Shown here: positions 1 through 64,000 of the stretch, piece after piece
How positions within the stretch are numbered: position 1 is the stretch's first letter
Layout: every line of letters starts with the position of its first letter
Assembly: GCA_030998225.1 (NCBI GenBank)
Contig: JAPYXD010000680.1
Coordinates: 10,540,001-10,604,000 of the forward strand
Reading direction: 5' to 3'
Source of the DNA: Diplolepis rosae
Lineage: Eukaryota > Arthropoda > Insecta > Hymenoptera > Diplolepididae
DNA: 64,000 nt
Notes under the pieces: model-generated
The model's input: only the letters and a program-made list of their open reading frames with translations
What the model was told of the DNA's origin: nothing
The model's database searches: none
Made by a program: the position numbers and the translations under genes

Positions 1-172
1 GGCCCTCAGCATTATCCAACAGGGTATACTCAGGAATAACCCTGACTTTGTAAAAGATTCGGTAAATGAGACAACTGAGGTGTTGAGCCGTATACTCAAC
101 ACCCACAAGTGCCTCCTAGTAAGCGGGGTGGAAATCCAGAAGAAGCTGGAATCCCACCCCGCCTCGTAAAGG

Positions 173-1164
173 ATGGGTATCTTTCGGAGACCACGCTCTG
201 CGTCTCTGGGAGATACCCCCAAAAAGCTGACAAAGGACGAGAAGAGGGTTGCACCTTCTCCCCCTGAGGATCGGATTCCCAAGACAGGGAAGGGGAGTAA
301 ATTTCCCGCCTATTGTGCAGCCACCAGAGGCCAGATCCCACAAAAGGATGGGGAATGGCAGCTGGTGAACAGAAAGGAAAAGAAAAAAAAACAAGAGAAA
401 AAAAAGAAAGAGGTTCCTGTGCCCTTCGCGCAGGAACAAGGAGAGAAGGGGAAGATGCCACGGCGCTCTCCAGCCGCCAGGTCGGGCGATGCTATCAGGG
501 TGTCGGAGAAGGACGGTGAGTCCTACGCCGAGATCCTGGAAGCCATGAAGGCCAAGGTGGGCCCCCAAAGTTCGGGAGCGGAGGTCCTCTCCATCCGTAG
601 AACCAGAAGGGAGGAGATCCTCCTGGTCCTGAAAAGAGGGGGTGACCTCCCGGCCTTCGAGAAGGCGCTTGATCAGGCGGTCAGGCAGAGGGCTGATGTC
701 AAGTCTTTAGTATCGAAGAGGTCGCTAGAATTTAGGGACCTCGACGAGACCGTCACAAGGGAAAAGTTTGTTGCCGCGCTGTGCATCAGGCTGGGCAGAC
801 CAGACCTCCGGGACCAGTGTAGGCTGTACAAGGGCTTCGGTGGTGTGCAGACTGCGGTGGTCCGTTTAACCGAGGCGGACGCTCGGAGCTTTCTCGGGCT
901 CGGTAGGCTAAGGGTAGGGTGGTTGAACTGCCGCATCCGAGAGCATGTCAAGGTTGCCGGTTGTCGGGCGGTTGCACGCTTCCAGGCAGGAAGGATGCCT
1001 GCTGGAGGTGTGGGGGCGCGTCGCACGTGACCAAGGAGTGCAAGGCTGCTCCTAGGTGCCTGACTTGTGCTGATAGGGGCGAAAACGATGTCGCCCATGC
1101 CTCGGGGAGCGGTTCTTTCCCAATATTTAGGGAAGAGCTCCGGAGGTTGAGGTGTGGAAAGTGA
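173..1164 (+). pseudogene. non-LTR ORF1 (gag-like, CCHC zinc knuckles), frameshifted
   Basis: Starting at 173, the frame gives a basic, charged gag-like protein up to about 1030, but the zinc-knuckle part lies in another frame (about 919-1164), so a frameshift falls between. A canonical knuckle, CWRCGGASHVTKEC (CX2CX4HX4C), is followed by CLTCADRG...H, whose last Cys appears replaced by Phe (GSGSFPIF). In R1-type elements this protein binds the element RNA. The start at 173 may not be the true one, because sequence upstream to position 1 may also be gag. Confidence 0.75.
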
Positions 1165-3182
1165 AATTTCTACAGCTCAACCTCGGGAGAGGGAAGGAAG
1201 CCCAAGACCTTCTGATGCAGACTGCCAGGGAGATGAGGGCCGATGTTTTGCTCTGCACAACCAGACAAACTCAAACTCTGCTTGGTACCAGGATGCATCA
1301 CGGAGGGCTGGGATCCTTTTTTTGGCCCTGAATTGAGCATCGGGGGTTTTCTGGGGACCGACGCGGGGTTTGTTTGGATGGACGTGGCGGGGGTACGTGT
1401 GTGCAGCTGCTACTTTTCTCCCAACGATCCTTTCGAGAACTTTGAGAACTTCGAGACTCAGATCCTCCTCCTTGAGGAAAGCCTCAGAGTGAATAGTGGG
1501 GGCTCCCTTATTGCGGGCGACTGTCACAGTAAGTCGCCCGAGTTGAGAGAAGCCCGTCTGGACGGGAGGGGTATCTTGGTCGGTGAGATGGTCGCTAGGA
1601 ATAACCAGATTGTATTGAATCGGGGCAGGGATTGCACGTTCAGACGAGGAGCTGGAGGGTCAATTATCGACCTGACGATTACCGTGCCCCGTCTTGCCAC
1701 AAGGATAGGTGACTGGTTGAACGGAGTCATCTAGTGAATGTGGGAAGGGGCGGCAAGGTGCGGAGCCCCTCCTGGAACACGAAACGACTCAGCAAAGACA
1801 AGCTTCTCGAACATCTTGAAGACACCAGGCTCGTAGATGAGTTTGGTTGGGCAGGGTCTGCTGGGTCGTTGGAGGACACTGTGCGGGCGGTAAGGCGGAA
1901 AGTGGTCGGAGCATGTGACCACTCAATGCCTCGCCGCGGGCACGGGCGTACCGGGGACTCAATGTACTGGTGGAACGACCAGTTGTCTGTCCTGCGTCGA
2001 AAATGCCTTACAGCGCGGCGCAGATTTATCCGCTCCAAAGGTGATTCTCTGCTGCGCGAGGCATAGAAAAAAGCAATATCAGCTCTGAGGCAAGGCATAA
2101 AGAAGAGCCGACTTCAGTGCTGGAAAGAATTGATCGGGGAATTCGAGAAGGACCCATTGGTCTCGCCTTCAAAATAATCACTAAGAGATTGGTGACTAGA
2201 AGAAAGATCCCGGGCCTGGACAATGCCCATCCAGTCAAGTAAATTGTGCGGAGCTTGTTTCCACACGTACAGCCGTTCCAAAGACAGGACCGAAGTTCCT
2301 GCCTGGTCCGTCGCAAAGAACTTTTCACTCTCGAGGAACTAAAGAGAGCGGGTGGGAGGCTTAAGGCAAATACAGCGCCGGGGATCGACGAGGTGCCAAA
2401 CGAGATCCTCAAAGAGGTGATCGGGGCTTACCCGGAGATCCTTCTGGAAGCCTTCAACTCCTGTCTTCAAGAGGGGAGGTGCATCCTAGACTGGAAGAAT
2501 CAGAGGTTGGTCCTGCTGAGGACGGGCAATAAACCTCTAGAAGATGCCTCATCCTATAGACCTATTTATCTATTGGATACAATGGGGAAGCTTCTGGAGC
2601 AAATGATCCTACAAAGACTGCAGGGTCACATGGTCGGCGAAAACAGTCTCTGGGAAAACCAGTTCGGCTTTCCGAAAGGCAGCTCCACAGTTGGCGCCAT
2701 CCAGGCAGTGGTGTACATCGCCACTAAAACAAGAAGAGGATCTGGTAAGCGTAAGGGATTCTGCGCGTTGATCATCACTGACATACGCAATGCGTTCAAT
2801 ACCGCCAGGTGGAACATGTGCATTGAGGCGATGGTGCGGAAAAAGGTTCCAGACTACTTGTTGCGAATGATAGTTGACTATCTGAGCGACACGTGGGTGA
2901 TATACGAGGGCGACAAGTGGTCTCCAAAGAAGAGGTAACATGTGGCGCCCTTCAAGGGTCACGGGTTGGTCCACTCGTTTGGAACGGCATGTATGACGAT
3001 TTCCTGCGCATTGACCTACCTGCCGGAACGAGCATCATCGGCTTCGCGGATGACGCAGTTGTCGTGTGCGCCGCTGACAACGTCAAAATCCTGGAGCTGA
3101 GGATCAATGATAGTCTGTGGCGTTCAAAGCGTTGGTTGGATAGCAGATGCCTGAAAACTCGGAAGCTCAATTATTTACTGTT
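1153..3182 (+). pseudogene. non-LTR ORF2: endonuclease + reverse transcriptase, broken
   Basis: The endonuclease begins about 1156 with a KFLQLNLGRG motif and continues, after a frameshift near 1320, to AGDCHSKSPEL (the family GD-N-A-K-S motif, altered) and GGSIIDLTITVP. The RT follows: GIDEVPNEILKE, then SSYRPIYLLDTMGK, NQFGFPKGSSTVGAI, a palm D in IITDIRNAFNTARW, the GALQGSRVGPLVWNGMYDD box, and FADDAVVV holding the catalytic Asp pair. Stops at about 1734, 2066 and 2938 and several frame changes break it. Sequence from 2066 to 2250 is especially degraded. The product would nick target DNA and copy element RNA. Confidence 0.8.
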
Positions 3183-3195
3183 CTTGCGTCAGGCA

Positions 3196-3300
3196 GTAAA
3201 CACTCATTGGCTGCTGTTATGAAGTATTAAGCTGCATAAAGTATCTATGGCTGTATAATTATAAGATAATTTTATGAACATTGTAAACAAATAGTTTTAG
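3196..3300 (+). repeat. about 100-bp terminal-repeat-like sequence, copy 1
   Basis: This AT-rich stretch resembles 4540-4621 in the same orientation and 7104-7206 in the opposite orientation. Shared blocks include TGTATAATTATAA and an ACATT(A/G)T end. It begins at the point where the R1-like copy stops. It may be the end of an undescribed element. Confidence 0.5.
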
Positions 3301-3507
3301 CCAGACGACCAAACATTTTCTTTTTGTGCTGAACACGAATCTGGGTTCAAAATTTTTCGTTTACGTCAAGTTTTTGAGAAAATAGGGTTTAAAACCCTCC
3401 AAAAAAGGCGTTTTTGGCTACTTCTAGAAAACCGTGGATGCCAAACCCAGTCATAGAACCTTCTAAAATGTCTCAAATTAAGGCTTCTCATTTGGCCTTT
3501 GAACGCC

Positions 3508-4385
3508 AATAAACTAAAATACTATCGAATCTGACCTTGAAGCACTGTGTGCCTTCAGACATAGTGGTATCAGTGGTTGCGCACGCACCAAGTGGTTCAA
3601 ATACAGACACCCCAAACACTCCGTGATGGAATATACTCACATTGCATCCTTAAAAATTAACCCTTATGTTGATTGTATTCAAGTTTTCAACTGGTTACTT
3701 ACTGAAAATTCTATCCTATCCTAAACAGGCATCTGGGACAATAATCAACCTAAGGGTTGATTCCAAAAGGTGTAATTTAAGTTCATTCGTCCAGGGTTCG
3801 TTTAACGATGTCCTCACAATTAGCTTTAATCTGAATTTCCAACAAGTAAATTGACAAAAAATTTATCTTGTTTTGAACTGAGATTGGATAAATTAATTGA
3901 CTAAAGTGTTGTTTTGAACAGGTGCTTTATGGGTTAATTAATCCAAGGGGAGGTGAACGAAATTTTTATGGTTGATCTGTATATGAATTGTTAGCTGATA
4001 CCATTCGTTTTATTTTTTGACGTTAAAAACTGAAATGAGGAAAAGTATTAGACCCAGGAGTGGTTTTTATAGGGTACAATCTTCATCTATCCGTTCAGGG
4101 GTTGTTTGGTGGTGTCTCTACAAACCACTTCTATCGCAGTTTTACTGGCAACTCTTCAAAAATTGTAATCATCACAAGAAGTAAGGGTACATTAATCGGC
4201 CTAACGGTTGATTTTTAAAGGTTATTTAACTATAACTGGAAATGAAAAAATTCGATGTTCTCTGATACTCAGAAAAACGGCAAAGTCTTCACACTTGGTG
4301 CGTGCGTAACCAATGACACCAATACGTTCAAAGGCACACAGGGCTTTAAGGTCAGATGCGATCGAATTTTGGTTTATTACGGTCG
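3508..4385. repeat. foldback element with about 90-bp inverted arms
   Basis: The left arm (about 3508-3597) and right arm (about 4288-4382) are inverted copies. Both carry AATCTGACCTT-type and GCACGCACCAAGTG blocks (for example GCGCACGCACCAAGTGG at 3580 against its complement near 4293). The interior (3600-4285) contains related but shorter inverted pieces such as AAGGGTTGATT. There is no coding potential, so this looks like a non-autonomous foldback or MITE. Confidence 0.65.
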
Positions 4386-4539
4386 GAAGGGGGAATTACA
4401 AGCTTTAATTTTAGAGATAAAAGTTTGTTGAAAAGATCGATAAGATTGACCAGTTTCACAGCTCAATCGTTGAGTTCGTTGCTAAAGCACGAATTAGCAA
4501 ATGCATAGAATTGCTTAAAATTTTTGAAATGGCCAAAAA

Positions 4540-4621
4540 CCGGAAGCTGTTAATGCAAAATACTGTATGTATAATTGTATAATTATAATACAATTTTATA
4601 AACATTATCAATAATTATTTA
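4540..4621 (+). repeat. about 80-bp terminal-repeat-like sequence, copy 2
   Basis: Same family as 3196-3300. It abuts the left end of the mariner remnant. A copy in opposite orientation (7104-7206) abuts the mariner's right end, so the two look like inverted arms flanking the mariner. Confidence 0.5.
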
Positions 4622-4625
4622 TAGT

Positions 4626-5287
4626 TTAACGAAAACGTTGACCTTTCATCCTTAGTTTGACGTAGGGTAACAAACCAAAGTTGCATGGTGCTAAGTCTGG
4701 ACTATATGTACGGTGTTTCAATAGTTTAACTTCTATTTTGTCCAAAAACTCCTGAGTCGCGATCGCCCGATGTGCAGGTCTATTGTCATGGTGGAGGAAC
4801 CAAGAATCCACAGTCGCATGAGAAACCAAGTATTTGAAGAGTTGAGGCAAGCAGGTTTCTTTGTACCGCTTAGCAGTGACTGTTTTGGATTTCTCTAGCG
4901 AAACAGCTGTTGGAATTCCACCTTTAGTGAAAAACACAGCGACCATTCGCTTACCAAAAGACTTCGATTTTCGAACTTGTACTGGCACCTTCTTGTCTTC
5001 AAAGACACAAACTTTGCTTTGTGGTTTCGTAGGAACATCGTAGTAGTACAACCATGTTTCATCACCCATCACAATGAAATTCACCTCTACAGCATATCAA
5101 GATTTAAACTTTTTCAGCATTTTTTTTTACACCACCTGACACAATTCTCTTGTTGCTCATCAGAAAGAGCATGGAGTACACACAACGTGCACAACTTTCT
5201 CACACATAACTTCTCCGAAACAATCCGTTGTATAGTTGATTTCGGAATGTGCAGAAGTTCCTCTAATTATCTATACGTGATTTTTAC
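4626..5287 (-). pseudogene. mariner transposase, second HTH and catalytic domain
   Basis: Reading on the minus strand, the piece resumes with ENVKITYR and LEELLHIPKSTIQRIV (second HTH). It then gives FIVMGDETWLYYYD (first catalytic Asp), WFLHHDNRPAH (second Asp) and TYSPDLAPCN, in which the third Asp, 35 residues after the second, has become Asn. A stop lies between KKFKS and YAVEVNFIV. The last 40 or so residues expected for the family are missing after GQRFR. It cannot be catalytic. Confidence 0.85.
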
Positions 5288-6675
5288 ATTCTCATCATGG
5301 ATGAGAAGGTATTGGTTTTATGTGAAAAATGACTTTCGAAATTTTCATCAAATCTTTACGTTTTGAGACCCCCTGAGTCATAAAAAATGGTTTTTACGAA
5401 AGTGTCTGTCTGTCTGTCTGTAGTAGGTCGTGTGCGGCATAACTCTCGATAGAATTATCAGATTGAATTGAGCTTTGGTACACTTTATCGGAGCCGAGAA
5501 AGTAAGGACAAGTTCGTTAACCAGCCACATCCAATCAAAATTGAGGGATGGAGCACTACTTTTGTGTTTTTGAAAATAATTTTTTGAAAAAATCAAAAAT
5601 TTCAATACTGGTTTTTGATAGTGTTCATAAATATCTACAAATTATCCTGATAACATTTTTTGATTAAATCAAAATTAGAAATGTTACAGCATATTCAAAT
5701 TCGAAAAAAGTCAATATCAAAATTCCATTTTGCAGTTAAATTATACGAGATACGAAAAAACGTTATGATACAATATTATTGAATAAATAAAGGCCTACAA
5801 ATTTGAATTATAACATTTTTTCATAAGATGCATATTTTTCTTTTTAATTAAAAAAAAACTATTGAAAATCCAAAATTCAATTTTTTAACAATAATATTGG
5901 AAATACCAAAAAAACGTAAGAATACAAAGTTGTTCGTTTCAAAAAGATCTACAAATTTTGTCTGGCGCAGTTTCTGAAAAAACATATATTTTTCGTTTCA
6001 ATTCCAAAAAATACGATAAAAATGAAAAAATTCCATTTTTTAGACAAAATATGTGAAATACAACAAAAACGTTTAAATGGAAAATTGTTTACCTAAATGA
6101 GGTCTACAAATTCTGATAAAGAAATTTCGGGACAGGATGTATATTTTATGTTTTGATTTTTAATATTGAAAAAATTCGACTTTTTTCACCAAAATATGTG
6201 AGATACGAAATAAGCGTTGTTCTGTAAAATCGTTTTTACGATTGTTTTTCCTTTTTAGATATGTGGAAGAAAGTAAATTCTTTTAATCATGTAATTTATT
6301 AAAAAGTTATACTGAAATGTATACAGAAAATCGAGCGCGAAGCGCGAGTGTCATGATGAGAATGTGTTCCTTAAGGCCGATAGAGCCTTAAGTAAATTGA
6401 ATTTCCTGTTTCACTTAAATTAAAAAAGAAATTCAGTGACTTTGAGAAAATGTGTAATTCACATCATCTGTAATATTATTATAAAATTGGTTTGACCTTC
6501 AGTATCAAAATATAAGAAATAAACTTAAATGTATGCGAAGAGCACAAGACCGAGCGCGAAGCGCGAGGTCCAGAAAGAACGGAGCGCGAAGCGCGACGAT
6601 CGAAACGCGCGCCCTGGGCGCGCTCAAACTTGCGAGCGAAGCGAGCTGCGCGCGATGAGAATGTGCCCGCGAAGC
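5288..6675. mobile_element. inserted repeat element with GCGAAGC hairpin-rich end
   Basis: This sequence interrupts the mariner transposase. Its ends are short inverted motifs, ACATTCTCAT at 5288 and ATGAGAATGT at about 6657. The left part carries a TCTG microsatellite (5402-5421) and long AT-rich sequence without coding. The right part (6331-6675) has five GCGAAGC cores in GC-rich symmetrical blocks. A related end lies at about 58463-58545 in inverse orientation. The element class is unknown to me. Confidence 0.55.
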
Positions 6676-6955
6676 GGGCAGATTTGTCTATTCAATGTTA
6701 TTGCCTTCCGAACAGCATCAACTGATTTTGTAGGAGCAAAGTCCGATGGGCGTCCTGCGTGTGGTTGATCTTTGAGAACGAAACTTCTACGCCGGATTTG
6801 TAAATACTAGCGTTCTACAGTTCTGACGGAAGGACAATCCTCAATAAACACTTCCGACATTTCTTTGAAACACTCTTCTTTACTTAAATCACGTGCAAAG
6901 TTGTAATAAATTATCGCGCGAAAGTCACGTATTGTGAGGGTCGACATACGGTATC
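6676..6955 (-). pseudogene. mariner transposase, N-terminal DNA-binding part
   Basis: Minus strand from ATG at 6955: MSTLTIRDFRAIIYYNFARD, then a helix-turn-helix region ending DQPHAGRPSDFAPTKSVDAV. The GRP motif that links the two HTH regions of mariner transposases is present. One TAG interrupts it after RTVER. The frame runs into the inserted GC-rich element at about 6676. The rest of the protein resumes at about 5287. Confidence 0.8.
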
Positions 6956-7103
6956 GTTTCAACTGTGATCTCACACTAGACTGACAGGTTTGTAACAGAA
7001 GTTAGGGCGTATACCTAATCTTATACATCCTATTCACTGGTGTAATAGTACTTTGTCTTCCCTTTCTAGAAGGATCGTACGACAAAAATTATGGGCCAAC
7101 CTA

Positions 7104-7206
7104 TGTATAATGTTTATGAAATTATATTATAATTATACATTCATACATACTTTATGTAGCTTTATACTTCATAAAAGCATTAACAACAAGCCATCAATGG
7201 GGACAC
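7104..7206 (-). repeat. about 100-bp terminal-repeat-like sequence, copy 3 (inverted)
   Basis: Inverted relative of 3196-3300 and 4540-4621. It abuts the mariner right terminus. Confidence 0.5.
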
Positions 7207-8263
7207 TGAGTTATTGATACAATCCGCATATTCTTCAAACTGAAAAAATTAATTCAATTACCAAAAGACATCTGTGAATAAATAAAATCTGTAAAAGTAT
7301 CCATTCTCGTAAAAATGTTTCTCTTACCTGGATTTTTAGAATTTCTCTCAGAAACTTACAGTTTAATAAAAGAATAAAAAAGATAACAAAATATATATTT
7401 CATTAATATCAATAAGTTTTGTTTACAATTTCATTGTCTATAGCAAAAAATTTCATGTGAATTCACGAAAACCCGTTTTTTATGTTTTTTGGACTTCAAA
7501 GCCATTAAAGAACTGTAGGACCATTTTTGATTCCAGAATTTCCTTAGAATTTTTCATCTGTGATGAGATGTAACGTAAAGTAATAACACGTGTAAAGTGT
7601 TTCTTTCTGTTATATTTGATTAAATTTATGGAATAAGTATGCTTAACAAAAGCCATAACAAAATTTTATTTGTATAGCTATTAGTAGCTCGACTTGAACC
7701 TACTAACAGCAGGGCTATTTATACACAGGTTATAAGCTGTTGAAAAAATATCACTAAAATTCTAGATTCTTATCTGAAAAAAGCTTACATTACATGTATC
7801 TTAGCTTGAAAATACATTTGACCTTACAATTAGATTTAAAATACGTTTTTTATGAAAAATAGTTTAAACAGAAAACGTATTCCGTATTAAATCTAGAATT
7901 CTTATTTCTTTATTTCAATTACAGTATATTTGAAATTGAGATACTTTTGTATCTTAAGAGTGTATTAAAGCTAGGAACATTTTCAACAATGTATATCTGA
8001 TAATCCTAAGAACGTAACCAAATTTTCCGAAATATGGCTCTTTTTTTCCACGGAAATATTTTCAAATTCTTGGAATATTGAATTTATTTGCATTATTTGC
8101 AATATAAGAGTTTGAAATTGTCTACGAGGACACCTGTCGACAACGTATCCTATCTGATACGCGACTAGTGGTCCTCTGATAATGTCGGTAGTGACAAAAA
8201 TTTCAAACTCAACTAATTAATTTCATCATATAAAATTCTGATATAAACTGAGCATAGACTTAC
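7207..8263. other. non-coding; probable intron 1 of gene C
   Basis: There is no gene-like frame here. A block at 7693-7716 (CTTGAACCTACTAACAGCAG) closely matches 28834-28858 in intron 1 of gene B, which supports this being intron sequence of a paralog. The downstream exons of gene C were not found in 1-8263. Confidence 0.5.
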
Positions 8264-8384
8264 CCATAGGATTAGCGATGACCATAACAGTGTAGAGTAA
8301 AGAAAAAATAACAACCTTTATTTTTGTTGATTTTTTTTTTCCGTATCTTCTAGGAACAATAAAAATTAAGTTTTTGTACAGCAT
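8264..8384 (-). CDS. gene C, exon 1 (signal-peptide exon of S1 homolog)
   Basis: The 121-nt frame on the minus strand starts at ATG 8384-8382 and ends at a GTAAGT donor (8263-8258). It encodes 40 residues beginning MLYKNLIFIV and ending in a hydrophobic VVIFSLLYTVMVIANP segment, a likely signal sequence. Length, phase 1 and sequence match exon 1 of gene B (also 121 nt). The codon equivalent to gene A's start is ATA here, so translation would need the upstream ATG. No exon 2 was found to the left, so the gene may be broken by transposons or continue beyond the window. Confidence 0.6.
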
Positions 8385-10155
8385 TCTTCGAAAGCAGCTC
8401 TTTCTTGACCCTCTTCAGACTTATAAAGATTTATCACATAACTAAATTTATAGTTACTTAACTAGTTAATAACTTATAAATAAATATTGAAGATCATAAC
8501 TATAATTTTCAAAGTATTTCGAATATATTCATTCAAAATCTGGATATGGAACAGATATATTTTCAGATTATTGGTCAATTTTCCATGGTCTGAGAATATT
8601 TTAAAGAATAGCTTACAGAAAGTTATAGAATGACTTATTTTCTACCAGAAAGTTTAATACTTTCTGAACACATTCATAAATACAGGCTTTAATAGGTTTA
8701 CAGTAGATTTATATCAGCTATAGTAAATACCTCTACACCGAGGGACTTTTCGTTACAGTAAATCATAAAAATAAATCATATTTTAGTATATTATCATTTC
8801 TAAATGAGGCAAACAGAGTTTACATACCAGAAATTAATATATTGCTTTTCAAGCGGCGAAGTTAATATTTTCGTTTGAATAAATGAAATATTTAATCTAC
8901 TAACCGTTATAAAATCTACGAGAATTTGAAATTCACTGCATCAAAATTGCGAAGCGAAACAAAAACTATGTGAATCTGGAAACCAATATATAAAAAGTCA
9001 CTCACTCCAGCAAATGGTTTGAACTTCAGAAGTGACGAGGCTCCGGATTATGAATTCTTGTGTCTTTCTAACGCGTGCAAAACAAGAGGATAGAGAGAGA
9101 CGTTGGCACTGAGAAGAGGAGAGACTTCAGTGGAAACACACGCACAAATATCATGATCCCTCATTTATTATTCACATATTTAAGTGCGCAATGCTACACT
9201 ATTTATAATCGCAAACGCTTGAATTAAATTTCAGAATCGCTTTTGGGTTCGAACCCTCTATCTCTACCTATATCTACATAACTAAACGCATTCCTAACGC
9301 CTAAAGCCTCTCGGCTATTCTCGCTTGCCATATTCCGAAAGAAATCTCGCTTATAAGTCTCTACTGAGTTTGACAGACTTGGATCGAGTCTACGAAGCTA
9401 ATCGAAAAACATCGGAAGCACTCGGGCAACATTCTGAAACGAATTAATCACGAGACCTCTAAACAGTTTGTACATCTGTCTTTCGTCATAACCTAGTCAC
9501 AACGAAGCACGTGGCAACGAGGAACGAGCACGTTGATTCTGCGGAGTATAGAGTTCCGCGCAGGGGTCGCGGTGAGTAGTGGGAGAAGTGGTGGGGAAAG
9601 AAAAAAAGTAGAGGTGTCGAGCTGCCGATCCGCACGTATTTGCAATACTATTTTTTAATCATTTATATCTTTTAAAATAATGCCGATACAACATTTCTGA
9701 TTGCACCCCTAAAAAGATCAGTTCAAGAACTTATAGAATCAATCATAATCCTAAAATCGATTTTTTGCCTCAAAGATCCCTTTTTTGGATCGCGTCACAT
9801 ATTCATTGTTCGACTTATAAGAATTATTTTTAGAAACCTTAGTAATCCTAATATCATTTTTTCGTACTCTTAATTTTTCGAAAGGAGATTCATAATATTT
9901 GGTATTTGAAATACTAATATTTTTTCTACACGTTTCAAAGACTGTTATGACTATATTGAATTTCAATGCCATAATATAAATAAGAGTAATAAAACCTCGG
10001 CTTTCTCCATTTTAAAACAATTTTATACTAAAATTTCATCCAATTTTATCATTTACTTTAACGAAAAGTCTCTCAGTATACTGATTAAGCATTCGGACCT
10101 AATAGATTGAGAGCTGATTGCACTATAATGAAGTTCATACACGTGATCCTACTAA
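8385..10155. other. intergenic, no gene recognised
   Basis: AT-rich to about 9000. The stretch 9000-9640 is less AT-rich and could be a degraded LTR or promoter region, but I see no defining termini. 9640-10155 is AT-rich with only random short frames. Confidence 0.4.
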
Positions 10156-10163
10156 CGCTTATC

Positions 10164-11007
10164 CAGCGTTGCCATTGCTACTGATTTATAGGAGGTCTAC
10201 TGATTTTTGAGAGTGGCTACTGATACACTGATTTTCTTTAAAGTCTCCTGATTTTTTTCGGCACTTGAGCAAAGTGCACAGGAGCCTATAGAGGATTGTT
10301 TGCGAAAAATTTTATATTGGAGTTGGTAAAAAAAATTAGTAATCTTATAGTTTTATACTTCCAAAGTTTCTTAGATACAGGACAGAATAATGTTTCATCG
10401 TGGGTGGTCATCGTAGCCTGTTGGACTAAAAATTGGTCTGTTAAGCTACAGTTAAATTTGTTTTTTTTTTTTTGGATCAAAATTAAAATAATGGATGTTG
10501 TAGTAGCCGCTTGTAAAATTTTGTGATAAAAATAAAAAAGATCTGAAATCGTATATATAATTCGAATGTTTTTTTTTCAATCTTTTAGAAAGGTGATGTA
10601 AATTCACTAATCGTTTTTAAAAAATTTAAGTAAAATCAACTTTAAAATTTGTTATGGCAGGAATAATAAGAAATAAAATTATCCAAATTATTGTATAATT
10701 GCATTGCTTATTATTTCAAAAATAATAATCATTTTCGCGTCAAGAGAATTTGAAATTTTCCCGCGAGAAAATTTAAGGTGGCTGATGAATCCGCGATCTC
10801 ATTGGTTGAAAAATGTGAAAGAATGATGTTTACAACTGAAAAATGCTTCATTTCATGTCATTTTGCTTTTATATAATGGAATTATATTATTTAACAGTAT
10901 TTTAATTATTTTAAGAATAATTCATAATTTTTATAAATCTCCTGATTTTTTGTTAAGTCTCCTGATAAAAAGCTCCTGACTTTTTGTCTCGACCGTTGGC
11001 AACGCTG
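10164..11007. mobile_element. hAT-like non-autonomous element
   Basis: The ends are perfect 11-bp inverted repeats, CAGCGTTGCCA and TGGCAACGCTG. The flanking 8-mers CGCTTATC (10156-10163) and CACTTATC (11008-11015) differ at one base, as expected for an aged 8-bp target duplication. A CAG...GTTGCC terminus with an 8-bp duplication is characteristic of hAT elements. Subterminal CTCCTGATTTTT-type motifs are repeated near both ends, as transposase binding sites often are. No transposase is encoded. Confidence 0.8.
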
Positions 11008-11463
11008 CACTTATCGTCACATTGTTGGGTAGGCTTCGAAATTTTCATCTTTTTGAATGATATCATTTTAGAAATAGAAACGTCACGAATTTCTTAATTT
11101 TCACATGTTTTAATCAGCAACTCACGAAATATTATAATTTATATTGATACCACCAGTTTCAAATTTACATAAGTAATCATTTTAACTTTATAATTTGGGA
11201 ATATTTCAATCGCATGACTTTAAAATCATTGTAAACAAACAATTTTCTTGTTTTCTATTTCGACTTTTTTTTTTGGTATCCTTTTTAGTCACAGTTTTCT
11301 TGGATATGTCAGTCTTTACATCACTTTGCAATAAGAACTGACAAATTCAGAAAAACTGTAATCAAAAAGGAAAGTTAAAGAAAAATAAAATTTGTAAACT
11401 CTAACAGAGGGTACTTTTTATCTTCTGAGGGTAGTATTATAAGTTTGTTAGAGGAAATAGTAT

Positions 11464-12513
11464 ATTACGTGCCTAGGCGCACAATGAGGGTTATTGCGTG
11501 ACGAACGACAATGCTCGCAGGAGATCGAAGCCAAGGCGCGATCAGTCCTGCGAGCATTGCCACGAGTCTCGTAATTTCCCGAATATGTGCATTGGCACGT
11601 ATTCTATTTTATGTGCCTCAGCCGCGGAAACTCGTTTTTCCGTTACAGCTGAGAGTAAAGGAATGTTGTATATTCCGTTACAGAGGAATACAATGTATAA
11701 ATTGAACTGCGCATATAGTCTTGCAGTGGAACGCAATCTTTTTCTTATTCTTCTTCTTCTCACTTCTTCTTCGTACAGCGTTAGCACCTTACTGGCAAAG
11801 CCTTGTACATTTGAACTGCGCATGCGTCTATTAGAATCCATTACTACTACACAAGATCGATAAAATAAAAATGGCCGGGACTAGTCGTGACATATCAAGT
11901 GTAATGACTAGCGCCGCAAACAACTAAAATACTAGATTAGATTCGAGTGTACGCATAAAAACTCGTATACGCACCGGAGTCACATAAAATAGAATACGTG
12001 CCAATGCACACAATTCGGGAAATTACGAGACTCGCGACAATGCTCGCAGGACTGATCGCGCCTCGGCTTCGATCTCCTGCGAGCATTGTCGCTCGTCACG
12101 CAATAACCGTCATTGTGCGCCTGGGCACGTAATATACTATTATGTGACTTCGGTGCGCATACGAGTTTTTATGCGTACACTCAAATCTAATCTAGTATTG
12201 TAGTTGTTTGCGGCGCTAGTCATTACACTTGATATGTCACGACTAGTCCCGGCCATTTTGATTTTATCGATCTTGTGTAGTAGTAATGGATTTCACTAGA
12301 CGCATGCGCAGTTCAAATGTACAAGGCTTTGTCAGTACGGTGCCAACTTTGTACGAAGAAGAATAAGACGAAGATTGTGCTTTGTTGCATGGCTATAGGA
12401 GCATGCGCAGTTCAATGTTTACATTTCATTCCTCTGTAGCGCAATATACTAAATTGCGCTACTGTTAACTGTAGCGAAAAAATGAGTTTGCGCGCCGGTG
12501 GCACATAAAATTA
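11464..12513. repeat. alternating inverted module array a-b-a'-b'
   Basis: Module a (11464-11603, ends ACGTGCC and GGCACGT) is followed by module b (11604-11990, ends TTTTATGTG and CACATAAAA), then inverted copies of a (11991-12134) and b (12137-12513). Module a contains an internal hairpin built on CAATGCTCGCAGGA and its complement. Identity between copies looks high. Apparent reading frames in it (for example 11498-11863) are by-products of the repeat. Confidence 0.75.
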
Positions 12514-14850
12514 TTATTTGATAATATGTAACATTACTTCACAATATTCATGTGAAAAATTACAGCTTTCACGTTAAGAATTTATAACTTTTGCACGAAA
12601 TGAAAAAAACTAAAATTTGTATACATTTTAAAGATGTTTGAAGAGTATGGATTAAAAATTGTTTAAAAGGTTTGAAAAAAGTGGACAACCATTTTTCCAC
12701 CTAATAGAAGAAGATAAGGAGGTGAATAATGAAAAAAAAGTATATTGTCTTTTGAGCCACTCTGCATATACATACTTTTGTTCCTCAATCCCTGCTTTTG
12801 TTTCTCAAGTTCGCTTATATGCAGTGATAATATGGTTTGTATTTCCCCAATGCACGTCGTTGATACACGACCAATGTTCTTGAGACGGTCAGTAAATATT
12901 TAGAGATATACTTAATAAAAACTGTAAACCTAATTCACTCGTTAAATTTATGTAGCTTATTTCGAGTAACGTAATTCCATGTTTTAGCAGTCTGTTTTTA
13001 TTTCTGTCCTCACTTTCCTACTTCTTAAAAGTTTGAATTCTAATCAACCCAACTATTCAAACATTCTATTGAGTATTCATCAAGGATTTTTTCCATGCGT
13101 TCATTTCTCCTAATCTCCTTTTACAAGCAAGCTCTAACCCAATTACATTTAACATTAAAGTTACGAGGGACCTTGATATGTAATCTCTGTAGAATTAAGA
13201 TTTAGCAGACTAATAACATGAACTATAGATGATTTGCAGTCGGTATTTAATAAGTGGATCAAGTATTTACAAAATACATGCTTATTGTACTCAGATAGGT
13301 ACACAAAGGACTTATTATAGGAGAACTAGATTTAAGAACTGCCTAGAATTAGTTTGGTGATGACGCGGTTCGAAGGGTCGAAATAGCGGCGACGTAAACA
13401 GCTTGAAGTCGTTAAGGGAGTATGGTGGGTACGGAGATAGTCAATCGAGAGAGCGCTTTGACTTGCTATTGACTCGCGTGGTAGCAATCGTAAATTTGGC
13501 AACGTCGCGCAAACACTCCGCTCAACCGCCGTTCGCCGCGACGTGTTTACTTCGCCTATTGCCTAACCTAAAAGATAGACTAATGATACATAACTCAAAT
13601 AACTATGAGTAAAACCAGTAAAAAGTGGTTTTGGAAGAATAAAAGAGTTACTAAAAAGGTTTATGAGCAACAATGCAAGCAAGTAGAGGTAGGAAAATAT
13701 ATAAGAAGAAAATTTAATTATAAATGTTCCGTTTCTTGAATTTCAATTAGCACGTCATATAATGATTCTTGCAACTTTTAATCGTAAACTTTTAAAAATA
13801 AAGAGAGTTGCGCAGTTCAAGAGCGCGTTGCGCCATTCAAAGATCCGTGCATAGACGTAGCACGTCGAGTAAATGCGACGTTGCCATATCTTACAAATAA
13901 ATTTACGATATAAATTATTCAATATCTTTTGGGACAGGTTCTGATTGATAATTTTGAAAGCACTCATAGGTTTCTTATTTTTTTCTACGTATCTCAGAAT
14001 TTTTTCATAATTTTCTTATTTTTAAATATCTTTATAATCTACAAAAACTGCATTTTCCCATAAGATCACATGTTATTTTCAATAATTAATTTCTCGGGTT
14101 TAAGGTTCTGAAGGGTCACGAAACACGAATCGTGTTCTCTTTAACTCTCGACCATGACTTAAATAATTCTTACGGCCCTGATTCTTTTTAATCTGAGGAT
14201 TACCTGAGTTTAAGGAGGCAGCACCTGAAATGGCCCCTATTATGATTCTTTAGTGTAATTATTGAGATCATGCATTAATTTTGAAGGATTTTGTTGTAAA
14301 ATTACGGCTTTATTGCAAAAAGTGGTTAAAACTTGATCCTTCAAAGTATTGTTCATTACTAGCCCGCTATTGTGGCAGCTGTCATAACAAGAGGTGTCAT
14401 TTTTTGACAGATGACAACTAAAAAATGTGGCATTAATAAAAATGGAACGATACACGCTTCAACAAAGCTATTGAATGAAATAAAAATCAAATGGTTTTTC
14501 TCAAAAAACACGCGTTTTTTTTATAAATCACAATGAAACCTCTAATTAGAAAAGCCTGTAGTAACAATATGCTTGGATGCGATATAGTTCAAGTTACGCC
14601 ATCTCTTAGGAATCTCCCGAAATTAATGCACAGTCCTAATATATAATCTAATATAAATAGAAAGTGTTTAAATTATTTACTATACTTAAAATTAGTATGA
14701 GACAGACATTATATATATAATTCACGGCAAAAAAATGACTCAAAAACAAACATTTTTTTTCATTTTAATAATCATAAGATTGGACCATGATATAGGTATT
14801 TAACATTAAATCAAAAACTCTTTCTTCAGACGCTCAGTATGTTCAACTTC
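12514..14850. other. intergenic between genes B and C
   Basis: Mostly AT-rich. 13345-13620 is GC-richer, and GGCAACGTCGC (13498) has an inverted partner GCGACGTTGCC (about 13874), possibly the ends of a decayed element. No gene or RNA is supported. Confidence 0.4.
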
Positions 14851-15066
14851 TTATTGGGTGTTGTCACCAGAATCTGCCTCTGTTGATTTATGTAACTGTA
14901 ACTTCGTTACCATTTCTTGGATATCACTAATTATACCATCGATTCTAGTGAAACGTAAAAATATATCTGTGTCACCCACGCTTCGATCCAGTAGGACTCC
15001 AATCATGTAATGTTTAGTTGTATTTCTTGAATTTATGCTTTGGATCAGAGGACTTCCAACGTCTCC
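14851..15066 (-). CDS. gene B exon 4 (GDVGS box and C-terminus)
   Basis: The acceptor AG (15068-15067) is followed in phase 0 by GDVGSPLIQS, where active proteases have GDSGGP. The exon runs 71 residues to TAA 14853-14851. The core MIGVLLDR...IFLRFTRI matches the final beta strands and helix of an S1 fold. A hydrophilic tail (STEADSGDNTQ) ends it. It has no Cys. Confidence 0.75.
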   Translation of the reverse strand, partial: GDVGSPLIQSINSRNTTKHYMIGVLLDRSVGDTDIFLRFTRIDGIISDIQEMVTKLQLHKSTEADSGDNTQ

Positions 15067-18000
15067 CTATGTAATAATGTTGTAAATATAATTAAAGTGA
15101 GTTTAAAATATATTAATTGCACACGATATTTTCAAAGCGAACTAAATAAGTTTATTTTAAACTTGAATTGGCTTTATCTAAACCCAAATCAAGAACTACT
15201 TTATGCTTTTTGCAGTGCATTCTAAACTTTTTTATCACACCAGAGCTAGACAAATTAATTTAAAAAGTTGTAATTTATGTGTTTCAGAGCAGTAATGTCT
15301 TTCATTAAAGAAGAATCGTCATTAAAAAACATTTTTTTAGACGCACGTTAATAATGGCTCATTTTACACGCCTGAAAAATAAATGCAAAGTGGGCAAAGA
15401 TAGCTGTTTGGGGCCTGATATTCTCTAGAGTATCAATTTTCGTGACGTAGAAGTCAACATTAATAGTCACGTGATCAGAATAATATGGAGATTGCAGATA
15501 TATTATGGTGGTCCCAGAAGTGCCCTACCTGACAATAAAGTATAGGGTGGCAGAGTTTAAAAGAGGTCGTACGAGCTGCCGAGACAAACATCGCAGTGGT
15601 CGATCAAATGAGGTGACCACGACAGAAATGGTGAAGAAAATCCACAAAGTCGTATTGGAAGACCGTCTACTAAAAGTGCGCGAGTTAGCAGGCATAGTAG
15701 GCATTTTAAAAAGTGTTGTACATCACATATTGACTGAAAATTTGGAGCTGAGAAAACTATGCGCAAGATGGGTGACGCATTTGTTCACAATAGAACAAAA
15801 ACAGCGCCGTGAGGATATTTCAATCGAATGTTTGGCGATGTTTCACAGCAATAAAGCCGATTTTTCTCATCGATTTATAACCATGGATAAAACTTGGATG
15901 GATCACTTCACACCTGAGACGAAGAAACAGTCAAAACAATGGACTGAAAGGGGCAATTGGCTCCAAAGATGGCGAAGACAGTTCCATTTTCTGGCAAGGT
16001 CATGCCATCAGTTTTTGGGATGCAAAGGGGATAATTTTCATCAATCATCCTCAAAAAGGAAGAAAAATCAACGACGAGTATTATGTAAACTCATTACAGC
16101 GTTTAAGTGATAAAATGAAGGAAAAACGACCGCATTTCGAGAATGATGAATGAATTTGCCGGACTTAGCCCCATCGGATTATTTTCTCTTTTCATGCTTA
16201 AAAAATAGCTTCGTGGTCAAAGATTTGCCAATAATGAAGAGGTGGAGTCTATGATTGATGGATATTTTAAGGAGCTCGACAGTTCTCAATATAAAGAGGG
16301 TTTTGAAGCTACACAGAGAAAAATAGCATCTGATCATAATGACTAGGAATAATGTAGTTGGAAATAAAAAAGTGACTGTAACGAGGGAGACTTTGTTGTC
16401 GCTACTTGACCCATGGCTACAGTAACATGATTTGTAGCCATGGTAGCCATATTCTGAATACCTGGTCGTGATGACTAGTTAACATCATTTAAATTGTCCT
16501 TAACTCTTAAACCTAGCTATGTGAACTTGAAACATTGAGTTGTCATAGCTAGAATAACGTAGTCGCTATAACCAGTGGAGCAAACTTCACACTCGTTGAA
16601 TTCGCTGTGTATTGTTTCGAGTAATGCATATTATTTTTCATAGCAACTGATAGCAACTCTTTTGAGAATTTGATTTGAAGCGTCGAGCGGCTCGAAACTG
16701 TGATTTTAAATCCTACTACTTTTAAAGTTTCAACCTACTCTACAGATGCCGACAAACAGATTTTCAAAAGAGGTGCTATGAAAAATACAATGTTCCACGT
16801 AGTGATTTCATGCATTTGATTTTAGGAATTTGATTTTACATAACTTTATAGTTGACACTTACATATAGTGACTGTCACAATATTGAATAGTCGCTGTGAC
16901 TACATTACTTAGTCACTGCGATCACTTTTAGTACCTACATTGACGGGTCAACCATTGCTTGAATTCAACCACAAAAAGTAGTTAAGGACATTTTCAACTA
17001 TATATATCACGTCACTATGCCCAGGATTTTTTCTCAGTGTATTAAACATGGCTGGGAAAAGTGTATCAAGCTAAAAGAAGACTACGTTAAGTAATAAAGG
17101 TATTTTTGCCAAATTTCTTAGGTTTTCTTTGTTAGATCGGGTACTTCTGGGACTACCTTCGTTTATCGATCACTTCTTCGACTGCTATCGATCTATTACT
17201 ATATTCGGTCATATCAGTTCCGTCGTATCTTTTCTTTTAAAAAAAAATGTAAAAATGAGTCCAAAACGGTAAGTGGCTCCCAGTTGCCTTCGTTCGCAAT
17301 TTATTTTACAGACTATGTTAAATTTGTCATTATTTACGAGTGTACACGAAGAAAATGAAACGAGCGAACGCGCTGGTTCTCACGCGTGAACGACGCGTAA
17401 ATGAGAAAATTCGGTTCCGAAATCGGTTCACTGCCGTATCACACGTGAATAGCGTGGGTCTCGACTTTACGTCACGTCTCTCTGCGACGTGATCACGGTT
17501 AAACCATTCACGAGGCTACGCGCTGTTTTTCACGCGTCGTAGAGCTGTGAATGCAACTTTCGGGCATAGCACTGACAACGCGAAAAAATGATCAGCTGCT
17601 GTAATTGATACTCGGATTCGATAAATATCCAATAATCGTCGTTTCAATTTGAAGGATTACAGCTCTACGACGCATGGAAAACAGCGCGTAGCCTTGTGCA
17701 TGGCCTAACAACGATTCACCTCTCGGAGAGACGTGACGAAAAGTCTAGGCCCGCGCGATTCACGTGTGATACGACAGTTAACCGAGTTCAGAGCCGAATT
17801 TTCTCATTCACGCATCGTTCACGCGTGAAAAACAGCGCGTTTGCTCGTTTCATTTTCTGCGTGTGGAAGAAATAATCGCGTGCTATACTGGAAGAAGAGC
17901 GATTTTGTCTTGCGTGAATTGCTGACCTTGTTTCGCTTCGGCAGCGAACTTTACGCTTAGCATAATCGTCCTGTTTCTTCCCTAATGGTACAATATACAA

Positions 18001-21000
18001 TTATAAGAGAGAAAATTAGCACAAATGTTGATTTTGAGCCCGGACTAGATAAAAAAATTTTTGTTGACACGTTCAATAAGTAATTTATTATGCGTGAGCG
18101 GTAGTGTACATTAAGTTTTTTTGTAATTACTGAATTAATTATTTGCAACGATTTTCCAATACTCCGTCCACATAATAGCTTCCTTCTATAATCTCCACTT
18201 GGAAGTGCCTTCTTGCAGATTGCCATGGAACAAATTTCTAAAGTCATACAATGTAAATTATCTGAATATTCTGTATTTTCATTGCACGCATTTTCGCCAT
18301 TGTCTTTCGCTAGAGAGCCCCATCCACATACTTCAGCATAGTATTTATGCACCAGGATATTTAACTTATCTTCAAATAAATTCAGGAATTCTACATGCGT
18401 GTAATCAACTTTATCTGAAAGCTAGAATATAATGATTAAAACTTTGATGACGGGGAATGTTGGCCATATTGGCTCAGCCATCTTTAATCTCGAATTTTCA
18501 ATTGTACATTCTAAAAGAAGCTCACCAAAAATCATTGTTCGATTGAGGCTTCCGATACAAGAAAAATTTAATATTTTTCGCGCTGTGATAGAAAGGCCCC
18601 TTGCCATCAGAAATTGAAGTTTAAAATTTCAATATAATATGTCACAGAAATCATGGAAAGTATAAAGTGTTACACAAAGAAAAATGTAGAACCAAATATG
18701 GGACAGCCATATCATACAGGGTGCGTTTTTTTATCTTGAGACATGGGAATATTTTAAGAAATATGCATCTTACATAAAATTTGATTTTTTTAATAATTAT
18801 TGGTGGGCGGTAAATTCTTGCGGATTCACTTTTCTTAAAAAGTTTTTATGATGGACTTTTTTTCGTACGATACGTATTTTTTAAGATATTTGCATGCTTC
18901 AAGATAAAAAAAACTCACCCTGTATATTCAGTCGTAATATCTAGATATTCAATTGTACTAATTACCAATATATTCAGCTGTAATAGGTTTTAATATCTTA
19001 GATATTACAGCTGAATATATAGGTAGTACAGCTTTATAAATATATAAGATGGTTGTTCTATAGATTTATATCCAAAAAATCATTCTGACTATTCGTTTTT
19101 TTTAATGTATATTTATTGAAACTTTACCAGGTCTAGAAGTATGAAACCGGAATTTTTTTGCAAAAGTTACACGTCTGTTGCATTAAAATGATCAAAAATA
19201 TTTTATTCAAAGTCATCTCCATTGCTATTTACACATTTTTCCCACCTCTCCGGAAGGTGATGAATGCGACGCCAATAAAACCGTTCGTCTTTTAAATCAA
19301 ACCAGTTATCCAGCCATTCTTGTACATTTTCGTATGAAGTGAAGCGTTGTTCAGCGAGAGCGTGGCTCAGTTATGCGGACAGATGGTAATCCGATGGAGC
19401 CAAGTCTGGAGAATAAGCAGCATGCACCAGTATTTCCCAAGTGAAAGTCGTTTCCTTGAACCGTTTCGCTGTGTGTGATGGGGCATTATCGTGAAGAAAA
19501 ATGACTTTGTGTTGCCTTCTTCGATAATCCGGTCGTTTTTCTTGCAATGCTCAATTTAAATTTATCATTTGCTGTTGGTAGCGATTCGTGTTGACAGTTT
19601 CACAAGGTTTTAGCAGGTCATAATAGATAACACCCTCCTGATCACAGTCTCCGAACTTTTTCGGTTGTTTTCCACGATCTTCGTTTCTCACATCAAAATT
19701 ACCACTTTTGAATTTTTTAAACTACTCGAAACACTGTGTTTTGCCAAGAGCATGTTCACCGTAAGCTTCGAAAAGCATTCGATGCGATTCTGCAGCAGTT
19801 TTCTTCAAGTGATAAAAAAAACCAGTGCTGTCCGCAAATCGTAGTTCGTAGGCACAAAACTCGACATGTTGATGCTTGTAGTAAATACAATAGTATATCG
19901 AACTTGGGTTGTTGCCTACTGAAAATCTTTCTCAGCTGCTAGAGAGAGAAGATGGCGCTGCAGAAGCAGTCGTACGGTCCATAAACTGATGGCAAGCACC
20001 ATCAATAGGGAAATTTCGGTTTCATACTTCTAGACCTGGTAGTTTAAAATTTAGACTAAAGTCTAGATTCTACACAATAACCCAGGTGAATATGTGCGAT
20101 TTTTGGCCATGATATCTAGTGAAAGTGGAATTATCAAAATATTGAGATGTTTATGCCCGATCGTCCATTCATTTTATCACGAAAAACAAACTTTGTAATA
20201 CGCCTACCATGATAATTGCAACATCGTTATCCTTTTTTATACGTGGTTCACCAAATGCACTAAAAGTAGTAGGGTAAGCCATTTTTAAAATATTAACTCT
20301 TTGTCCGTTTTTCAAATTCGGGTTTCCAAGTACAGCAGTTGCTTTTTCCTGATGTTTAGTTATTCTTTCTCCAATATACCATGCACATAAAACTGTAGTT
20401 AGTAGGAATTTCTTTTGAAAAAAACTTGAACCACAGATATGGAGTTCGGAAATCTGCAAAGAGACCATATATTTGTAGTCTCCTTCCAATGCGGGTTCTC
20501 CATTAAATATTTTAGTTTCCAGTTCAGGTGAATTGATTTCTGTACGCGTACCTAAAAAGTAATTATTATTTATCGATTATTATCCAAGCGGAAGAGTTGG
20601 CCTTACGCCAACGCTTACAACTGGCATGCTACCACGCCGATTGTAAATGAGGAGTTTCCACCAGTACTGACAGTTAATACCGCGCCAAGCGTCGGCAAGG
20701 TACCACACCGATTGTGAACAAGTATTTATGCTGGTGCCAGTAGTAATTGCCGAGCCAAGCGTCGGCATGGAACCAGGTTGATTTTAAATGAGGAGATATG
20801 CCAGTACTGGCAGTTACTACCACTCCGAGCGTTGGATCCGTCTTCTGTAGAAGACATGTGACTAAATTGGGTTGTTACTGGAGAACTTCATTCATCGATT
20901 ATTGGATGAAGGGACTGGATCCCCCTCAATTAACACCACCGTTTAAAGTATGAGTTGTTAAGGATTTGGCGGACTCGATCATTAGAATAAAACATTTCCG

Positions 21001-24000
21001 GTGAGTACCAAATTTTTATCCTTTTTCATTGCTCTCAGAGGGAGTAATGAAGAAGTACTGCACATGCGTGGGCAACTTCATATGCGCAGACTAACTAAGA
21101 AAAACAAAGTTTTTTCGACATACCGACGCAAAAAATCCTTTTTACCTCGCTTGAACAGCCCCAAATAGCGCCCTGAATCCTCAACGCATTGTTGTTTTTG
21201 GCCAAGTATGACCAAACGCGGCACCTATTTCGAAAACAACTTACGCACCTCCAATGGTTCGTGCAAAATGGTAAACACACTACCTTCTGAAATCTTTAAG
21301 GTGTCAGCTATCTCACGCAACTTTAATTTACGATTGCCCAAAACTATTTTGTGGACTCGTGTTATGTCTTCCAGAATAACTGCTGATTTTGGGCGACCAG
21401 AGCATTCAGCGTCATCGGTGTTTGTACTACCGCGTTTAGATTTGGCATACCAGTCGATGATTGTTGATTTCCCTAGTGCAGAGTCCCCCTAAAGCGGCAG
21501 CTTTCGAAAACGGAGTCTCGGGCCAAATACCTGCCTAGATCTACCTAGTTACCGATTCTGCCTATTTATGAGGAACTAAGCCTCGAAGATCTTTTGAATC
21601 GTTGTTTGGGAGGATGTATGCAGAAAGCAGATGAAAGCTTCAATTCCACAATATGTGCGTTCGCTCCAAACTCCTCGTGTAGTGGAAAAATTATTCTTCA
21701 AATCGCTGCTCATATAGCCACTTGCTTCTTCAATGATCGCATGAGCAGCATTTTAAGAGTAAATGGAGGCTTTGGAGTTTCCTGTTCGAACAGATAGCTA
21801 CAACTTTGCACGGGAAAAATATGAACAGCGCGTGAAATTGATATTTGCATTTTTTTGCAACTTCAAGTAACGAAACTTAAGGCTAAATACGTATCTTTTA
21901 TTTTAAATTGATGCCATTTTATTGAAAATGTCTATTTTTAAAAACGGCTACGTATTTCGCTAATTTTTGGACTAAAGAAACTGATTTTAATCGCTTAACA
22001 ATAGAAAAATCAGAAAAATCAGAAAAACATTTTGAAGATGAGTGACTCTAACTTGATTACTAATAAGCTATTGATTAATAATAATAATATTACAATTATA
22101 ATTAAAATATTTAATGAAAGTACATTTAAAGGACTATGGCACAATTACCAAGGCGATTCAGTAGCGCTCGAATCGTCCGAGAGAGCAGACGTGAGTCATA
22201 ATGAGTTCTGTGTACGCGAAACGTTTTGAAGCGGTCTTCTTGTGTGCCCATCCAAAGGGACCACTTATGTCCTATACAGCCGCTGCTAAATACATTAAAA
22301 AGTCGAAATCGTTCGTGAAGAAGTGGGTTGAGCGTTATAAAGCCAATAAAACAGTCGACGATTCTCCTGAAAGAGGCAAATCGCGAGCAACAACGAGCAA
22401 GCAGGATGAAGCGATCATAAAGCTGTTCGAGCGTCTCCCCACTCTACGGTTACGAGAGGCCAAGAGTATTCTAGCCGAAAAAAGAGTCAACATCAGTATA
22501 AAAACCATTCGACAGCGTCTGGCTGAATCGAATATAGAATACCGTGGTACGAGGAAAAAACCCCTGCTTTCAGAAACCCATATGGAAAAACGAAAGGCAT
22601 GGGCTGCTGAAAATCTCGACCGTGACTGGTCGAATGTCATTTTTTCTGATGAAACGTCGTTCTGGGCATGGGTTCCCATAAAGTATGCCTGGTCTACCGA
22701 CGACAGTATATTACTTCAGCGAACCGTTAAACACCCCGTGAAGGTCCATGTTTGGGGATTCTTCTCACAGCGCGGTTTTGGTGAACTTGAATGCTCAGAA
22801 AATGGTCCAAATATATGAATGTGAACTTCTTAGGTCTGCTACAAAGATGTTTGGAGCCGATACGGCCGATTGGATCTTACAAGAAGATAACGACCCGAAA
22901 CATCGAAGCCGTCTCTGCACCATCTGGAAAACAGAAAATGGCATCACAACTTCGGACTGGCCATCACAGTCCCCCGATGCGAATCCAATCGAAAATGTCT
23001 GGAGTGTTTTAAAGAGGAAGCTTGCGGGAAAACGAATATTCACCCTGAAACAGCTCTCGCAAAAAATTAGGAAGATATGGCAAGAATTACCAACGGGCTA
23101 CGCTGAAAAATTAGTGGAAAGCTAGCCGGAAAGGTGCCAGGCCATTCTGGACAACGATGGGGACTGGACTATCTATTAGGTAGTAGCGCCGTATTCCTTC
23201 GAGAATACTTTTATTTAAAAAAAAAACGTTTTAAAATCTCTAATAGTTTTCGAAAAATCAAGGACTCGCTCTTGTTGAACAGACTGTATCATAATACGTA
23301 GTACGTAAAATCTTTCTCAATGACATTCTAAATTTGTCTTATTTTCACAGTCTTGAATCGATATAACAATTTTTCAATACATATCTATTATCATCAAAAT
23401 CGTTCATTAATTATTATTTAGAATATTTGATACATATTCAATAAATATATACCAACTAAACTAAAGTAAATTAGTATTTTGTTTTTAGATAATCACAGAT
23501 TTTATTTTTAACCTTCCTATTATTTGTCACACAAATTTTCCCGTTTTTATCAACACCAAACAAACGAGATAATCCATCAAAACCATGTTCTTTGTATGCA
23601 TCGATAACCATAGCTACCGTGATGTCAGAGGCAATCATTTTTTTCCTCTTTTGGACGGATGTGCAGCTTTTTAATTCATTGTATAATTTCATGTCTGAGA
23701 AACATTTCTTAGGTACTAACGTGACCATATGTGGGACTGTACACCTGTGCGCACACGAACAAACAAGATGCGATGTTGCCAGATCAAGTACTACTGTAGT
23801 CAACCAGCATGTTTAACCCTGTTTTGACTAGGCGGGTAGGTGAGTAACTCCCTTAAGCAGATTATAACAGTCAATTTTTAGTGACGGTATTAACAAAAAA
23901 TAATTAGAATTTAAAAAGTAGAATTGCTGTAAATAGAAATTTCATACGTGACTAATTATAAATAAATAAATGTGAAAGTTTTGATGCCTAGCTTCATTAC

Positions 24001-27000
24001 GTTCTTGCAAAAAAAATATAAATCTGAATTATTGGGACTGAACATGCCAACCGCCTTTAACAAACATAGTTAAAAAAAGTAACAAATACATTTACCTTAA
24101 AATTACCGAAATTGTTAATTTTAAATTAATGACATTACAATTTAATAGTATAATAATTCCTAATACTCGATGGAGAATGAAGTTGAAATTCAATTCTTTG
24201 TTGTTCAAATAGCTGTTGATTCATCTGGAAGTGGACCACTCTAGTGATTCCGTCTGGTCCAGGATGAATGGCCGCGGTGTGCCCACTCCCATAGGCCAAG
24301 TGGCGAAAGAAAAATAGTGATTGCTACGTCCCCTAGTCGCCGCTAGTGTGTCATAGAAATGAACGTCATGCGCGGTAAACATGTTGTCACTTGTCTGCAT
24401 GTTGTGATTGATTAAAATTGATTGCGATTTCAAGTGATTTTAGTGAACTTCGATCTTTAAAGTTCTAATACCTAGACTAATGTGCCAACAATTAGCAGTG
24501 CTCTACTGTTTGCCCTCCAAATGAAAATAGTTGTAGCTGCAAATCGGGTAAGTCACCAATAACTTTTATTTTGAATCTAAAATAAAACTCATAAAGGCTT
24601 GGTTTCTCGTTTTGTTTATAAAAATTCATTGCGTATTATATTGCAAAACGCGGTAAGAAAGTTTGCATTAAAAAAGATTTTCGTTCTTCAGCTTTAAATC
24701 CCCATTTAAGTGTTGATAAAGATAAAACTCCAGTTCCCTTCAAAGCTGATCTAAGCCATGTAAAGTAACCTCAAATATAATAAAATCCGAATTTTTCCTT
24801 TTTCGCATGAGAAGGCGAAAATTTCGCGCTCTTTAGTACTGGATCTGTAGTGGAGGGGGGAGGGGTAGTTTTCATGAAATATAGTTTCTGCTACGTCCCC
24901 TAGATGTCGCTGATATAAATTCATTCCCCCCGCCACCATCTGTAAGTACCCCTTTGTAATACATGGGAGTGGGCACACCGTGATGAATGGCGATAATGCG
25001 ACCCATTCAACTTCCTCGTTCGACTCAAAACCCCTACCACACAGCCATCTCTTGAGATTTGGCAACAGATAATAGTCGCTGAGGACCAGGTCTAGAGAAT
25101 ACGGTGGATGCGGAAGAGATTCGAAACCCAATTCATGCGTTTTTTGCCTGTACAACGTTCGATGGTGTATTGTAATCATGAAAAAGGATTTTTTTCTTCT
25201 TCAAATGTGGCCGTTTCTTGATGATTTCATCAATCAATCGATCTAATAATGCAGCGACACCCATCTTGCACAGAGCTTTCTTATGAACAAATATATACTA
25301 CTGTGGGCAAAAACTAAGGTGAATTTTTAATTTAAACTTCGCGGGCTAACCGATTCAGGCAAACTCTTTTATTTTTATGTTGGTCCTACTGTTACTGACA
25401 TATGTGCCAAATTTCATGTCAATGTCATCATTTGCTACATAGTTACGCTTGTGTTTTCTAAACGACTAAAAGTGATTTTTTCGATTTTTACAATGTTTGA
25501 ATTTTTTTGAGCAAAGAAGTGCCATTAAATTTTGTTCGCGGAATGAAATTTCAGTTGCAGTAACGTTGAGAATGTTGCAGAAGGCCTCGGGTGATTTGAC
25601 CATATCACAGAAAAATGTTTATTTTTGTTTTATTTTTTGTTTTATTTATAAGTCAAAGAAGGCAGAGAACGTGTTGATGACTTGGAATGCCCCGAACGAC
25701 CATCAACATCAACTGACGAGCAACACGTCAATCAAATCAAAGAATTAGTGAACAAAAATCGTCGATTGACAATTAGAGACCTTGCTGACACTGTTGGCAT
25801 TTCAAGAGGACCACTCAACACTGTTTCAAAAGATATTTTGGGCAGACAACTCGTGGTTTTTGCATCACGATAATGCGCCATCTTACACTGCACTCGTTCT
25901 CCGTGACCATTTCGCCAAAAACTTAACGCATATCGTTACACAACCACCATATTCGCCTGATTTTTCGAAGTCAAGAAAATTAAATAAAAAAAAATACCAT
26001 CATATTCAGCATTATTTATTTTCTTGACTTTGGAAAGTTCGGAGAATTAAAGGATTTAACTGTAATTTCCCATAGACTTCAATATCTAGCTGTTACGTCC
26101 TGTGACCGACAAGATTTATTCACAATAATAACCTATGCAAAATTAATGAAAAGCCTTTACGAAATTATAATTATAAAGCATCAGGTTTTGAATATATTGA
26201 TCATAGAAAAATGTAAGTGTCTAGACGAAGCGAAATTGTACGGATTAGGGAACCCCTTTTGAAATGTGTTATATTCATAAATTTCTAACACCTGCCGCCG
26301 CAGCAAAAGAGTGAAAAATCGGAGAACCAGAGAGAAGACTTATTCCTTACATTTTTTCCTCTTTTCTTGATAGAAATTAAATCAAGGGGTGGATGTTAGG
26401 ATGATATGGACCCACAAGGTGACAAGCCAGGAAGGTAACAATCAGAAAATGGTCTATAAAAATACTTGTTCCTTTGGAAGATCTTAGTAACCTGCCAACT
26501 TCCATCCACGCCATTACTCTGCCCAACAGTAACTTGCCAAATTCCATCCGCGCCGTTACTCTGCCCAATAGTAACCTGCCAGCTTTCATCCGCACCATCA
26601 CTCTGCCCAAAAGTAACCTGTCGACCTTCTAGCAACAACGTACTCTGCTGAGAGAGTAAAAACAGCGGATACAACTGAAGAATTCGAAGTCCATTTGTTA
26701 AACAAGTTCGGATTATCAGTGTTTTCTCCCGTTTCCATTTTTGAAAGGACTCCAATTCAGAATTAAAAAGGCTTCAGTTGGGAATAAAAAGCTTCCAGAT
26801 TGAATTTTAAAGGGGCTCCAGTTTGGAATTTCTGAAAGCTCCTATTCAAGATTTTCAAGCACCCAGGTGTTTAGATTTATACGAAGGACGACATCCGAGA
26901 TCATTGTAAATACGAGTAACTATTTATTGTTGGTTATCCTCTTCCCTGTTTTGGTTGACAAATCTTTTAGGTCTCTTCTCCGATCAAAAACGAGGTGGAA

Positions 27001-29102
27001 CAAATATAATAATAACAGGTGAGTAACCAGGACGTTTCATAGCAACAGTTTTACCTTTTGCTTATGAGCATTAAGTTGAGTAACTTAACAAGTTTATAGA
27101 TGCTTGACCCGAGGTTGATGAATGAGTAATCTGAGAATCTTTCTCTTCAATATGTAGAAGAGAATTATGTTTTTCCCGCATTTGTGCCGAGGACCGAGAT
27201 GACATTCGTCAGTCTTGTGATTCTGAAGAAGACAATTGGCGTAAAGTGACAGTTTTCTAGCATTCTCTGATCGTTCCTTTGCTGATAAATGTAGGAACTT
27301 TTGACACTTGTAAATAGCATGATCATTTTGACAATAAACAACACTAGTTTGTTTTATGTTCAAACATGCACCTTTCGTGTAATAGTTTTTTTGTAACATT
27401 GAGGCCTAACTTGCTAGTGTCTAATTTACTGGGTGATTTAGGTGATAATTGTGCTAGACGCGTTTTCTCGAATTGTGATTGACCTTGTAAAAGGGCAATG
27501 AGATCTTTCATAGTCACTAGTTGAATCATCCCATTTTGCACGAGTTGCTTGATTGAGTTTGCTTTTAATAATAAGTATTAGCATTGTATCCCAGCTGTAC
27601 ATTAGTTGATTTCATATAAGTATGCAGCGAACTGAAGATCCTTTTGAAAAAACGGGAAGTTCGAGAAGTGCTTTCGTATGGTCTTCCTTTTACAGTTCAA
27701 AAAACGAATTCTTCCATGGGATTGAAGTAAGGTGTTAAGCTTTTTTCCTTTTCTATGCATAGAAAAAAACTAACTGTTATAGCAAGCTGAGCTCCTCCTA
27801 TTAACAAAGAACGTAATGGAAGGCCGAAAGTGTACGAAGACGCGGAATTGGGAGCATTATGGGATCAAGATTTGTGCCAAACGCAAGAAGAACAATACGA
27901 TGGGTAATACTTCGAATAATAGATAAGGTTCCGTTCTTTCACAATAAATGCCCAATTTTTAATAAAAAACGGCGAAAATTATTTGTATACCTGATATATT
28001 CGTAATTTTTAAATTTCTACGATTCTACCGATACGTCCTTTTATTATAAAAACGTTAAAGATTGGAATGAATGTGAAATTATCTGTAATTCACTGAATTA
28101 GGAAATTTATCAGTACATTCCACTGAAATATTGCGACTGAAATAAATTAGAATTAATTTATTTTTTAAATTGTAAACAGCAGCCAGTAAAGAAAGTCATC
28201 TTAATAGGAAAATGATCAATTTTAAAATCATTTTAATATTATAAGTTGAAATGCTTTCTTAAATTTTAAATAACTCTCGAAATAATCAACATTTTTTAAT
28301 GCTCTTGAACTAATTTTGAAGCTCAATTTCTACAAAATCGAATAAAATCCTTGGAATAAACATTTCATCATTCACAGAATTGAAATTAAGATAATTTAAG
28401 CAATCATCGAAAAACAGGTGGTCCCACAATTCTGACCGGTAGTGTATGTATAATAAGAAGGAAGCGGGTAGAAATAATATCATTACTTGTAATTTTCTGT
28501 ATGCTTGAAAACAACAAAAATATTTCTTAGTTAAAAATATTTGGTGGGCCTAAAAAGGGCCAATTAAACTTCTAGGTAAAATAATTCATGGACGTAAACT
28601 TTTTGAAATCCATTGTTAACATTGGACACGTTTGGGGTTCATTCAATGCGATATTCTCTTGGAATTATAATTATTTATCCGGCTTTCAACACTTAAGCAC
28701 AACAACTTTTTTAGGTTTTTTAACAAATAAAGTAACAGTGTCATACATATTTCACAGTCCGAAGAAGTAAGTTTGATTTTATTGTACTTTTCTTAAGTAC
28801 ATGAACTTGAAGTTTCTGTGAAGAAATTGTTCTCCTTGAACCCACTAAAAGCAGGGCTTTTCAAGCATGGGTTATATTTGTTGATCCTCAGAATGTTACT
28901 GAATTTTCAGAAACGTTTTACTAAAATTGTATATATCTACTCCAAACATAAGATTCCGATATAAACTAACTGTATACTTACACATCGAATTATTGATGGC
29001 CATGATAGCATAGAGTAAGACACAAATAATGATCTTTTTTTTTAACGACTTTTCTTTTCTGTTAGTGAGAGGAATGATTAAAAGCAACTTTTTGTATAGC
29101 AT
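14851..29102 (-). CDS. gene B: non-catalytic S1 serine protease homolog, 4 exons
   Basis: The model joins 29102-28982, 20551-20208, 18421-18131 and 15066-14851 (972 nt, 323 aa) with GT-AG junctions and no stop. Residues 1-40 hold a basic stretch and a hydrophobic core (IIICVLLYAIMAI). K54/I55-FNG matches a protease activation junction. C80 and C96 bracket LLTTVLC, where the catalytic His is Leu95. D150 in NDVAII is the retained Asp. CGWGS follows. The GDSGG box reads GDVGS, so Ser is Val255. Cys191, Cys201 and Cys220 equivalents are absent. It should be a secreted pseudo-protease. There is no clip domain. Introns are transposon-filled. The function is unknown. Confidence 0.7.
15547..16311 (+). 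pseudogene. mariner transposase remnant, frameshifted
   Basis: Only degraded coding survives. The second HTH (VRELAGIVGILKSVVHHILT) and a MDKTW motif are visible, followed by a frame change after ERGN and another near 16140. The remaining C-terminal sequence reads FANNEEVESMIDGYFKELDS and YKEGFEA, then is interrupted at TA (16310-16311) by a MITE. Removing the MITE and one TA restores an in-frame junction to the C-terminal codons at 17042-17098. Confidence 0.75.
16312..17039. mobile_element. MITE family 1, complete copy (728 bp)
   Basis: The ends are CACAGAGAAAAA and TTTTTCTCAGTG, flanked by TA duplications (16310-16311 and 17040-17041). It is non-coding. A second copy lies at 30467-31613. 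The TA target suggests mobilisation by a Tc1/mariner-type transposase. It sits inside a mariner transposase frame, so it is younger than that mariner. Confidence 0.85.
17335..17875. repeat. foldback element with about 210-bp arms
   Basis: The left arm (17335-17555) and right arm (about 17655-17875) are inverted copies rich in CACGCGTGAA and TTCACGTGTGAT-type blocks, with a 100-bp centre. The arms themselves contain short palindromes (TTCACGCGTGAA). It is GC-richer than its surroundings and non-coding. It lies in intron 3 of gene B. Confidence 0.8.
18131..18421 (-). CDS. gene B exon 3 (CGWGS region)
   Basis: The acceptor is TATATTCTAG and the donor is GTAATTAC (18130 onwards); the donor octamer is identical in gene A. 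Phase 0 at both ends, 97 codons. It contains KVDYTHVEF, then YYAEVCGWGS (Cys136 and GWG equivalents), SDNLHC, and DYRRKLLCG (Cys182 equivalent). Extra Cys residues (ENACNEN, EICSMAIC) differ from gene A. Confidence 0.75.
18717..18922. mobile_element. 206-bp MITE, TA target
   Basis: The ends are CAGGGTG(C)GTTTTTTTATCTTGA and its inverse (TCAAGATAAAAAAAACTCACCCTG), flanked by TA (18715-18716 and 18923-18924). It is non-coding. The CAGGGTG terminus resembles that of the DD41D element at 58823, which could be its mobilising family. Confidence 0.75.
18968..19020. repeat. short palindrome in gene B intron 2
   Basis: ATATATTCAGCTGTAATA and its inverse TATTACAGCTGAATATAT are separated by 17 bp. Confidence 0.7.
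19127..20039 (-). mobile_element. mariner (D34D), internally deleted 913-bp copy
   Basis: TIRs CCAGGTCTAGAAGTATGAAA and its inverse are flanked by TA (19125-19126 and 20040-20041). The minus strand encodes first-HTH remnants (MLFEAYGEHALGKTQCFE, NEDRGKQPKKF) fused directly to late catalytic sequence (GVIYYDLLKP). It then gives LHDNAPSHTA and YSPDLAPSDYH, with 34 residues between the two Asp, and the C-terminus LPERWEKCVNSNGDDFE. The first catalytic Asp region is deleted. It lies in gene B intron 2. Confidence 0.85.
20208..20551 (-). CDS. gene B exon 2 (activation junction to catalytic Asp)
   Basis: 344 nt with acceptor TTTTTAG at 20553-20552 and donor GTAGGC (20207 onwards). It encodes PELETKIFNGEPALEGDYKY, MVSLQ, HICGSSFFQKKFLLTTVLC and KKDNDVAIIM. 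The exon has exactly the length and phases of gene A exon 2. Leu occupies the catalytic His position and the Asp of NDVA is kept. Confidence 0.8.
20624..20835. repeat. 71-bp tandem repeat, three copies
   Basis: Units start at 20624, 20695 and 20765 and share GATTGT(A/G)AA and GCCAAGCGTCGGCA blocks. Lengths are 71, 70 and 71 bp. They are diverged from each other. The array lies about 70 bp upstream of gene B exon 2, inside intron 1. Confidence 0.75.
21071..21487 (-). pseudogene. mariner transposase 5' fragment
   Basis: The minus strand reads GKSTIIDWYAKSKRGSTNTD, then AECSGRPKSAVILEDITRV (GRP linker) and KLKLREIADTLKISEGSVF (second HTH). It ends in KKDFLRRYV, the segment just before the first catalytic Asp, with a frame break around FSK. 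It is truncated at both ends and no TIR was identified. Confidence 0.8.
22130..23284 (+). mobile_element. Tc1-family element (DD34E), one main lesion
   Basis: It encodes a Tc1 transposase in two overlapping frames. The right end (to about 23284) reads GAGCGAGTCCTTG inward and also exists as a detached fragment at 49808-49985. The left terminus is not clearly defined. It lies in gene B intron 1. Confidence 0.8.
22201..23125 (+). pseudogene. Tc1 transposase, frameshifted near 22790
   Basis: Frame 1 (22201-22818) gives the paired-type DNA-binding domain (SYTAAAKYIKKSKSFVKKW, DDSPERGKSRATT) and the first catalytic Asp in VIFSDETSFW. It is followed by HVWGFFSQRGFG. Frame 2 resumes at about 22780 with NLNAQKMVQIYECEL, then ILQEDNDPKHRS (second Asp) and WPSQSPDANPIENVW, whose Glu lies 34 residues later. 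A small deletion near 22790 breaks the frame; otherwise the coding looks well preserved, so insertion may be fairly recent. Confidence 0.85.
23471..23803 (-). CDS. unrecognised 110-aa reading frame
   Basis: Minus strand frame ending KNKICDYLKTKY and a stop. The C-terminal part has four Cys and looks protein-like (ASDITVAMVIDAYKEHGFDG). TTTCTCAG just before codon MKLYNELKSC could be a splice acceptor, making this a terminal exon of a host gene, but no other exon was linked. I considered a lysozyme-like tail (DIT...HGF) but the spacing does not fit. It could be chance or part of an unknown transposon. Confidence 0.25.
   Translation of the reverse strand: MTTVVLDLATSHLVCSCAHRCTVPHMVTLVPKKCFSDMKLYNELKSCTSVQKRKKMIASDITVAMVIDAYKEHGFDGLSRLFGVDKNGKICVTNNRKVKNKICDYLKTKY
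24271..24981. repeat. inverted-repeat element, about 710 bp
   Basis: The ends are GGTGTGCCCACTCCCAT and its inverse ATGGGAGTGGGCACACC. Inner copies of GCTACGTCCCCTAG occur in the same orientation at about 24327 and 24893. It is non-coding and abuts a mariner fragment on the right. Confidence 0.6.
24990..25275 (-). pseudogene. mariner transposase 3' fragment
   Basis: The minus strand reads LLDRLIDEIIKKRPHLKKKK, then ITIHHRTLYRQKT, where the usual HHDNA motif is lost. PPYSLDLVLSDYYLLPNLKR and CGRGFESNEEVEW follow. It is truncated on both sides; the inverted-repeat element at 24271-24981 lies where the C-terminus would continue. Confidence 0.75.
25304..25972 (+). mobile_element. mariner deletion derivative, copy 1 (3' truncated)
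   Basis: The left TIR is CTACTGTGGGCAAAAACTAA. Coding remnants include KAENVLMTWNAPNDHQ and RRLTIRDLADTVGIS in different frames, then the deletion junction (KDILG joined to RQLVVF). A frame change follows, to WFLHHDNAPSYTALVLRDHF. It stops at PYSPDF (about 25966) without a right TIR. The junction is the same as in the copy at 45372-46302. Confidence 0.8.
26396..27541 (-). mobile_element. BEL/Pao-like gag fragment
   Basis: The minus-strand frames carry the Cys/His cluster typical of Pao gag: CQNDHAIYKCQKFLHLSAKE, then KLSLYANCLLQNHKTDECHL and HKCG. Upstream are FEKTRLAQLSPKSPSKLDTS and related sequence. Downstream (26755-26396) is a linker with three 14-residue repeats. Protease, RT and LTRs are not seen here. 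It is frameshifted and partial, and lies in gene B intron 1. Confidence 0.7.
26488..26613. repeat. 42-bp in-frame minisatellite, three units
   Basis: Three 42-bp units beginning TAACCTGCCA encode, on the minus strand, 14-residue repeats of the form QVT(F/I/V)GQS(D/N)G(A/V)D(E/G)(S/I)W. The reading frame is kept across all three units. Confidence 0.8.
27815..27996 (+). repeat. mariner 3' remnant with TIR
   Basis: GRPKVYEDAELGALWDQD-type coding (compare GRPKTFEDAELEALLDED in the mariner at 47751) runs straight into a terminal sequence resembling that of the 359-bp element at 39173-39531 in inverse orientation. Confidence 0.65.
27997..28981. other. gene B intron 1, non-coding
   Basis: AT-rich, no feature except the block at 28834-28858 shared with intron 1 of gene C. 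Confidence 0.4.
28982..29102 (-). CDS. gene B exon 1 (signal sequence)
   Basis: ATG at 29102-29100 opens 40 codons (MLYKKLLLIIPLTN...) ending in phase 1 at donor GTAAGT (28981 onwards). The codon aligned with gene A's start is AAA here. This start was chosen because the matching gene C exon has the same ATG in the same frame and the same 121-nt length. The long basic N-region before the hydrophobic core is unusual for a signal peptide. Confidence 0.6.
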
Positions 29103-29297
29103 TTTTGAAAAAAAGCTCTTATCTGAACCTCAGTCGGCGATACAGTAAATATATTTTCAGATTAATTAATATATTTGAAATTTAGAGTGTCTTAAGTTAG
29201 TTTAAGATTTTAATTATGTTGTTATACTTCATGTGGTAATCCCACAGTTGAGGTAATGTAAAACAAATATATTTTGCTGTCAATGACGAATTGTGTT

Positions 29298-29682
29298 AAT
29301 TACCCAGGCCGACAAAATTTGACGAAACTCCAAACCCTGGGACCAGACTGTACTTTTCTGAAGGTGTTTGTTGCGCTGAATCCGAATCTGACCTCAGAAT
29401 TGCTCCACCACCTCAGGTTAGTGAGATATTCAAAAAGGGTTCTGAAGGGCAAACGTGTTATTTTCAGATGCAGTAACGAGTTTTTAGAAAAAAAAAATTC
29501 GCGATGTAATTTAAACCCAAATATAGCAAAAAACAGTGTTTTGGAATTGCTAGGTTAGAATTTCTCAAAAACCTGACGCGATGGGGAAATTCTGAGGTCG
29601 GATTCGGATTTAGCTCACCAAAAAACTTTGGAAAAATATAGTTTTGTCCCAGGGTCTAAAAACCGTCAGCCTGTGTTATTCG
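29298..29682. mobile_element. inverted-repeat MITE, about 385 bp
   Basis: The left arm (AATTACCCAGGCCGAC...CCCTGGGACCAG...GAATCCGAATCTGACCTCAG) and right arm (CTGAGGTCGGATTCGGATT...GTCCCAGGGTC...GTCAGCCTGTGTTATT) are inverted copies. It is non-coding. Confidence 0.7.
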
Positions 29683-30130
29683 TTTACCTAAAAAGCACTG
29701 AAAATGCCGCGAAAATGTTTAGAATTTTGCAGTGAAAATTCATTTATGAATCCTAAAAACTAATTCATATTTTGACCTCAAATTCGCTGAATATATAAGT
29801 CTTAACACGCAATTGCAATCTGACAAGTTTCTCCGAAATTAGTTAAATCTTTTTAAGATATTAAAATTCTATTTCTGGCTGACATTGTAATGAAGGCCAT
29901 ACACGTGTCGTAACTCTTATCTTCAAAGTGTCATATCTTTGTTCGGTAATTTTTTAAATTACTCTCATTTGTTGATTTTATGACATCAATATTAGTTTTG
30001 ATGTAGCTTTCAAGTAGCCACCCTAGCGGACCCGGTTGAGAGAACGGTAAGAGAATACTCTGACCATTCTCTGACCTTGCATAATTATGGCTAAGAACGG
30101 TAAAAAAAACATTTAAGGCTGTTGATGTGT

Positions 30131-30180
30131 ATTTTTTATTTATTTTTTATTTTATTTTTTATTTTTTTTTTATTATTATT
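30131..30180. repeat. low-complexity TTTTTATTT run
   Basis: About 50 bp made only of T and A in T(n)A units. Confidence 0.8.
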
Positions 30181-30466
30181 GATGAATAAAGTCGAGTTTT
30201 GCCAAAAAATGGGTTTTTCCTAGTTAGTCCCGGGACTTATTGATCCACGTGTTATTTTCCTGACACATGATCATTTTGTTGTGTCCTACTACGCCTAAAA
30301 ACAACCTATCCATTTTCCGTTTTAAGTTTTCAAATTTACTTACCCTAATGACATTTCTGACAATCTGCCCTGCCACATGCAAAGTACAGCCCTTCTTCCT
30401 ATTGCACTTATCAATAACCACTTCCCGAGAGGCTTCCGCGCGGAGATCCGAACGGTGAGTCAGTTT

Positions 30467-31613
30467 ACACAGAGAAGAATAGCACCTGGTCATAATGACT
30501 AGGAAAAATGTAGTTGGAAAAAAATAGTGACTGAAACGACGGATACTTGTTGTTGCTACTTGACCCATGGCTACAGAAACATGATTTATAGCCATGGTAG
30601 CCATATTCTGAATACCTGGTCGTGGTGACTATTTGACGTCGTGTAAATTGTCCTTGACTCTTAAACCTCGCTATGAGAACTTGAAACGTTGGGCACTCAT
30701 GGCTAGAATAACGTTGTCGCTATAACTAGGGTATGAAAACTTCACACTCGTTGAATCCGTTGTGTTTTATTTCGAGTAATGCATATTTTTTTTCATAGCA
30801 GAAAATCGGATTTCCAAAGGGGCGCTATGAAAAATACAATGCTCCACGTAGTGATTCTACGCATTTGATTTTATGCATTTGACTTTACATAACCTTATAG
30901 TTGATACTTACATATAGTGACTGTAACTACATTACATAATCGCTGTGACCATATTACTTAGTCGCGGCGACCACTTTTAGTACCTACACCGAGAAAAAAA
31001 TCTGATTATAATCGTAAGAACACTAGTCATGCTTTTGTAGCAGGTTTCGTTCTTGCTACCCTGGTAAAAAAATCATCCATCTTAAGCAGGGATCCCTTCA
31101 TACTAAAAAAGTACCAAGTTTCATTTTTTTAGAGCAGCTGTGCCTTGCGAAAATAGTTCGAACTTCGCCTGACTATGATGATTGCAAGAAACCCATCCTA
31201 TTTCAGTATGAGTTCTCTTACAACTGAGATGTTAGGCCACGCCTACTTTCGAACGTAGCACCTCACGTGTTCTCTCAGTTGTAAGAAATTCATCCTATTT
31301 CAGTATGAGTTCTCTTACAACCGTAGTCAGGCGAGAAACTTGCTATGACAGCATATGACACTAGCAATAATGGCATGCACTTGTTTCTTTTATAGTATTA
31401 GACATTTCATGCTAAAAATGCACGAGTTGATGCCAATACTGGTAGAAGCTCATACCAATTTTGCACATTAAGTTCGGTGCTTTAATAGGACGAGCTCAGC
31501 CTACTATAATAGTTAGAATTTTTTCTCCGTGTACACTGACGGATCAACCTTTGCTTGAATTCAACCACAGAAAAGTAGTTAAGGATATTTTCAACGACAT
31601 ATATCACGTCACA
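30467..31613. mobile_element. MITE family 1, second copy, split by MITE family 2
   Basis: The left end CACAGAGAAGAAT and the next 500 bp follow the copy at 16312. The homology is broken at 30985-31533 by a family 2 MITE and resumes at 31534 (CACTGACGGATCAACC). The right terminus is missing after CACGTCAC. Confidence 0.8.
30987..31531. mobile_element. MITE family 2, complete copy (545 bp)
   Basis: The ends are CACCGAGAAAAAAATCT and AGAATTTTTTCTCCGTG, flanked by TA (30985-30986 and 31532-31533). Comparing with the uninterrupted family 1 copy proves the insertion site. The interior contains inverted sub-repeats (GTATGAGTTCTCTTACAA appears twice). A second copy is at 40141-41508. Confidence 0.85.
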
Positions 31614-33132
31614 GTGGTTTTAATAATGCAAAATATAATAAAGATAAACGATAGATGTACGTGTAAACTTACTTTTTTATCATACAAATTTAAAACTTGT
31701 ACTTGCGTATAATCGAATTTATCTGATAGCTAGAATCAATTGTCAGCGGTCGTTAAATAGTGAATTATGCAAAAGCTAGTATTTTAAGGGTTTTTAGAAT
31801 AATTAAGTGAGAACTTAATTTAGCAATTTTTACAATTCTGTCTTTATTCAAAATGAAAGTATTTTTCACCATTCAGGAACGTCATATTACAGGCTTTTCG
31901 GATGGCACAATTAAAATCGTGAATCCCAAACTCAAGAAGTCCCTAGATGTCACGACTTCAGAGTTTGAAAATTTGAATCCCACCGATTCGTCTTGATGCC
32001 GCTTCTAGTCATAACATTTCTCCGTGCGCGAAGTGTCACACTTTTTCCAAGTGAAGTGCTAATTATCGGTATAAAAAGTGAATTTCATGTGTAATTATGA
32101 CGTCAAAAAAAATTTTTTATTTCTAAAAATTTTCTATACCCCCAAGGTGGCCTAACCTCTTAAAATCCAGTGAATTTCGAAAAACTGACTTCAGATTCGT
32201 AATCAGCGATGTCCAAAACCCATAATTCTATGTAATTATTACAAAATATTGAATTTCTACCCCGAATAATTCATCGAAAGTGTTCTCAAAAATTTAAACG
32301 CGTTTGTTTTAAAACATGATTTTTCAAAACTGCGTACAATCTCATTCGAAAACGGTTCAATTTAAAGATTTCATCTTTTGACCTCTCGAAAGAAGACCTT
32401 TTTCATTGGAGGAATGACCTATAAAATCTACAAATTCTTTGTATACACTATTTTTTGTGAAGCCTTAAGGTGGAAAAAAGGGGTAGAAAATCGATCTCAA
32501 AGTTTGAGATCACACCATTACGTCAAATTTAAAGTTTTTTACCCGTTCTTAGGTCATTCCTCCAATAAATTTAGTTTACTTTTGAGCCTTATTATTAGTT
32601 TTGTGTTTCAGATCGATCCTGCGGCAGCAGGCTATACGCTGTTTTGGAATTCCACGCGCACCTAACCTTAGACAGAACGTCACCACGGGCGCCATTTTGT
32701 CTTTTTTCGTCTTGAAAAAATTTGTAAATGAAGACGAAAATATAAGCTTTTTGAATCCTAAAACCGTTTCCTTCTATGTTTTCTCATTGGCTCACAACAA
32801 AATTCCAAATTTGACTTACTTTTTGGTCATTTGAATGAGAACCTCCCCTTAAGTATGATTCTTATTAATTTGCGTGATCATAACTGCTGTTCCCATAAGG
32901 ACCAATGAATAAGATGTAAAGTTCAAGTTTTATAACTCTGCAGAATCTTCTTAAGCGCCAAACCGAAAAAATAGGTAGTTAGCGCACTGATTTATTTTTT
33001 AGATTTTGAGTGACCTTACAAAGCGTAATTTATTCTTTCTTTATTTTATATAAAATACAATAAAGAGTATCTTTGTCTTCGTAATACTCAATTTGGATTG
33101 GTCCGGCTAAGTTTATATTAAATGGCATTTCT
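31614..33132. other. intergenic between genes A and B, no gene recognised
   Basis: AT-rich. One clear inverted pair is TTGGAGGAATGACCT (about 32406) and AGGTCATTCCTCCAA (about 32552). Reading frames at 32378-32834 overlap this and do not look like proteins. Confidence 0.4.
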
Positions 33133-35113
33133 TTGAATGACTCCCAATCTACTTTTCTTGCAGGCCGGGGTCAGCTGTGTAATAACCTTGATTTGATCTT
33201 CTTATCCTCTTCTCTTTTTCACCTCGTAATTGTTCGCCTTGGTGCTGGCCCTCATGGATTCGACCATCTTCCGGTTCTTGGTTTTCTCAGGAAATCCCTT
33301 CAGCATGTACATTTATCCAACAGGTGCTTTAACATGAAGACTCTAGATTGGTGTTGCTTTCGCGCTCGCTGTGATGAGCTTTCTTTGGATCTTCAGCCAG
33401 AGCTTGACGAGGAAGAGGATCCTAGACTAATCTACGATAATTTTTTGGTTGGTGTCTTTTTCGTATTTGAGGTGTGACATTGCCCTGGCGAGGAGGAGAA
33501 CTGCCATTGAGCGTTATATACACAATCAGACTAGGGAGAAGAAGAATGCGTGTCACAGGGCGAATCGGAAGGTTAAGAGCTTCCTGAGATCTCGGAAATT
33601 GATTCCTTTCGTACGTAATGCGAGTCCTTGAGCTCGTCTGCAGGGTTTGAAAATATCTGGAGGACTGTTAGACCTATGTTCTCTAGAAGGGATGCCGGCA
33701 GATCAGGCGTTACCAATTCTCTGGATTCTTCTGAGTTTCGTGCTTTAGGAGGAAAAAATCCTCGCTTGACTGTGTTGCTGCTGTGGTTTGCGTTCTACTT
33801 TAGGGTTTTGGATCTGATGAGGGCACGTGTTCATTGGCACTCGGCCTCAAGGGCGCTTTTAATACTGTGCTCCTTGCCGAGCTATTCTCGCAGCTGTATG
33901 ATCGTCGCCTTTCGGAGAAACTCATTAACTTTATCTAGTTTTTAATTGCTAGGCAAAATTTGTATTTTTCTCCGTTGTACTCGTCTCCAAGAGTTTGCGC
34001 GGTTAGTGTTCCGCAGGGCGGCATCTTATCACCCATACTCTTTAATTTACATCTTCTTCTTCTGAATAGGTTCCTGCCTTAGGATGTACCCTGGAGCTTT
34101 TGAAATAGGCTATAGATTCTTTTATTCCTTTGTTTGAGAAGCTGAGTCTTTTTATATCTGCACCTAAGTGTCAACTATGTGTTGCTTCGGGGGCTTGACG
34201 CAGAATGGATGACATCCCGGTTCGGATTGGTGACACCACGATCCTTTGCCAGCCCACCCTTAAATATATTGGCAGTATTTTGGACACTCATATTTCTTTT
34301 GGGTTCACCACACTAGGTATATTGCTGATAAGGCAATCCTTGATCGGGCACAATATGAATCGCTTCGGGTGACTTTGGGCTGAATGCGGACCACTCCGAT
34401 CCTTGTGCTCTTTTCTGAGTCCGGTGGGCCTCCGCTTTCTTTGCATAGATCTTATCTTTCATTTGGAGGAATTTCTCTTGGTGGGGCTATCTGCTTATTC
34501 CTAAACTCCAACTTCTCGGCGCGAGGGTTTTTTCTAGGAGATTCCGTGTTCTTCCGGCCAGATGTGGTTTGTTCACCTCTTACATCTGTGTTCGGGGTTT
34601 GGCTGAAGGATTTTATCGTTTGTGCCGAGCTCCATATTTTGGTGCTCCTTCCACACTGGAGATTTATTTGACTCTTGAACGGATTCCTGAGCTTGAACCT
34701 TCCGGTGCTTCTGAACCCTCTACTTATTCTTCTGATTGCATTCTTGGTTCCCACTGCAAGTTTATCTTTACTGAAAGTTCTGTTAATCCTGTCAATGAGA
34801 GAGCTGGCTGTGGATTTTATGTTCCCTTTTTCAAATATAAGTTCGGCATAGGTTCTCTCACTCAGCCCTCGTATGCATTAGGGACAGATGTGTGGCTTCT
34901 TGTAACCCGTAGATTGCTCACTCTATCGTTGGTCTCCTGCTGCGGGCCAAGTTACCTGAGTTAAGGGTGCGTTTTTCTGGATTCCTGACCATTCTAGCAT
35001 TCGGGGCAGTGAGATTGCTGAACGTATTGCTAGGACTGCCGCAGGATTTCTTGGCTTGGATTTCTGCTATAAGGCCGTACCAGGGCTCCCGTCACACTGG
35101 CTCCGAGTATATA
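33133..35113 (+). mobile_element. non-LTR retrotransposon with RNase H, degraded
   Basis: Order of remnants: endonuclease tail (NNLDLIFLSSSLFHLVIV, then PHGFDHLPVLG), RT palm (ALGLKGAFNTVLLAELFSQL), RT box (VSVPQGGILSPILFNLHLL), then an RNase H region (ERAGCGFYVPFFKYKFGI; SIRGSEIAERIARTAAGFLG). A C-terminal RNase H suggests the I or LOA groups rather than R1. It is 5' truncated and its visible right side stops where the mariner at 35114 begins. Many frameshifts. The FADD motif was not found. Confidence 0.75.
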
Positions 35114-36408
35114 CTAGGTTGTTCAAAAAGTTTTGAAAGCGACATCTATAGAGCAGTAGAAGAACTAAAATTTCTACGCCATTTTAAGATTTCATCTTTC
35201 ATATGAACATACCCAAAATGTCATTTCACTCTGTCAATTCATTGTTTGTTTACAAGCCATTTGAAGTTGACGTGTCAGTGTATTTTTGTACAATGGAAAA
35301 AACCGAATATCGTGCAGTGATAAAATTCTTTGTTTTGGAAGGTTTATCGGCAACGGAAATTCATACAAAAATGATGAAAGTGTTAAAGGAAGCTGCTCCT
35401 TCATTTCCAACTGTGCATCGATGGGTTTTAGAGTTTAGACGTGGTCGAAAAAGCGTTGAAGACGATCCACGCTCAGGACGTCCAAAAAGTGCATCAACAC
35501 CAGCATTCATAGCAAAAGTACAGGATATGGTTTTGGAAGATCGTCGATTGACCGAGAGAGATTTAGCAGAGGTCCTAGACATCTCATTAGGCAGTGTGAG
35601 TCATATTTTACGTGAAGTTTTGGGTTTCAGAAAGCTCTGTGCACAATGGATTCCGCATTCGCTCACAATGGAACAAAAACACGTTCGAATGCGACTTTCT
35701 GAGCAACATTTGAAGCGTTTTTGAAAGGATAAAAAGGATTTTTTGCGTCGATTCATCACTATGGATGAGACTTGGGTCTTCCATCATGATCCTGAATCAA
35801 AACAAGAGGCTAAGGAGTGGTGTGAACCAGGCACTTCGGCACCGAAGCGAGTTCGTGTCCAGAAATCGGCGAAGAAGGTGTTAGCATCAGTTTTTTGGGA
35901 TGCAAAAGGGATTTTGTTGGTGGATTATCTCCAAACTGGCAAAACAATAAATTCTGAATATTATTGTAACCGTTTGGATCATTTGGATGCAAAAATTCGT
36001 GAAAAAAGACCCGGTTTGCAGAAGAAAAATATCCTTTTTCATCAAGGCAATGCACCCGCTCACACAGCTCAAAAAACCATCACTAAAATAACCGAATTAA
36101 AGTACGAATTCTTGCAGCATCCACCTTATTCGCCTGATTTAGCTCCCTCTGACTTCTGGCTGTTCCCACACCTCAAGAAATTCCTTCGTGGGAAGCATTT
36201 TTCATCAAACGAAGAGGTTTTAGCCGTCGTAGAGGAGTATTTTGCAGGCCTTGCAGAAAGTCACTTCCATGATAGGTTAAACAAGTTGGAAGACCGTTGG
36301 ACCAAATGTATTGATCTTATGGGAGATTATACTGAGCAATAAAAGTGATTTCACCTAAAAAAAAAACGTATTTTCATTTCCGCTTTCAAAACTTTTTGAA
36401 CAACCTAG
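35114..36408 (+). mobile_element. mariner (D34D), nearly full-length
   Basis: TIRs of 28 bp (CTAGGTTGTTCAAAAAGTTT at the left, its inverse ending 36408) are flanked by TA. It lies at the right edge of the non-LTR remnant, but I could not show that the remnant continues on the other side. Confidence 0.9.
35293..36342 (+). pseudogene. mariner transposase, one stop and one catalytic change
   Basis: From ATG 35293: MEKTEYRAVIKFFVLEGLSA (first HTH), DDPRSGRPKSAST (GRP linker), LTERDLAEVLDISLGSVSHI (second HTH). A TGA at 35722-35724 falls after LKRF, and the frame then continues with FITMDETWVFHHD (first Asp), LFHQGNAPAHT (second Asp replaced by Gly) and YSPDLAPSDFWLF (third Asp). It ends LEDRWTKCIDLMGDYTEQ. 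About 349 codons, family-typical length. Inactive by two lesions, otherwise well preserved. Confidence 0.9.
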
Positions 36409-37698
36409 TATATATGTATATTGTATAGTCGGAAACTGTACCAACATGGTATAATTCCCGAGCTTCATGTCTATAATATTTTTTTTTATGGTGTGACAGG
36501 ATTTAAAAATTAAACACAGTTTTTGAGCCTTCAATTGCTCCAAGAGGAAAAGCCTTGCGGCATAAAAACCCCTTGTCCTTTTTTATTACTCACTACGTTT
36601 AACACTGATCAGTTATTGAATAATATTTAAGCGTACAAGCTTTCGGCGCTTGCTACATTCAAATAAATTGAATGTTATATTAATTATTGCGTCACTAAAA
36701 CGCTATATGAAAGAGGTGGATGATATACTTTTTTAACATGAGCTTTACTCAAGGGCTTCTTAATTGCGACTGACTAATCATGCATAAAATAGCACACACA
36801 AAAACGCCCTGACTCTCTCTCTTCTCTTTTCAAATCTTGGCGGCTTGAGCCGCTACGGAACAAATCGAGTATATCCGAAGTCAATCGTCACCTAATCACA
36901 CATCATAGGCTACACATGGTATAACACATTTACACATCTGATGACCAGAAAATATATACTTTAATGTTCAGAATTCAAATAATTTCACATCATTTTAAGA
37001 CATTAAACAAATTCTTCAAAAGATATATAATAATTAACGAGGATTTCAGAAATATTAAAACAATCGAATTATCCATTGATAAATACAGTCAAATCTCAGT
37101 TTATATGACTCGCCGCAGCATTACTTATTCCGAGCAACAGCATTCTCTCATGTGGGGCAACAGCTCTCCCGAAAATGTGGGAGAGCAGTTAGTCCATACA
37201 AAAGTAGACCTGTTAACCTATAAAGAGCGCTGCTATCGCCCTCCAGTGTACTGACGCAGGAGCACTAGAGGTAGATCCTTAGGCCCAAAACCACCCACTT
37301 GTTTGAGTAGAAAAAATTGTTCGGAATAAGAATCTGGAATATAAAATATGTTTTTTCATTGAAATACCCAACTTAGGTTCTATGGAGCGCAAACTGGGCC
37401 CCGGGGTCAGTTTTCGATTGCACCGTAAGATAGATCTCTTGAAACCACAACACTTTTATATTGATCATTTTCTCCGCAAATGCGATCCTTTCAAGATATT
37501 TGACCATCCAGCTTCTTTTTATACACATTGCATGCAAGCCTCGGGATTTTGACTCTTAAGGCTTGTTTGTATGAGCTTACTTTAAAAAGTTAAACACTGG
37601 GAATTACTTATGAGACAACAATTTCTACTGACCTTAATTAAATGATTATAAGGTTGTATTTAATCGAACATACAGTTATTTTAATTTAAATAAAATTA
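36409..37698. other. intergenic downstream of gene A
   Basis: Begins with a TATATATGTATA run. A frame at 36964-37254 has no recognisable motif. Nothing else supported. Confidence 0.4.
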
Positions 37699-37950
37699 TT
37701 AAAGCTTTATACGTTTATTCTGTTCCTCCGTTGCATGTTCGGTTTTGATAACAAAACTTGCATCTTCTGTTATATACGTTCCTATCTTCCTAAGTATTTT
37801 CTCAACATCTTCAAGTGCAAAATAGATTCTAATGAAACGAAGCAATACATCACGTTCATTATCATGTCGATCAAGCGTGACTCCAACGAGATAGTTCACA
37901 CTTGTATCATTTTCTCTGATGGCCTTGATCACAGGACTGCCAATGTCTCC
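37699..37950 (-). CDS. gene A exon 4 (GDIGS box and C-terminus)
   Basis: The acceptor is TTACATAG. The exon encodes 83 residues, GDIGSPVIKAIRENDTS..., with the core YLVGVTLDR and LLRFIRIYFALEDVEKILRK (final strand and C-terminal helix). A charged tail ends at the stop 37701-37699. No Cys. Confidence 0.8.
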   Translation of the reverse strand, partial: GDIGSPVIKAIRENDTSVNYLVGVTLDRHDNERDVLLRFIRIYFALEDVEKILRKIGTYITEDASFVIKTEHATEEQNKRIKL

Positions 37951-40900
37951 CTATGTAATAATATAAAAATATATCAATTATACGGGGAAAAAAACTGCAT
38001 TTGGAAAATATTCCCATGAGTCAAACCACCTCAACTCGATCAATGAATTTCCATCGGTTTTCGGAAAAGTAACGACAATTATAAAATTCGATAACTTATA
38101 ACAAAACAAAAAAAATTGATTCGGACGGTTTCTCGAAATTCCGTACCGTTATTATTATTTTTGGTTTTTATTAATTTCGCAACATTTTAAGGAAAAATTG
38201 ATATCTCGCGACCCGTTTGCAATAAACGAATGAAATTTTTTTGGCTATCGCAAAAAGTTTTTATTTTTGAAATATTACCATTAAAATACTCACAATTCAA
38301 TTTGGTCTTTATTAACAATTGTTTAAACAATTTTAATTATTTATACTCTCTAGGCCTACCGTTGAAGTGAAATTTTCACAAACTATATCCTACACATTTA
38401 TCTTCATGTTCTGGAATGAAAAAATTCGTAATTCCGACTCTCAGAGTCAATATATTTTAAATACAAACATCGTGTTCATTTATTTTAATTTATACAAACA
38501 ATAATAATTTTTTGGTTTGGAAATTAGAAATACAGATAGACAGCACTAAACAATTTATGCAATCACATGGATCACTAAAGACGTATCTTTGGAAAAGAGC
38601 ATACATTTAAGAGTCTTTGCATTCGCAACTGAAAATTGATGGTACTGACGCGTATTTTTTATCCCAACAACTTATTCAAAACATTTCTGCATTTTTTGTT
38701 TCTGGTTATTGGCATTTCGAAATTTTTCTAGTAGAAAACAAAATATTTTACCCCCGATATATTATCCCCGAATATATTTAATATATTTTATTGCATCAAA
38801 TATCCTAACAAGATTTTTTATTTGTTTAAAATTCCAATGTATCTCTTTTTATTTACAGCATTTCATATAAACTCATCACTTTTTCATAACTGCAGTTATG
38901 CGACATTATTTTTTATACTTTAATTTGAAGAATCTACTCACTCTTTATGTTAGGTTCTACTTGGCAAGCCGAGATTCGGCAAACTTATGTTCGACCAAGT
39001 AATCGGCTCTGATTGGCGACCCGAATTTCGGAAAATCCTATATGGTGCTTCTTAGCTCAAATTTAATTAAAATTTAACTTAGCTCATCTTTAACCTAAAT
39101 CTGGTTCACTTTGACTCCCATTTATCGTATATATCAAATCGTTTCTAGTAAGTTATATTTAAAAACATCATATCAGGTGCACAAATAAGTTTCCGCCGTT
39201 TTTTATCAAAAATTGGGCATTTATTGTGAAAGAACGGAACCTTATGTTTTATTCGAGGTATTGTCCATTGCATTGTTCTTATTGCGTTTGGTACGAATCT
39301 TGATCTAATAATGCTTCCAATTCCGCGTCTTCGTACACTTTATATTATTATTTATATTATATTTTTATATATATTTATTTCACACTGATAAAATTCACTA
39401 ATATTTCAAGTTTATGTTATTGAGAGATGTCCAACCTTACGACAGTGACATTTTACATCTGTCTGTTTCAACCGAAACTTACTGGTGACGCCAACTTTTG
39501 TCAAACGACGGAAACTTATTTGTACACCTGACATAAAAAAGTTGATTTTTTAATGTAATTACCATGGTGGACGTTTGCCCTGGAAATTTTGCCAGTCCAC
39601 ATAATAGTTTCCGTTTATAATCTCCTAATCGGATCACCGGCCTGCAGAACTCATCAGTACGAAGTTGTACTGGCATACAATGCAAAAGTTCAGAATATTC
39701 TGCGTTCCCAATGCGATTAATTTTTTTATCATCATTTGTGACTGAGCCCCATCCACATATTGTAGCTTCATATTTATGTGAATTTAAGCGAAGTGAATTT
39801 TTGTACAGAGGCAGAATGTTTACACGCGTATAATCGACTTTATTTGAAACCTAGAACAATATGTTAAGTCAGAAAATAGTTAACTTTATTATGTGAACAG
39901 TAGGATATACAGAAAAACTGCTAAATAAACAAACAAACAAATTTTTGAAGGTTTGTCTGCTGTGTCTTTACACAGAAAAAACAAAGTATTATTTTAACCC
40001 TGAATCTGGTGTTAAATTAATCCGTGAAATATTTTATCGAAGGCGTGTTATTTTAACACTAGAATTAGTGTAGCAACATCTTAAAAAACACTTCTAGAAA
40101 ACTTCCTGCGACATATTTTACATTTTATTATTTCTGTGTACATGGAGAAAAAGTCTAATTATTATAAAGGGTTTTCCAATAGGGACATAACAATTTCGTA
40201 TCTTTATATGAACGCACCCTTAAACTTTTTCAATGAACTGTCAATGTCAAAACGTTAGTTAAAGTCAACATTTTCATCATGGTAAAGTCCACGAACCAGC
40301 AACGTTTGGATATGATTAAAAATTACTACCGAAATTCTAAGTCGGTGGTCGCAACTTTAAGAGCGCTTACTCCAATTTTCGGCCGTAATAATCGTCCCAC
40401 CCGACAGGCTGTGCGTGCTATAGTGGATAAATTCGAGACCAAATTTACACTATTGGACGTTCCGGTGCCAAAAAGACGTCGTATTGCTCGAAGCGAAGAA
40501 ATAATCGCAGCCGTAAGTGCATCGATTCAAAATGAGCCAAATCAGTCGATTCCACGTCGTTCTCAAGAATTGGGCATCGATCAAACGACACTGTGGCGTA
40601 TTATGCAAAAAGATCTTGGCCTACATGCTTTCAAGATTAAATTGACTCAAGAACTGAAACCACTTGATCATTTGATCGCCGAAACTTCTCCAATTGGGCT
40701 CTGGCAAAGCTTGAAGAAAATGAAGAATTTCATCGGAAAATCATCTTCAGCCAACGTCCCGGTCGAAATGTGTGCCAGAGTGGTGGAAAATTGGGTCCAA
40801 AGAATCGACCGCTGTAAACAGGCTCGTGGTGGTCATATGACCAATATTGAATTTCATTCATAAAATGTAATGGTTGCACTAGACCCACCATAAATTTGAA

Positions 40901-43900
40901 CTCAATATCTCAAATATTTATGTGTTTTATTCATAGATAAAATTGTTATGTCCCTATTGGAAAACCTTTTAGTTAGCTGAGCTTTTCCTATTGAAGCACC
41001 GAACTTGATATGAAAAATTAGTATAAGCTTCTACCAATATTGGCATCAACTCATGCATTTTTAACACGGAATGTCTTATACTATAAAAGAATCAAGCGCA
41101 TGCCATTATTGCTAGTGTCATATCTTGTGAAAACAATGTTTCTTGCAAAAATGGCTCGATCTTCGCCTTGCTATGGTTGCAAGAAAACTCATTTTATTCC
41201 AGCAAGAGTTCTCTTGCAGCCGAGGAAACACGTTAAGTGCTATGTTTAAGAATAGCCGTGGCTTCACATCTTGGTTTTAAAAGAACTCATGCTCAAATAG
41301 GATGAGTTTGTGGCAACCATAGCAAGGCGAATTCCGAGCTATTTTCGCAAGGCACAACTGCTCTAAAAGCATGAAACTTAGTACTTTTTGAGCATGGAGG
41401 GATCCCTGCTTAAAATGTATGAATTTTTCACGAGGATAGCAAGAACAAAACCTGCTATAAAAGCATGACCAGATTTCATGCTATCAAAATCAGTTTCCTT
41501 TCTCCATGTATAACATCCTAAATCTTGTATTTATAGAATAAGAATTTTCCTCAAAAATACAAATTTAAAAGATGTTTCTGTAAAATTTACAAAATAATAA
41601 TATACATATAGAATCACAATGTTGACTATAGAAATGTAATATTGCCTCATACGCGTGCGTACGCTGTACAATAAAGTGCTTTTATACTTCCGCTCCTTGG
41701 GCAGAAAATACGCGCTTTTTCTGTCTATTTCAGATAAAGTATCGTATGTACCACACAGAAAAAAAAGTCTTACTTCTATTGGTCTTCTTTTTGGTTTTGG
41801 CTTAAATGAAGCCGATGACTAAAATCACTCACGAAAATTGTCTTGAAAGAAGTCTTTATATGTCTTCAACTAAAAGCAATACTCAAGTAACATATGGCTA
41901 GTTGTACCTACGTGTCTCAAAACGTAAAGAAAGATCCTGTTGGCTTGAAAGAAGAAGTTCGTGAAGCTTGTTTCTAGCACTGAGGTCTAGATTCTAGTTC
42001 TCTTGGCTAATTTATGACGTCACTGCGCGACAGATGAGCGGAAAACTCTGCATGCCATTCACGCTATGTTGTCTATAATCCATGCAGATCTTTGCGAGTG
42101 CTTTCGATCTTTGGGACGCTCATCGATTTATTGTTTATGTTATTTCTCGAATATTCTCGCGTGTTCCGATAAAGGTTTTCGATATTGAAAAAATACGTGT
42201 ATTTAATGTTATACTAATTTATGAAAAAAGTTGATTTATTTTTACTTGAGTAAGGTTCAAAAACTCTAGTCACGACACTTACTCTCAAAAGCTCTGAATA
42301 ATTCTTGCAGTCACTATATAAGAAAGTTCCAAGTTTTATATCTCAAAATTGTAAGCGAGCGTGTGCGTGATTCGACGAAAGCGTATCGTCCTATATATAA
42401 GTTTTAGTTATCAGGTTTATAAAGGGTTTCCCAATAAGGGTGATATGTTTTGAAATTGAAAAAAAACACTGAATATTCATTCGGAATTGATCGAAATCTT
42501 TTTTATTATATTGGATATTCTATGCCATTTATGATTTAAAGAATATATCGGCCAAATGTCCCCCGAGACTTGAGCCAAAAATGCGCCTCATCAGAAAAGA
42601 TGATTTTTTGATGAAAATTGGGATCATTTTCAATTGATTCCAGAGCCCAATCCGCGAACTCCCGACGCAAACGATGGTCATTAGGCTTCAGTTCTTGGGC
42701 CAGAATCATCTTATAGGGATGCAGGCCAAGATCCAATCGCAAAATACGCCAGGTAGTCATCCTGGACAGGCCCAATTCCTGAGATCGGCGTGGCACGGAC
42801 AATTCACGGTACGGCGGCTATATTCTGTGTAGAACGTGCGGTACGCATACGATTTTTAGGCTTAGTATCCAATAGAGTAAATTCACTCTCCAACTTATCG
42901 ATTATTCGACGAATTGAGAGCGCGGATGGAGCAGAATGACGACCATATTTTGCACGATATGCTCTTTGAACACCGACAAAACTTCTCGAATTTTGATAAA
43001 ATAATTGGACAATTTCCAAACGTTGTGGAAGCGTGAAACTACTCATGATTAAATGGCAAACCTTACTGATGACAACTGACAGCAGACGTCAAAAATTCCA
43101 GTTCAAATGAGCCCGATAGGGACATTCAAAATCATATCACCCCTATTGGGAAACCCTTTATTTGTAAAGTTGTATATTTAACTGTATTTGTGATAAAAAA
43201 TATGATTGGCTGCGACTGAATGGTGTAAATGCATTTGTATGATGTTTATGTATGTATGTATTGGATGACTAATGGTTTGTGACTAATTTTTAGTCCACAG
43301 TAGGGCTATCTTCTAGTTGTACGAGTATATTATCCGGCTAGTTTGAAGACTTCCATTCAAGACTAGTTTTTAGGGGGACTGGTCTACTTTATATCACACC
43401 TAAAAAGAAGCCCATTTTTTTACTTCGTTTAAGACTTTTTTTTCTGTGGACAGCAGTAAAGTTGAACTTCATACTCGGATGCAGTTTTACCGTCCAAGCT
43501 GAAGGCAAGGATGTTAAATTCTGCATCCTCGAAAAGGTCAACTTTACTGTTTAGGTTTTTTTGTAAATTTGGTCTTATTTTGTGAATTTGGTGTTACCGG
43601 TATTTCAGTTTTAAGAAAGATATAAATGTCCTTTCCGGTGTTGTATAGATGTTTATTGACAATTCGTTGACGTGGCGACCAAAGTTTTGGTCCTTTTCAA
43701 GACTACAAAGGAGAAATTTTTCAATTAATACATAATGTACTATTATTCTACAAATACTTTCAAAAAAAATTTTACCTGCATCAATATAAAATTTTTTTGC
43801 CACTTTTGACTAATTGAGAAGCACCAAGTCAGTCACTGATTGAAATTATTGAAAATTCTGATTCAGATTTAGAGAGAATATAATTTTTATTATATTCTTG

Positions 43901-46900
43901 TAATGTTGATTCATATTGATTGAGTTTTTTGTGAAAACTAGAGTAGTTATATTTCATTTATATATTTTCAGTTGTATTTGTAGCGATGTACTATTGGGTT
44001 GTCCCAGAAGTAATTGCCGATTTCACATATAGATGTCTTTGGCCATTTTTTGGGATGGCTTCTTTCAATGTCATGATTTTTCTCTTCTGGCATTTGTTAG
44101 CTGTCACTCTTAGCTTGTTTTACAAACAAATTTCGCGTAATTTCGTTTACAGTTGTTGTTTGACATCAACGTTAAGATGGAGTATAAAAACAAACATTTT
44201 CGTCATATTTTGCTTTTTTATTTCCGTAAAGGAAAGAACGCCGCACAGGTTGCTAAAAAGTTACGTGATATGTATGGTGAGGAAGCCTTAAAAGACAGGC
44301 AGTGTCGAAATTGGTTTGATAAATTCCGTTCTGGCGATTTTTCACTCAAAGATGAGAAACGTTCAGGTCGGCCAAATGAAGTTGATGATGACCAAATCAA
44401 AGCCATAATCGAATCGGATTGTCATGTAACTGTGCAAGAGATTAAAGAAATGTTAAAAATACCAAAATCAACAATCGACCATCATATACAACGTCTTGGA
44501 CTAGTTAAAAAACTTGATATTTTTATTCGACATGACTTGAAAGAAATTCATTTAACAAAACGCAGCAATGCTTATGATTTGCATCTTAAACGCAATAGAT
44601 TATATCCTTTTTTTGAACGAATTATCACTGGTGATGAAAAATGGATTGTTTACAATAACGTCGATCGAAAAGGATCATGGTCCAAGCATGATAAACCACC
44701 ACAAACAACATCGAAAGCTGAATTGCATCAAAAAGAGATTATGCTGTCTGTTTGGTGGAATTGGAAAGGTGTGGTATTTTTTGAGCTGCTTCCAAGGAAC
44801 CAAACGATTAATTCGAATGTCTGCTATCCTCAAATTAACAAATTGGACGTAGCAGTCAAAGAAAAACAGCCAGAATTGGTCAATCGCAAAGGTGTAATTT
44901 TTCACCATGGAAACGCTACACTACATACATCTTTAGCCACTCGCAAAAAATTATCAAGGCTTGGTTGGGAAGTGATGTTACATTCATTATATAACCCTGA
45001 CCTTGAACCATCAGATTACTATTTATTTTGATCCTTGCAGAAAAAATGTGTTTAATTTGTATGAAAAAATCGGCAATAACTTCTGGGACAAACCTACACA
45101 AAAAAATATTGTTGTAATTATGAATACTTAAGAGTAGGCAGACCTTCCTCAGCACATTATATTCAATTACAAAAATTATAAAATTGGTGTCTCATCGAAC
45201 ATAGATGTAAGTTTATGCACAAAATAATGTCAATCGAGACATTTTTTCAAAAAATTCATTGGTTGCAAAGTTCAGAAGTGGACAGCTTGAACAAATTAGG
45301 AGAACACAAACTAAAAAACCTTTCTCCATATGAATTTTTAAGGAAAGGACATTTACATTCAGTAAATTATATACTACTGTGGGCAAAAACTAAGGTGAAT
45401 TTTTAATTTAAACTTCGCGGGTTAACCGTTTCGGGTAAACTCTTTCATTTTTATGTTGGTCCTACTGTTACTGACATCTGTGCCAAATTTCATGTCAATG
45501 TCATCATTTGTTACAAAGTTACGCTTGTGTTTTCTAAACGACTAAAAGTGATTTTTTCGATTTTTACAATGTCTGAATTTATTGAGCAAAAAAGTGCCAT
45601 TAAATTTTGTTTGTGGAATGAAATTTCAGTTGCGGAAACTTTCAGAATATTCCAGAAGGCTTTCGGTGATTTGGGCATGTCGCAAAAAAATTTTTATAAG
45701 TGGTACAAAGACTTCAAAGAAGGTAGAGAACGTGTTGATGACTTGGAACGCCCCGGACGACCATCAACATCACCTGACGAGCAAAACGTCAATCACATCA
45801 AAGAATTAGTGCACAAAAATCGTCGAATAACAATTAGAGACCTTGCTGACACTATTGGCACTTCAAGAAGATCACTCAACACCGTTTCAAAAGATATTTT
45901 GGGCAGACAACTCGTGGTTTTTGCATCACGATAATGCGCCATCTCACACTGCACTCGTTCTTCGTGACCATTTCGCCAAAAACTCAATGCATATCGTTCC
46001 ACAAACACCATATTTGCCTGATTTGGCTCCGTGTGACTTCTGGCTATTCCCCAGACTCAAACGACCACTCCGAGGACACCGTTTTGACACGATTGAAGAG
46101 ATACGAGCCGAATCGAAGAGGGCGTTGAAGGCAATTCCGGAAATCGAATTTAACAAGTGTTTCGGCGATTGGAAAAAACGTTAGCTTGAGTGCATTATAT
46201 CGGGAGGGAATTACTTTGAAGGGGATGAAATTGATTTGGATAAATAAATAAAACATTTTCATTTGATAACAAAATTCACCTTAGTTTTTGCTCACAGTAG
46301 TATGACTACCATGGAAGAAGCAAATGATTTAGAAACATTCTATGAAAATATTCATACACAATAATGACGGAGTAAAATTACAATTAAGCCTATACTTCTT
46401 CCTTCCTGACAATTCGTATTCAAATATTGAATCTTTTTTAATATAATATACTTATAGTGTCGTATGAATTAAAGGTTTCCCAACAACCTACCATGACAAT
46501 TCCGACATCGTAATCATGTCTCGGACATTTTGCACCATAAATATCGCAAACAGAAGGGTACGCAACTTTTAAAATATTAATTCTTTGTCCTTTTTGCAAA
46601 TTCGAATTTCCAATTACAGCAGTAGCTCTTTGATTGTTTTTTTCTATACCATTTCCAACAAACCATGCACATAAGCTTGTTGTCATTAAGAAACCCTTCT
46701 GAAACATGGCTGAACTACAAATATGATAATTGTTTAATTGTAATGATGCCAAGTATTTGTGTTCATCTTCTTTTGGGGGTTTCCCATTGAATATTTTACT
46801 TTGCAGTTGAGGTAAATTGACTTTTGCATGCGTACCTTTAAAATAATAATTATTATTAATGGATTAACAAAAATATGCTCATATCAAATATAAATTATGG

Positions 46901-49900
46901 GTACATTAGTTTTAGATACATAGACCATAAAATCTTCTCCACGTGTATTACGATTGGGTAAATGCAAACAATGTAAGGGCGGCCAACTTAAACCCTTGCC
47001 GCAGTTTTTATAGTAATAAATTTTTGATTCTCTGAGAATTTCCAAAGCAATCCTTTCAATTTAGATCACTGTCTAAATTTTCCCGATTTTATAAAATTTT
47101 ATTGTCGTCAATACATGTGACGTTCTAGAACAAAAGGGCCCATTTTGTAGATCGTAATTTTGGAAATTTTTGCTTTTTTGCATATAAAAGCCAAAATGAT
47201 CAATTTTTGCTTTTTAATAGGAAATCATACTTTAATCTATACTTTATCTGATGACATCATACGTATGTTCAAAAATGATTGTATTTCAAGTTTAAAAAAA
47301 AGTGAACAGGGAATATTTTGTCGTACTCATAAAACATGCAGTTTTTATGATATCAATACTTGTTTAATGATATTATACCTATTATATTCTATATAAAAAA
47401 GGTAAAAATAAAGCATTCAGATTTTCTGTCGAAATAAAAATGTTTTTTTACTTTGTATCATCTAAACACCTTAGTCCTTATAACTAGATTAACTGAGTAG
47501 CAATGATTAAAATTTTTAGTGAATCTTACAAAATCCGATCAGTCGGTCCGTTTTGTAGCTGGAAATATTTTCATGGTCACCACATTGTATCTATCTTATA
47601 ATAGAAGTTACCAATACCTTTTTGTATATTTAAATATATGTATGTTTCCGACATAACTAAAAATCTTTGTATTAATACTATTAATATACTATTCCAATAT
47701 CTTAATTAGAAACTGATAAATTTTTTCATCTGTATATGATTAAAATATTAGGTGCGCAACTAAGTCCCCGCTGTTTGTGAATAGATGGCTCCAGCAGTAA
47801 GTGCTGGTCGATTTTGACATATCCAAAACGTTATGAACCAAGCTTAGACATATGTTAAACAAACCGTTTTGACACATTAGTAATTTTGTTTTGGCGTCAT
47901 ATACTTTTGGTTGTGTGAAAATGTCTGATTTTGTGACAAATAATCATCATTTGCGCGAATTGTTGATTTTCTTCTTTCATTCGAAGAAAACGGCGGCTGA
48001 AGCGCACTGAGAGTTCTAAAAAGTTTACGGAGATGCTTCTCTAAGTGAAACAACGTGCCGTGATTGGTTCTGTCACTTCAAAGACGGTGATTTCAATGTT
48101 GGCGACCGTCCACGTGAAGGAAGGCCAAAAACCTTCGAAGACGCTGAATTGGAGGCATTGCTCGATGAGGATCCATCCCAAACGCAAGAAGAGCTTGCTT
48201 TAGTATTAGGAGTTACCCGCCAGCCCATTTCCAAGCGATGGCATACGTTGGGAATGATTCAAAAACAAGAAACCTGGGTTCCTTATGACTTGAAGCCAAG
48301 TGACGTTGAGCGTCGTTTTTTCGCCTGTGAAGAACTGCTTAAAAAGGAAAGGGTAAAAAAGGAAGGGTTTTCTTCATCACATCGTGTTGGGTGATGAAAA
48401 ATGGATTCATTATAGCAACCCAAAGAGAAGAAAGTCATGCGGACTGCCCGGGCATGCTTCTACGTCATCGGCTTGGTCGAATATTCACGCTGCGAAAGTT
48501 ATGCTGTGTATTTGGTGGGACCAAGTCGGTGTTACTTATTATGAGTTGTTGAAACCGAACAAAACCATCACTGGGGAACGGTAACGAACACAATTGGCTC
48601 GTTTGAGCCGAACACTGCGCGAAAAAGTTATTCTGCAGCATGACAACGCTCAGCCTCACGTTGCCAAACCTATTAAAACCTACCTGGAAACGCTGAAATG
48701 GTAAGTGCTACCCCACCTGTCGTATTCCCCCAGATATTGCGCCGTCCGATTATTACTTGCTCCGGTCGATGGCACATGGTCTGGCTGATTAGCAGTTCCG
48801 CTCGTATGAAGACATCGAAAAATGGCTTCATTCGTGGATAGGCTCAAAAGATAAACACTTTTACCGTAACGGTATTCAAGCTCTACCAGAAAGATAGGCA
48901 AAATTTGTAGGTAACGATGGACAATACTTTGAATGATTCATTTGTAACCATTTTTTACGCACAAATCTGAATTTACTAAAATCGCAACACATTTGTTTTA
49001 CCTTCATTGCACAAATTTAAGCGAATTTCGTATGGACACCAGTATTTTTTTTTTTTGAATTCTTTTATACCAATATCGCATAAAATGTCGTTTACGAACA
49101 TTGTAACGGCACTAGACGTGTGCATTCTGTCGGATCGAATGTCGCATAGTCGATTCGATTCGCCTTATTTGTTGGATCGGATTTTTTCGATTCGACCGGC
49201 CATCCGTCAAATGTCGAATATTTTACATCCGAAGCACGTCCGATCGAATGTCGAATTTTTAAGATTCGACTGGCGCAGGATGTAGTTTGCAATTTTTAAT
49301 CAGACATTACACAATAAACAGGGTAAGGCACATAAAGTGTTACAGAGCTATAGAACTCAAACTATTGATCATATCCAACAATGTTTCAGACAAAAGTTTC
49401 AGTGTTCGAGAAGGCCGTCATACAGGACCACCCTATCTTTTTATCGGTGGAGGCGTTGAAGCTTCGTCAAGGTCAACTCCACCTTTTTTAATGGAAACAT
49501 GTATTTTTTTTTCGATGACATTATTACCGATTTTAAGACAAATTTAGCGACCTACAATACAAGATCATTCTTTCATTCTTTCATATTCTTGAAAATCGTT
49601 CATTTTCGCGTTCAGATGTACTCACATTGGAAGGTTATGCGTGACTAACTCATATGTCAACAGAAAATGCTTACTTTCTGCCGATGTCAACAATACCCAA
49701 TCGATGTGTATTATCACGGGTATCGTTAGAAATGAAAATGAAAAAAAATTTTCGGATATGATCAATAGTTTGAGTGCTATCTCTCTGTAACATATTACAT
49801 AATATACAGTCTGTGCAACAAGAGCGAGTCCTCGATTTTTCGAAAACTATTAGAGATTTTAAAACGTTTTTTTTTTTTTTTAATAAAAGTACTCTCGAAG

Positions 49901-51926
49901 GACTACGGCGCTACTATCTAATAGATAGTCCAGTCCCCATCGTTGTCCAGAATGGCCTGGCACTTTTTCGGCATGCTTTCCACTAATCTAAATTATTAAT
50001 CGAAACGATTCGATTAATAATGCTCAACTTCCATATCGTTGTATCATTAGAACACAGCCCCTTCAAAAATTTTGAGTTGAACAAAATTTTTCTGAATAGG
50101 CTTTTTAATTTTCATTACTAGTTATTAAACATATTCATAAAGGGTTTTCCAATAGGGACATAACAATTTCGTATCTTTATATGAACGCACCCTTAAACTT
50201 TTCTAGTGAACTGTCAATGTCAAAACGTTAGCTAAAGTCCACGAACCAGCAACGTTTGGAAATGATTAAAAAAAACTACCGAAATTCTGAGTCGGTGGTC
50301 GCAACTTTAAAAGCGCTTACTCCAATTTTCGGCCGTAATAATCTTCCCACCCGACAGGCTGTGCGTGCTATAGTGGATAAATTCAAGACCAAATTTACAC
50401 TATTGGATGTTCCGGTGTTAAAAAGACGTCGTATTGCTCGAAGCGAAGGAATAATCGCAGCCGTATGTGCATCGATTCAAAATGAGCCAAATCAGTTGAT
50501 TCCACGTCGTTCTCAAGAATTGGGCGTCGATCAAACGACACTGTGGCGTATTATGCAAAAAGATCTTGGCCTACATGCTTTCTAGATTAAATTGACTCAA
50601 GAACTAAAGCCACTTGATCATTTGAAACGCCGAAACTTCTCCAATTGGGCTCTGGCAAAGCTTGAAGAAAATGAAGAATTTCATCGAAAAATCATCTTCA
50701 GCGATGAAGCTCATTTCTGGCTCAATGGCTTTGTTAATAAGCAAAATATGCGTTATTGGTCAGCAACAAACCCAAATGTGCTTCTTGAGACACCGTTGCA
50801 TCCGCAAAAAGTGTCTTTTTGGTGCGGCTTTCATGCCGGAGGTGTGATTGGGCCGTATTTTTTCGTGGATGAAAACGACCGTCATGTTACTGTCAATGGA
50901 GAGCGCTATCGTGCTATGTTGGAAGATTATTTGTGGCCAGAATTGGATGAACTTGACATCAACGATATGTGGTTTCAACAAGACGGTGCCAGTAGCCTCA
51001 CAGCACGCGTCACAATCAATTTATTGAAAGGCAAATTCGGTGAACCTGTTATCTCGAGAAATGGTCCGGTCGAATGGCCGCCTCTTTCATGCGATCTAAC
51101 GCCATTGGATTTTTTTGTATGGGGCCATATCAAGTCACTGGTCTATGTCAAGGAGCCAGAAACTTTACACGACCTGAAACACAGCATCCAACGCGAAATT
51201 GCCAACGTTCCGGTCGAAATGTGTTGCACTACACCCACAATAAATTTGAACTCAATATCTTAAATATTTCTGTGCTTTTTTCATAGATAAAATTGTTATG
51301 TTCCTATTGGAAAACCCTTTATAACAAGTAATTAAAATTTGTTAAATTTTTATTAAAAAATCCAACTGACTAACTTTTTTGTTTGATGGACTATTGTCTC
51401 TGAATGCATCACATGAGACTTAAAAAGTAATTATTTCGACTATGACGATATAAAATTAAAATACAATTATACAATGTATGAATATTGTGTAATGTCTGAT
51501 TAAAAATTGCAAACTACATCCTGTGCCGGTCGAATCTTAAAAATCTGACATTTGATCGGACGCGCTTCGGATGTTGAATATTCGACATTCGACGGGCGGC
51601 TGATCGAATGTTGAAAATCCGACATCCGAAGAAGCGCGCTTCGGATGTCGAATATTCGGCATTCGACGGGCGGCTGATCGAATGTCGAAAATCCGACATC
51701 CGAAGCGCGCTTCTTCGAATCTTTCTCCACACCTCTAAACGGCACCTCATACGAAATTCGTAAGAGATCTTTTTCGGTGTAGAACTGTATTTAGGGAAAA
51801 TTTTAACAAATGCTACTTCAAATTCTCATAAGTCTATTACAAGCTAGTAAAAAATACAGTGTATTTACCTATAGGATCAAGGATGACTATAATAGCGTAG
51901 AGTAAAGAAGGAACAATAGTCTTCAT
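37699..51926 (-). CDS. gene A: non-catalytic S1 serine protease homolog, 4 exons
   Basis: The model joins 51926-51869, 46835-46492, 39850-39563 and 37950-37699 (942 nt, 313 aa), all GT-AG, phases 1-0-0, no stop. Residues 1-19 form a clear signal peptide (MKTIVPSLLYAIIVILDPI). K33/I34-FNG is the activation-like junction. C59 and C75 bracket FLMTTSLC, where catalytic His is Leu74. D129 (YDVGIV) is kept. CGWGS is at 166-170 and C203/C218 match Cys168/Cys182. GDIGS (231-235) puts Ile at the Ser position. No Cys191, Cys201 or Cys220 equivalent. Likely a secreted binding or decoy protein. Target and tissue cannot be inferred. Confidence 0.75.
38025..39170. other. gene A intron 3, non-coding
   Basis: AT-rich, nothing recognised. 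Confidence 0.4.
39173..39531. mobile_element. 359-bp mariner-derived MITE
   Basis: The ends are TCAGGTGCACAAATAAGTTT and the inverse form AAACTTATTTGTACACCTGA. The left interior keeps antisense transposase codons like the mariner remnant at 27815. It sits 31 bp downstream of exon 3 in intron 3 of gene A, very close to the donor. Confidence 0.8.
39563..39850 (-). CDS. gene A exon 3 (CGWGS region)
   Basis: Acceptor TGTTCTAG, donor GTAATTAC, 96 codons, phase 0 at both ends. It reads VSNKVDYTRVNILPL, HKYEATICGWGSVTND, AEYSELLHCMPVQL, DEFCRPVIRLGDYKRKLLCG. An extra Cys in LLHCMP lies near the Cys157 position, although the usual partner Cys22 is absent. Confidence 0.8.
40141..41508. mobile_element. 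MITE family 2, second copy, split by a rosa-like mariner
   Basis: The ends are CATGGAGAAAAAGTCTAATT and TTTCTCCATG, flanked by TA (40139-40140 and 41509-41510). It is inverted relative to the copy at 30987. Its homology is interrupted at TA by the mariner at 40165-40971; subtracting this leaves about 560 bp. Confidence 0.85.
40165..40971 (+). mobile_element. rosa-like (DD41D) mariner, internally deleted copy 1
   Basis: TIRs AAGGGTTTTCCAATAGGGAC and inverse, with TA flanks. A frame from 40279 encodes the N-terminal half (MVKSTNQQRLDMIKNYYRNS, VVATLRALTPIFGRNN, IPRRSQELGIDQTTLWRIMQ), followed by a small frame break near 40675 (DHLIAETSP). An internal deletion joins IGKSSSA to NVPVEMCARVVENW, removing the whole catalytic core. 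It ends MTNIEFHS and a stop. It shows the intact N- and C-termini missing from copy 3. Confidence 0.85.
41753..43450. mobile_element. TIR element split by a rosa-like mariner
   Basis: The ends are CACACAGAAAAAAAAGTCTTA and inverse AAGACTTTTTTTTCTGTGG, and further inverted blocks lie inside (CTTCTTTTT, GGCTAGTTGTAC near 41900 against GTACGAGTATATTATCCGGC near 43320). Excluding the mariner at 42420-43160 it is about 950 bp. Non-coding. Confidence 0.55.
42420..43160 (-). mobile_element. rosa-like mariner, deleted copy 2 (divergent subfamily)
   Basis: TIRs AAGGGTTTCCCAATAAGGG and inverse, with TA flanks. The minus strand encodes MSSFTLPQRLEIVQLFYQNS, then VGVQRAYRAKYGRHSAPS, a frameshift near 42803, SVPRRSQELGLSRMTTWRIL, and DEAHFWL with the first catalytic Asp. 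The rest is deleted. TIR and protein differ from copies 1 and 3, so this is a sister subfamily. Confidence 0.8.
43452..43550. repeat. about 100-bp hairpin
   Basis: AGCAGTAAAGTTGAACTTCA...CGGATGCAG pairs with CTGCATCCTCGAAAAGGTCAACTTTACTGTT. It directly abuts the TIR element on its left. Confidence 0.65.
43991..45097 (+). mobile_element. mariner (D34D), C-terminal deletion
   Basis: TIRs TTGGGTTGTCCCAGAAGTAA and inverse TTACTT-like end (AATAACTTCTGGGACAAACC). It carries one long transposase frame. It lies in gene A intron 2. Confidence 0.85.
44177..45031 (+). pseudogene. mariner transposase, second Asp lost, C-terminus deleted
   Basis: The frame is open from ATG 44177 (MEYKNKHFRHILLFYFRKGK) for 284 codons. 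First HTH, DEKRSGRPNEVDDDQ (GRP linker), EIKEMLKIPKSTIDHHI (second HTH), IITGDEKWIVYNNVDR (first Asp), then IFHHGNATLHTS, where the second Asp has become Gly, and YNPDLEPSDYYLF (third Asp). A stop follows at once and the next bases go straight to the TIR, so roughly 60 C-terminal residues are deleted. The frame is otherwise uninterrupted. Confidence 0.9.
45372..46302 (+). mobile_element. mariner deletion derivative, copy 2 (both TIRs)
   Basis: TIRs CTACTGTGGGCAAAAACTAA and inverse with TA at 46301-46302. The 5' frame from 45570 reads MSEFIEQKSAIKFCLWNEIS, YKWYKDFKEGRERVDD, RPGRPSTSPDEQ, RRITIRDLADTIGTSRRSLN. The deletion junction KDILG/RQLVVF shifts the frame to WFLHHDNAPSHTALVLRDHF and LPDLAPCDFWLFPRL. 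The first catalytic Asp is gone. Its junction is identical to that at 25304. Confidence 0.85.
46492..46835 (-). CDS. gene A exon 2 (activation junction to catalytic Asp)
   Basis: 344 nt, acceptor TTTAAAG at 46837-46836 and donor GTAGGT (46491 onwards). It encodes LPQLQSKIFNGKPPKEDEHK, YLASLQL, YHICSSAMFQKGFLMTTSLC and RHDYDVGIVM. Two additional Cys (SVCDIYGAKC) precede the Asp motif and are absent from gene B. Confidence 0.8.
46850..47748. other. gene A intron 1, non-coding part
   Basis: AT-rich, nothing recognised. A frame at 47160-47396 has no motif. Confidence 0.4.
47751..48970 (+). mobile_element. mariner (D34D), full-length but decayed
   Basis: The left TIR GGTGCGCAACTAAGTCCCC follows TA (47749-47750). 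The right TIR is not clear and the element seems to fade near 48970. Coding spans most of the family length, with several stops. Confidence 0.8.
47921..48936 (+). pseudogene. mariner transposase with multiple stops
   Basis: From ATG 47921 (MSDFVTNNHHLRELLIFFFH): early stops around EAH/EF, GRPKTFEDAELEALLDED (GRP linker), QEELALVLGVTRQPISKRWH (second HTH), a frame change near 48360, VLGDEKWIHYSNPKRRKSCG (first Asp), VILQHDNAQPHVAKP (second Asp), YSPDIAPSDYYLLRSMAHGL (third Asp, 34 residues on) and a C-terminus ending FVGNDGQYFE. At least four stops and two frameshifts. Confidence 0.85.
49020..49318 (+). repeat. left arm of TIR element or repeat with GAATGTCGAA motifs
   Basis: This arm and 51485-51760 are inverted copies: CGAATTTCGTATG outer end, GATCGAATGTCGAAT interior, GTAGTTTGCAATTTTTAATC inner end. 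Together they flank three other transposon pieces. Confidence 0.65.
49319..49805. mobile_element. non-autonomous derivative of the DD41D long-TIR family
   Basis: The left part (CAGGGTAAGGCACATAAAG, then AGGTCAACTCCAC) matches the long TIR at 58823-59250, and the right part (GATATGATCAATAGTTTGAG) matches its inverse at 61960. No transposase is present. Confidence 0.7.
49808..49985 (-). repeat. detached 3' end of a Tc1 element
   Basis: Inverted match to the right end of the Tc1 at 23110-23284 (AGAGCGAGTCCTCGATTTTT, then AGTCCAGTCCCCATCGTTGT). Confidence 0.8.
50138..51321 (+). mobile_element. rosa-like (DD41D) mariner, copy 3 with catalytic core
   Basis: TIRs AAGGGTTTTCCAATAGGGAC and inverse, flanked by TA. 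It is the most complete member of its family here. Confidence 0.85.
50229..51263 (+). pseudogene. rosa-like transposase: start deleted, one stop
   Basis: Compared with copy 1, about 20 nt including the start codon are missing before STNQQRL. TAG at 50583-50585 replaces a Lys codon (HAF/IKLTQ). Otherwise the frame is open: IIFSDEAHFWLNGFVNKQNM (first Asp), YFFVDENDRHVTVNGERYRA, WFQQDGASSLTARV (second Asp), DLTPLDFFVWGHIKS. The third Asp (PLD) is 41 residues after the second, the DD41D signature of the rosa group. The C-terminus is shortened by a deletion after NVPVEMC. Confidence 0.85.
51485..51760 (-). repeat. right arm (inverted) of the 49020 repeat
   Basis: Inverted relative of 49020-49318, expanded by an internal 74-bp tandem duplication. 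Confidence 0.65.
51562..51709. repeat. 74-bp tandem duplication
   Basis: Two units start at 51562 and 51636 with GCGCTTCGGATGT(C/T)GAATAT. Each unit is itself nearly palindromic (CGCTTCGGATGTCG against CGACATCCGAAG). Confidence 0.8.
51869..51926 (-). CDS. gene A exon 1 (signal peptide)
   Basis: ATG 51926-51924 opens 19 codons, MKTIVPSLLYAIIVILDPI, plus one base before donor GTAAAT (51868 onwards). This is a short, textbook signal peptide. In genes B and C the aligned codon is not ATG. The sequence homologous to their N-terminal extension is present upstream here but out of frame and without their ATG. Confidence 0.75.
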
Positions 51927-52884
51927 TTTTGTAGCTTCTTTTTCTCGTAACTGCCGGAAATAATAGAAGACAATTCTCTATGCAGCGGTTTTCGAGAACA
52001 TTTCTTATCTCAATTCTTATCAGTGACGTGTTCAAGATATTGTGAATTTTATTTATGATTCTACACTGAGAGAAATTCACATCATTAATATTAACTGAAC
52101 ATTTTGATTATTTTCGATTACTCTGGAGAATTTTTTCAGTTAAATCAACAAGAATCGTCAGTTTAGTTATACTTACTGACTTTTTCAGTTGTATTACATG
52201 ACTACATAATTTTTCAGCCGAAGTAATCGAGCTTCTTTGTAGTTCAAAGAAGTGATAACTGGATTTATTATTCATAATAACACAATACTTTAAGTAAAAG
52301 TAAGTATATATAGATTTAATTTTTTCCTTCAAATGGAGAAATTACTAGTTTTAATTGACTCAAGATATAGTAACGAAAGAATCTATTTGTTAAAAACATC
52401 ACATATCAAATTAACAAGGGATCAATAACGGAATATTTTGAGAATATCAACAATAAATATTTTGTTTTACTTCCTAAATTTTTCAAATGCGTGAAATTAA
52501 TTTGTAATTTTTATTATACTAGGGTGTTTGATGTTGACCTGATATTACTATGAGAGGTCACCACTAATTACAAATGGCTATTATTGTTGACAGATTTACA
52601 TTTTGACATTTGATACTGATTAATATTCTGAATTGTGCTAATTATAATAATTGTATTGAGTGAAGGTTTTCCAAAATAAATTAAAGTGAGTATATTTTGA
52701 AAAATGTATGTGCGTTTCCACGTGTGACATAATCAACTAAAGCCGGTATTCATAGTCAGGTTTTATTTTTGAGATCATCTGAAGGATACTTGTATTTTCC
52801 TCTTTCCTGTAGTTTTAAGAAAGGATAGCCTGTCTATGATTGTACTGGCGAAAACTTAAAAAATAATTTATTTAATTTTATAAC
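51927..52884. other. upstream of gene A, no gene recognised
   Basis: AT-rich. 52065-52240 begins CACTGAGAGAAATTCACATC like a MITE end, but no matching right end was found. No convincing promoter element seen. Confidence 0.35.
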
Positions 52885-53107
52885 CTTGAACGAAGAAACT
52901 TTTTTCTTTAAATTGAAAATACATTTCTGTAAATCACATTACATATGTACTATGCGACTGCGTATACATTAATTTCTTAAATTTAAAGAAAAAGAATAAT
53001 CAAGAAATTTCTTTAAATAAAAGAATCTATTCTTTGACCGTACAGCAATGCACAAATTTCTTTGGTTGAAACAAATTTTTTTTGAATCAAAGAAACTTTT
53101 TTCTGGG
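52885..53107. mobile_element. palindromic-type MITE, about 220 bp
   Basis: The ends share AGAAACTTTTTTC in opposite orientation. The interior block GTACAGCAATGCACAAATTTC resembles CCCACAGCAAAGCACAGATTC at about 56140, suggesting a family. Confidence 0.5.
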
Positions 53108-53575
53108 CGCTGGTCAAACACTTCGAACAGACATTAATCCCTAGTGAAGAATATACGATATCAATTCTTCACGGTTGATTAAACAAAGAAGGTTTAGAAA
53201 AAGGGGTTTTTTAACTAGGTGCACCAAGTTCTTGATTCCTGGCAATGCCATTTCTTATTCCTCTCGCATCGAATTCTCTTTTTTACGTCTCGCTATTCTT
53301 TCATTCTTCAAGCAACCCTCGCCTTTTGAACCTTTTTTGCCACAGACCCTTAATCCCATTTGGCAATCGATCTTATCAGCAATCGTTATTGTTTATTATC
53401 GGCACCCTACACTTTAAAGAGTGAGAATGTCCATTCGATTGAAATGGGTATTTATTTATGGGGAATAAACGTCAGGTGTCACTGAAATTCGTAAAAATCA
53501 AAGTAAAGAAGTTTTTTCAAAAGAAAAGATTAAAAAATTATATTTTTAAATTTCCCCAGTGCTCAAGGTAGTTGA

Positions 53576-54222
53576 TCCATGAAAATTAGACCTCAGGCAA
53601 AAATAGATAATTTTGCTTTCAAGAATAGTAATATTATTATTGAAGGGCTATTTTGGAAGAGGAAAGATTAATTCCCATGATAAAAATTTGAAATACAGAA
53701 AAATAATTTTATTAATAAATTTTATTTTTTCCCCAACTTTTTCTCTTATCGCTTCTTACCAAATTTTAAAAAATTATGCGATTCTAATAAATTACAAATC
53801 ACTTTTTCAAGAAAAAGATTCTCTACAACTTAACCATTTCCAATTTTCGAAAATGAATGTTATTATCAAATTCAGCAATTTGTTTATAAAAATTTCGTCT
53901 TGTAAAATATTTTTTCAATGTTTTCAGCCATGAAATAATTTATTTTTAAAAATTAGAAACTGTGAAGTTGTGGGAAATCTTTTTTCTAGAAAAATGATTC
54001 ATGACTTAATAAAATCGCACAATTTTGAAAAATTTGGTAAGAAGTGATAAGAAAAAAAGTTGGGTCAAAAATAAAATTTATTGATAAAATTATTTTTCCG
54101 TGTTTCAAATTTTTTTCATGTAAAATAATCTTTTCTCTTTCGTAATAGCCCTTCAATAATAATATTACTATTCTTGAAAGCAAAATTATCTATTTTTGCC
54201 TGAGGTCTAATTTTCGTGGATG
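53576..54222. repeat. 650-bp foldback with about 200-bp arms
   Basis: The left arm (53576-53790) and right arm (about 53990-54222) are near-perfect inverted copies. The outer blocks are AATTAGACCTCAGGCAAAAA and TTTTTGCCTGAGGTCTAATT. The two arms give matching reading frames beginning MLSRIVILLLKGY on opposite strands, an artefact of the symmetry. Confidence 0.85.
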
Positions 54223-55456
54223 AAAATTACCTTCAGGCGACTAGGAAGTCAAACTAATCCTATTTTCAAAGTCCAATTAAGAAGTAAATATCAAGATATA
54301 AATAATTCTTTTCTCATGGGTTATTTATTTTTAAATAAAAAAAAATTAAACATTTTCAAGAAATTCAAGAAAATTTTAAAAAGTTAAAATTTTTCACAAA
54401 AAATTCATGTTTACGAAATTTTTTCTTAAAATCAGAAATTTATACAGCTTAATACGGAGGTGCAGCCCGTAAAGAAACATGTTCTGCGAAAGCAAAAAAA
54501 TTTTCAAAACGATCTGAACTTCCTTTTTTTTGCAATCTCCGCAAAACGGAACAAAAATAAGATTTCGAGAAAAACGAGTTTAAAGTTTCCTGCGGCCCTT
54601 CAATTGTTGCGAAAGGTGCTCAGCCTTTTTGTCTCTCATTTTTTCATTTTTCATCCAAACAATTTAAAACTTTGGCATTTACCTTTTGAATAGTAATGCT
54701 ATTGGAAAATGCAATAAAAAAATCGATTTTTTGATTTCCTAGTCCTCTTAAGAAATATGATTAGTTATTTTCATTCATAACCCGTTGTTAATCAAATTTT
54801 CCAAACAACTCTAACTTTAATGTCACTTATTGTGGTATGTACCAACTACAGTTAATAAATTTGACACTAATCGTCGTTAATCCTGGACTTGTCACAACAT
54901 CATATCGTTCATTATATCTCTGGAAGGTGAAATGAACGATATTCAGGATCAAGTGGTTAAATAGATTGCCGTTTGAAAACAAATCAATGTTTATTCCCAG
55001 AAACAGAAGCTCGTAACTTGTCAAAGTCAAAACATTGCATAAAGTTTTTGGAAGAGGCAGAGAAGACTAATAATCCCGAAATAATGTAAGCATAATAAAT
55101 GAGCCAACATTAGCGAGGCGCTCGGCAGTCGGCTCATATTTTCGGTGGCACTGGATTTGACGTAGCATTACTCCAAAGTGCGTTACATATTACGAGCATA
55201 CACCCCGTTGCCATTTTACTGAACCAGGAATACACTATCACGACCACTGTTTCTTTTGTAAATTATTTTATACGTTTGCACGAATCTACAAACTATTGCT
55301 TTCTTTTATATCCTTTCAGCTAATGAAATCTCGGGTTAATATATTTAAAAATACAAGTGTTTCTTTTTAAATTTAGAAAATCATTTTTCAAATATAAAAA
55401 TTATTTTTTTAAAGACACTAGACTCCCTAAGTCCGAAACTGTAAAAAAACTGTTAC
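54223..55456. other. no gene recognised
   Basis: AT-rich. Frames at 54460-54693 and 54827-55030 lack motifs. Confidence 0.4.
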
Positions 55457-56018
55457 GAATGTTATAAGTCTTTCACATAGAATCAGTAAAATTTAACTGA
55501 TATCATTAGGGAAACTCACTGCTTGACCAGCGAATTTCACTGTTACCTAGTATATTTCGCTGATTAACTAGTGAGTTTTGATCGTTGAATCAAGTAATTC
55601 CACTGATTTCTACACTCAGGAAAAATATTTGATTGAATCAAAAAAATTATTTGTTTGAAACACTTTCTTTGATGTAAAGAAATGGTTTGTTTTAATGAAA
55701 CAAAATTTGTTTGATTCAAACAAAATATCTTTGGACCAAATAAATATTTGTTCGAATCAAATAAATTTCTGCCTTAAATCAAACAATTTTAATTTTGACC
55801 ATATATCAAAGCATTAATTTTTTTGTTTTGAAGAAAAATTAATTTGATTCAAACAAATATTCATTTGGTTCAAAGATATTTTGTTTAAATTAAACAAATT
55901 TTATTTCATTTAAACAAATCATTTCTTTAAATCAAAGAAAGTCGTTCTAACAAATCATTTTCTTTGATTCAATCAAATTTTTTTTCGGAGTGTATGTGGA
56001 AGACTTATAACATTCGAA
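55457..56018. mobile_element. TIR element hosting a nested palindromic MITE
   Basis: CGAATGTTATAAGTCTT at the left and its inverse AAGACTTATAACATTCG at the right define ends. The interior is interrupted by 55612-55995. Confidence 0.6.
55612..55995. mobile_element. palindromic MITE, about 385 bp
   Basis: Almost the whole unit folds on itself. The ends are ACTCAGGAAAAATATTTGAT and ATCAAATTTTTTTTCGGAGT, with repeated ATTTGTTTGAATCAAA-type blocks inside. Confidence 0.75.
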
Positions 56019-58460
56019 GCAGTAGTTTTCGCTGTAAATCAGTGAGTTTTTACTGATTCAGATTTAGAGAGTACATTTTTCAATAAAAAGAAAGTCTACT
56101 GAGAAATTTGCTCCGATCAAGAAAACGTCTTTTTGATCCCACAGCAAAGCACAGATTCGTTTGATTCTAAATCAATTTTTATAAATATAAAATTTTATTT
56201 TCTAAGTGTATATTTTACTACAATGCGATGTATGCATTAATAGAAATTCGGATTGTAAGTCGTTAATGCCGAATACAGAACCAAAAAAATAAGTTAAAAA
56301 GTCCTCTCACAAAATTTTGTCAGACTAATAGTTTTTGAGATCAAGAGGTTTGAAATTAAAGTCTGTACCTCAATCATGGTAAAATTTTAATTCCAACTTT
56401 TACTTTGGCCTTAATTATGACGCAAAAAAATTTTTTTTTGAAAAAGTTTTGCAAAAATGCCACCGTTTTATTGATTTATAATATGAATTAAGAAATTAAG
56501 GTGGGGACGATACCGAAACTCATACAGATTATGAATCTCTTTGAATTTTTCGTTTCAGATCAACTGGAAGGCTCCAATCATCTGCGCAATCAAGATTAAT
56601 TTTTCTCTCATGGGTCTATTTATGTAAAAATAAATAAATAATTATGTATTTTCCATTAATAAATATAAATGTATTACAAACAAAAAAATGAAGGTATGTA
56701 CACCAAAAGTTTCAGTGTGTTCTCGGCGTTAAACTGGCGTATTTTTTATACGTGCCCAAAATGAATAAAATAAGCTTATCAAACATGTCACTTTAAAATT
56801 TAAAAATGGCACATTTAGTATAAAGGTTGAATATATCATAGTTCTGACCATTTTCAAAACAAATTAAATTTAATAATACTTTTTAAAATGTGATACTTAA
56901 TATCACGAATACTAAAATTGTATTTTCGTTATTTTTTAAAGATAAATGTATTATTTTTCCAAACATCCCAGAATAAATCTGAATGCAGTAATAAACAACT
57001 TTCAATTTTTTTTATTTATTTCTTAACATACTCAAATAGTATTGAGTAAAACTACATGTATAGATATTATAATAATTTATGTTTCTGTAATGCCTTGCTT
57101 GCAAATTCAATATTAAATGGATTGTCCGTGAAGCTGATATAAAAAATCGTTTCTTGAAAAATACACGCCTTCGTCCACTCGTGAAAATCAACATAAACGT
57201 CTCGAATTTCTCAACTAGATATAGGACAATAGTCTTCTTCAAGGAGGAAAAGAACCTCTCAGGATTGCTTACATAAAAAAAATTTCGGTCAGCAAAGCCA
57301 CATGTCTCGAGTCAGTTTTGAAAACAGTTCAGATCATTCTGTGAGAGACTCCGGTAACAAAGACTTCACGAAAAGTTTTTAAAAATGTAAACCTTGTTCG
57401 CGTTTTGCCATTGATAACCAATTTGGCATCGTTCTTTAATAATAAAATCTTTTTTCTGTAATTTTTTCAATTCGTGATGCTGCATACTGGACTACTCCAT
57501 TTTGAATTGCAAGTTCTGAGATAAGTTTTTCAATTTTATGATAATCCTTATTTTAATTATCTCCGTTTTACAGAAATTTTGAATTAATCTTTGAATTTAT
57601 GGCACTGAAGAGGGCCCCCATATGTGGCTTAAACGTTTGCCTTGCTTTCTTTTTTTGAGTATTTTTATATTTAATAGTGAAAATTTTAATTGAAGAAAAT
57701 AAAAAGAATCTGACCCTATGCCAAAATAATGAGAAATGAAAAAAATTCTATTGCTAACAGTGTAGAGATATTTTATCCCATATTTGATCAAAGTCGTAAT
57801 CATGCTATGACATTGGGAAAGGTCACAATGCAGGTCAACGAGTAGAGCGAGTTTCTTGGAGAATGTATCGAGCATCGCGTTAATTTCTTCGCGTATTATT
57901 TGTAACCCCTGGGTTCATACAGCATCCATTTAATCTCTCTCAGTGAGCAGTGTTTCTTTGATCAACGCGCGACCGCATCTGCCGAGCAATATCTCAAACT
58001 GGGCCCACAAGCAGCATCCTGGGCGCGAGCTCCTCGTCTTGCCAGCACTGAGGCATTTGTTGCTGTCAACTACTAGCCCAAGACTTGCGCGCCCCTCTGT
58101 TCCTGGTTCTGAACCAGCGACGAGATCGCCTCGCGTGTTCAGAACACCAGATTCACACAGAAAATCAAAAATAAGGTGTTAATTAAGGGCATGTGATACT
58201 TGAGAATAGTAGCAAATTTGTGTGAAAAACTTGCTCCAACTTCTACATGTTTGCGCCCAAGATACATCACTTTTTATTTTCAAAAATTAGGAAGTGTTAG
58301 AGAAGGTAAAAATTGAGGTAGATATAGACCACTTTTGGTTTGATGAACAAGAAAAATGTCACATACATTCAAGGTTATTTTTTTAAATTTTATAGTATAG
58401 TAAATTTGAATTACATTCTCTCAAAGTTACTAAATTTGTTTTTGATTCCAAATGAAAAAG
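56019..58460. other. no gene recognised
   Basis: 56090-56250 has similarity to the MITE at 52885. 57943-58182 is a GC-richer open frame without motifs and with no splice support. The rest is AT-rich and featureless. Confidence 0.35.
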
Positions 58461-58462
58461 GA

Positions 58463-58545
58463 AATTCAATTTACTTAAGGCTCTATCGATCTTAAGAAAG
58501 ACATTCTCATCATGATACTCGCGCTCGAATTTTTTACTTTATATC
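58463..58545 (-). repeat. inverse copy of the end of the 5288-6675 element
   Basis: AATTCAATTTACTTAAGGCT and ACATTCTCATCATGA blocks match the complement of 6317-6415. Here the GC-rich hairpin is decayed (CTCGCGCTCGAA). Confidence 0.65.
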
Positions 58546-58968
58546 CATTAGAGCTACATTTGCAATAAAAGCAGTTGATGTTACCAATGAATTACTAATA
58601 AAGATGGTAAAAATCAAAAATCCAATTGCCAAACTATGCTATTATCTTGGGATTATCTTGGGATTTTCTCACAAGTTTTCCTAATAATTCTAGTTTACTC
58701 ATTAAGATGGTACTACTTGCTATCAAATTTCTCCCCGTGTACCGTACACAAAAAATGTCTACTTCAAGGGCCCGAATCTTTAAGAAAAATCTTAAAAAAT
58801 CGATGAAAATTCTGTTTTTATACAGGGTGAGGCACATAAAGTTTTAGAGAGCGATAGCACTCAAACTATTGGTCATATCCAAAAATGTTTCAGACAAAAG
58901 TTTCAGTGTTCGAGAAGGCCTTCATACTCGACCACGATATTTTTTTATCGGTGGATGCGCTGAAGCTA

Positions 58969-59156
58969 CACTGAGAAAAAAATGCTTTTGAATCAAAAGC
59001 ATTTCTTTCCAAAAGCATGTATACTATTAATTCATAAAAATATACTACAAGAACTAATAAATATGTTACTAATTCTATAGCATATTGATTTGAATCCGTG
59101 ATATACATGCTTTTGGGAAGAAATGCCATTGATTCAATAGCATTTTTTTCTCAGTG
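58969..59156. mobile_element. 188-bp palindromic MITE
   Basis: The ends are CACTGAGAAAAAAATGCTTTT and the inverse. It inserted at TA in the long TIR (right TA now CA). Most of it is self-complementary. Confidence 0.85.
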
Positions 59157-59246
59157 CACGTCAAGGTCAACTCCACTTTTTTAAATCAAACCATGTATTT
59201 TTTTTCGATCACATTATTATCGACTTCAAGACAAATTCAGCGATCA

Positions 59247-59609
59247 CACGGAAAAAACAGTATAGCTGTTCGACTTATACCGGTATATAGTGTCTCGACC
59301 CATGCGGTATAGGTGAGACAACTATACTGGTTTGCCGCGCGACCTAACCTATACATTGATTCGCATGCACGCGACTCTAAGCTTGAAATGAGAAAGAAGT
59401 GTCATTTTTTCGAGGCGTTTTTTCGAAGCGTTTGTCGATTTGTTTGGAGCATTTTTTCTTTCTTTGAAAGATCATTTTTGCGTATCGCGTATTGTCTCAC
59501 CTATACTCGTATAGTTCTGAGGACCATACCGTAGCATTGGTCTGATAGCAATATTTTCTGGTTCTGAGGACCAAAATATAGTTCTCTTAGCTATACTGTT
59601 TTTTCAGTG
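59247..59609. mobile_element. 363-bp MITE
   Basis: The ends are CACGGAAAAAACAGTATAG and CTATACTGTTTTTTCAGTG. Its insertion in the long TIR is shown by comparison with the right arm (about 61775). Confidence 0.85.
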
Positions 59610-59823
59610 CAACAACACAAGGTCATTCTAGTCACGCAAAGTATGAAAATAGTCGAAAAATCGAAACATATCGGAATAATCACTTTCAAAGGATCCACTG
59701 AGTATAATGCGGCTGCTATCTTAGCTTTTGCTGCACTAAATCCACATGCGAGCAGCAGGCAATTAAAAAAAGAGTGGAATTAGTCATCGATCTGTATTAA
59801 GAATCTTACATCAACACAAGTTC

Positions 59824-60941
59824 CCGTGCAGAAATTGCCCAACTTGTTTCCAAGTTCCGATCCGGGCCCAATCGGATTTTCCACATGTGGACGCAGGCGG
59901 GCACATGGTGTGGCCCAGGTTGGAACCACATCGGATTATGATAGACAAGATTATTTTCAAATTTTGTGTTGTGGTCGTGATATTGTAGTGACTATATTGA
60001 TATCAAAACGCCGAAAGCAAAAAGTACATGGCGAGTTCGGAAGCACAGAATCGTTGGTGAGATTTCTTACACGGAGAAACATTTTATATCAATTTTTACT
60101 ATAGTATTTTTCAATTTAGGGAAAAACGTATCACTATGAATTTTTGTTGGTAAAAATACTAAACTTTATAATAATGATATGAAACTTCAGCATAGTTCAT
60201 AGCAAATTTTACTATAGTTCATACTAAAGTTTCATATCATTATTGTAAAGTTTAGTATTTTTACTAACAAAAATTCTCAAAGTGATACGTTTTTCCCTAA
60301 ATTGAAAAATACTATAGTAAAAATTGATATAAAAAGTTTCTCCGTCTATATACGCATTATAGATCAAGCTAAGTTAATTCACTAAATTCATTACGTAAAT
60401 CCTAACATTGTAATGAACTAGATTATTACTTAAAATATTTTTTTATTAACAGTAATTTGAAAAGAAAATTATAATTTTAAATGTAGAACGTTATTATGTT
60501 TCATTATTTTTTATGTCATATATTCAATTTACCAAAGTGAATTTTTTTAGATAGAAAATTATTAATAATATAATTTATTTTTAGATGCGTAAGAATCGAA
60601 TAGTTCTACAGACTTCAAAGATGGATTTGAAGATTATATACTGTTTTTATACTTTTAATCATACTGTTGCATCACTAATCTGAATTTATGAAATACATTT
60701 TTTTGAACCAACTATTTATTGTTATTAAACGAAAAGCCTTTAAATTTTACTATTTGTAGAAATACACCATTTGAAGGGGCCATATCTGGACCAGATCGGG
60801 CCCCCATTTTACAGGCTCAGATCTGGGCCCGATCGGGTAGGGCGTTTCATTACTGGTCTGGCGCTAGACAGATTACTCTATCGGGGCCACATTTTTCCCG
60901 ACCGGGGCCCGATCGACGCTCCACCAAAATTTCTGCACGGG
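59824..60941. mobile_element. 1.1-kb element with CCGTGCAGAAATT ends
   Basis: TIR CCGTGCAGAAATT and inverse, with a 4-bp GTTC duplication (59820-59823, 60942-60945). It contains several GGGCCCGATCG-like motifs near both ends. No transposase seen. The class is unclear. Confidence 0.75.
60070..60346. mobile_element. 277-bp near-perfect palindromic MITE
   Basis: The ends are CACGGAGAAACATTTTATAT and the inverse. The arms pair for over 120 bp around a short centre near 60205. It inserted at TA (60068-60069) inside the element at 59824-60941. Confidence 0.9.
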
Positions 60942-62013
60942 TTCCATCCGTATCGTATGTCATTACATCAGGATTTGTACGGCAATGATTTCCTAAAACG
61001 CGTTAATTTCTGTAATTGGATTCGTAGAAAAATGTGCACAGACATCTCATTTTTGAGTCATGTGCTTTTTTCTGATGAAGCTAACTTCGCAAATACGGGA
61101 AATGTGAATAGGCAGAATATGCATTATTGGGCAAATGAGAACTCTCGATGGATGAGAACTGTACCATTTCAACATCCATGGTCCGTTAATTGTTGGTGCG
61201 GCATTGTCGGCGATCACGTCATTGATCCATATTTTTTTGAAGGTCGCTTGACTGGGCAAGTTTACGCAAACTTGTTGCAAAACGTACTGCCTCAATTACT
61301 GGAAGACGTGCCCTAGCATGTTCGCATGAATATGTAGATGCAACACGACGGTGCACCACCCCATTATGCTCTGTGTTCACGACAAGTGATGAATGAGATT
61401 TTTGACGAAAAGTGGATAGGACGAGGCGGCCCTGTAGCTTGGCCACCTCGTTCGCCAGATCTAACATCACCAGATTACTTTTTATGGGGTTTTGTCAAAG
61501 AACGCGTAATGGCGGTAGCACCTATCACGCCTGACGATATGAAAGAAAGAATACGCCAAACATGTACCGAAATTACGCCACAAATGTTGGCTGAAATTAG
61601 ACGGTGTTTTCATCAGCGAATTAACAACTGCTTACAAGTCGAGGGTCATCACTTCAAGCATCTTCTGTAGGTAGACCCAAACCAAGGTTAGTGGATCCTT
61701 TGAAAGTGATTATTCCGGTATGTTTTGATTTTTCGACTATTTTCATATTTTGCGTGACTAGAATGACCTTGTGTTGTAGGTCGCTGAATTTGTCTTAAAA
61801 TCGTTAATAATGTCATCGAAAAAAAATACATGGTTTCATTTAAAAAAGTGGAGTTGACCTTGACGTAGCTTCAGCGCCTCCGCCGATAAAAAAATAGGCT
61901 GGTCGAGTATGACAGCCTTCTCAAACACTGAAACTTTTGTCTGAAACATTTTTGGATATGATCAATAGTTTGAGTGCTATCGCTCTGTAACACTTTATGT
62001 GGCTGACCCTGTA

Positions 62014-63520
62014 TAGTTTAAGACTTTCCCTTATACGTATAAATATATAGATAATCGAAAATATTTTCTTAAATGAAATAAAAATTATCAAAAAAATGCC
62101 CAACCGTATGTGACTAACCCCTTAAGGCCATACACGGAAAAAATTTGTCGCTTAAAAAGTCATCGACTTTGTATAATAATCGTGGATAGGTTAGAAAGTC
62201 GACTAAATATTATGAACCTCCTTATTGAAGAATATGATAGATAATCGTCTGAAATATGTACAAAAGTTGAGAAAAATTTTAAAGTGAACTATATAAAGTC
62301 TCCTTGATAATCGCTGAAAATATAAAAAGTAAATTCGAAAGTTTAAGTGACAGTCGCAGAAAATTTAAAACACCGTGGGTTTTATTTTCTCTAAACCAGG
62401 CATCGAAAGTCTAAGTGACAGTCGAAGAAAATGTTGAACAGTGCAAAAAGAAAAATATTATTTTCTGTGATATGATCCTGCACTTATAGTTAATTATTTT
62501 TCACTTTCACATTACCTATATAATCCTAACATGAACTTAATATTTACATTTAACACTGTACATTACAGAAACGCAATTTTTATAAACACTTCGCAGCACC
62601 GAGAATTGAACGCTCGCACGCACGTACGCATCCTAACCTAATTCTAATCGCACGCCTTAACCCGCATAGCCGATACATTGTCGTGGAGACTTGTGTAAAA
62701 TATTTGGATCACATTCAGAGTTTGAAGGCAAAACTAAAATAATAGATAAATTTCAAATTTGACATAATACACTTTATTCCGAAAAATGTGCAATTAACAA
62801 AATTTTTAAAATGCCTTACATTTTCAAAAAGTTTCAACTTAAACAATTCTTTTTATATTTCTAAAACACCTTTGTTTATCACAATGAAAAAATATAAAAT
62901 GGTTGTTGGCGAAATGAGTGATTGATAAATAATTAAATTTATTTTATTTTTGAGGTTAATTCTTGTTTATTAATAAAAATTGTGTCGGAAAAAAATTCCC
63001 TATAATTTTTTTTTGCTTTAAAAATTGAAAAAAATTCTGTTCTAAAGATATCAACAATTTGAAGCTTTTAACTTTAGATACTTTCTAAAATATAATTTTA
63101 TGATCTTTGAATTACCATAAAAAGCATTCCATTTATATCATGATGTAAATATAGATATTTTCACAGTTGATAAAGGGAAGTTAAAGAATTTCTCTAGATT
63201 ACTCATATACATGATAAAAATATGCAAAGATACTCAGAAATTTATTTTCAGCGCCTAGCAATATAATCTTAGGGGAAAAACCATTATATTACCGTATAAT
63301 TACTATAAAGTAAATCATTTTTATGGGTAAAAAAATACAACAATTTCGTAACGAAGAAAATTATAATTTATTCAGAACATTCGTAAATTCTATTTTTAAA
63401 CTCTGTTTATATGAACCAAACTCTATTCTAAAATAAAACTCTGAACCAAAGAGTTTTTTACTTCTAAAATCTAAATCGAAGTAAATGAAGAATGTATAAA
63501 CTAAACAACATTCTTTAAAT
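62014..63520. other. no gene recognised
   Basis: 62139 begins ACGGAAAAAATTTGTCG like a MITE end without a clear partner. A 30-bp direct repeat (AGT(T/C)TAAGTGACAGTCG) occurs at about 62340 and 62408. The rest is AT-rich. Confidence 0.4.
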
Positions 63521-64000
63521 TTATATCCAAATCTTTGGTATGTAATAATAATCATCATTTAATTTGTTTCTGCTGGTAATTATTATCCCAGAAGCAATAT
63601 CTTCCTGGTTTAAAAGACAAAATTTGTAACAACTTTCGTCAAAAATTTTGTATGTCTGTAAGTTCTCGATAAAAAAACAGTCACACAATTTTTTGCAAAT
63701 AATTTTAAATTCGCGATTTATAACAACAATAATGTGTACGAGGAAAAATTCTGAACCATTTGCGGAAGAAGTCGTTATGACACTATTGCGTTTGATTTTG
63801 TAACCCAGATATTCTATCCAGCTGGTGACACAAATACTGTCTTTTGCTAATGGAAGAATTAAGCTTACAAATTGTTCAATATCTGTTAAATTGTGGGTAT
63901 TAATAGTTTTTGTAGGACCATTTGTGAAAGGATCATAAGTACCTTTTTCAGTTAAGAATCTATAATTCAACATTAGTTGATGTTTAATTGCAATTGTTCG
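63521..64000 (-). CDS. gene D: diverged S1-like protein, C-terminal part, runs off the window
   Basis: The minus-strand frame is open from the window edge to a stop at 63523-63521 (ATG at 63973 is probably internal). Order of motifs fits the second half of an S1 domain: FVSLILPLAKDSICVTSWIE (LP...C..GWG region), FLVHIIVVINREF, a Cys-rich stretch, ESCYKFC, then QEDIASGIIIT where active enzymes have GDSGGPL. Catalytic Ser is therefore probably absent. It shares orientation with genes A, B and C. The assignment is inference from motif order; similarity is weak. Confidence 0.4.
   Translation of the reverse strand, partial: RTIAIKHQLMLNYRFLTEKGTYDPFTNGPTKTINTHNLTDIEQFVSLILPLAKDSICVTSWIEYLGYKIKRNSVITTSSANGSEFFLVHIIVVINREFKIICKKLCDCFFIENLQTYKIFDESCYKFCLLNQEDIASGIIITSRNKLNDDYYYIPKIWI

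What the first reader, a model, noticed from the sequence alone, without database searches (positions are those of the whole stretch)
8264..64000. Head-to-tail cluster of pseudo-protease (S1 homolog) genes
Genes A, B, C and probably D lie on the same strand in the same order of exons. A and B have identical exon-intron phases, an identical 344-nt exon 2 and identical GTAATTAC donors at exon 3, yet the proteins are strongly diverged. Their frames are open across 313 and 323 codons although the introns are full of dead transposons, which suggests selection on the proteins. A clip-less, non-catalytic S1 family amplified in tandem could be a venom, salivary or immune effector family.
Basis: partly seen in the sequence, partly recalled or inferred. 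Interest (0 to 1): 0.75.

Follow-up and report, generated by a model that had tools for sequence, protein, structure and literature searches.

The report
Tandem secreted pseudo-protease genes, probably insect
Two neighbouring genes encode secreted relatives of trypsin that have lost two of the three residues needed to cut proteins, look maintained by selection yet change fast, and are most likely a small family of binding proteins of a kind common in insects.

Summary
The core observation holds. Two four-exon genes lie head to tail on the minus strand: A (51926-37702, 313 codons) and B (29102-14854, 323 codons). Exon 2 is 344 nt in both, intron phases are 1-0-0 in both, and exon 3 ends on GTAATTAC in both. 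The proteins are 43% identical. B is a clear S1 (trypsin-fold) protein; A is one through B and weaker direct matches. His57 is Leu and Ser195 is Val or Ile; Asp102, the Lys|Ile activation site and Asp194 remain. There is no clip domain.

Of the further genes, D is only an exon 1 (8384-8264). I found no gene C; the open frame at 63524-64000 is not detectably S1. The one other S1 piece is a truncated exon-3 relic at 31729-31652.

Selection: no stops and one internal 3-nt indel at about 0.49 substitutions per site, with replacements far more conservative than neutral. But dN/dS is high (NG86 0.75; 0.55-1.01), so constraint is weak or part of the protein diversifies.

No relative turned up in the collections searched. 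The source genome could not be searched and the species is unidentified. Best reading: clip-less secreted serine protease homologs, a known kind; a venom, salivary or immune role is untested.

The parts
51869..51926 (-). gene A exon 1 (leader exon, start at 51926; ends phase 1)
   Evidence: tblastn with D exon 1 E 3e-5; nhmmer 8.9e-22, but A was in that profile; donor GTAAATAC
46492..46835 (-). gene A exon 2, 344 nt, N-terminal half of S1 fold, K|IFNG activation site, His57 position Leu, Asp102 kept
   Evidence: tblastn A to B E 9e-41; borders
39563..39850 (-). gene A exon 3, 288 nt, phase 0, GTAATTAC donor
   Evidence: blastp A to B 45% id over 85 aa, E 1.8e-27
37702..37950 (-). gene A exon 4, 249 nt, GDIGSP (Ser195 to Ile), stop TAA
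   Evidence: blastp A to B 36% id over 64 aa, E 1e-16; acceptor region 36 bp at 92% id to B
28982..29102 (-). gene B exon 1, 121 nt, hydrophobic leader preceded by an extension of about 20 residues
   Evidence: B-D blastn 71% over 184 bp E 2e-20
20208..20551 (-). gene B exon 2, 344 nt
   Evidence: Pfam Trypsin E 2.6e-6 for the ORF that holds this exon alone
18131..18421 (-). gene B exon 3, 291 nt, GTAATTAC donor
   Evidence: Trypsin E 2.1e-11 together with exon 2
14854..15066 (-). gene B exon 4, 213 nt, GDVGSP (Ser195 to Val), stop TAA
   Evidence: Trypsin 55-276 E 3.5e-15 for whole B
8264..8384 (-). gene D exon 1 only, 121 nt, same length and start as B exon 1; the rest was not detected in the window
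   Evidence: 20 of 40 residues identical to B
31652..31729 (-). relic: first ~26 codons of an exon 3 with its acceptor; no further exons of this copy detected
   Evidence: hmmsearch E 3.3e-6, nhmmer E 3.8e-5; 55 of 79 alignment columns identical to B, 50 of 81 to A

Best explanation
A and B are paralogous secreted, clip-less serine protease homologs (S1A pseudo-proteases) made by tandem duplication, with a third copy starting near the window edge (D) and one dead fragment between A and B. Shown by sequence: S1 homology, a hydrophobic leader exon, loss of His57 and Ser195, retention of the trypsin-type activation site and of Asp194, and maintenance of open frame with conservative replacements. 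Inferred: the proteins are secreted, are probably cut at Lys|Ile by a trypsin-like protease, switch to the ordered form through the Ile16-Asp194 salt bridge, and then act by binding (a decoy or co-factor for a protease, substrate or surface) rather than by catalysis. High dN/dS, highest in exon 4, fits a binding surface that changes fast in each copy.
For: S1 homology. Catalytic positions read by me from the alignments of B to Der p 3 and enteropeptidase and A to B: TTSLC/TTVLC for TAAHC, DVGI/DVAI for DIAL, GDIGSP/GDVGSP for GDSGGP; K|IFNG in both. Gene structure. In 301 aligned codons no stop and one internal 3-nt indel. Neutral simulation at the observed difference: mean 11.2 stops, minimum 3, in 1000 runs; evolving A neutrally, frames stayed open in 0.7% of 2000 runs at 0.1 substitutions per site and in 0 of 2000 at 0.2. 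Mean BLOSUM62 of replacements -0.03 against -0.81 +/- 0.12 neutral, 0 of 1000 as high. Exon 4 dN/dS 1.18 (0.67-2.17). Each protein has an N-glycosylation sequon in exon 4, offset by one residue (placed on the alignment).
Against: No transcript or protein evidence. No relative in any collection searched, so nothing shows that the family exists outside this window. dN/dS bootstrap reaches 1.01; codon position 1 differs more than position 3 (128, 86, 111 of 301). A alone does not reach Pfam Trypsin at E 10. B and D need an upstream start, because the Met of A is not conserved there. The cleavage and switch steps are inference. The exon 2 structure model was too poor to use (mean pLDDT 39.8).
Confidence: 0.72

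Rival explanations
1. A and B are recently dead copies of a formerly functional S1 pseudo-protease family, still open because too little time has passed.
For: High dN/dS, a relic exon, transposase ORFs in the introns, no relatives found.
Against: No lesion in 313 or 323 codons or at 12 splice borders; replacements stay conservative.
Confidence: 0.12
2. A special case of the best explanation: a rapidly diversifying effector used against another organism or in mating (venom, saliva, seminal fluid or immunity), in which duplication and amino-acid change are the point.
For: Tandem copies, 43% identity, exon 4 dN/dS estimate above 1. Precedents: Cotesia venom SPH Vn50 (PMC4553444, abstract seen) and Drosophila seminal SPHs CG9997, aquarius and intrepid (PMC3894160, passages seen).
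Against: Vn50 needs its clip domain, absent here; the exon 4 interval includes 1; no expression data; species unknown.
Confidence: 0.3
3. Another special case of the best explanation: gut-expressed clip-less SPHs of the ordinary digestive set.
For: In Tenebrio 102 of 125 SPHs have no regulatory domain, and of that group (with 84 SPs) the majority are expressed only in feeding stages; Val and Ile at 195 occur in 9 and 7 SPHs (PMC11172050, abstract and section 2.6).
Against: No expression data here; Tenebrio is a beetle, and His57 to Leu is not listed in the section read.
Confidence: 0.3
4. Four tandem genes lie in the window, with C at the right edge.
For: The ORF 63524-64000 runs 159 codons in a stretch of 28% GC, long by my own unrun estimate, and I could align S1-like words to it by eye.
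Against: 500 shuffles each: 54% and 48% score as high against A and B (31% and 86% with cheaper gaps); no Pfam Trypsin hit, only a below-cut-off DUF4898 match; no S1 chain among solved structures; its C-terminal 47 residues belong to another protein.
Confidence: 0.04

Closest known systems
Insect clip-less serine protease homologs (SPHs), S1A subfamily
   Same: S1 domain, leader, short propeptide, Lys|Ile activation site, loss of triad residues
   Different: His57 to Leu with Ser195 to Val/Ile; none of the 12 of 13 honey bee SPH rows in the passages I saw (PMC1761132) pairs TTxLC with GD[IV]GSP; no ortholog found here
Azurocidin (heparin-binding protein), a vertebrate S1 pseudo-protease
   Same: Best solved match of A exons 2-3 and among the first seven of the A-B profile; non-catalytic S1 protein (its role as in PMC1761132, passage seen)
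   Different: Vertebrate protein; weak similarity only (E 4.5e-4); no sign of common function
Clip-domain SPHs such as Vn50
   Same: Non-catalytic S1 domain, extracellular
   Different: Both the clip and the protease-like domain are needed in Vn50 (PMC4553444 abstract); no clip domain in A or B

Membership tests
S1 family (PF00089 fold) | significant match to the Trypsin profile | tested here: met
   B E 3.5e-15 over 55-276, above cut-off; A fails alone at E 10 but is 43% identical to B and its exons 2-3 hit a solved S1 chain at 4.5e-4
Serine protease homolog (non-catalytic S1) | one or more of His57, Asp102, Ser195 replaced | tested here: met
   His57 Leu, Ser195 Ile (A) or Val (B), Asp102 kept
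Serine protease homolog (non-catalytic S1) | no hydrolytic activity | not testable with these tools
   needs protein
Clip-domain SPH (Vn50 type) | six-Cys clip domain before the S1 domain | tested here: not met
   0 (A) and 2 (B, residues 27 and 41, the first in the leader) Cys before IFNG; only 33 and 54 residues there
Venom, salivary or seminal effector | expression in the gland and presence in the secretion | not testable with these tools

The most novel reading that the evidence does not exclude
A lineage-specific, tandemly duplicating family of secreted pseudo-proteases that has kept the zymogen switch (Lys15|Ile16 and Asp194) without catalysis and whose C-terminal exon evolves adaptively: a protease-triggered binding effector shaped by conflict.
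Probability: 0.15. Interest if true: 0.5.

Novelty: new member of a known kind. Interest (0 to 1): 0.33.

Why it matters
Clip-less SPHs are numerous in insects and their functional role is described as still poorly understood (PMC11172050, section 2.6). A cluster whose paralogs keep the activation switch but not catalysis, and change fast, would be a place to test whether activation without catalysis is a general mode of SPH action. If the source is a hymenopteran (not shown), a local SPH expansion would add to a group in which the honey bee lacks the large SP/SPH clusters common in Drosophila and Anopheles (PMC1761132, passages seen).

Tried and rejected
Rejected as S1 copies: ORF 63524-64000; the exon-2-like piece at 53168-53016 (E 0.0096; repeated sequence); the exon-4-like piece at 8216-7986 (E 0.31-0.39; no DNA match at E 5; a B-D shared intronic block lies beyond it).

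Led nowhere: protein searches with B (0 of 1030 candidates) and with the A-B alignment (0 of 4578); contig scans for A-B in viral and bacterial collections, for the edge ORF in viral contigs, for the LINE RT in bacterial contigs and for the mariner in viral contigs; NCBIfam (0 families for 2 of 2 members); AlphaFold of exon 2 from two sequences (mean pLDDT 39.8), so I made no fold search. Two paper searches (ant SPHs; TE content) returned 0 papers at four of five terms; those were seen as listings, and four papers were opened. I considered folding the spliced proteins and did not: the tool admits only sequences that the window gives letter for letter.

Full report
What was checked. Open frames of at least 100 codons were listed and the minus strand read for S1-like exons. 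First exons were found by a scan for leader exons with a phase-1 donor and by tblastn with the leader at 8330-8262. All six introns are GT-AG, phases 1, 0, 0 in both genes. The spliced frame 0 has no stop; the other frames have 18 and 28 (A) and 19 and 27 (B). An ATTAAA lies 16 bases after the stop of A and 84 after that of B (not tested against chance).

Other copies. Profiles of each exon were run on 2981 stop-free segments of at least 14 residues in six frames and on the DNA. Above the inclusion threshold, exon 1 finds three places: A, B and D (8384-8264). Exon 3 finds A, B and a truncated piece at 31729-31652. Exon 4 finds only A and B. Exon 2 finds A, B and a 24-residue piece at 53.1 kb (E 0.0096) that I reject: the same DNA recurs at 55.7-55.9 kb and the DNA profile does not find it. 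D therefore has one detected exon in the window; its other exons are beyond base 1, lost or too diverged. The exon-3 piece lies after the last exon of A and before the first exon of B, so I read it as a relic of another copy; its likeness stops after about 26 codons.

Gene C is not found. The edge ORF 63524-64000 can be aligned to S1 words by eye, but 54% and 48% of 500 shuffles do as well against A and B (31% and 86% with cheaper gaps). It hits neither Pfam Trypsin (one below-cut-off DUF4898 match, E 0.0086) nor an S1 chain. Its last 47 residues are 87% identical to the end of P0001, a 228-aa unannotated protein without Pfam domains. It is probably another gene or a mobile element.

What the proteins are. 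B matches Pfam Trypsin over 55-276 (E 3.5e-15); A matches no Pfam family at E 10, but is 43% identical to B, and its exons 2-3 match solved S1 chains, azurocidin best (E 4.5e-4). The best solved matches of B are Der p 3 and enteropeptidase (E 1.5e-6 and 2e-6). In those alignments His57 is Leu, Ser195 is Val (B) or Ile (A), Asp102 is kept, the Lys|Ile-Phe-Asn-Gly activation site is kept and Asp194 is kept. Cys191 and Cys220 of chymotrypsin have no counterpart that I can see, so the substrate pocket is probably lost (my reading; chymotrypsin numbering and the Ile16-Asp194 switch are recalled). There are 33 (A) and 54 (B) residues before the activation point, with 0 and 2 cysteines, so no clip domain.

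Start codons. A starts at a Met just before the hydrophobic core. At the same place D has ATA and B has AAA; both have an upstream ATG that opens an extension of about 20 residues, 121 nt of exon 1 in each. Between B and D the first 60 nt differ at 7, 3 and 9 of 20 sites at codon positions 1, 2 and 3, weak support for coding. The true start of B and D is open.

Selection. In 301 aligned codons 129 residues are identical. Differences by codon position are 128, 86 and 111 (unequal, chi-square P 0.0016). dN and dS: NG86 0.46 and 0.62, ratio 0.75 (300 bootstraps: 0.55-1.01, 3.3% at or above 1); LWL85 0.44 and 0.50; YN00 0.44 and 1.02; ML 0.49 and 0.70. By exon, NG86 bootstrap medians: exon 2 0.69 (0.37-1.15), exon 3 0.57 (0.26-0.99), exon 4 1.18 (0.67-2.17). 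So constraint is weak by dN/dS. Yet the frames are not drifting: under neutral change at the observed difference 1000 simulations give a mean of 11.2 stops and never fewer than 3, while none is seen; replacements score -0.03 on BLOSUM62 against -0.81 +/- 0.12 (0 of 1000 as high); identity is 42.9% against 36.2 +/- 2.8%. The one internal indel is three bases. The simulation uses uniform mutation from A alone and leaves codons turned to stops out of the match count, so it is a guide and not an exact test. Both results together say: proteins kept, changing fast.

Outside evidence. Nothing related was found in 5.8 billion proteins or in the viral and bacterial contig collections. These are described as, or appear to be, mainly microbial, so this says little about insects. 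The source assembly could not be searched. The setting fits an insect: mariner-type transposases, a LINE with endonuclease and RT domains at the left edge, AT-rich DNA. My guess of Hymenoptera rests on recall of such elements and was not tested; scans meant to name a host found nothing.

Comparison. Clip-less SPHs are a common insect class: 102 of 125 Tenebrio SPHs have no regulatory domain, with Val or Ile at 195 in 9 and 7 (PMC11172050, abstract and section 2.6). The honey bee has 13 SPHs and few clusters (PMC1761132, passages). SPHs serve in parasitoid venom (Vn50, PMC4553444, abstract) and in the Drosophila sex-peptide network (PMC3894160, passages). A and B belong to this kind; which role they serve cannot be told from sequence. 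The venom-or-seminal and gut readings are special cases of the best explanation, so their odds overlap with it.

Noticed in passing
63524-64000 (-): 159 codons open to the window edge; last 47 residues 87% identical to P0001, an unannotated 228-aa protein on a 3096-bp ENA contig. Possibly a mobile-element protein.
   Followed up: partly
35188-36342 (+): Mariner-type transposase in two consecutive ORFs of one frame separated by one stop; Transposase_1 E 6.9e-24 in the second, the only one scanned.
   Followed up: partly
26486-26648, inside ORF 26396-26773 (-): 42-bp tandem repeat, about 3-4 copies, a multiple of three, giving a 14-residue repeat in an open frame within intron 1 of B.
   Followed up: no
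51561-51720: 74-bp (2 x 37) tandem repeat, 95% match over 51561-51705, just inside intron 1 of A.
   Followed up: no
46024-45365 and 25963-25289: A 0.67-kb stretch, 89% identical, in intron 2 of A and intron 1 of B, overlapping a transposase ORF in A.
   Followed up: no
28876-28835 and 7734-7693 (-): 42 bp at 81% identity shared by intron 1 of B and the region after exon 1 of D: possible conserved intronic element or TE piece.
   Followed up: no
8216-7986 (-): Frame about 50 bp after D exon 1 with faint exon-4 likeness (E 0.31-0.39); no DNA match; probably chance.
   Followed up: partly
1-3222: GC-rich (56% in the first 2 kb) LINE with endonuclease and RT domains.
   Followed up: partly
upstream of exon 1 of A, B and D: A GATAA motif lies within 100 bases upstream of each start; no test against chance.
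   Followed up: no
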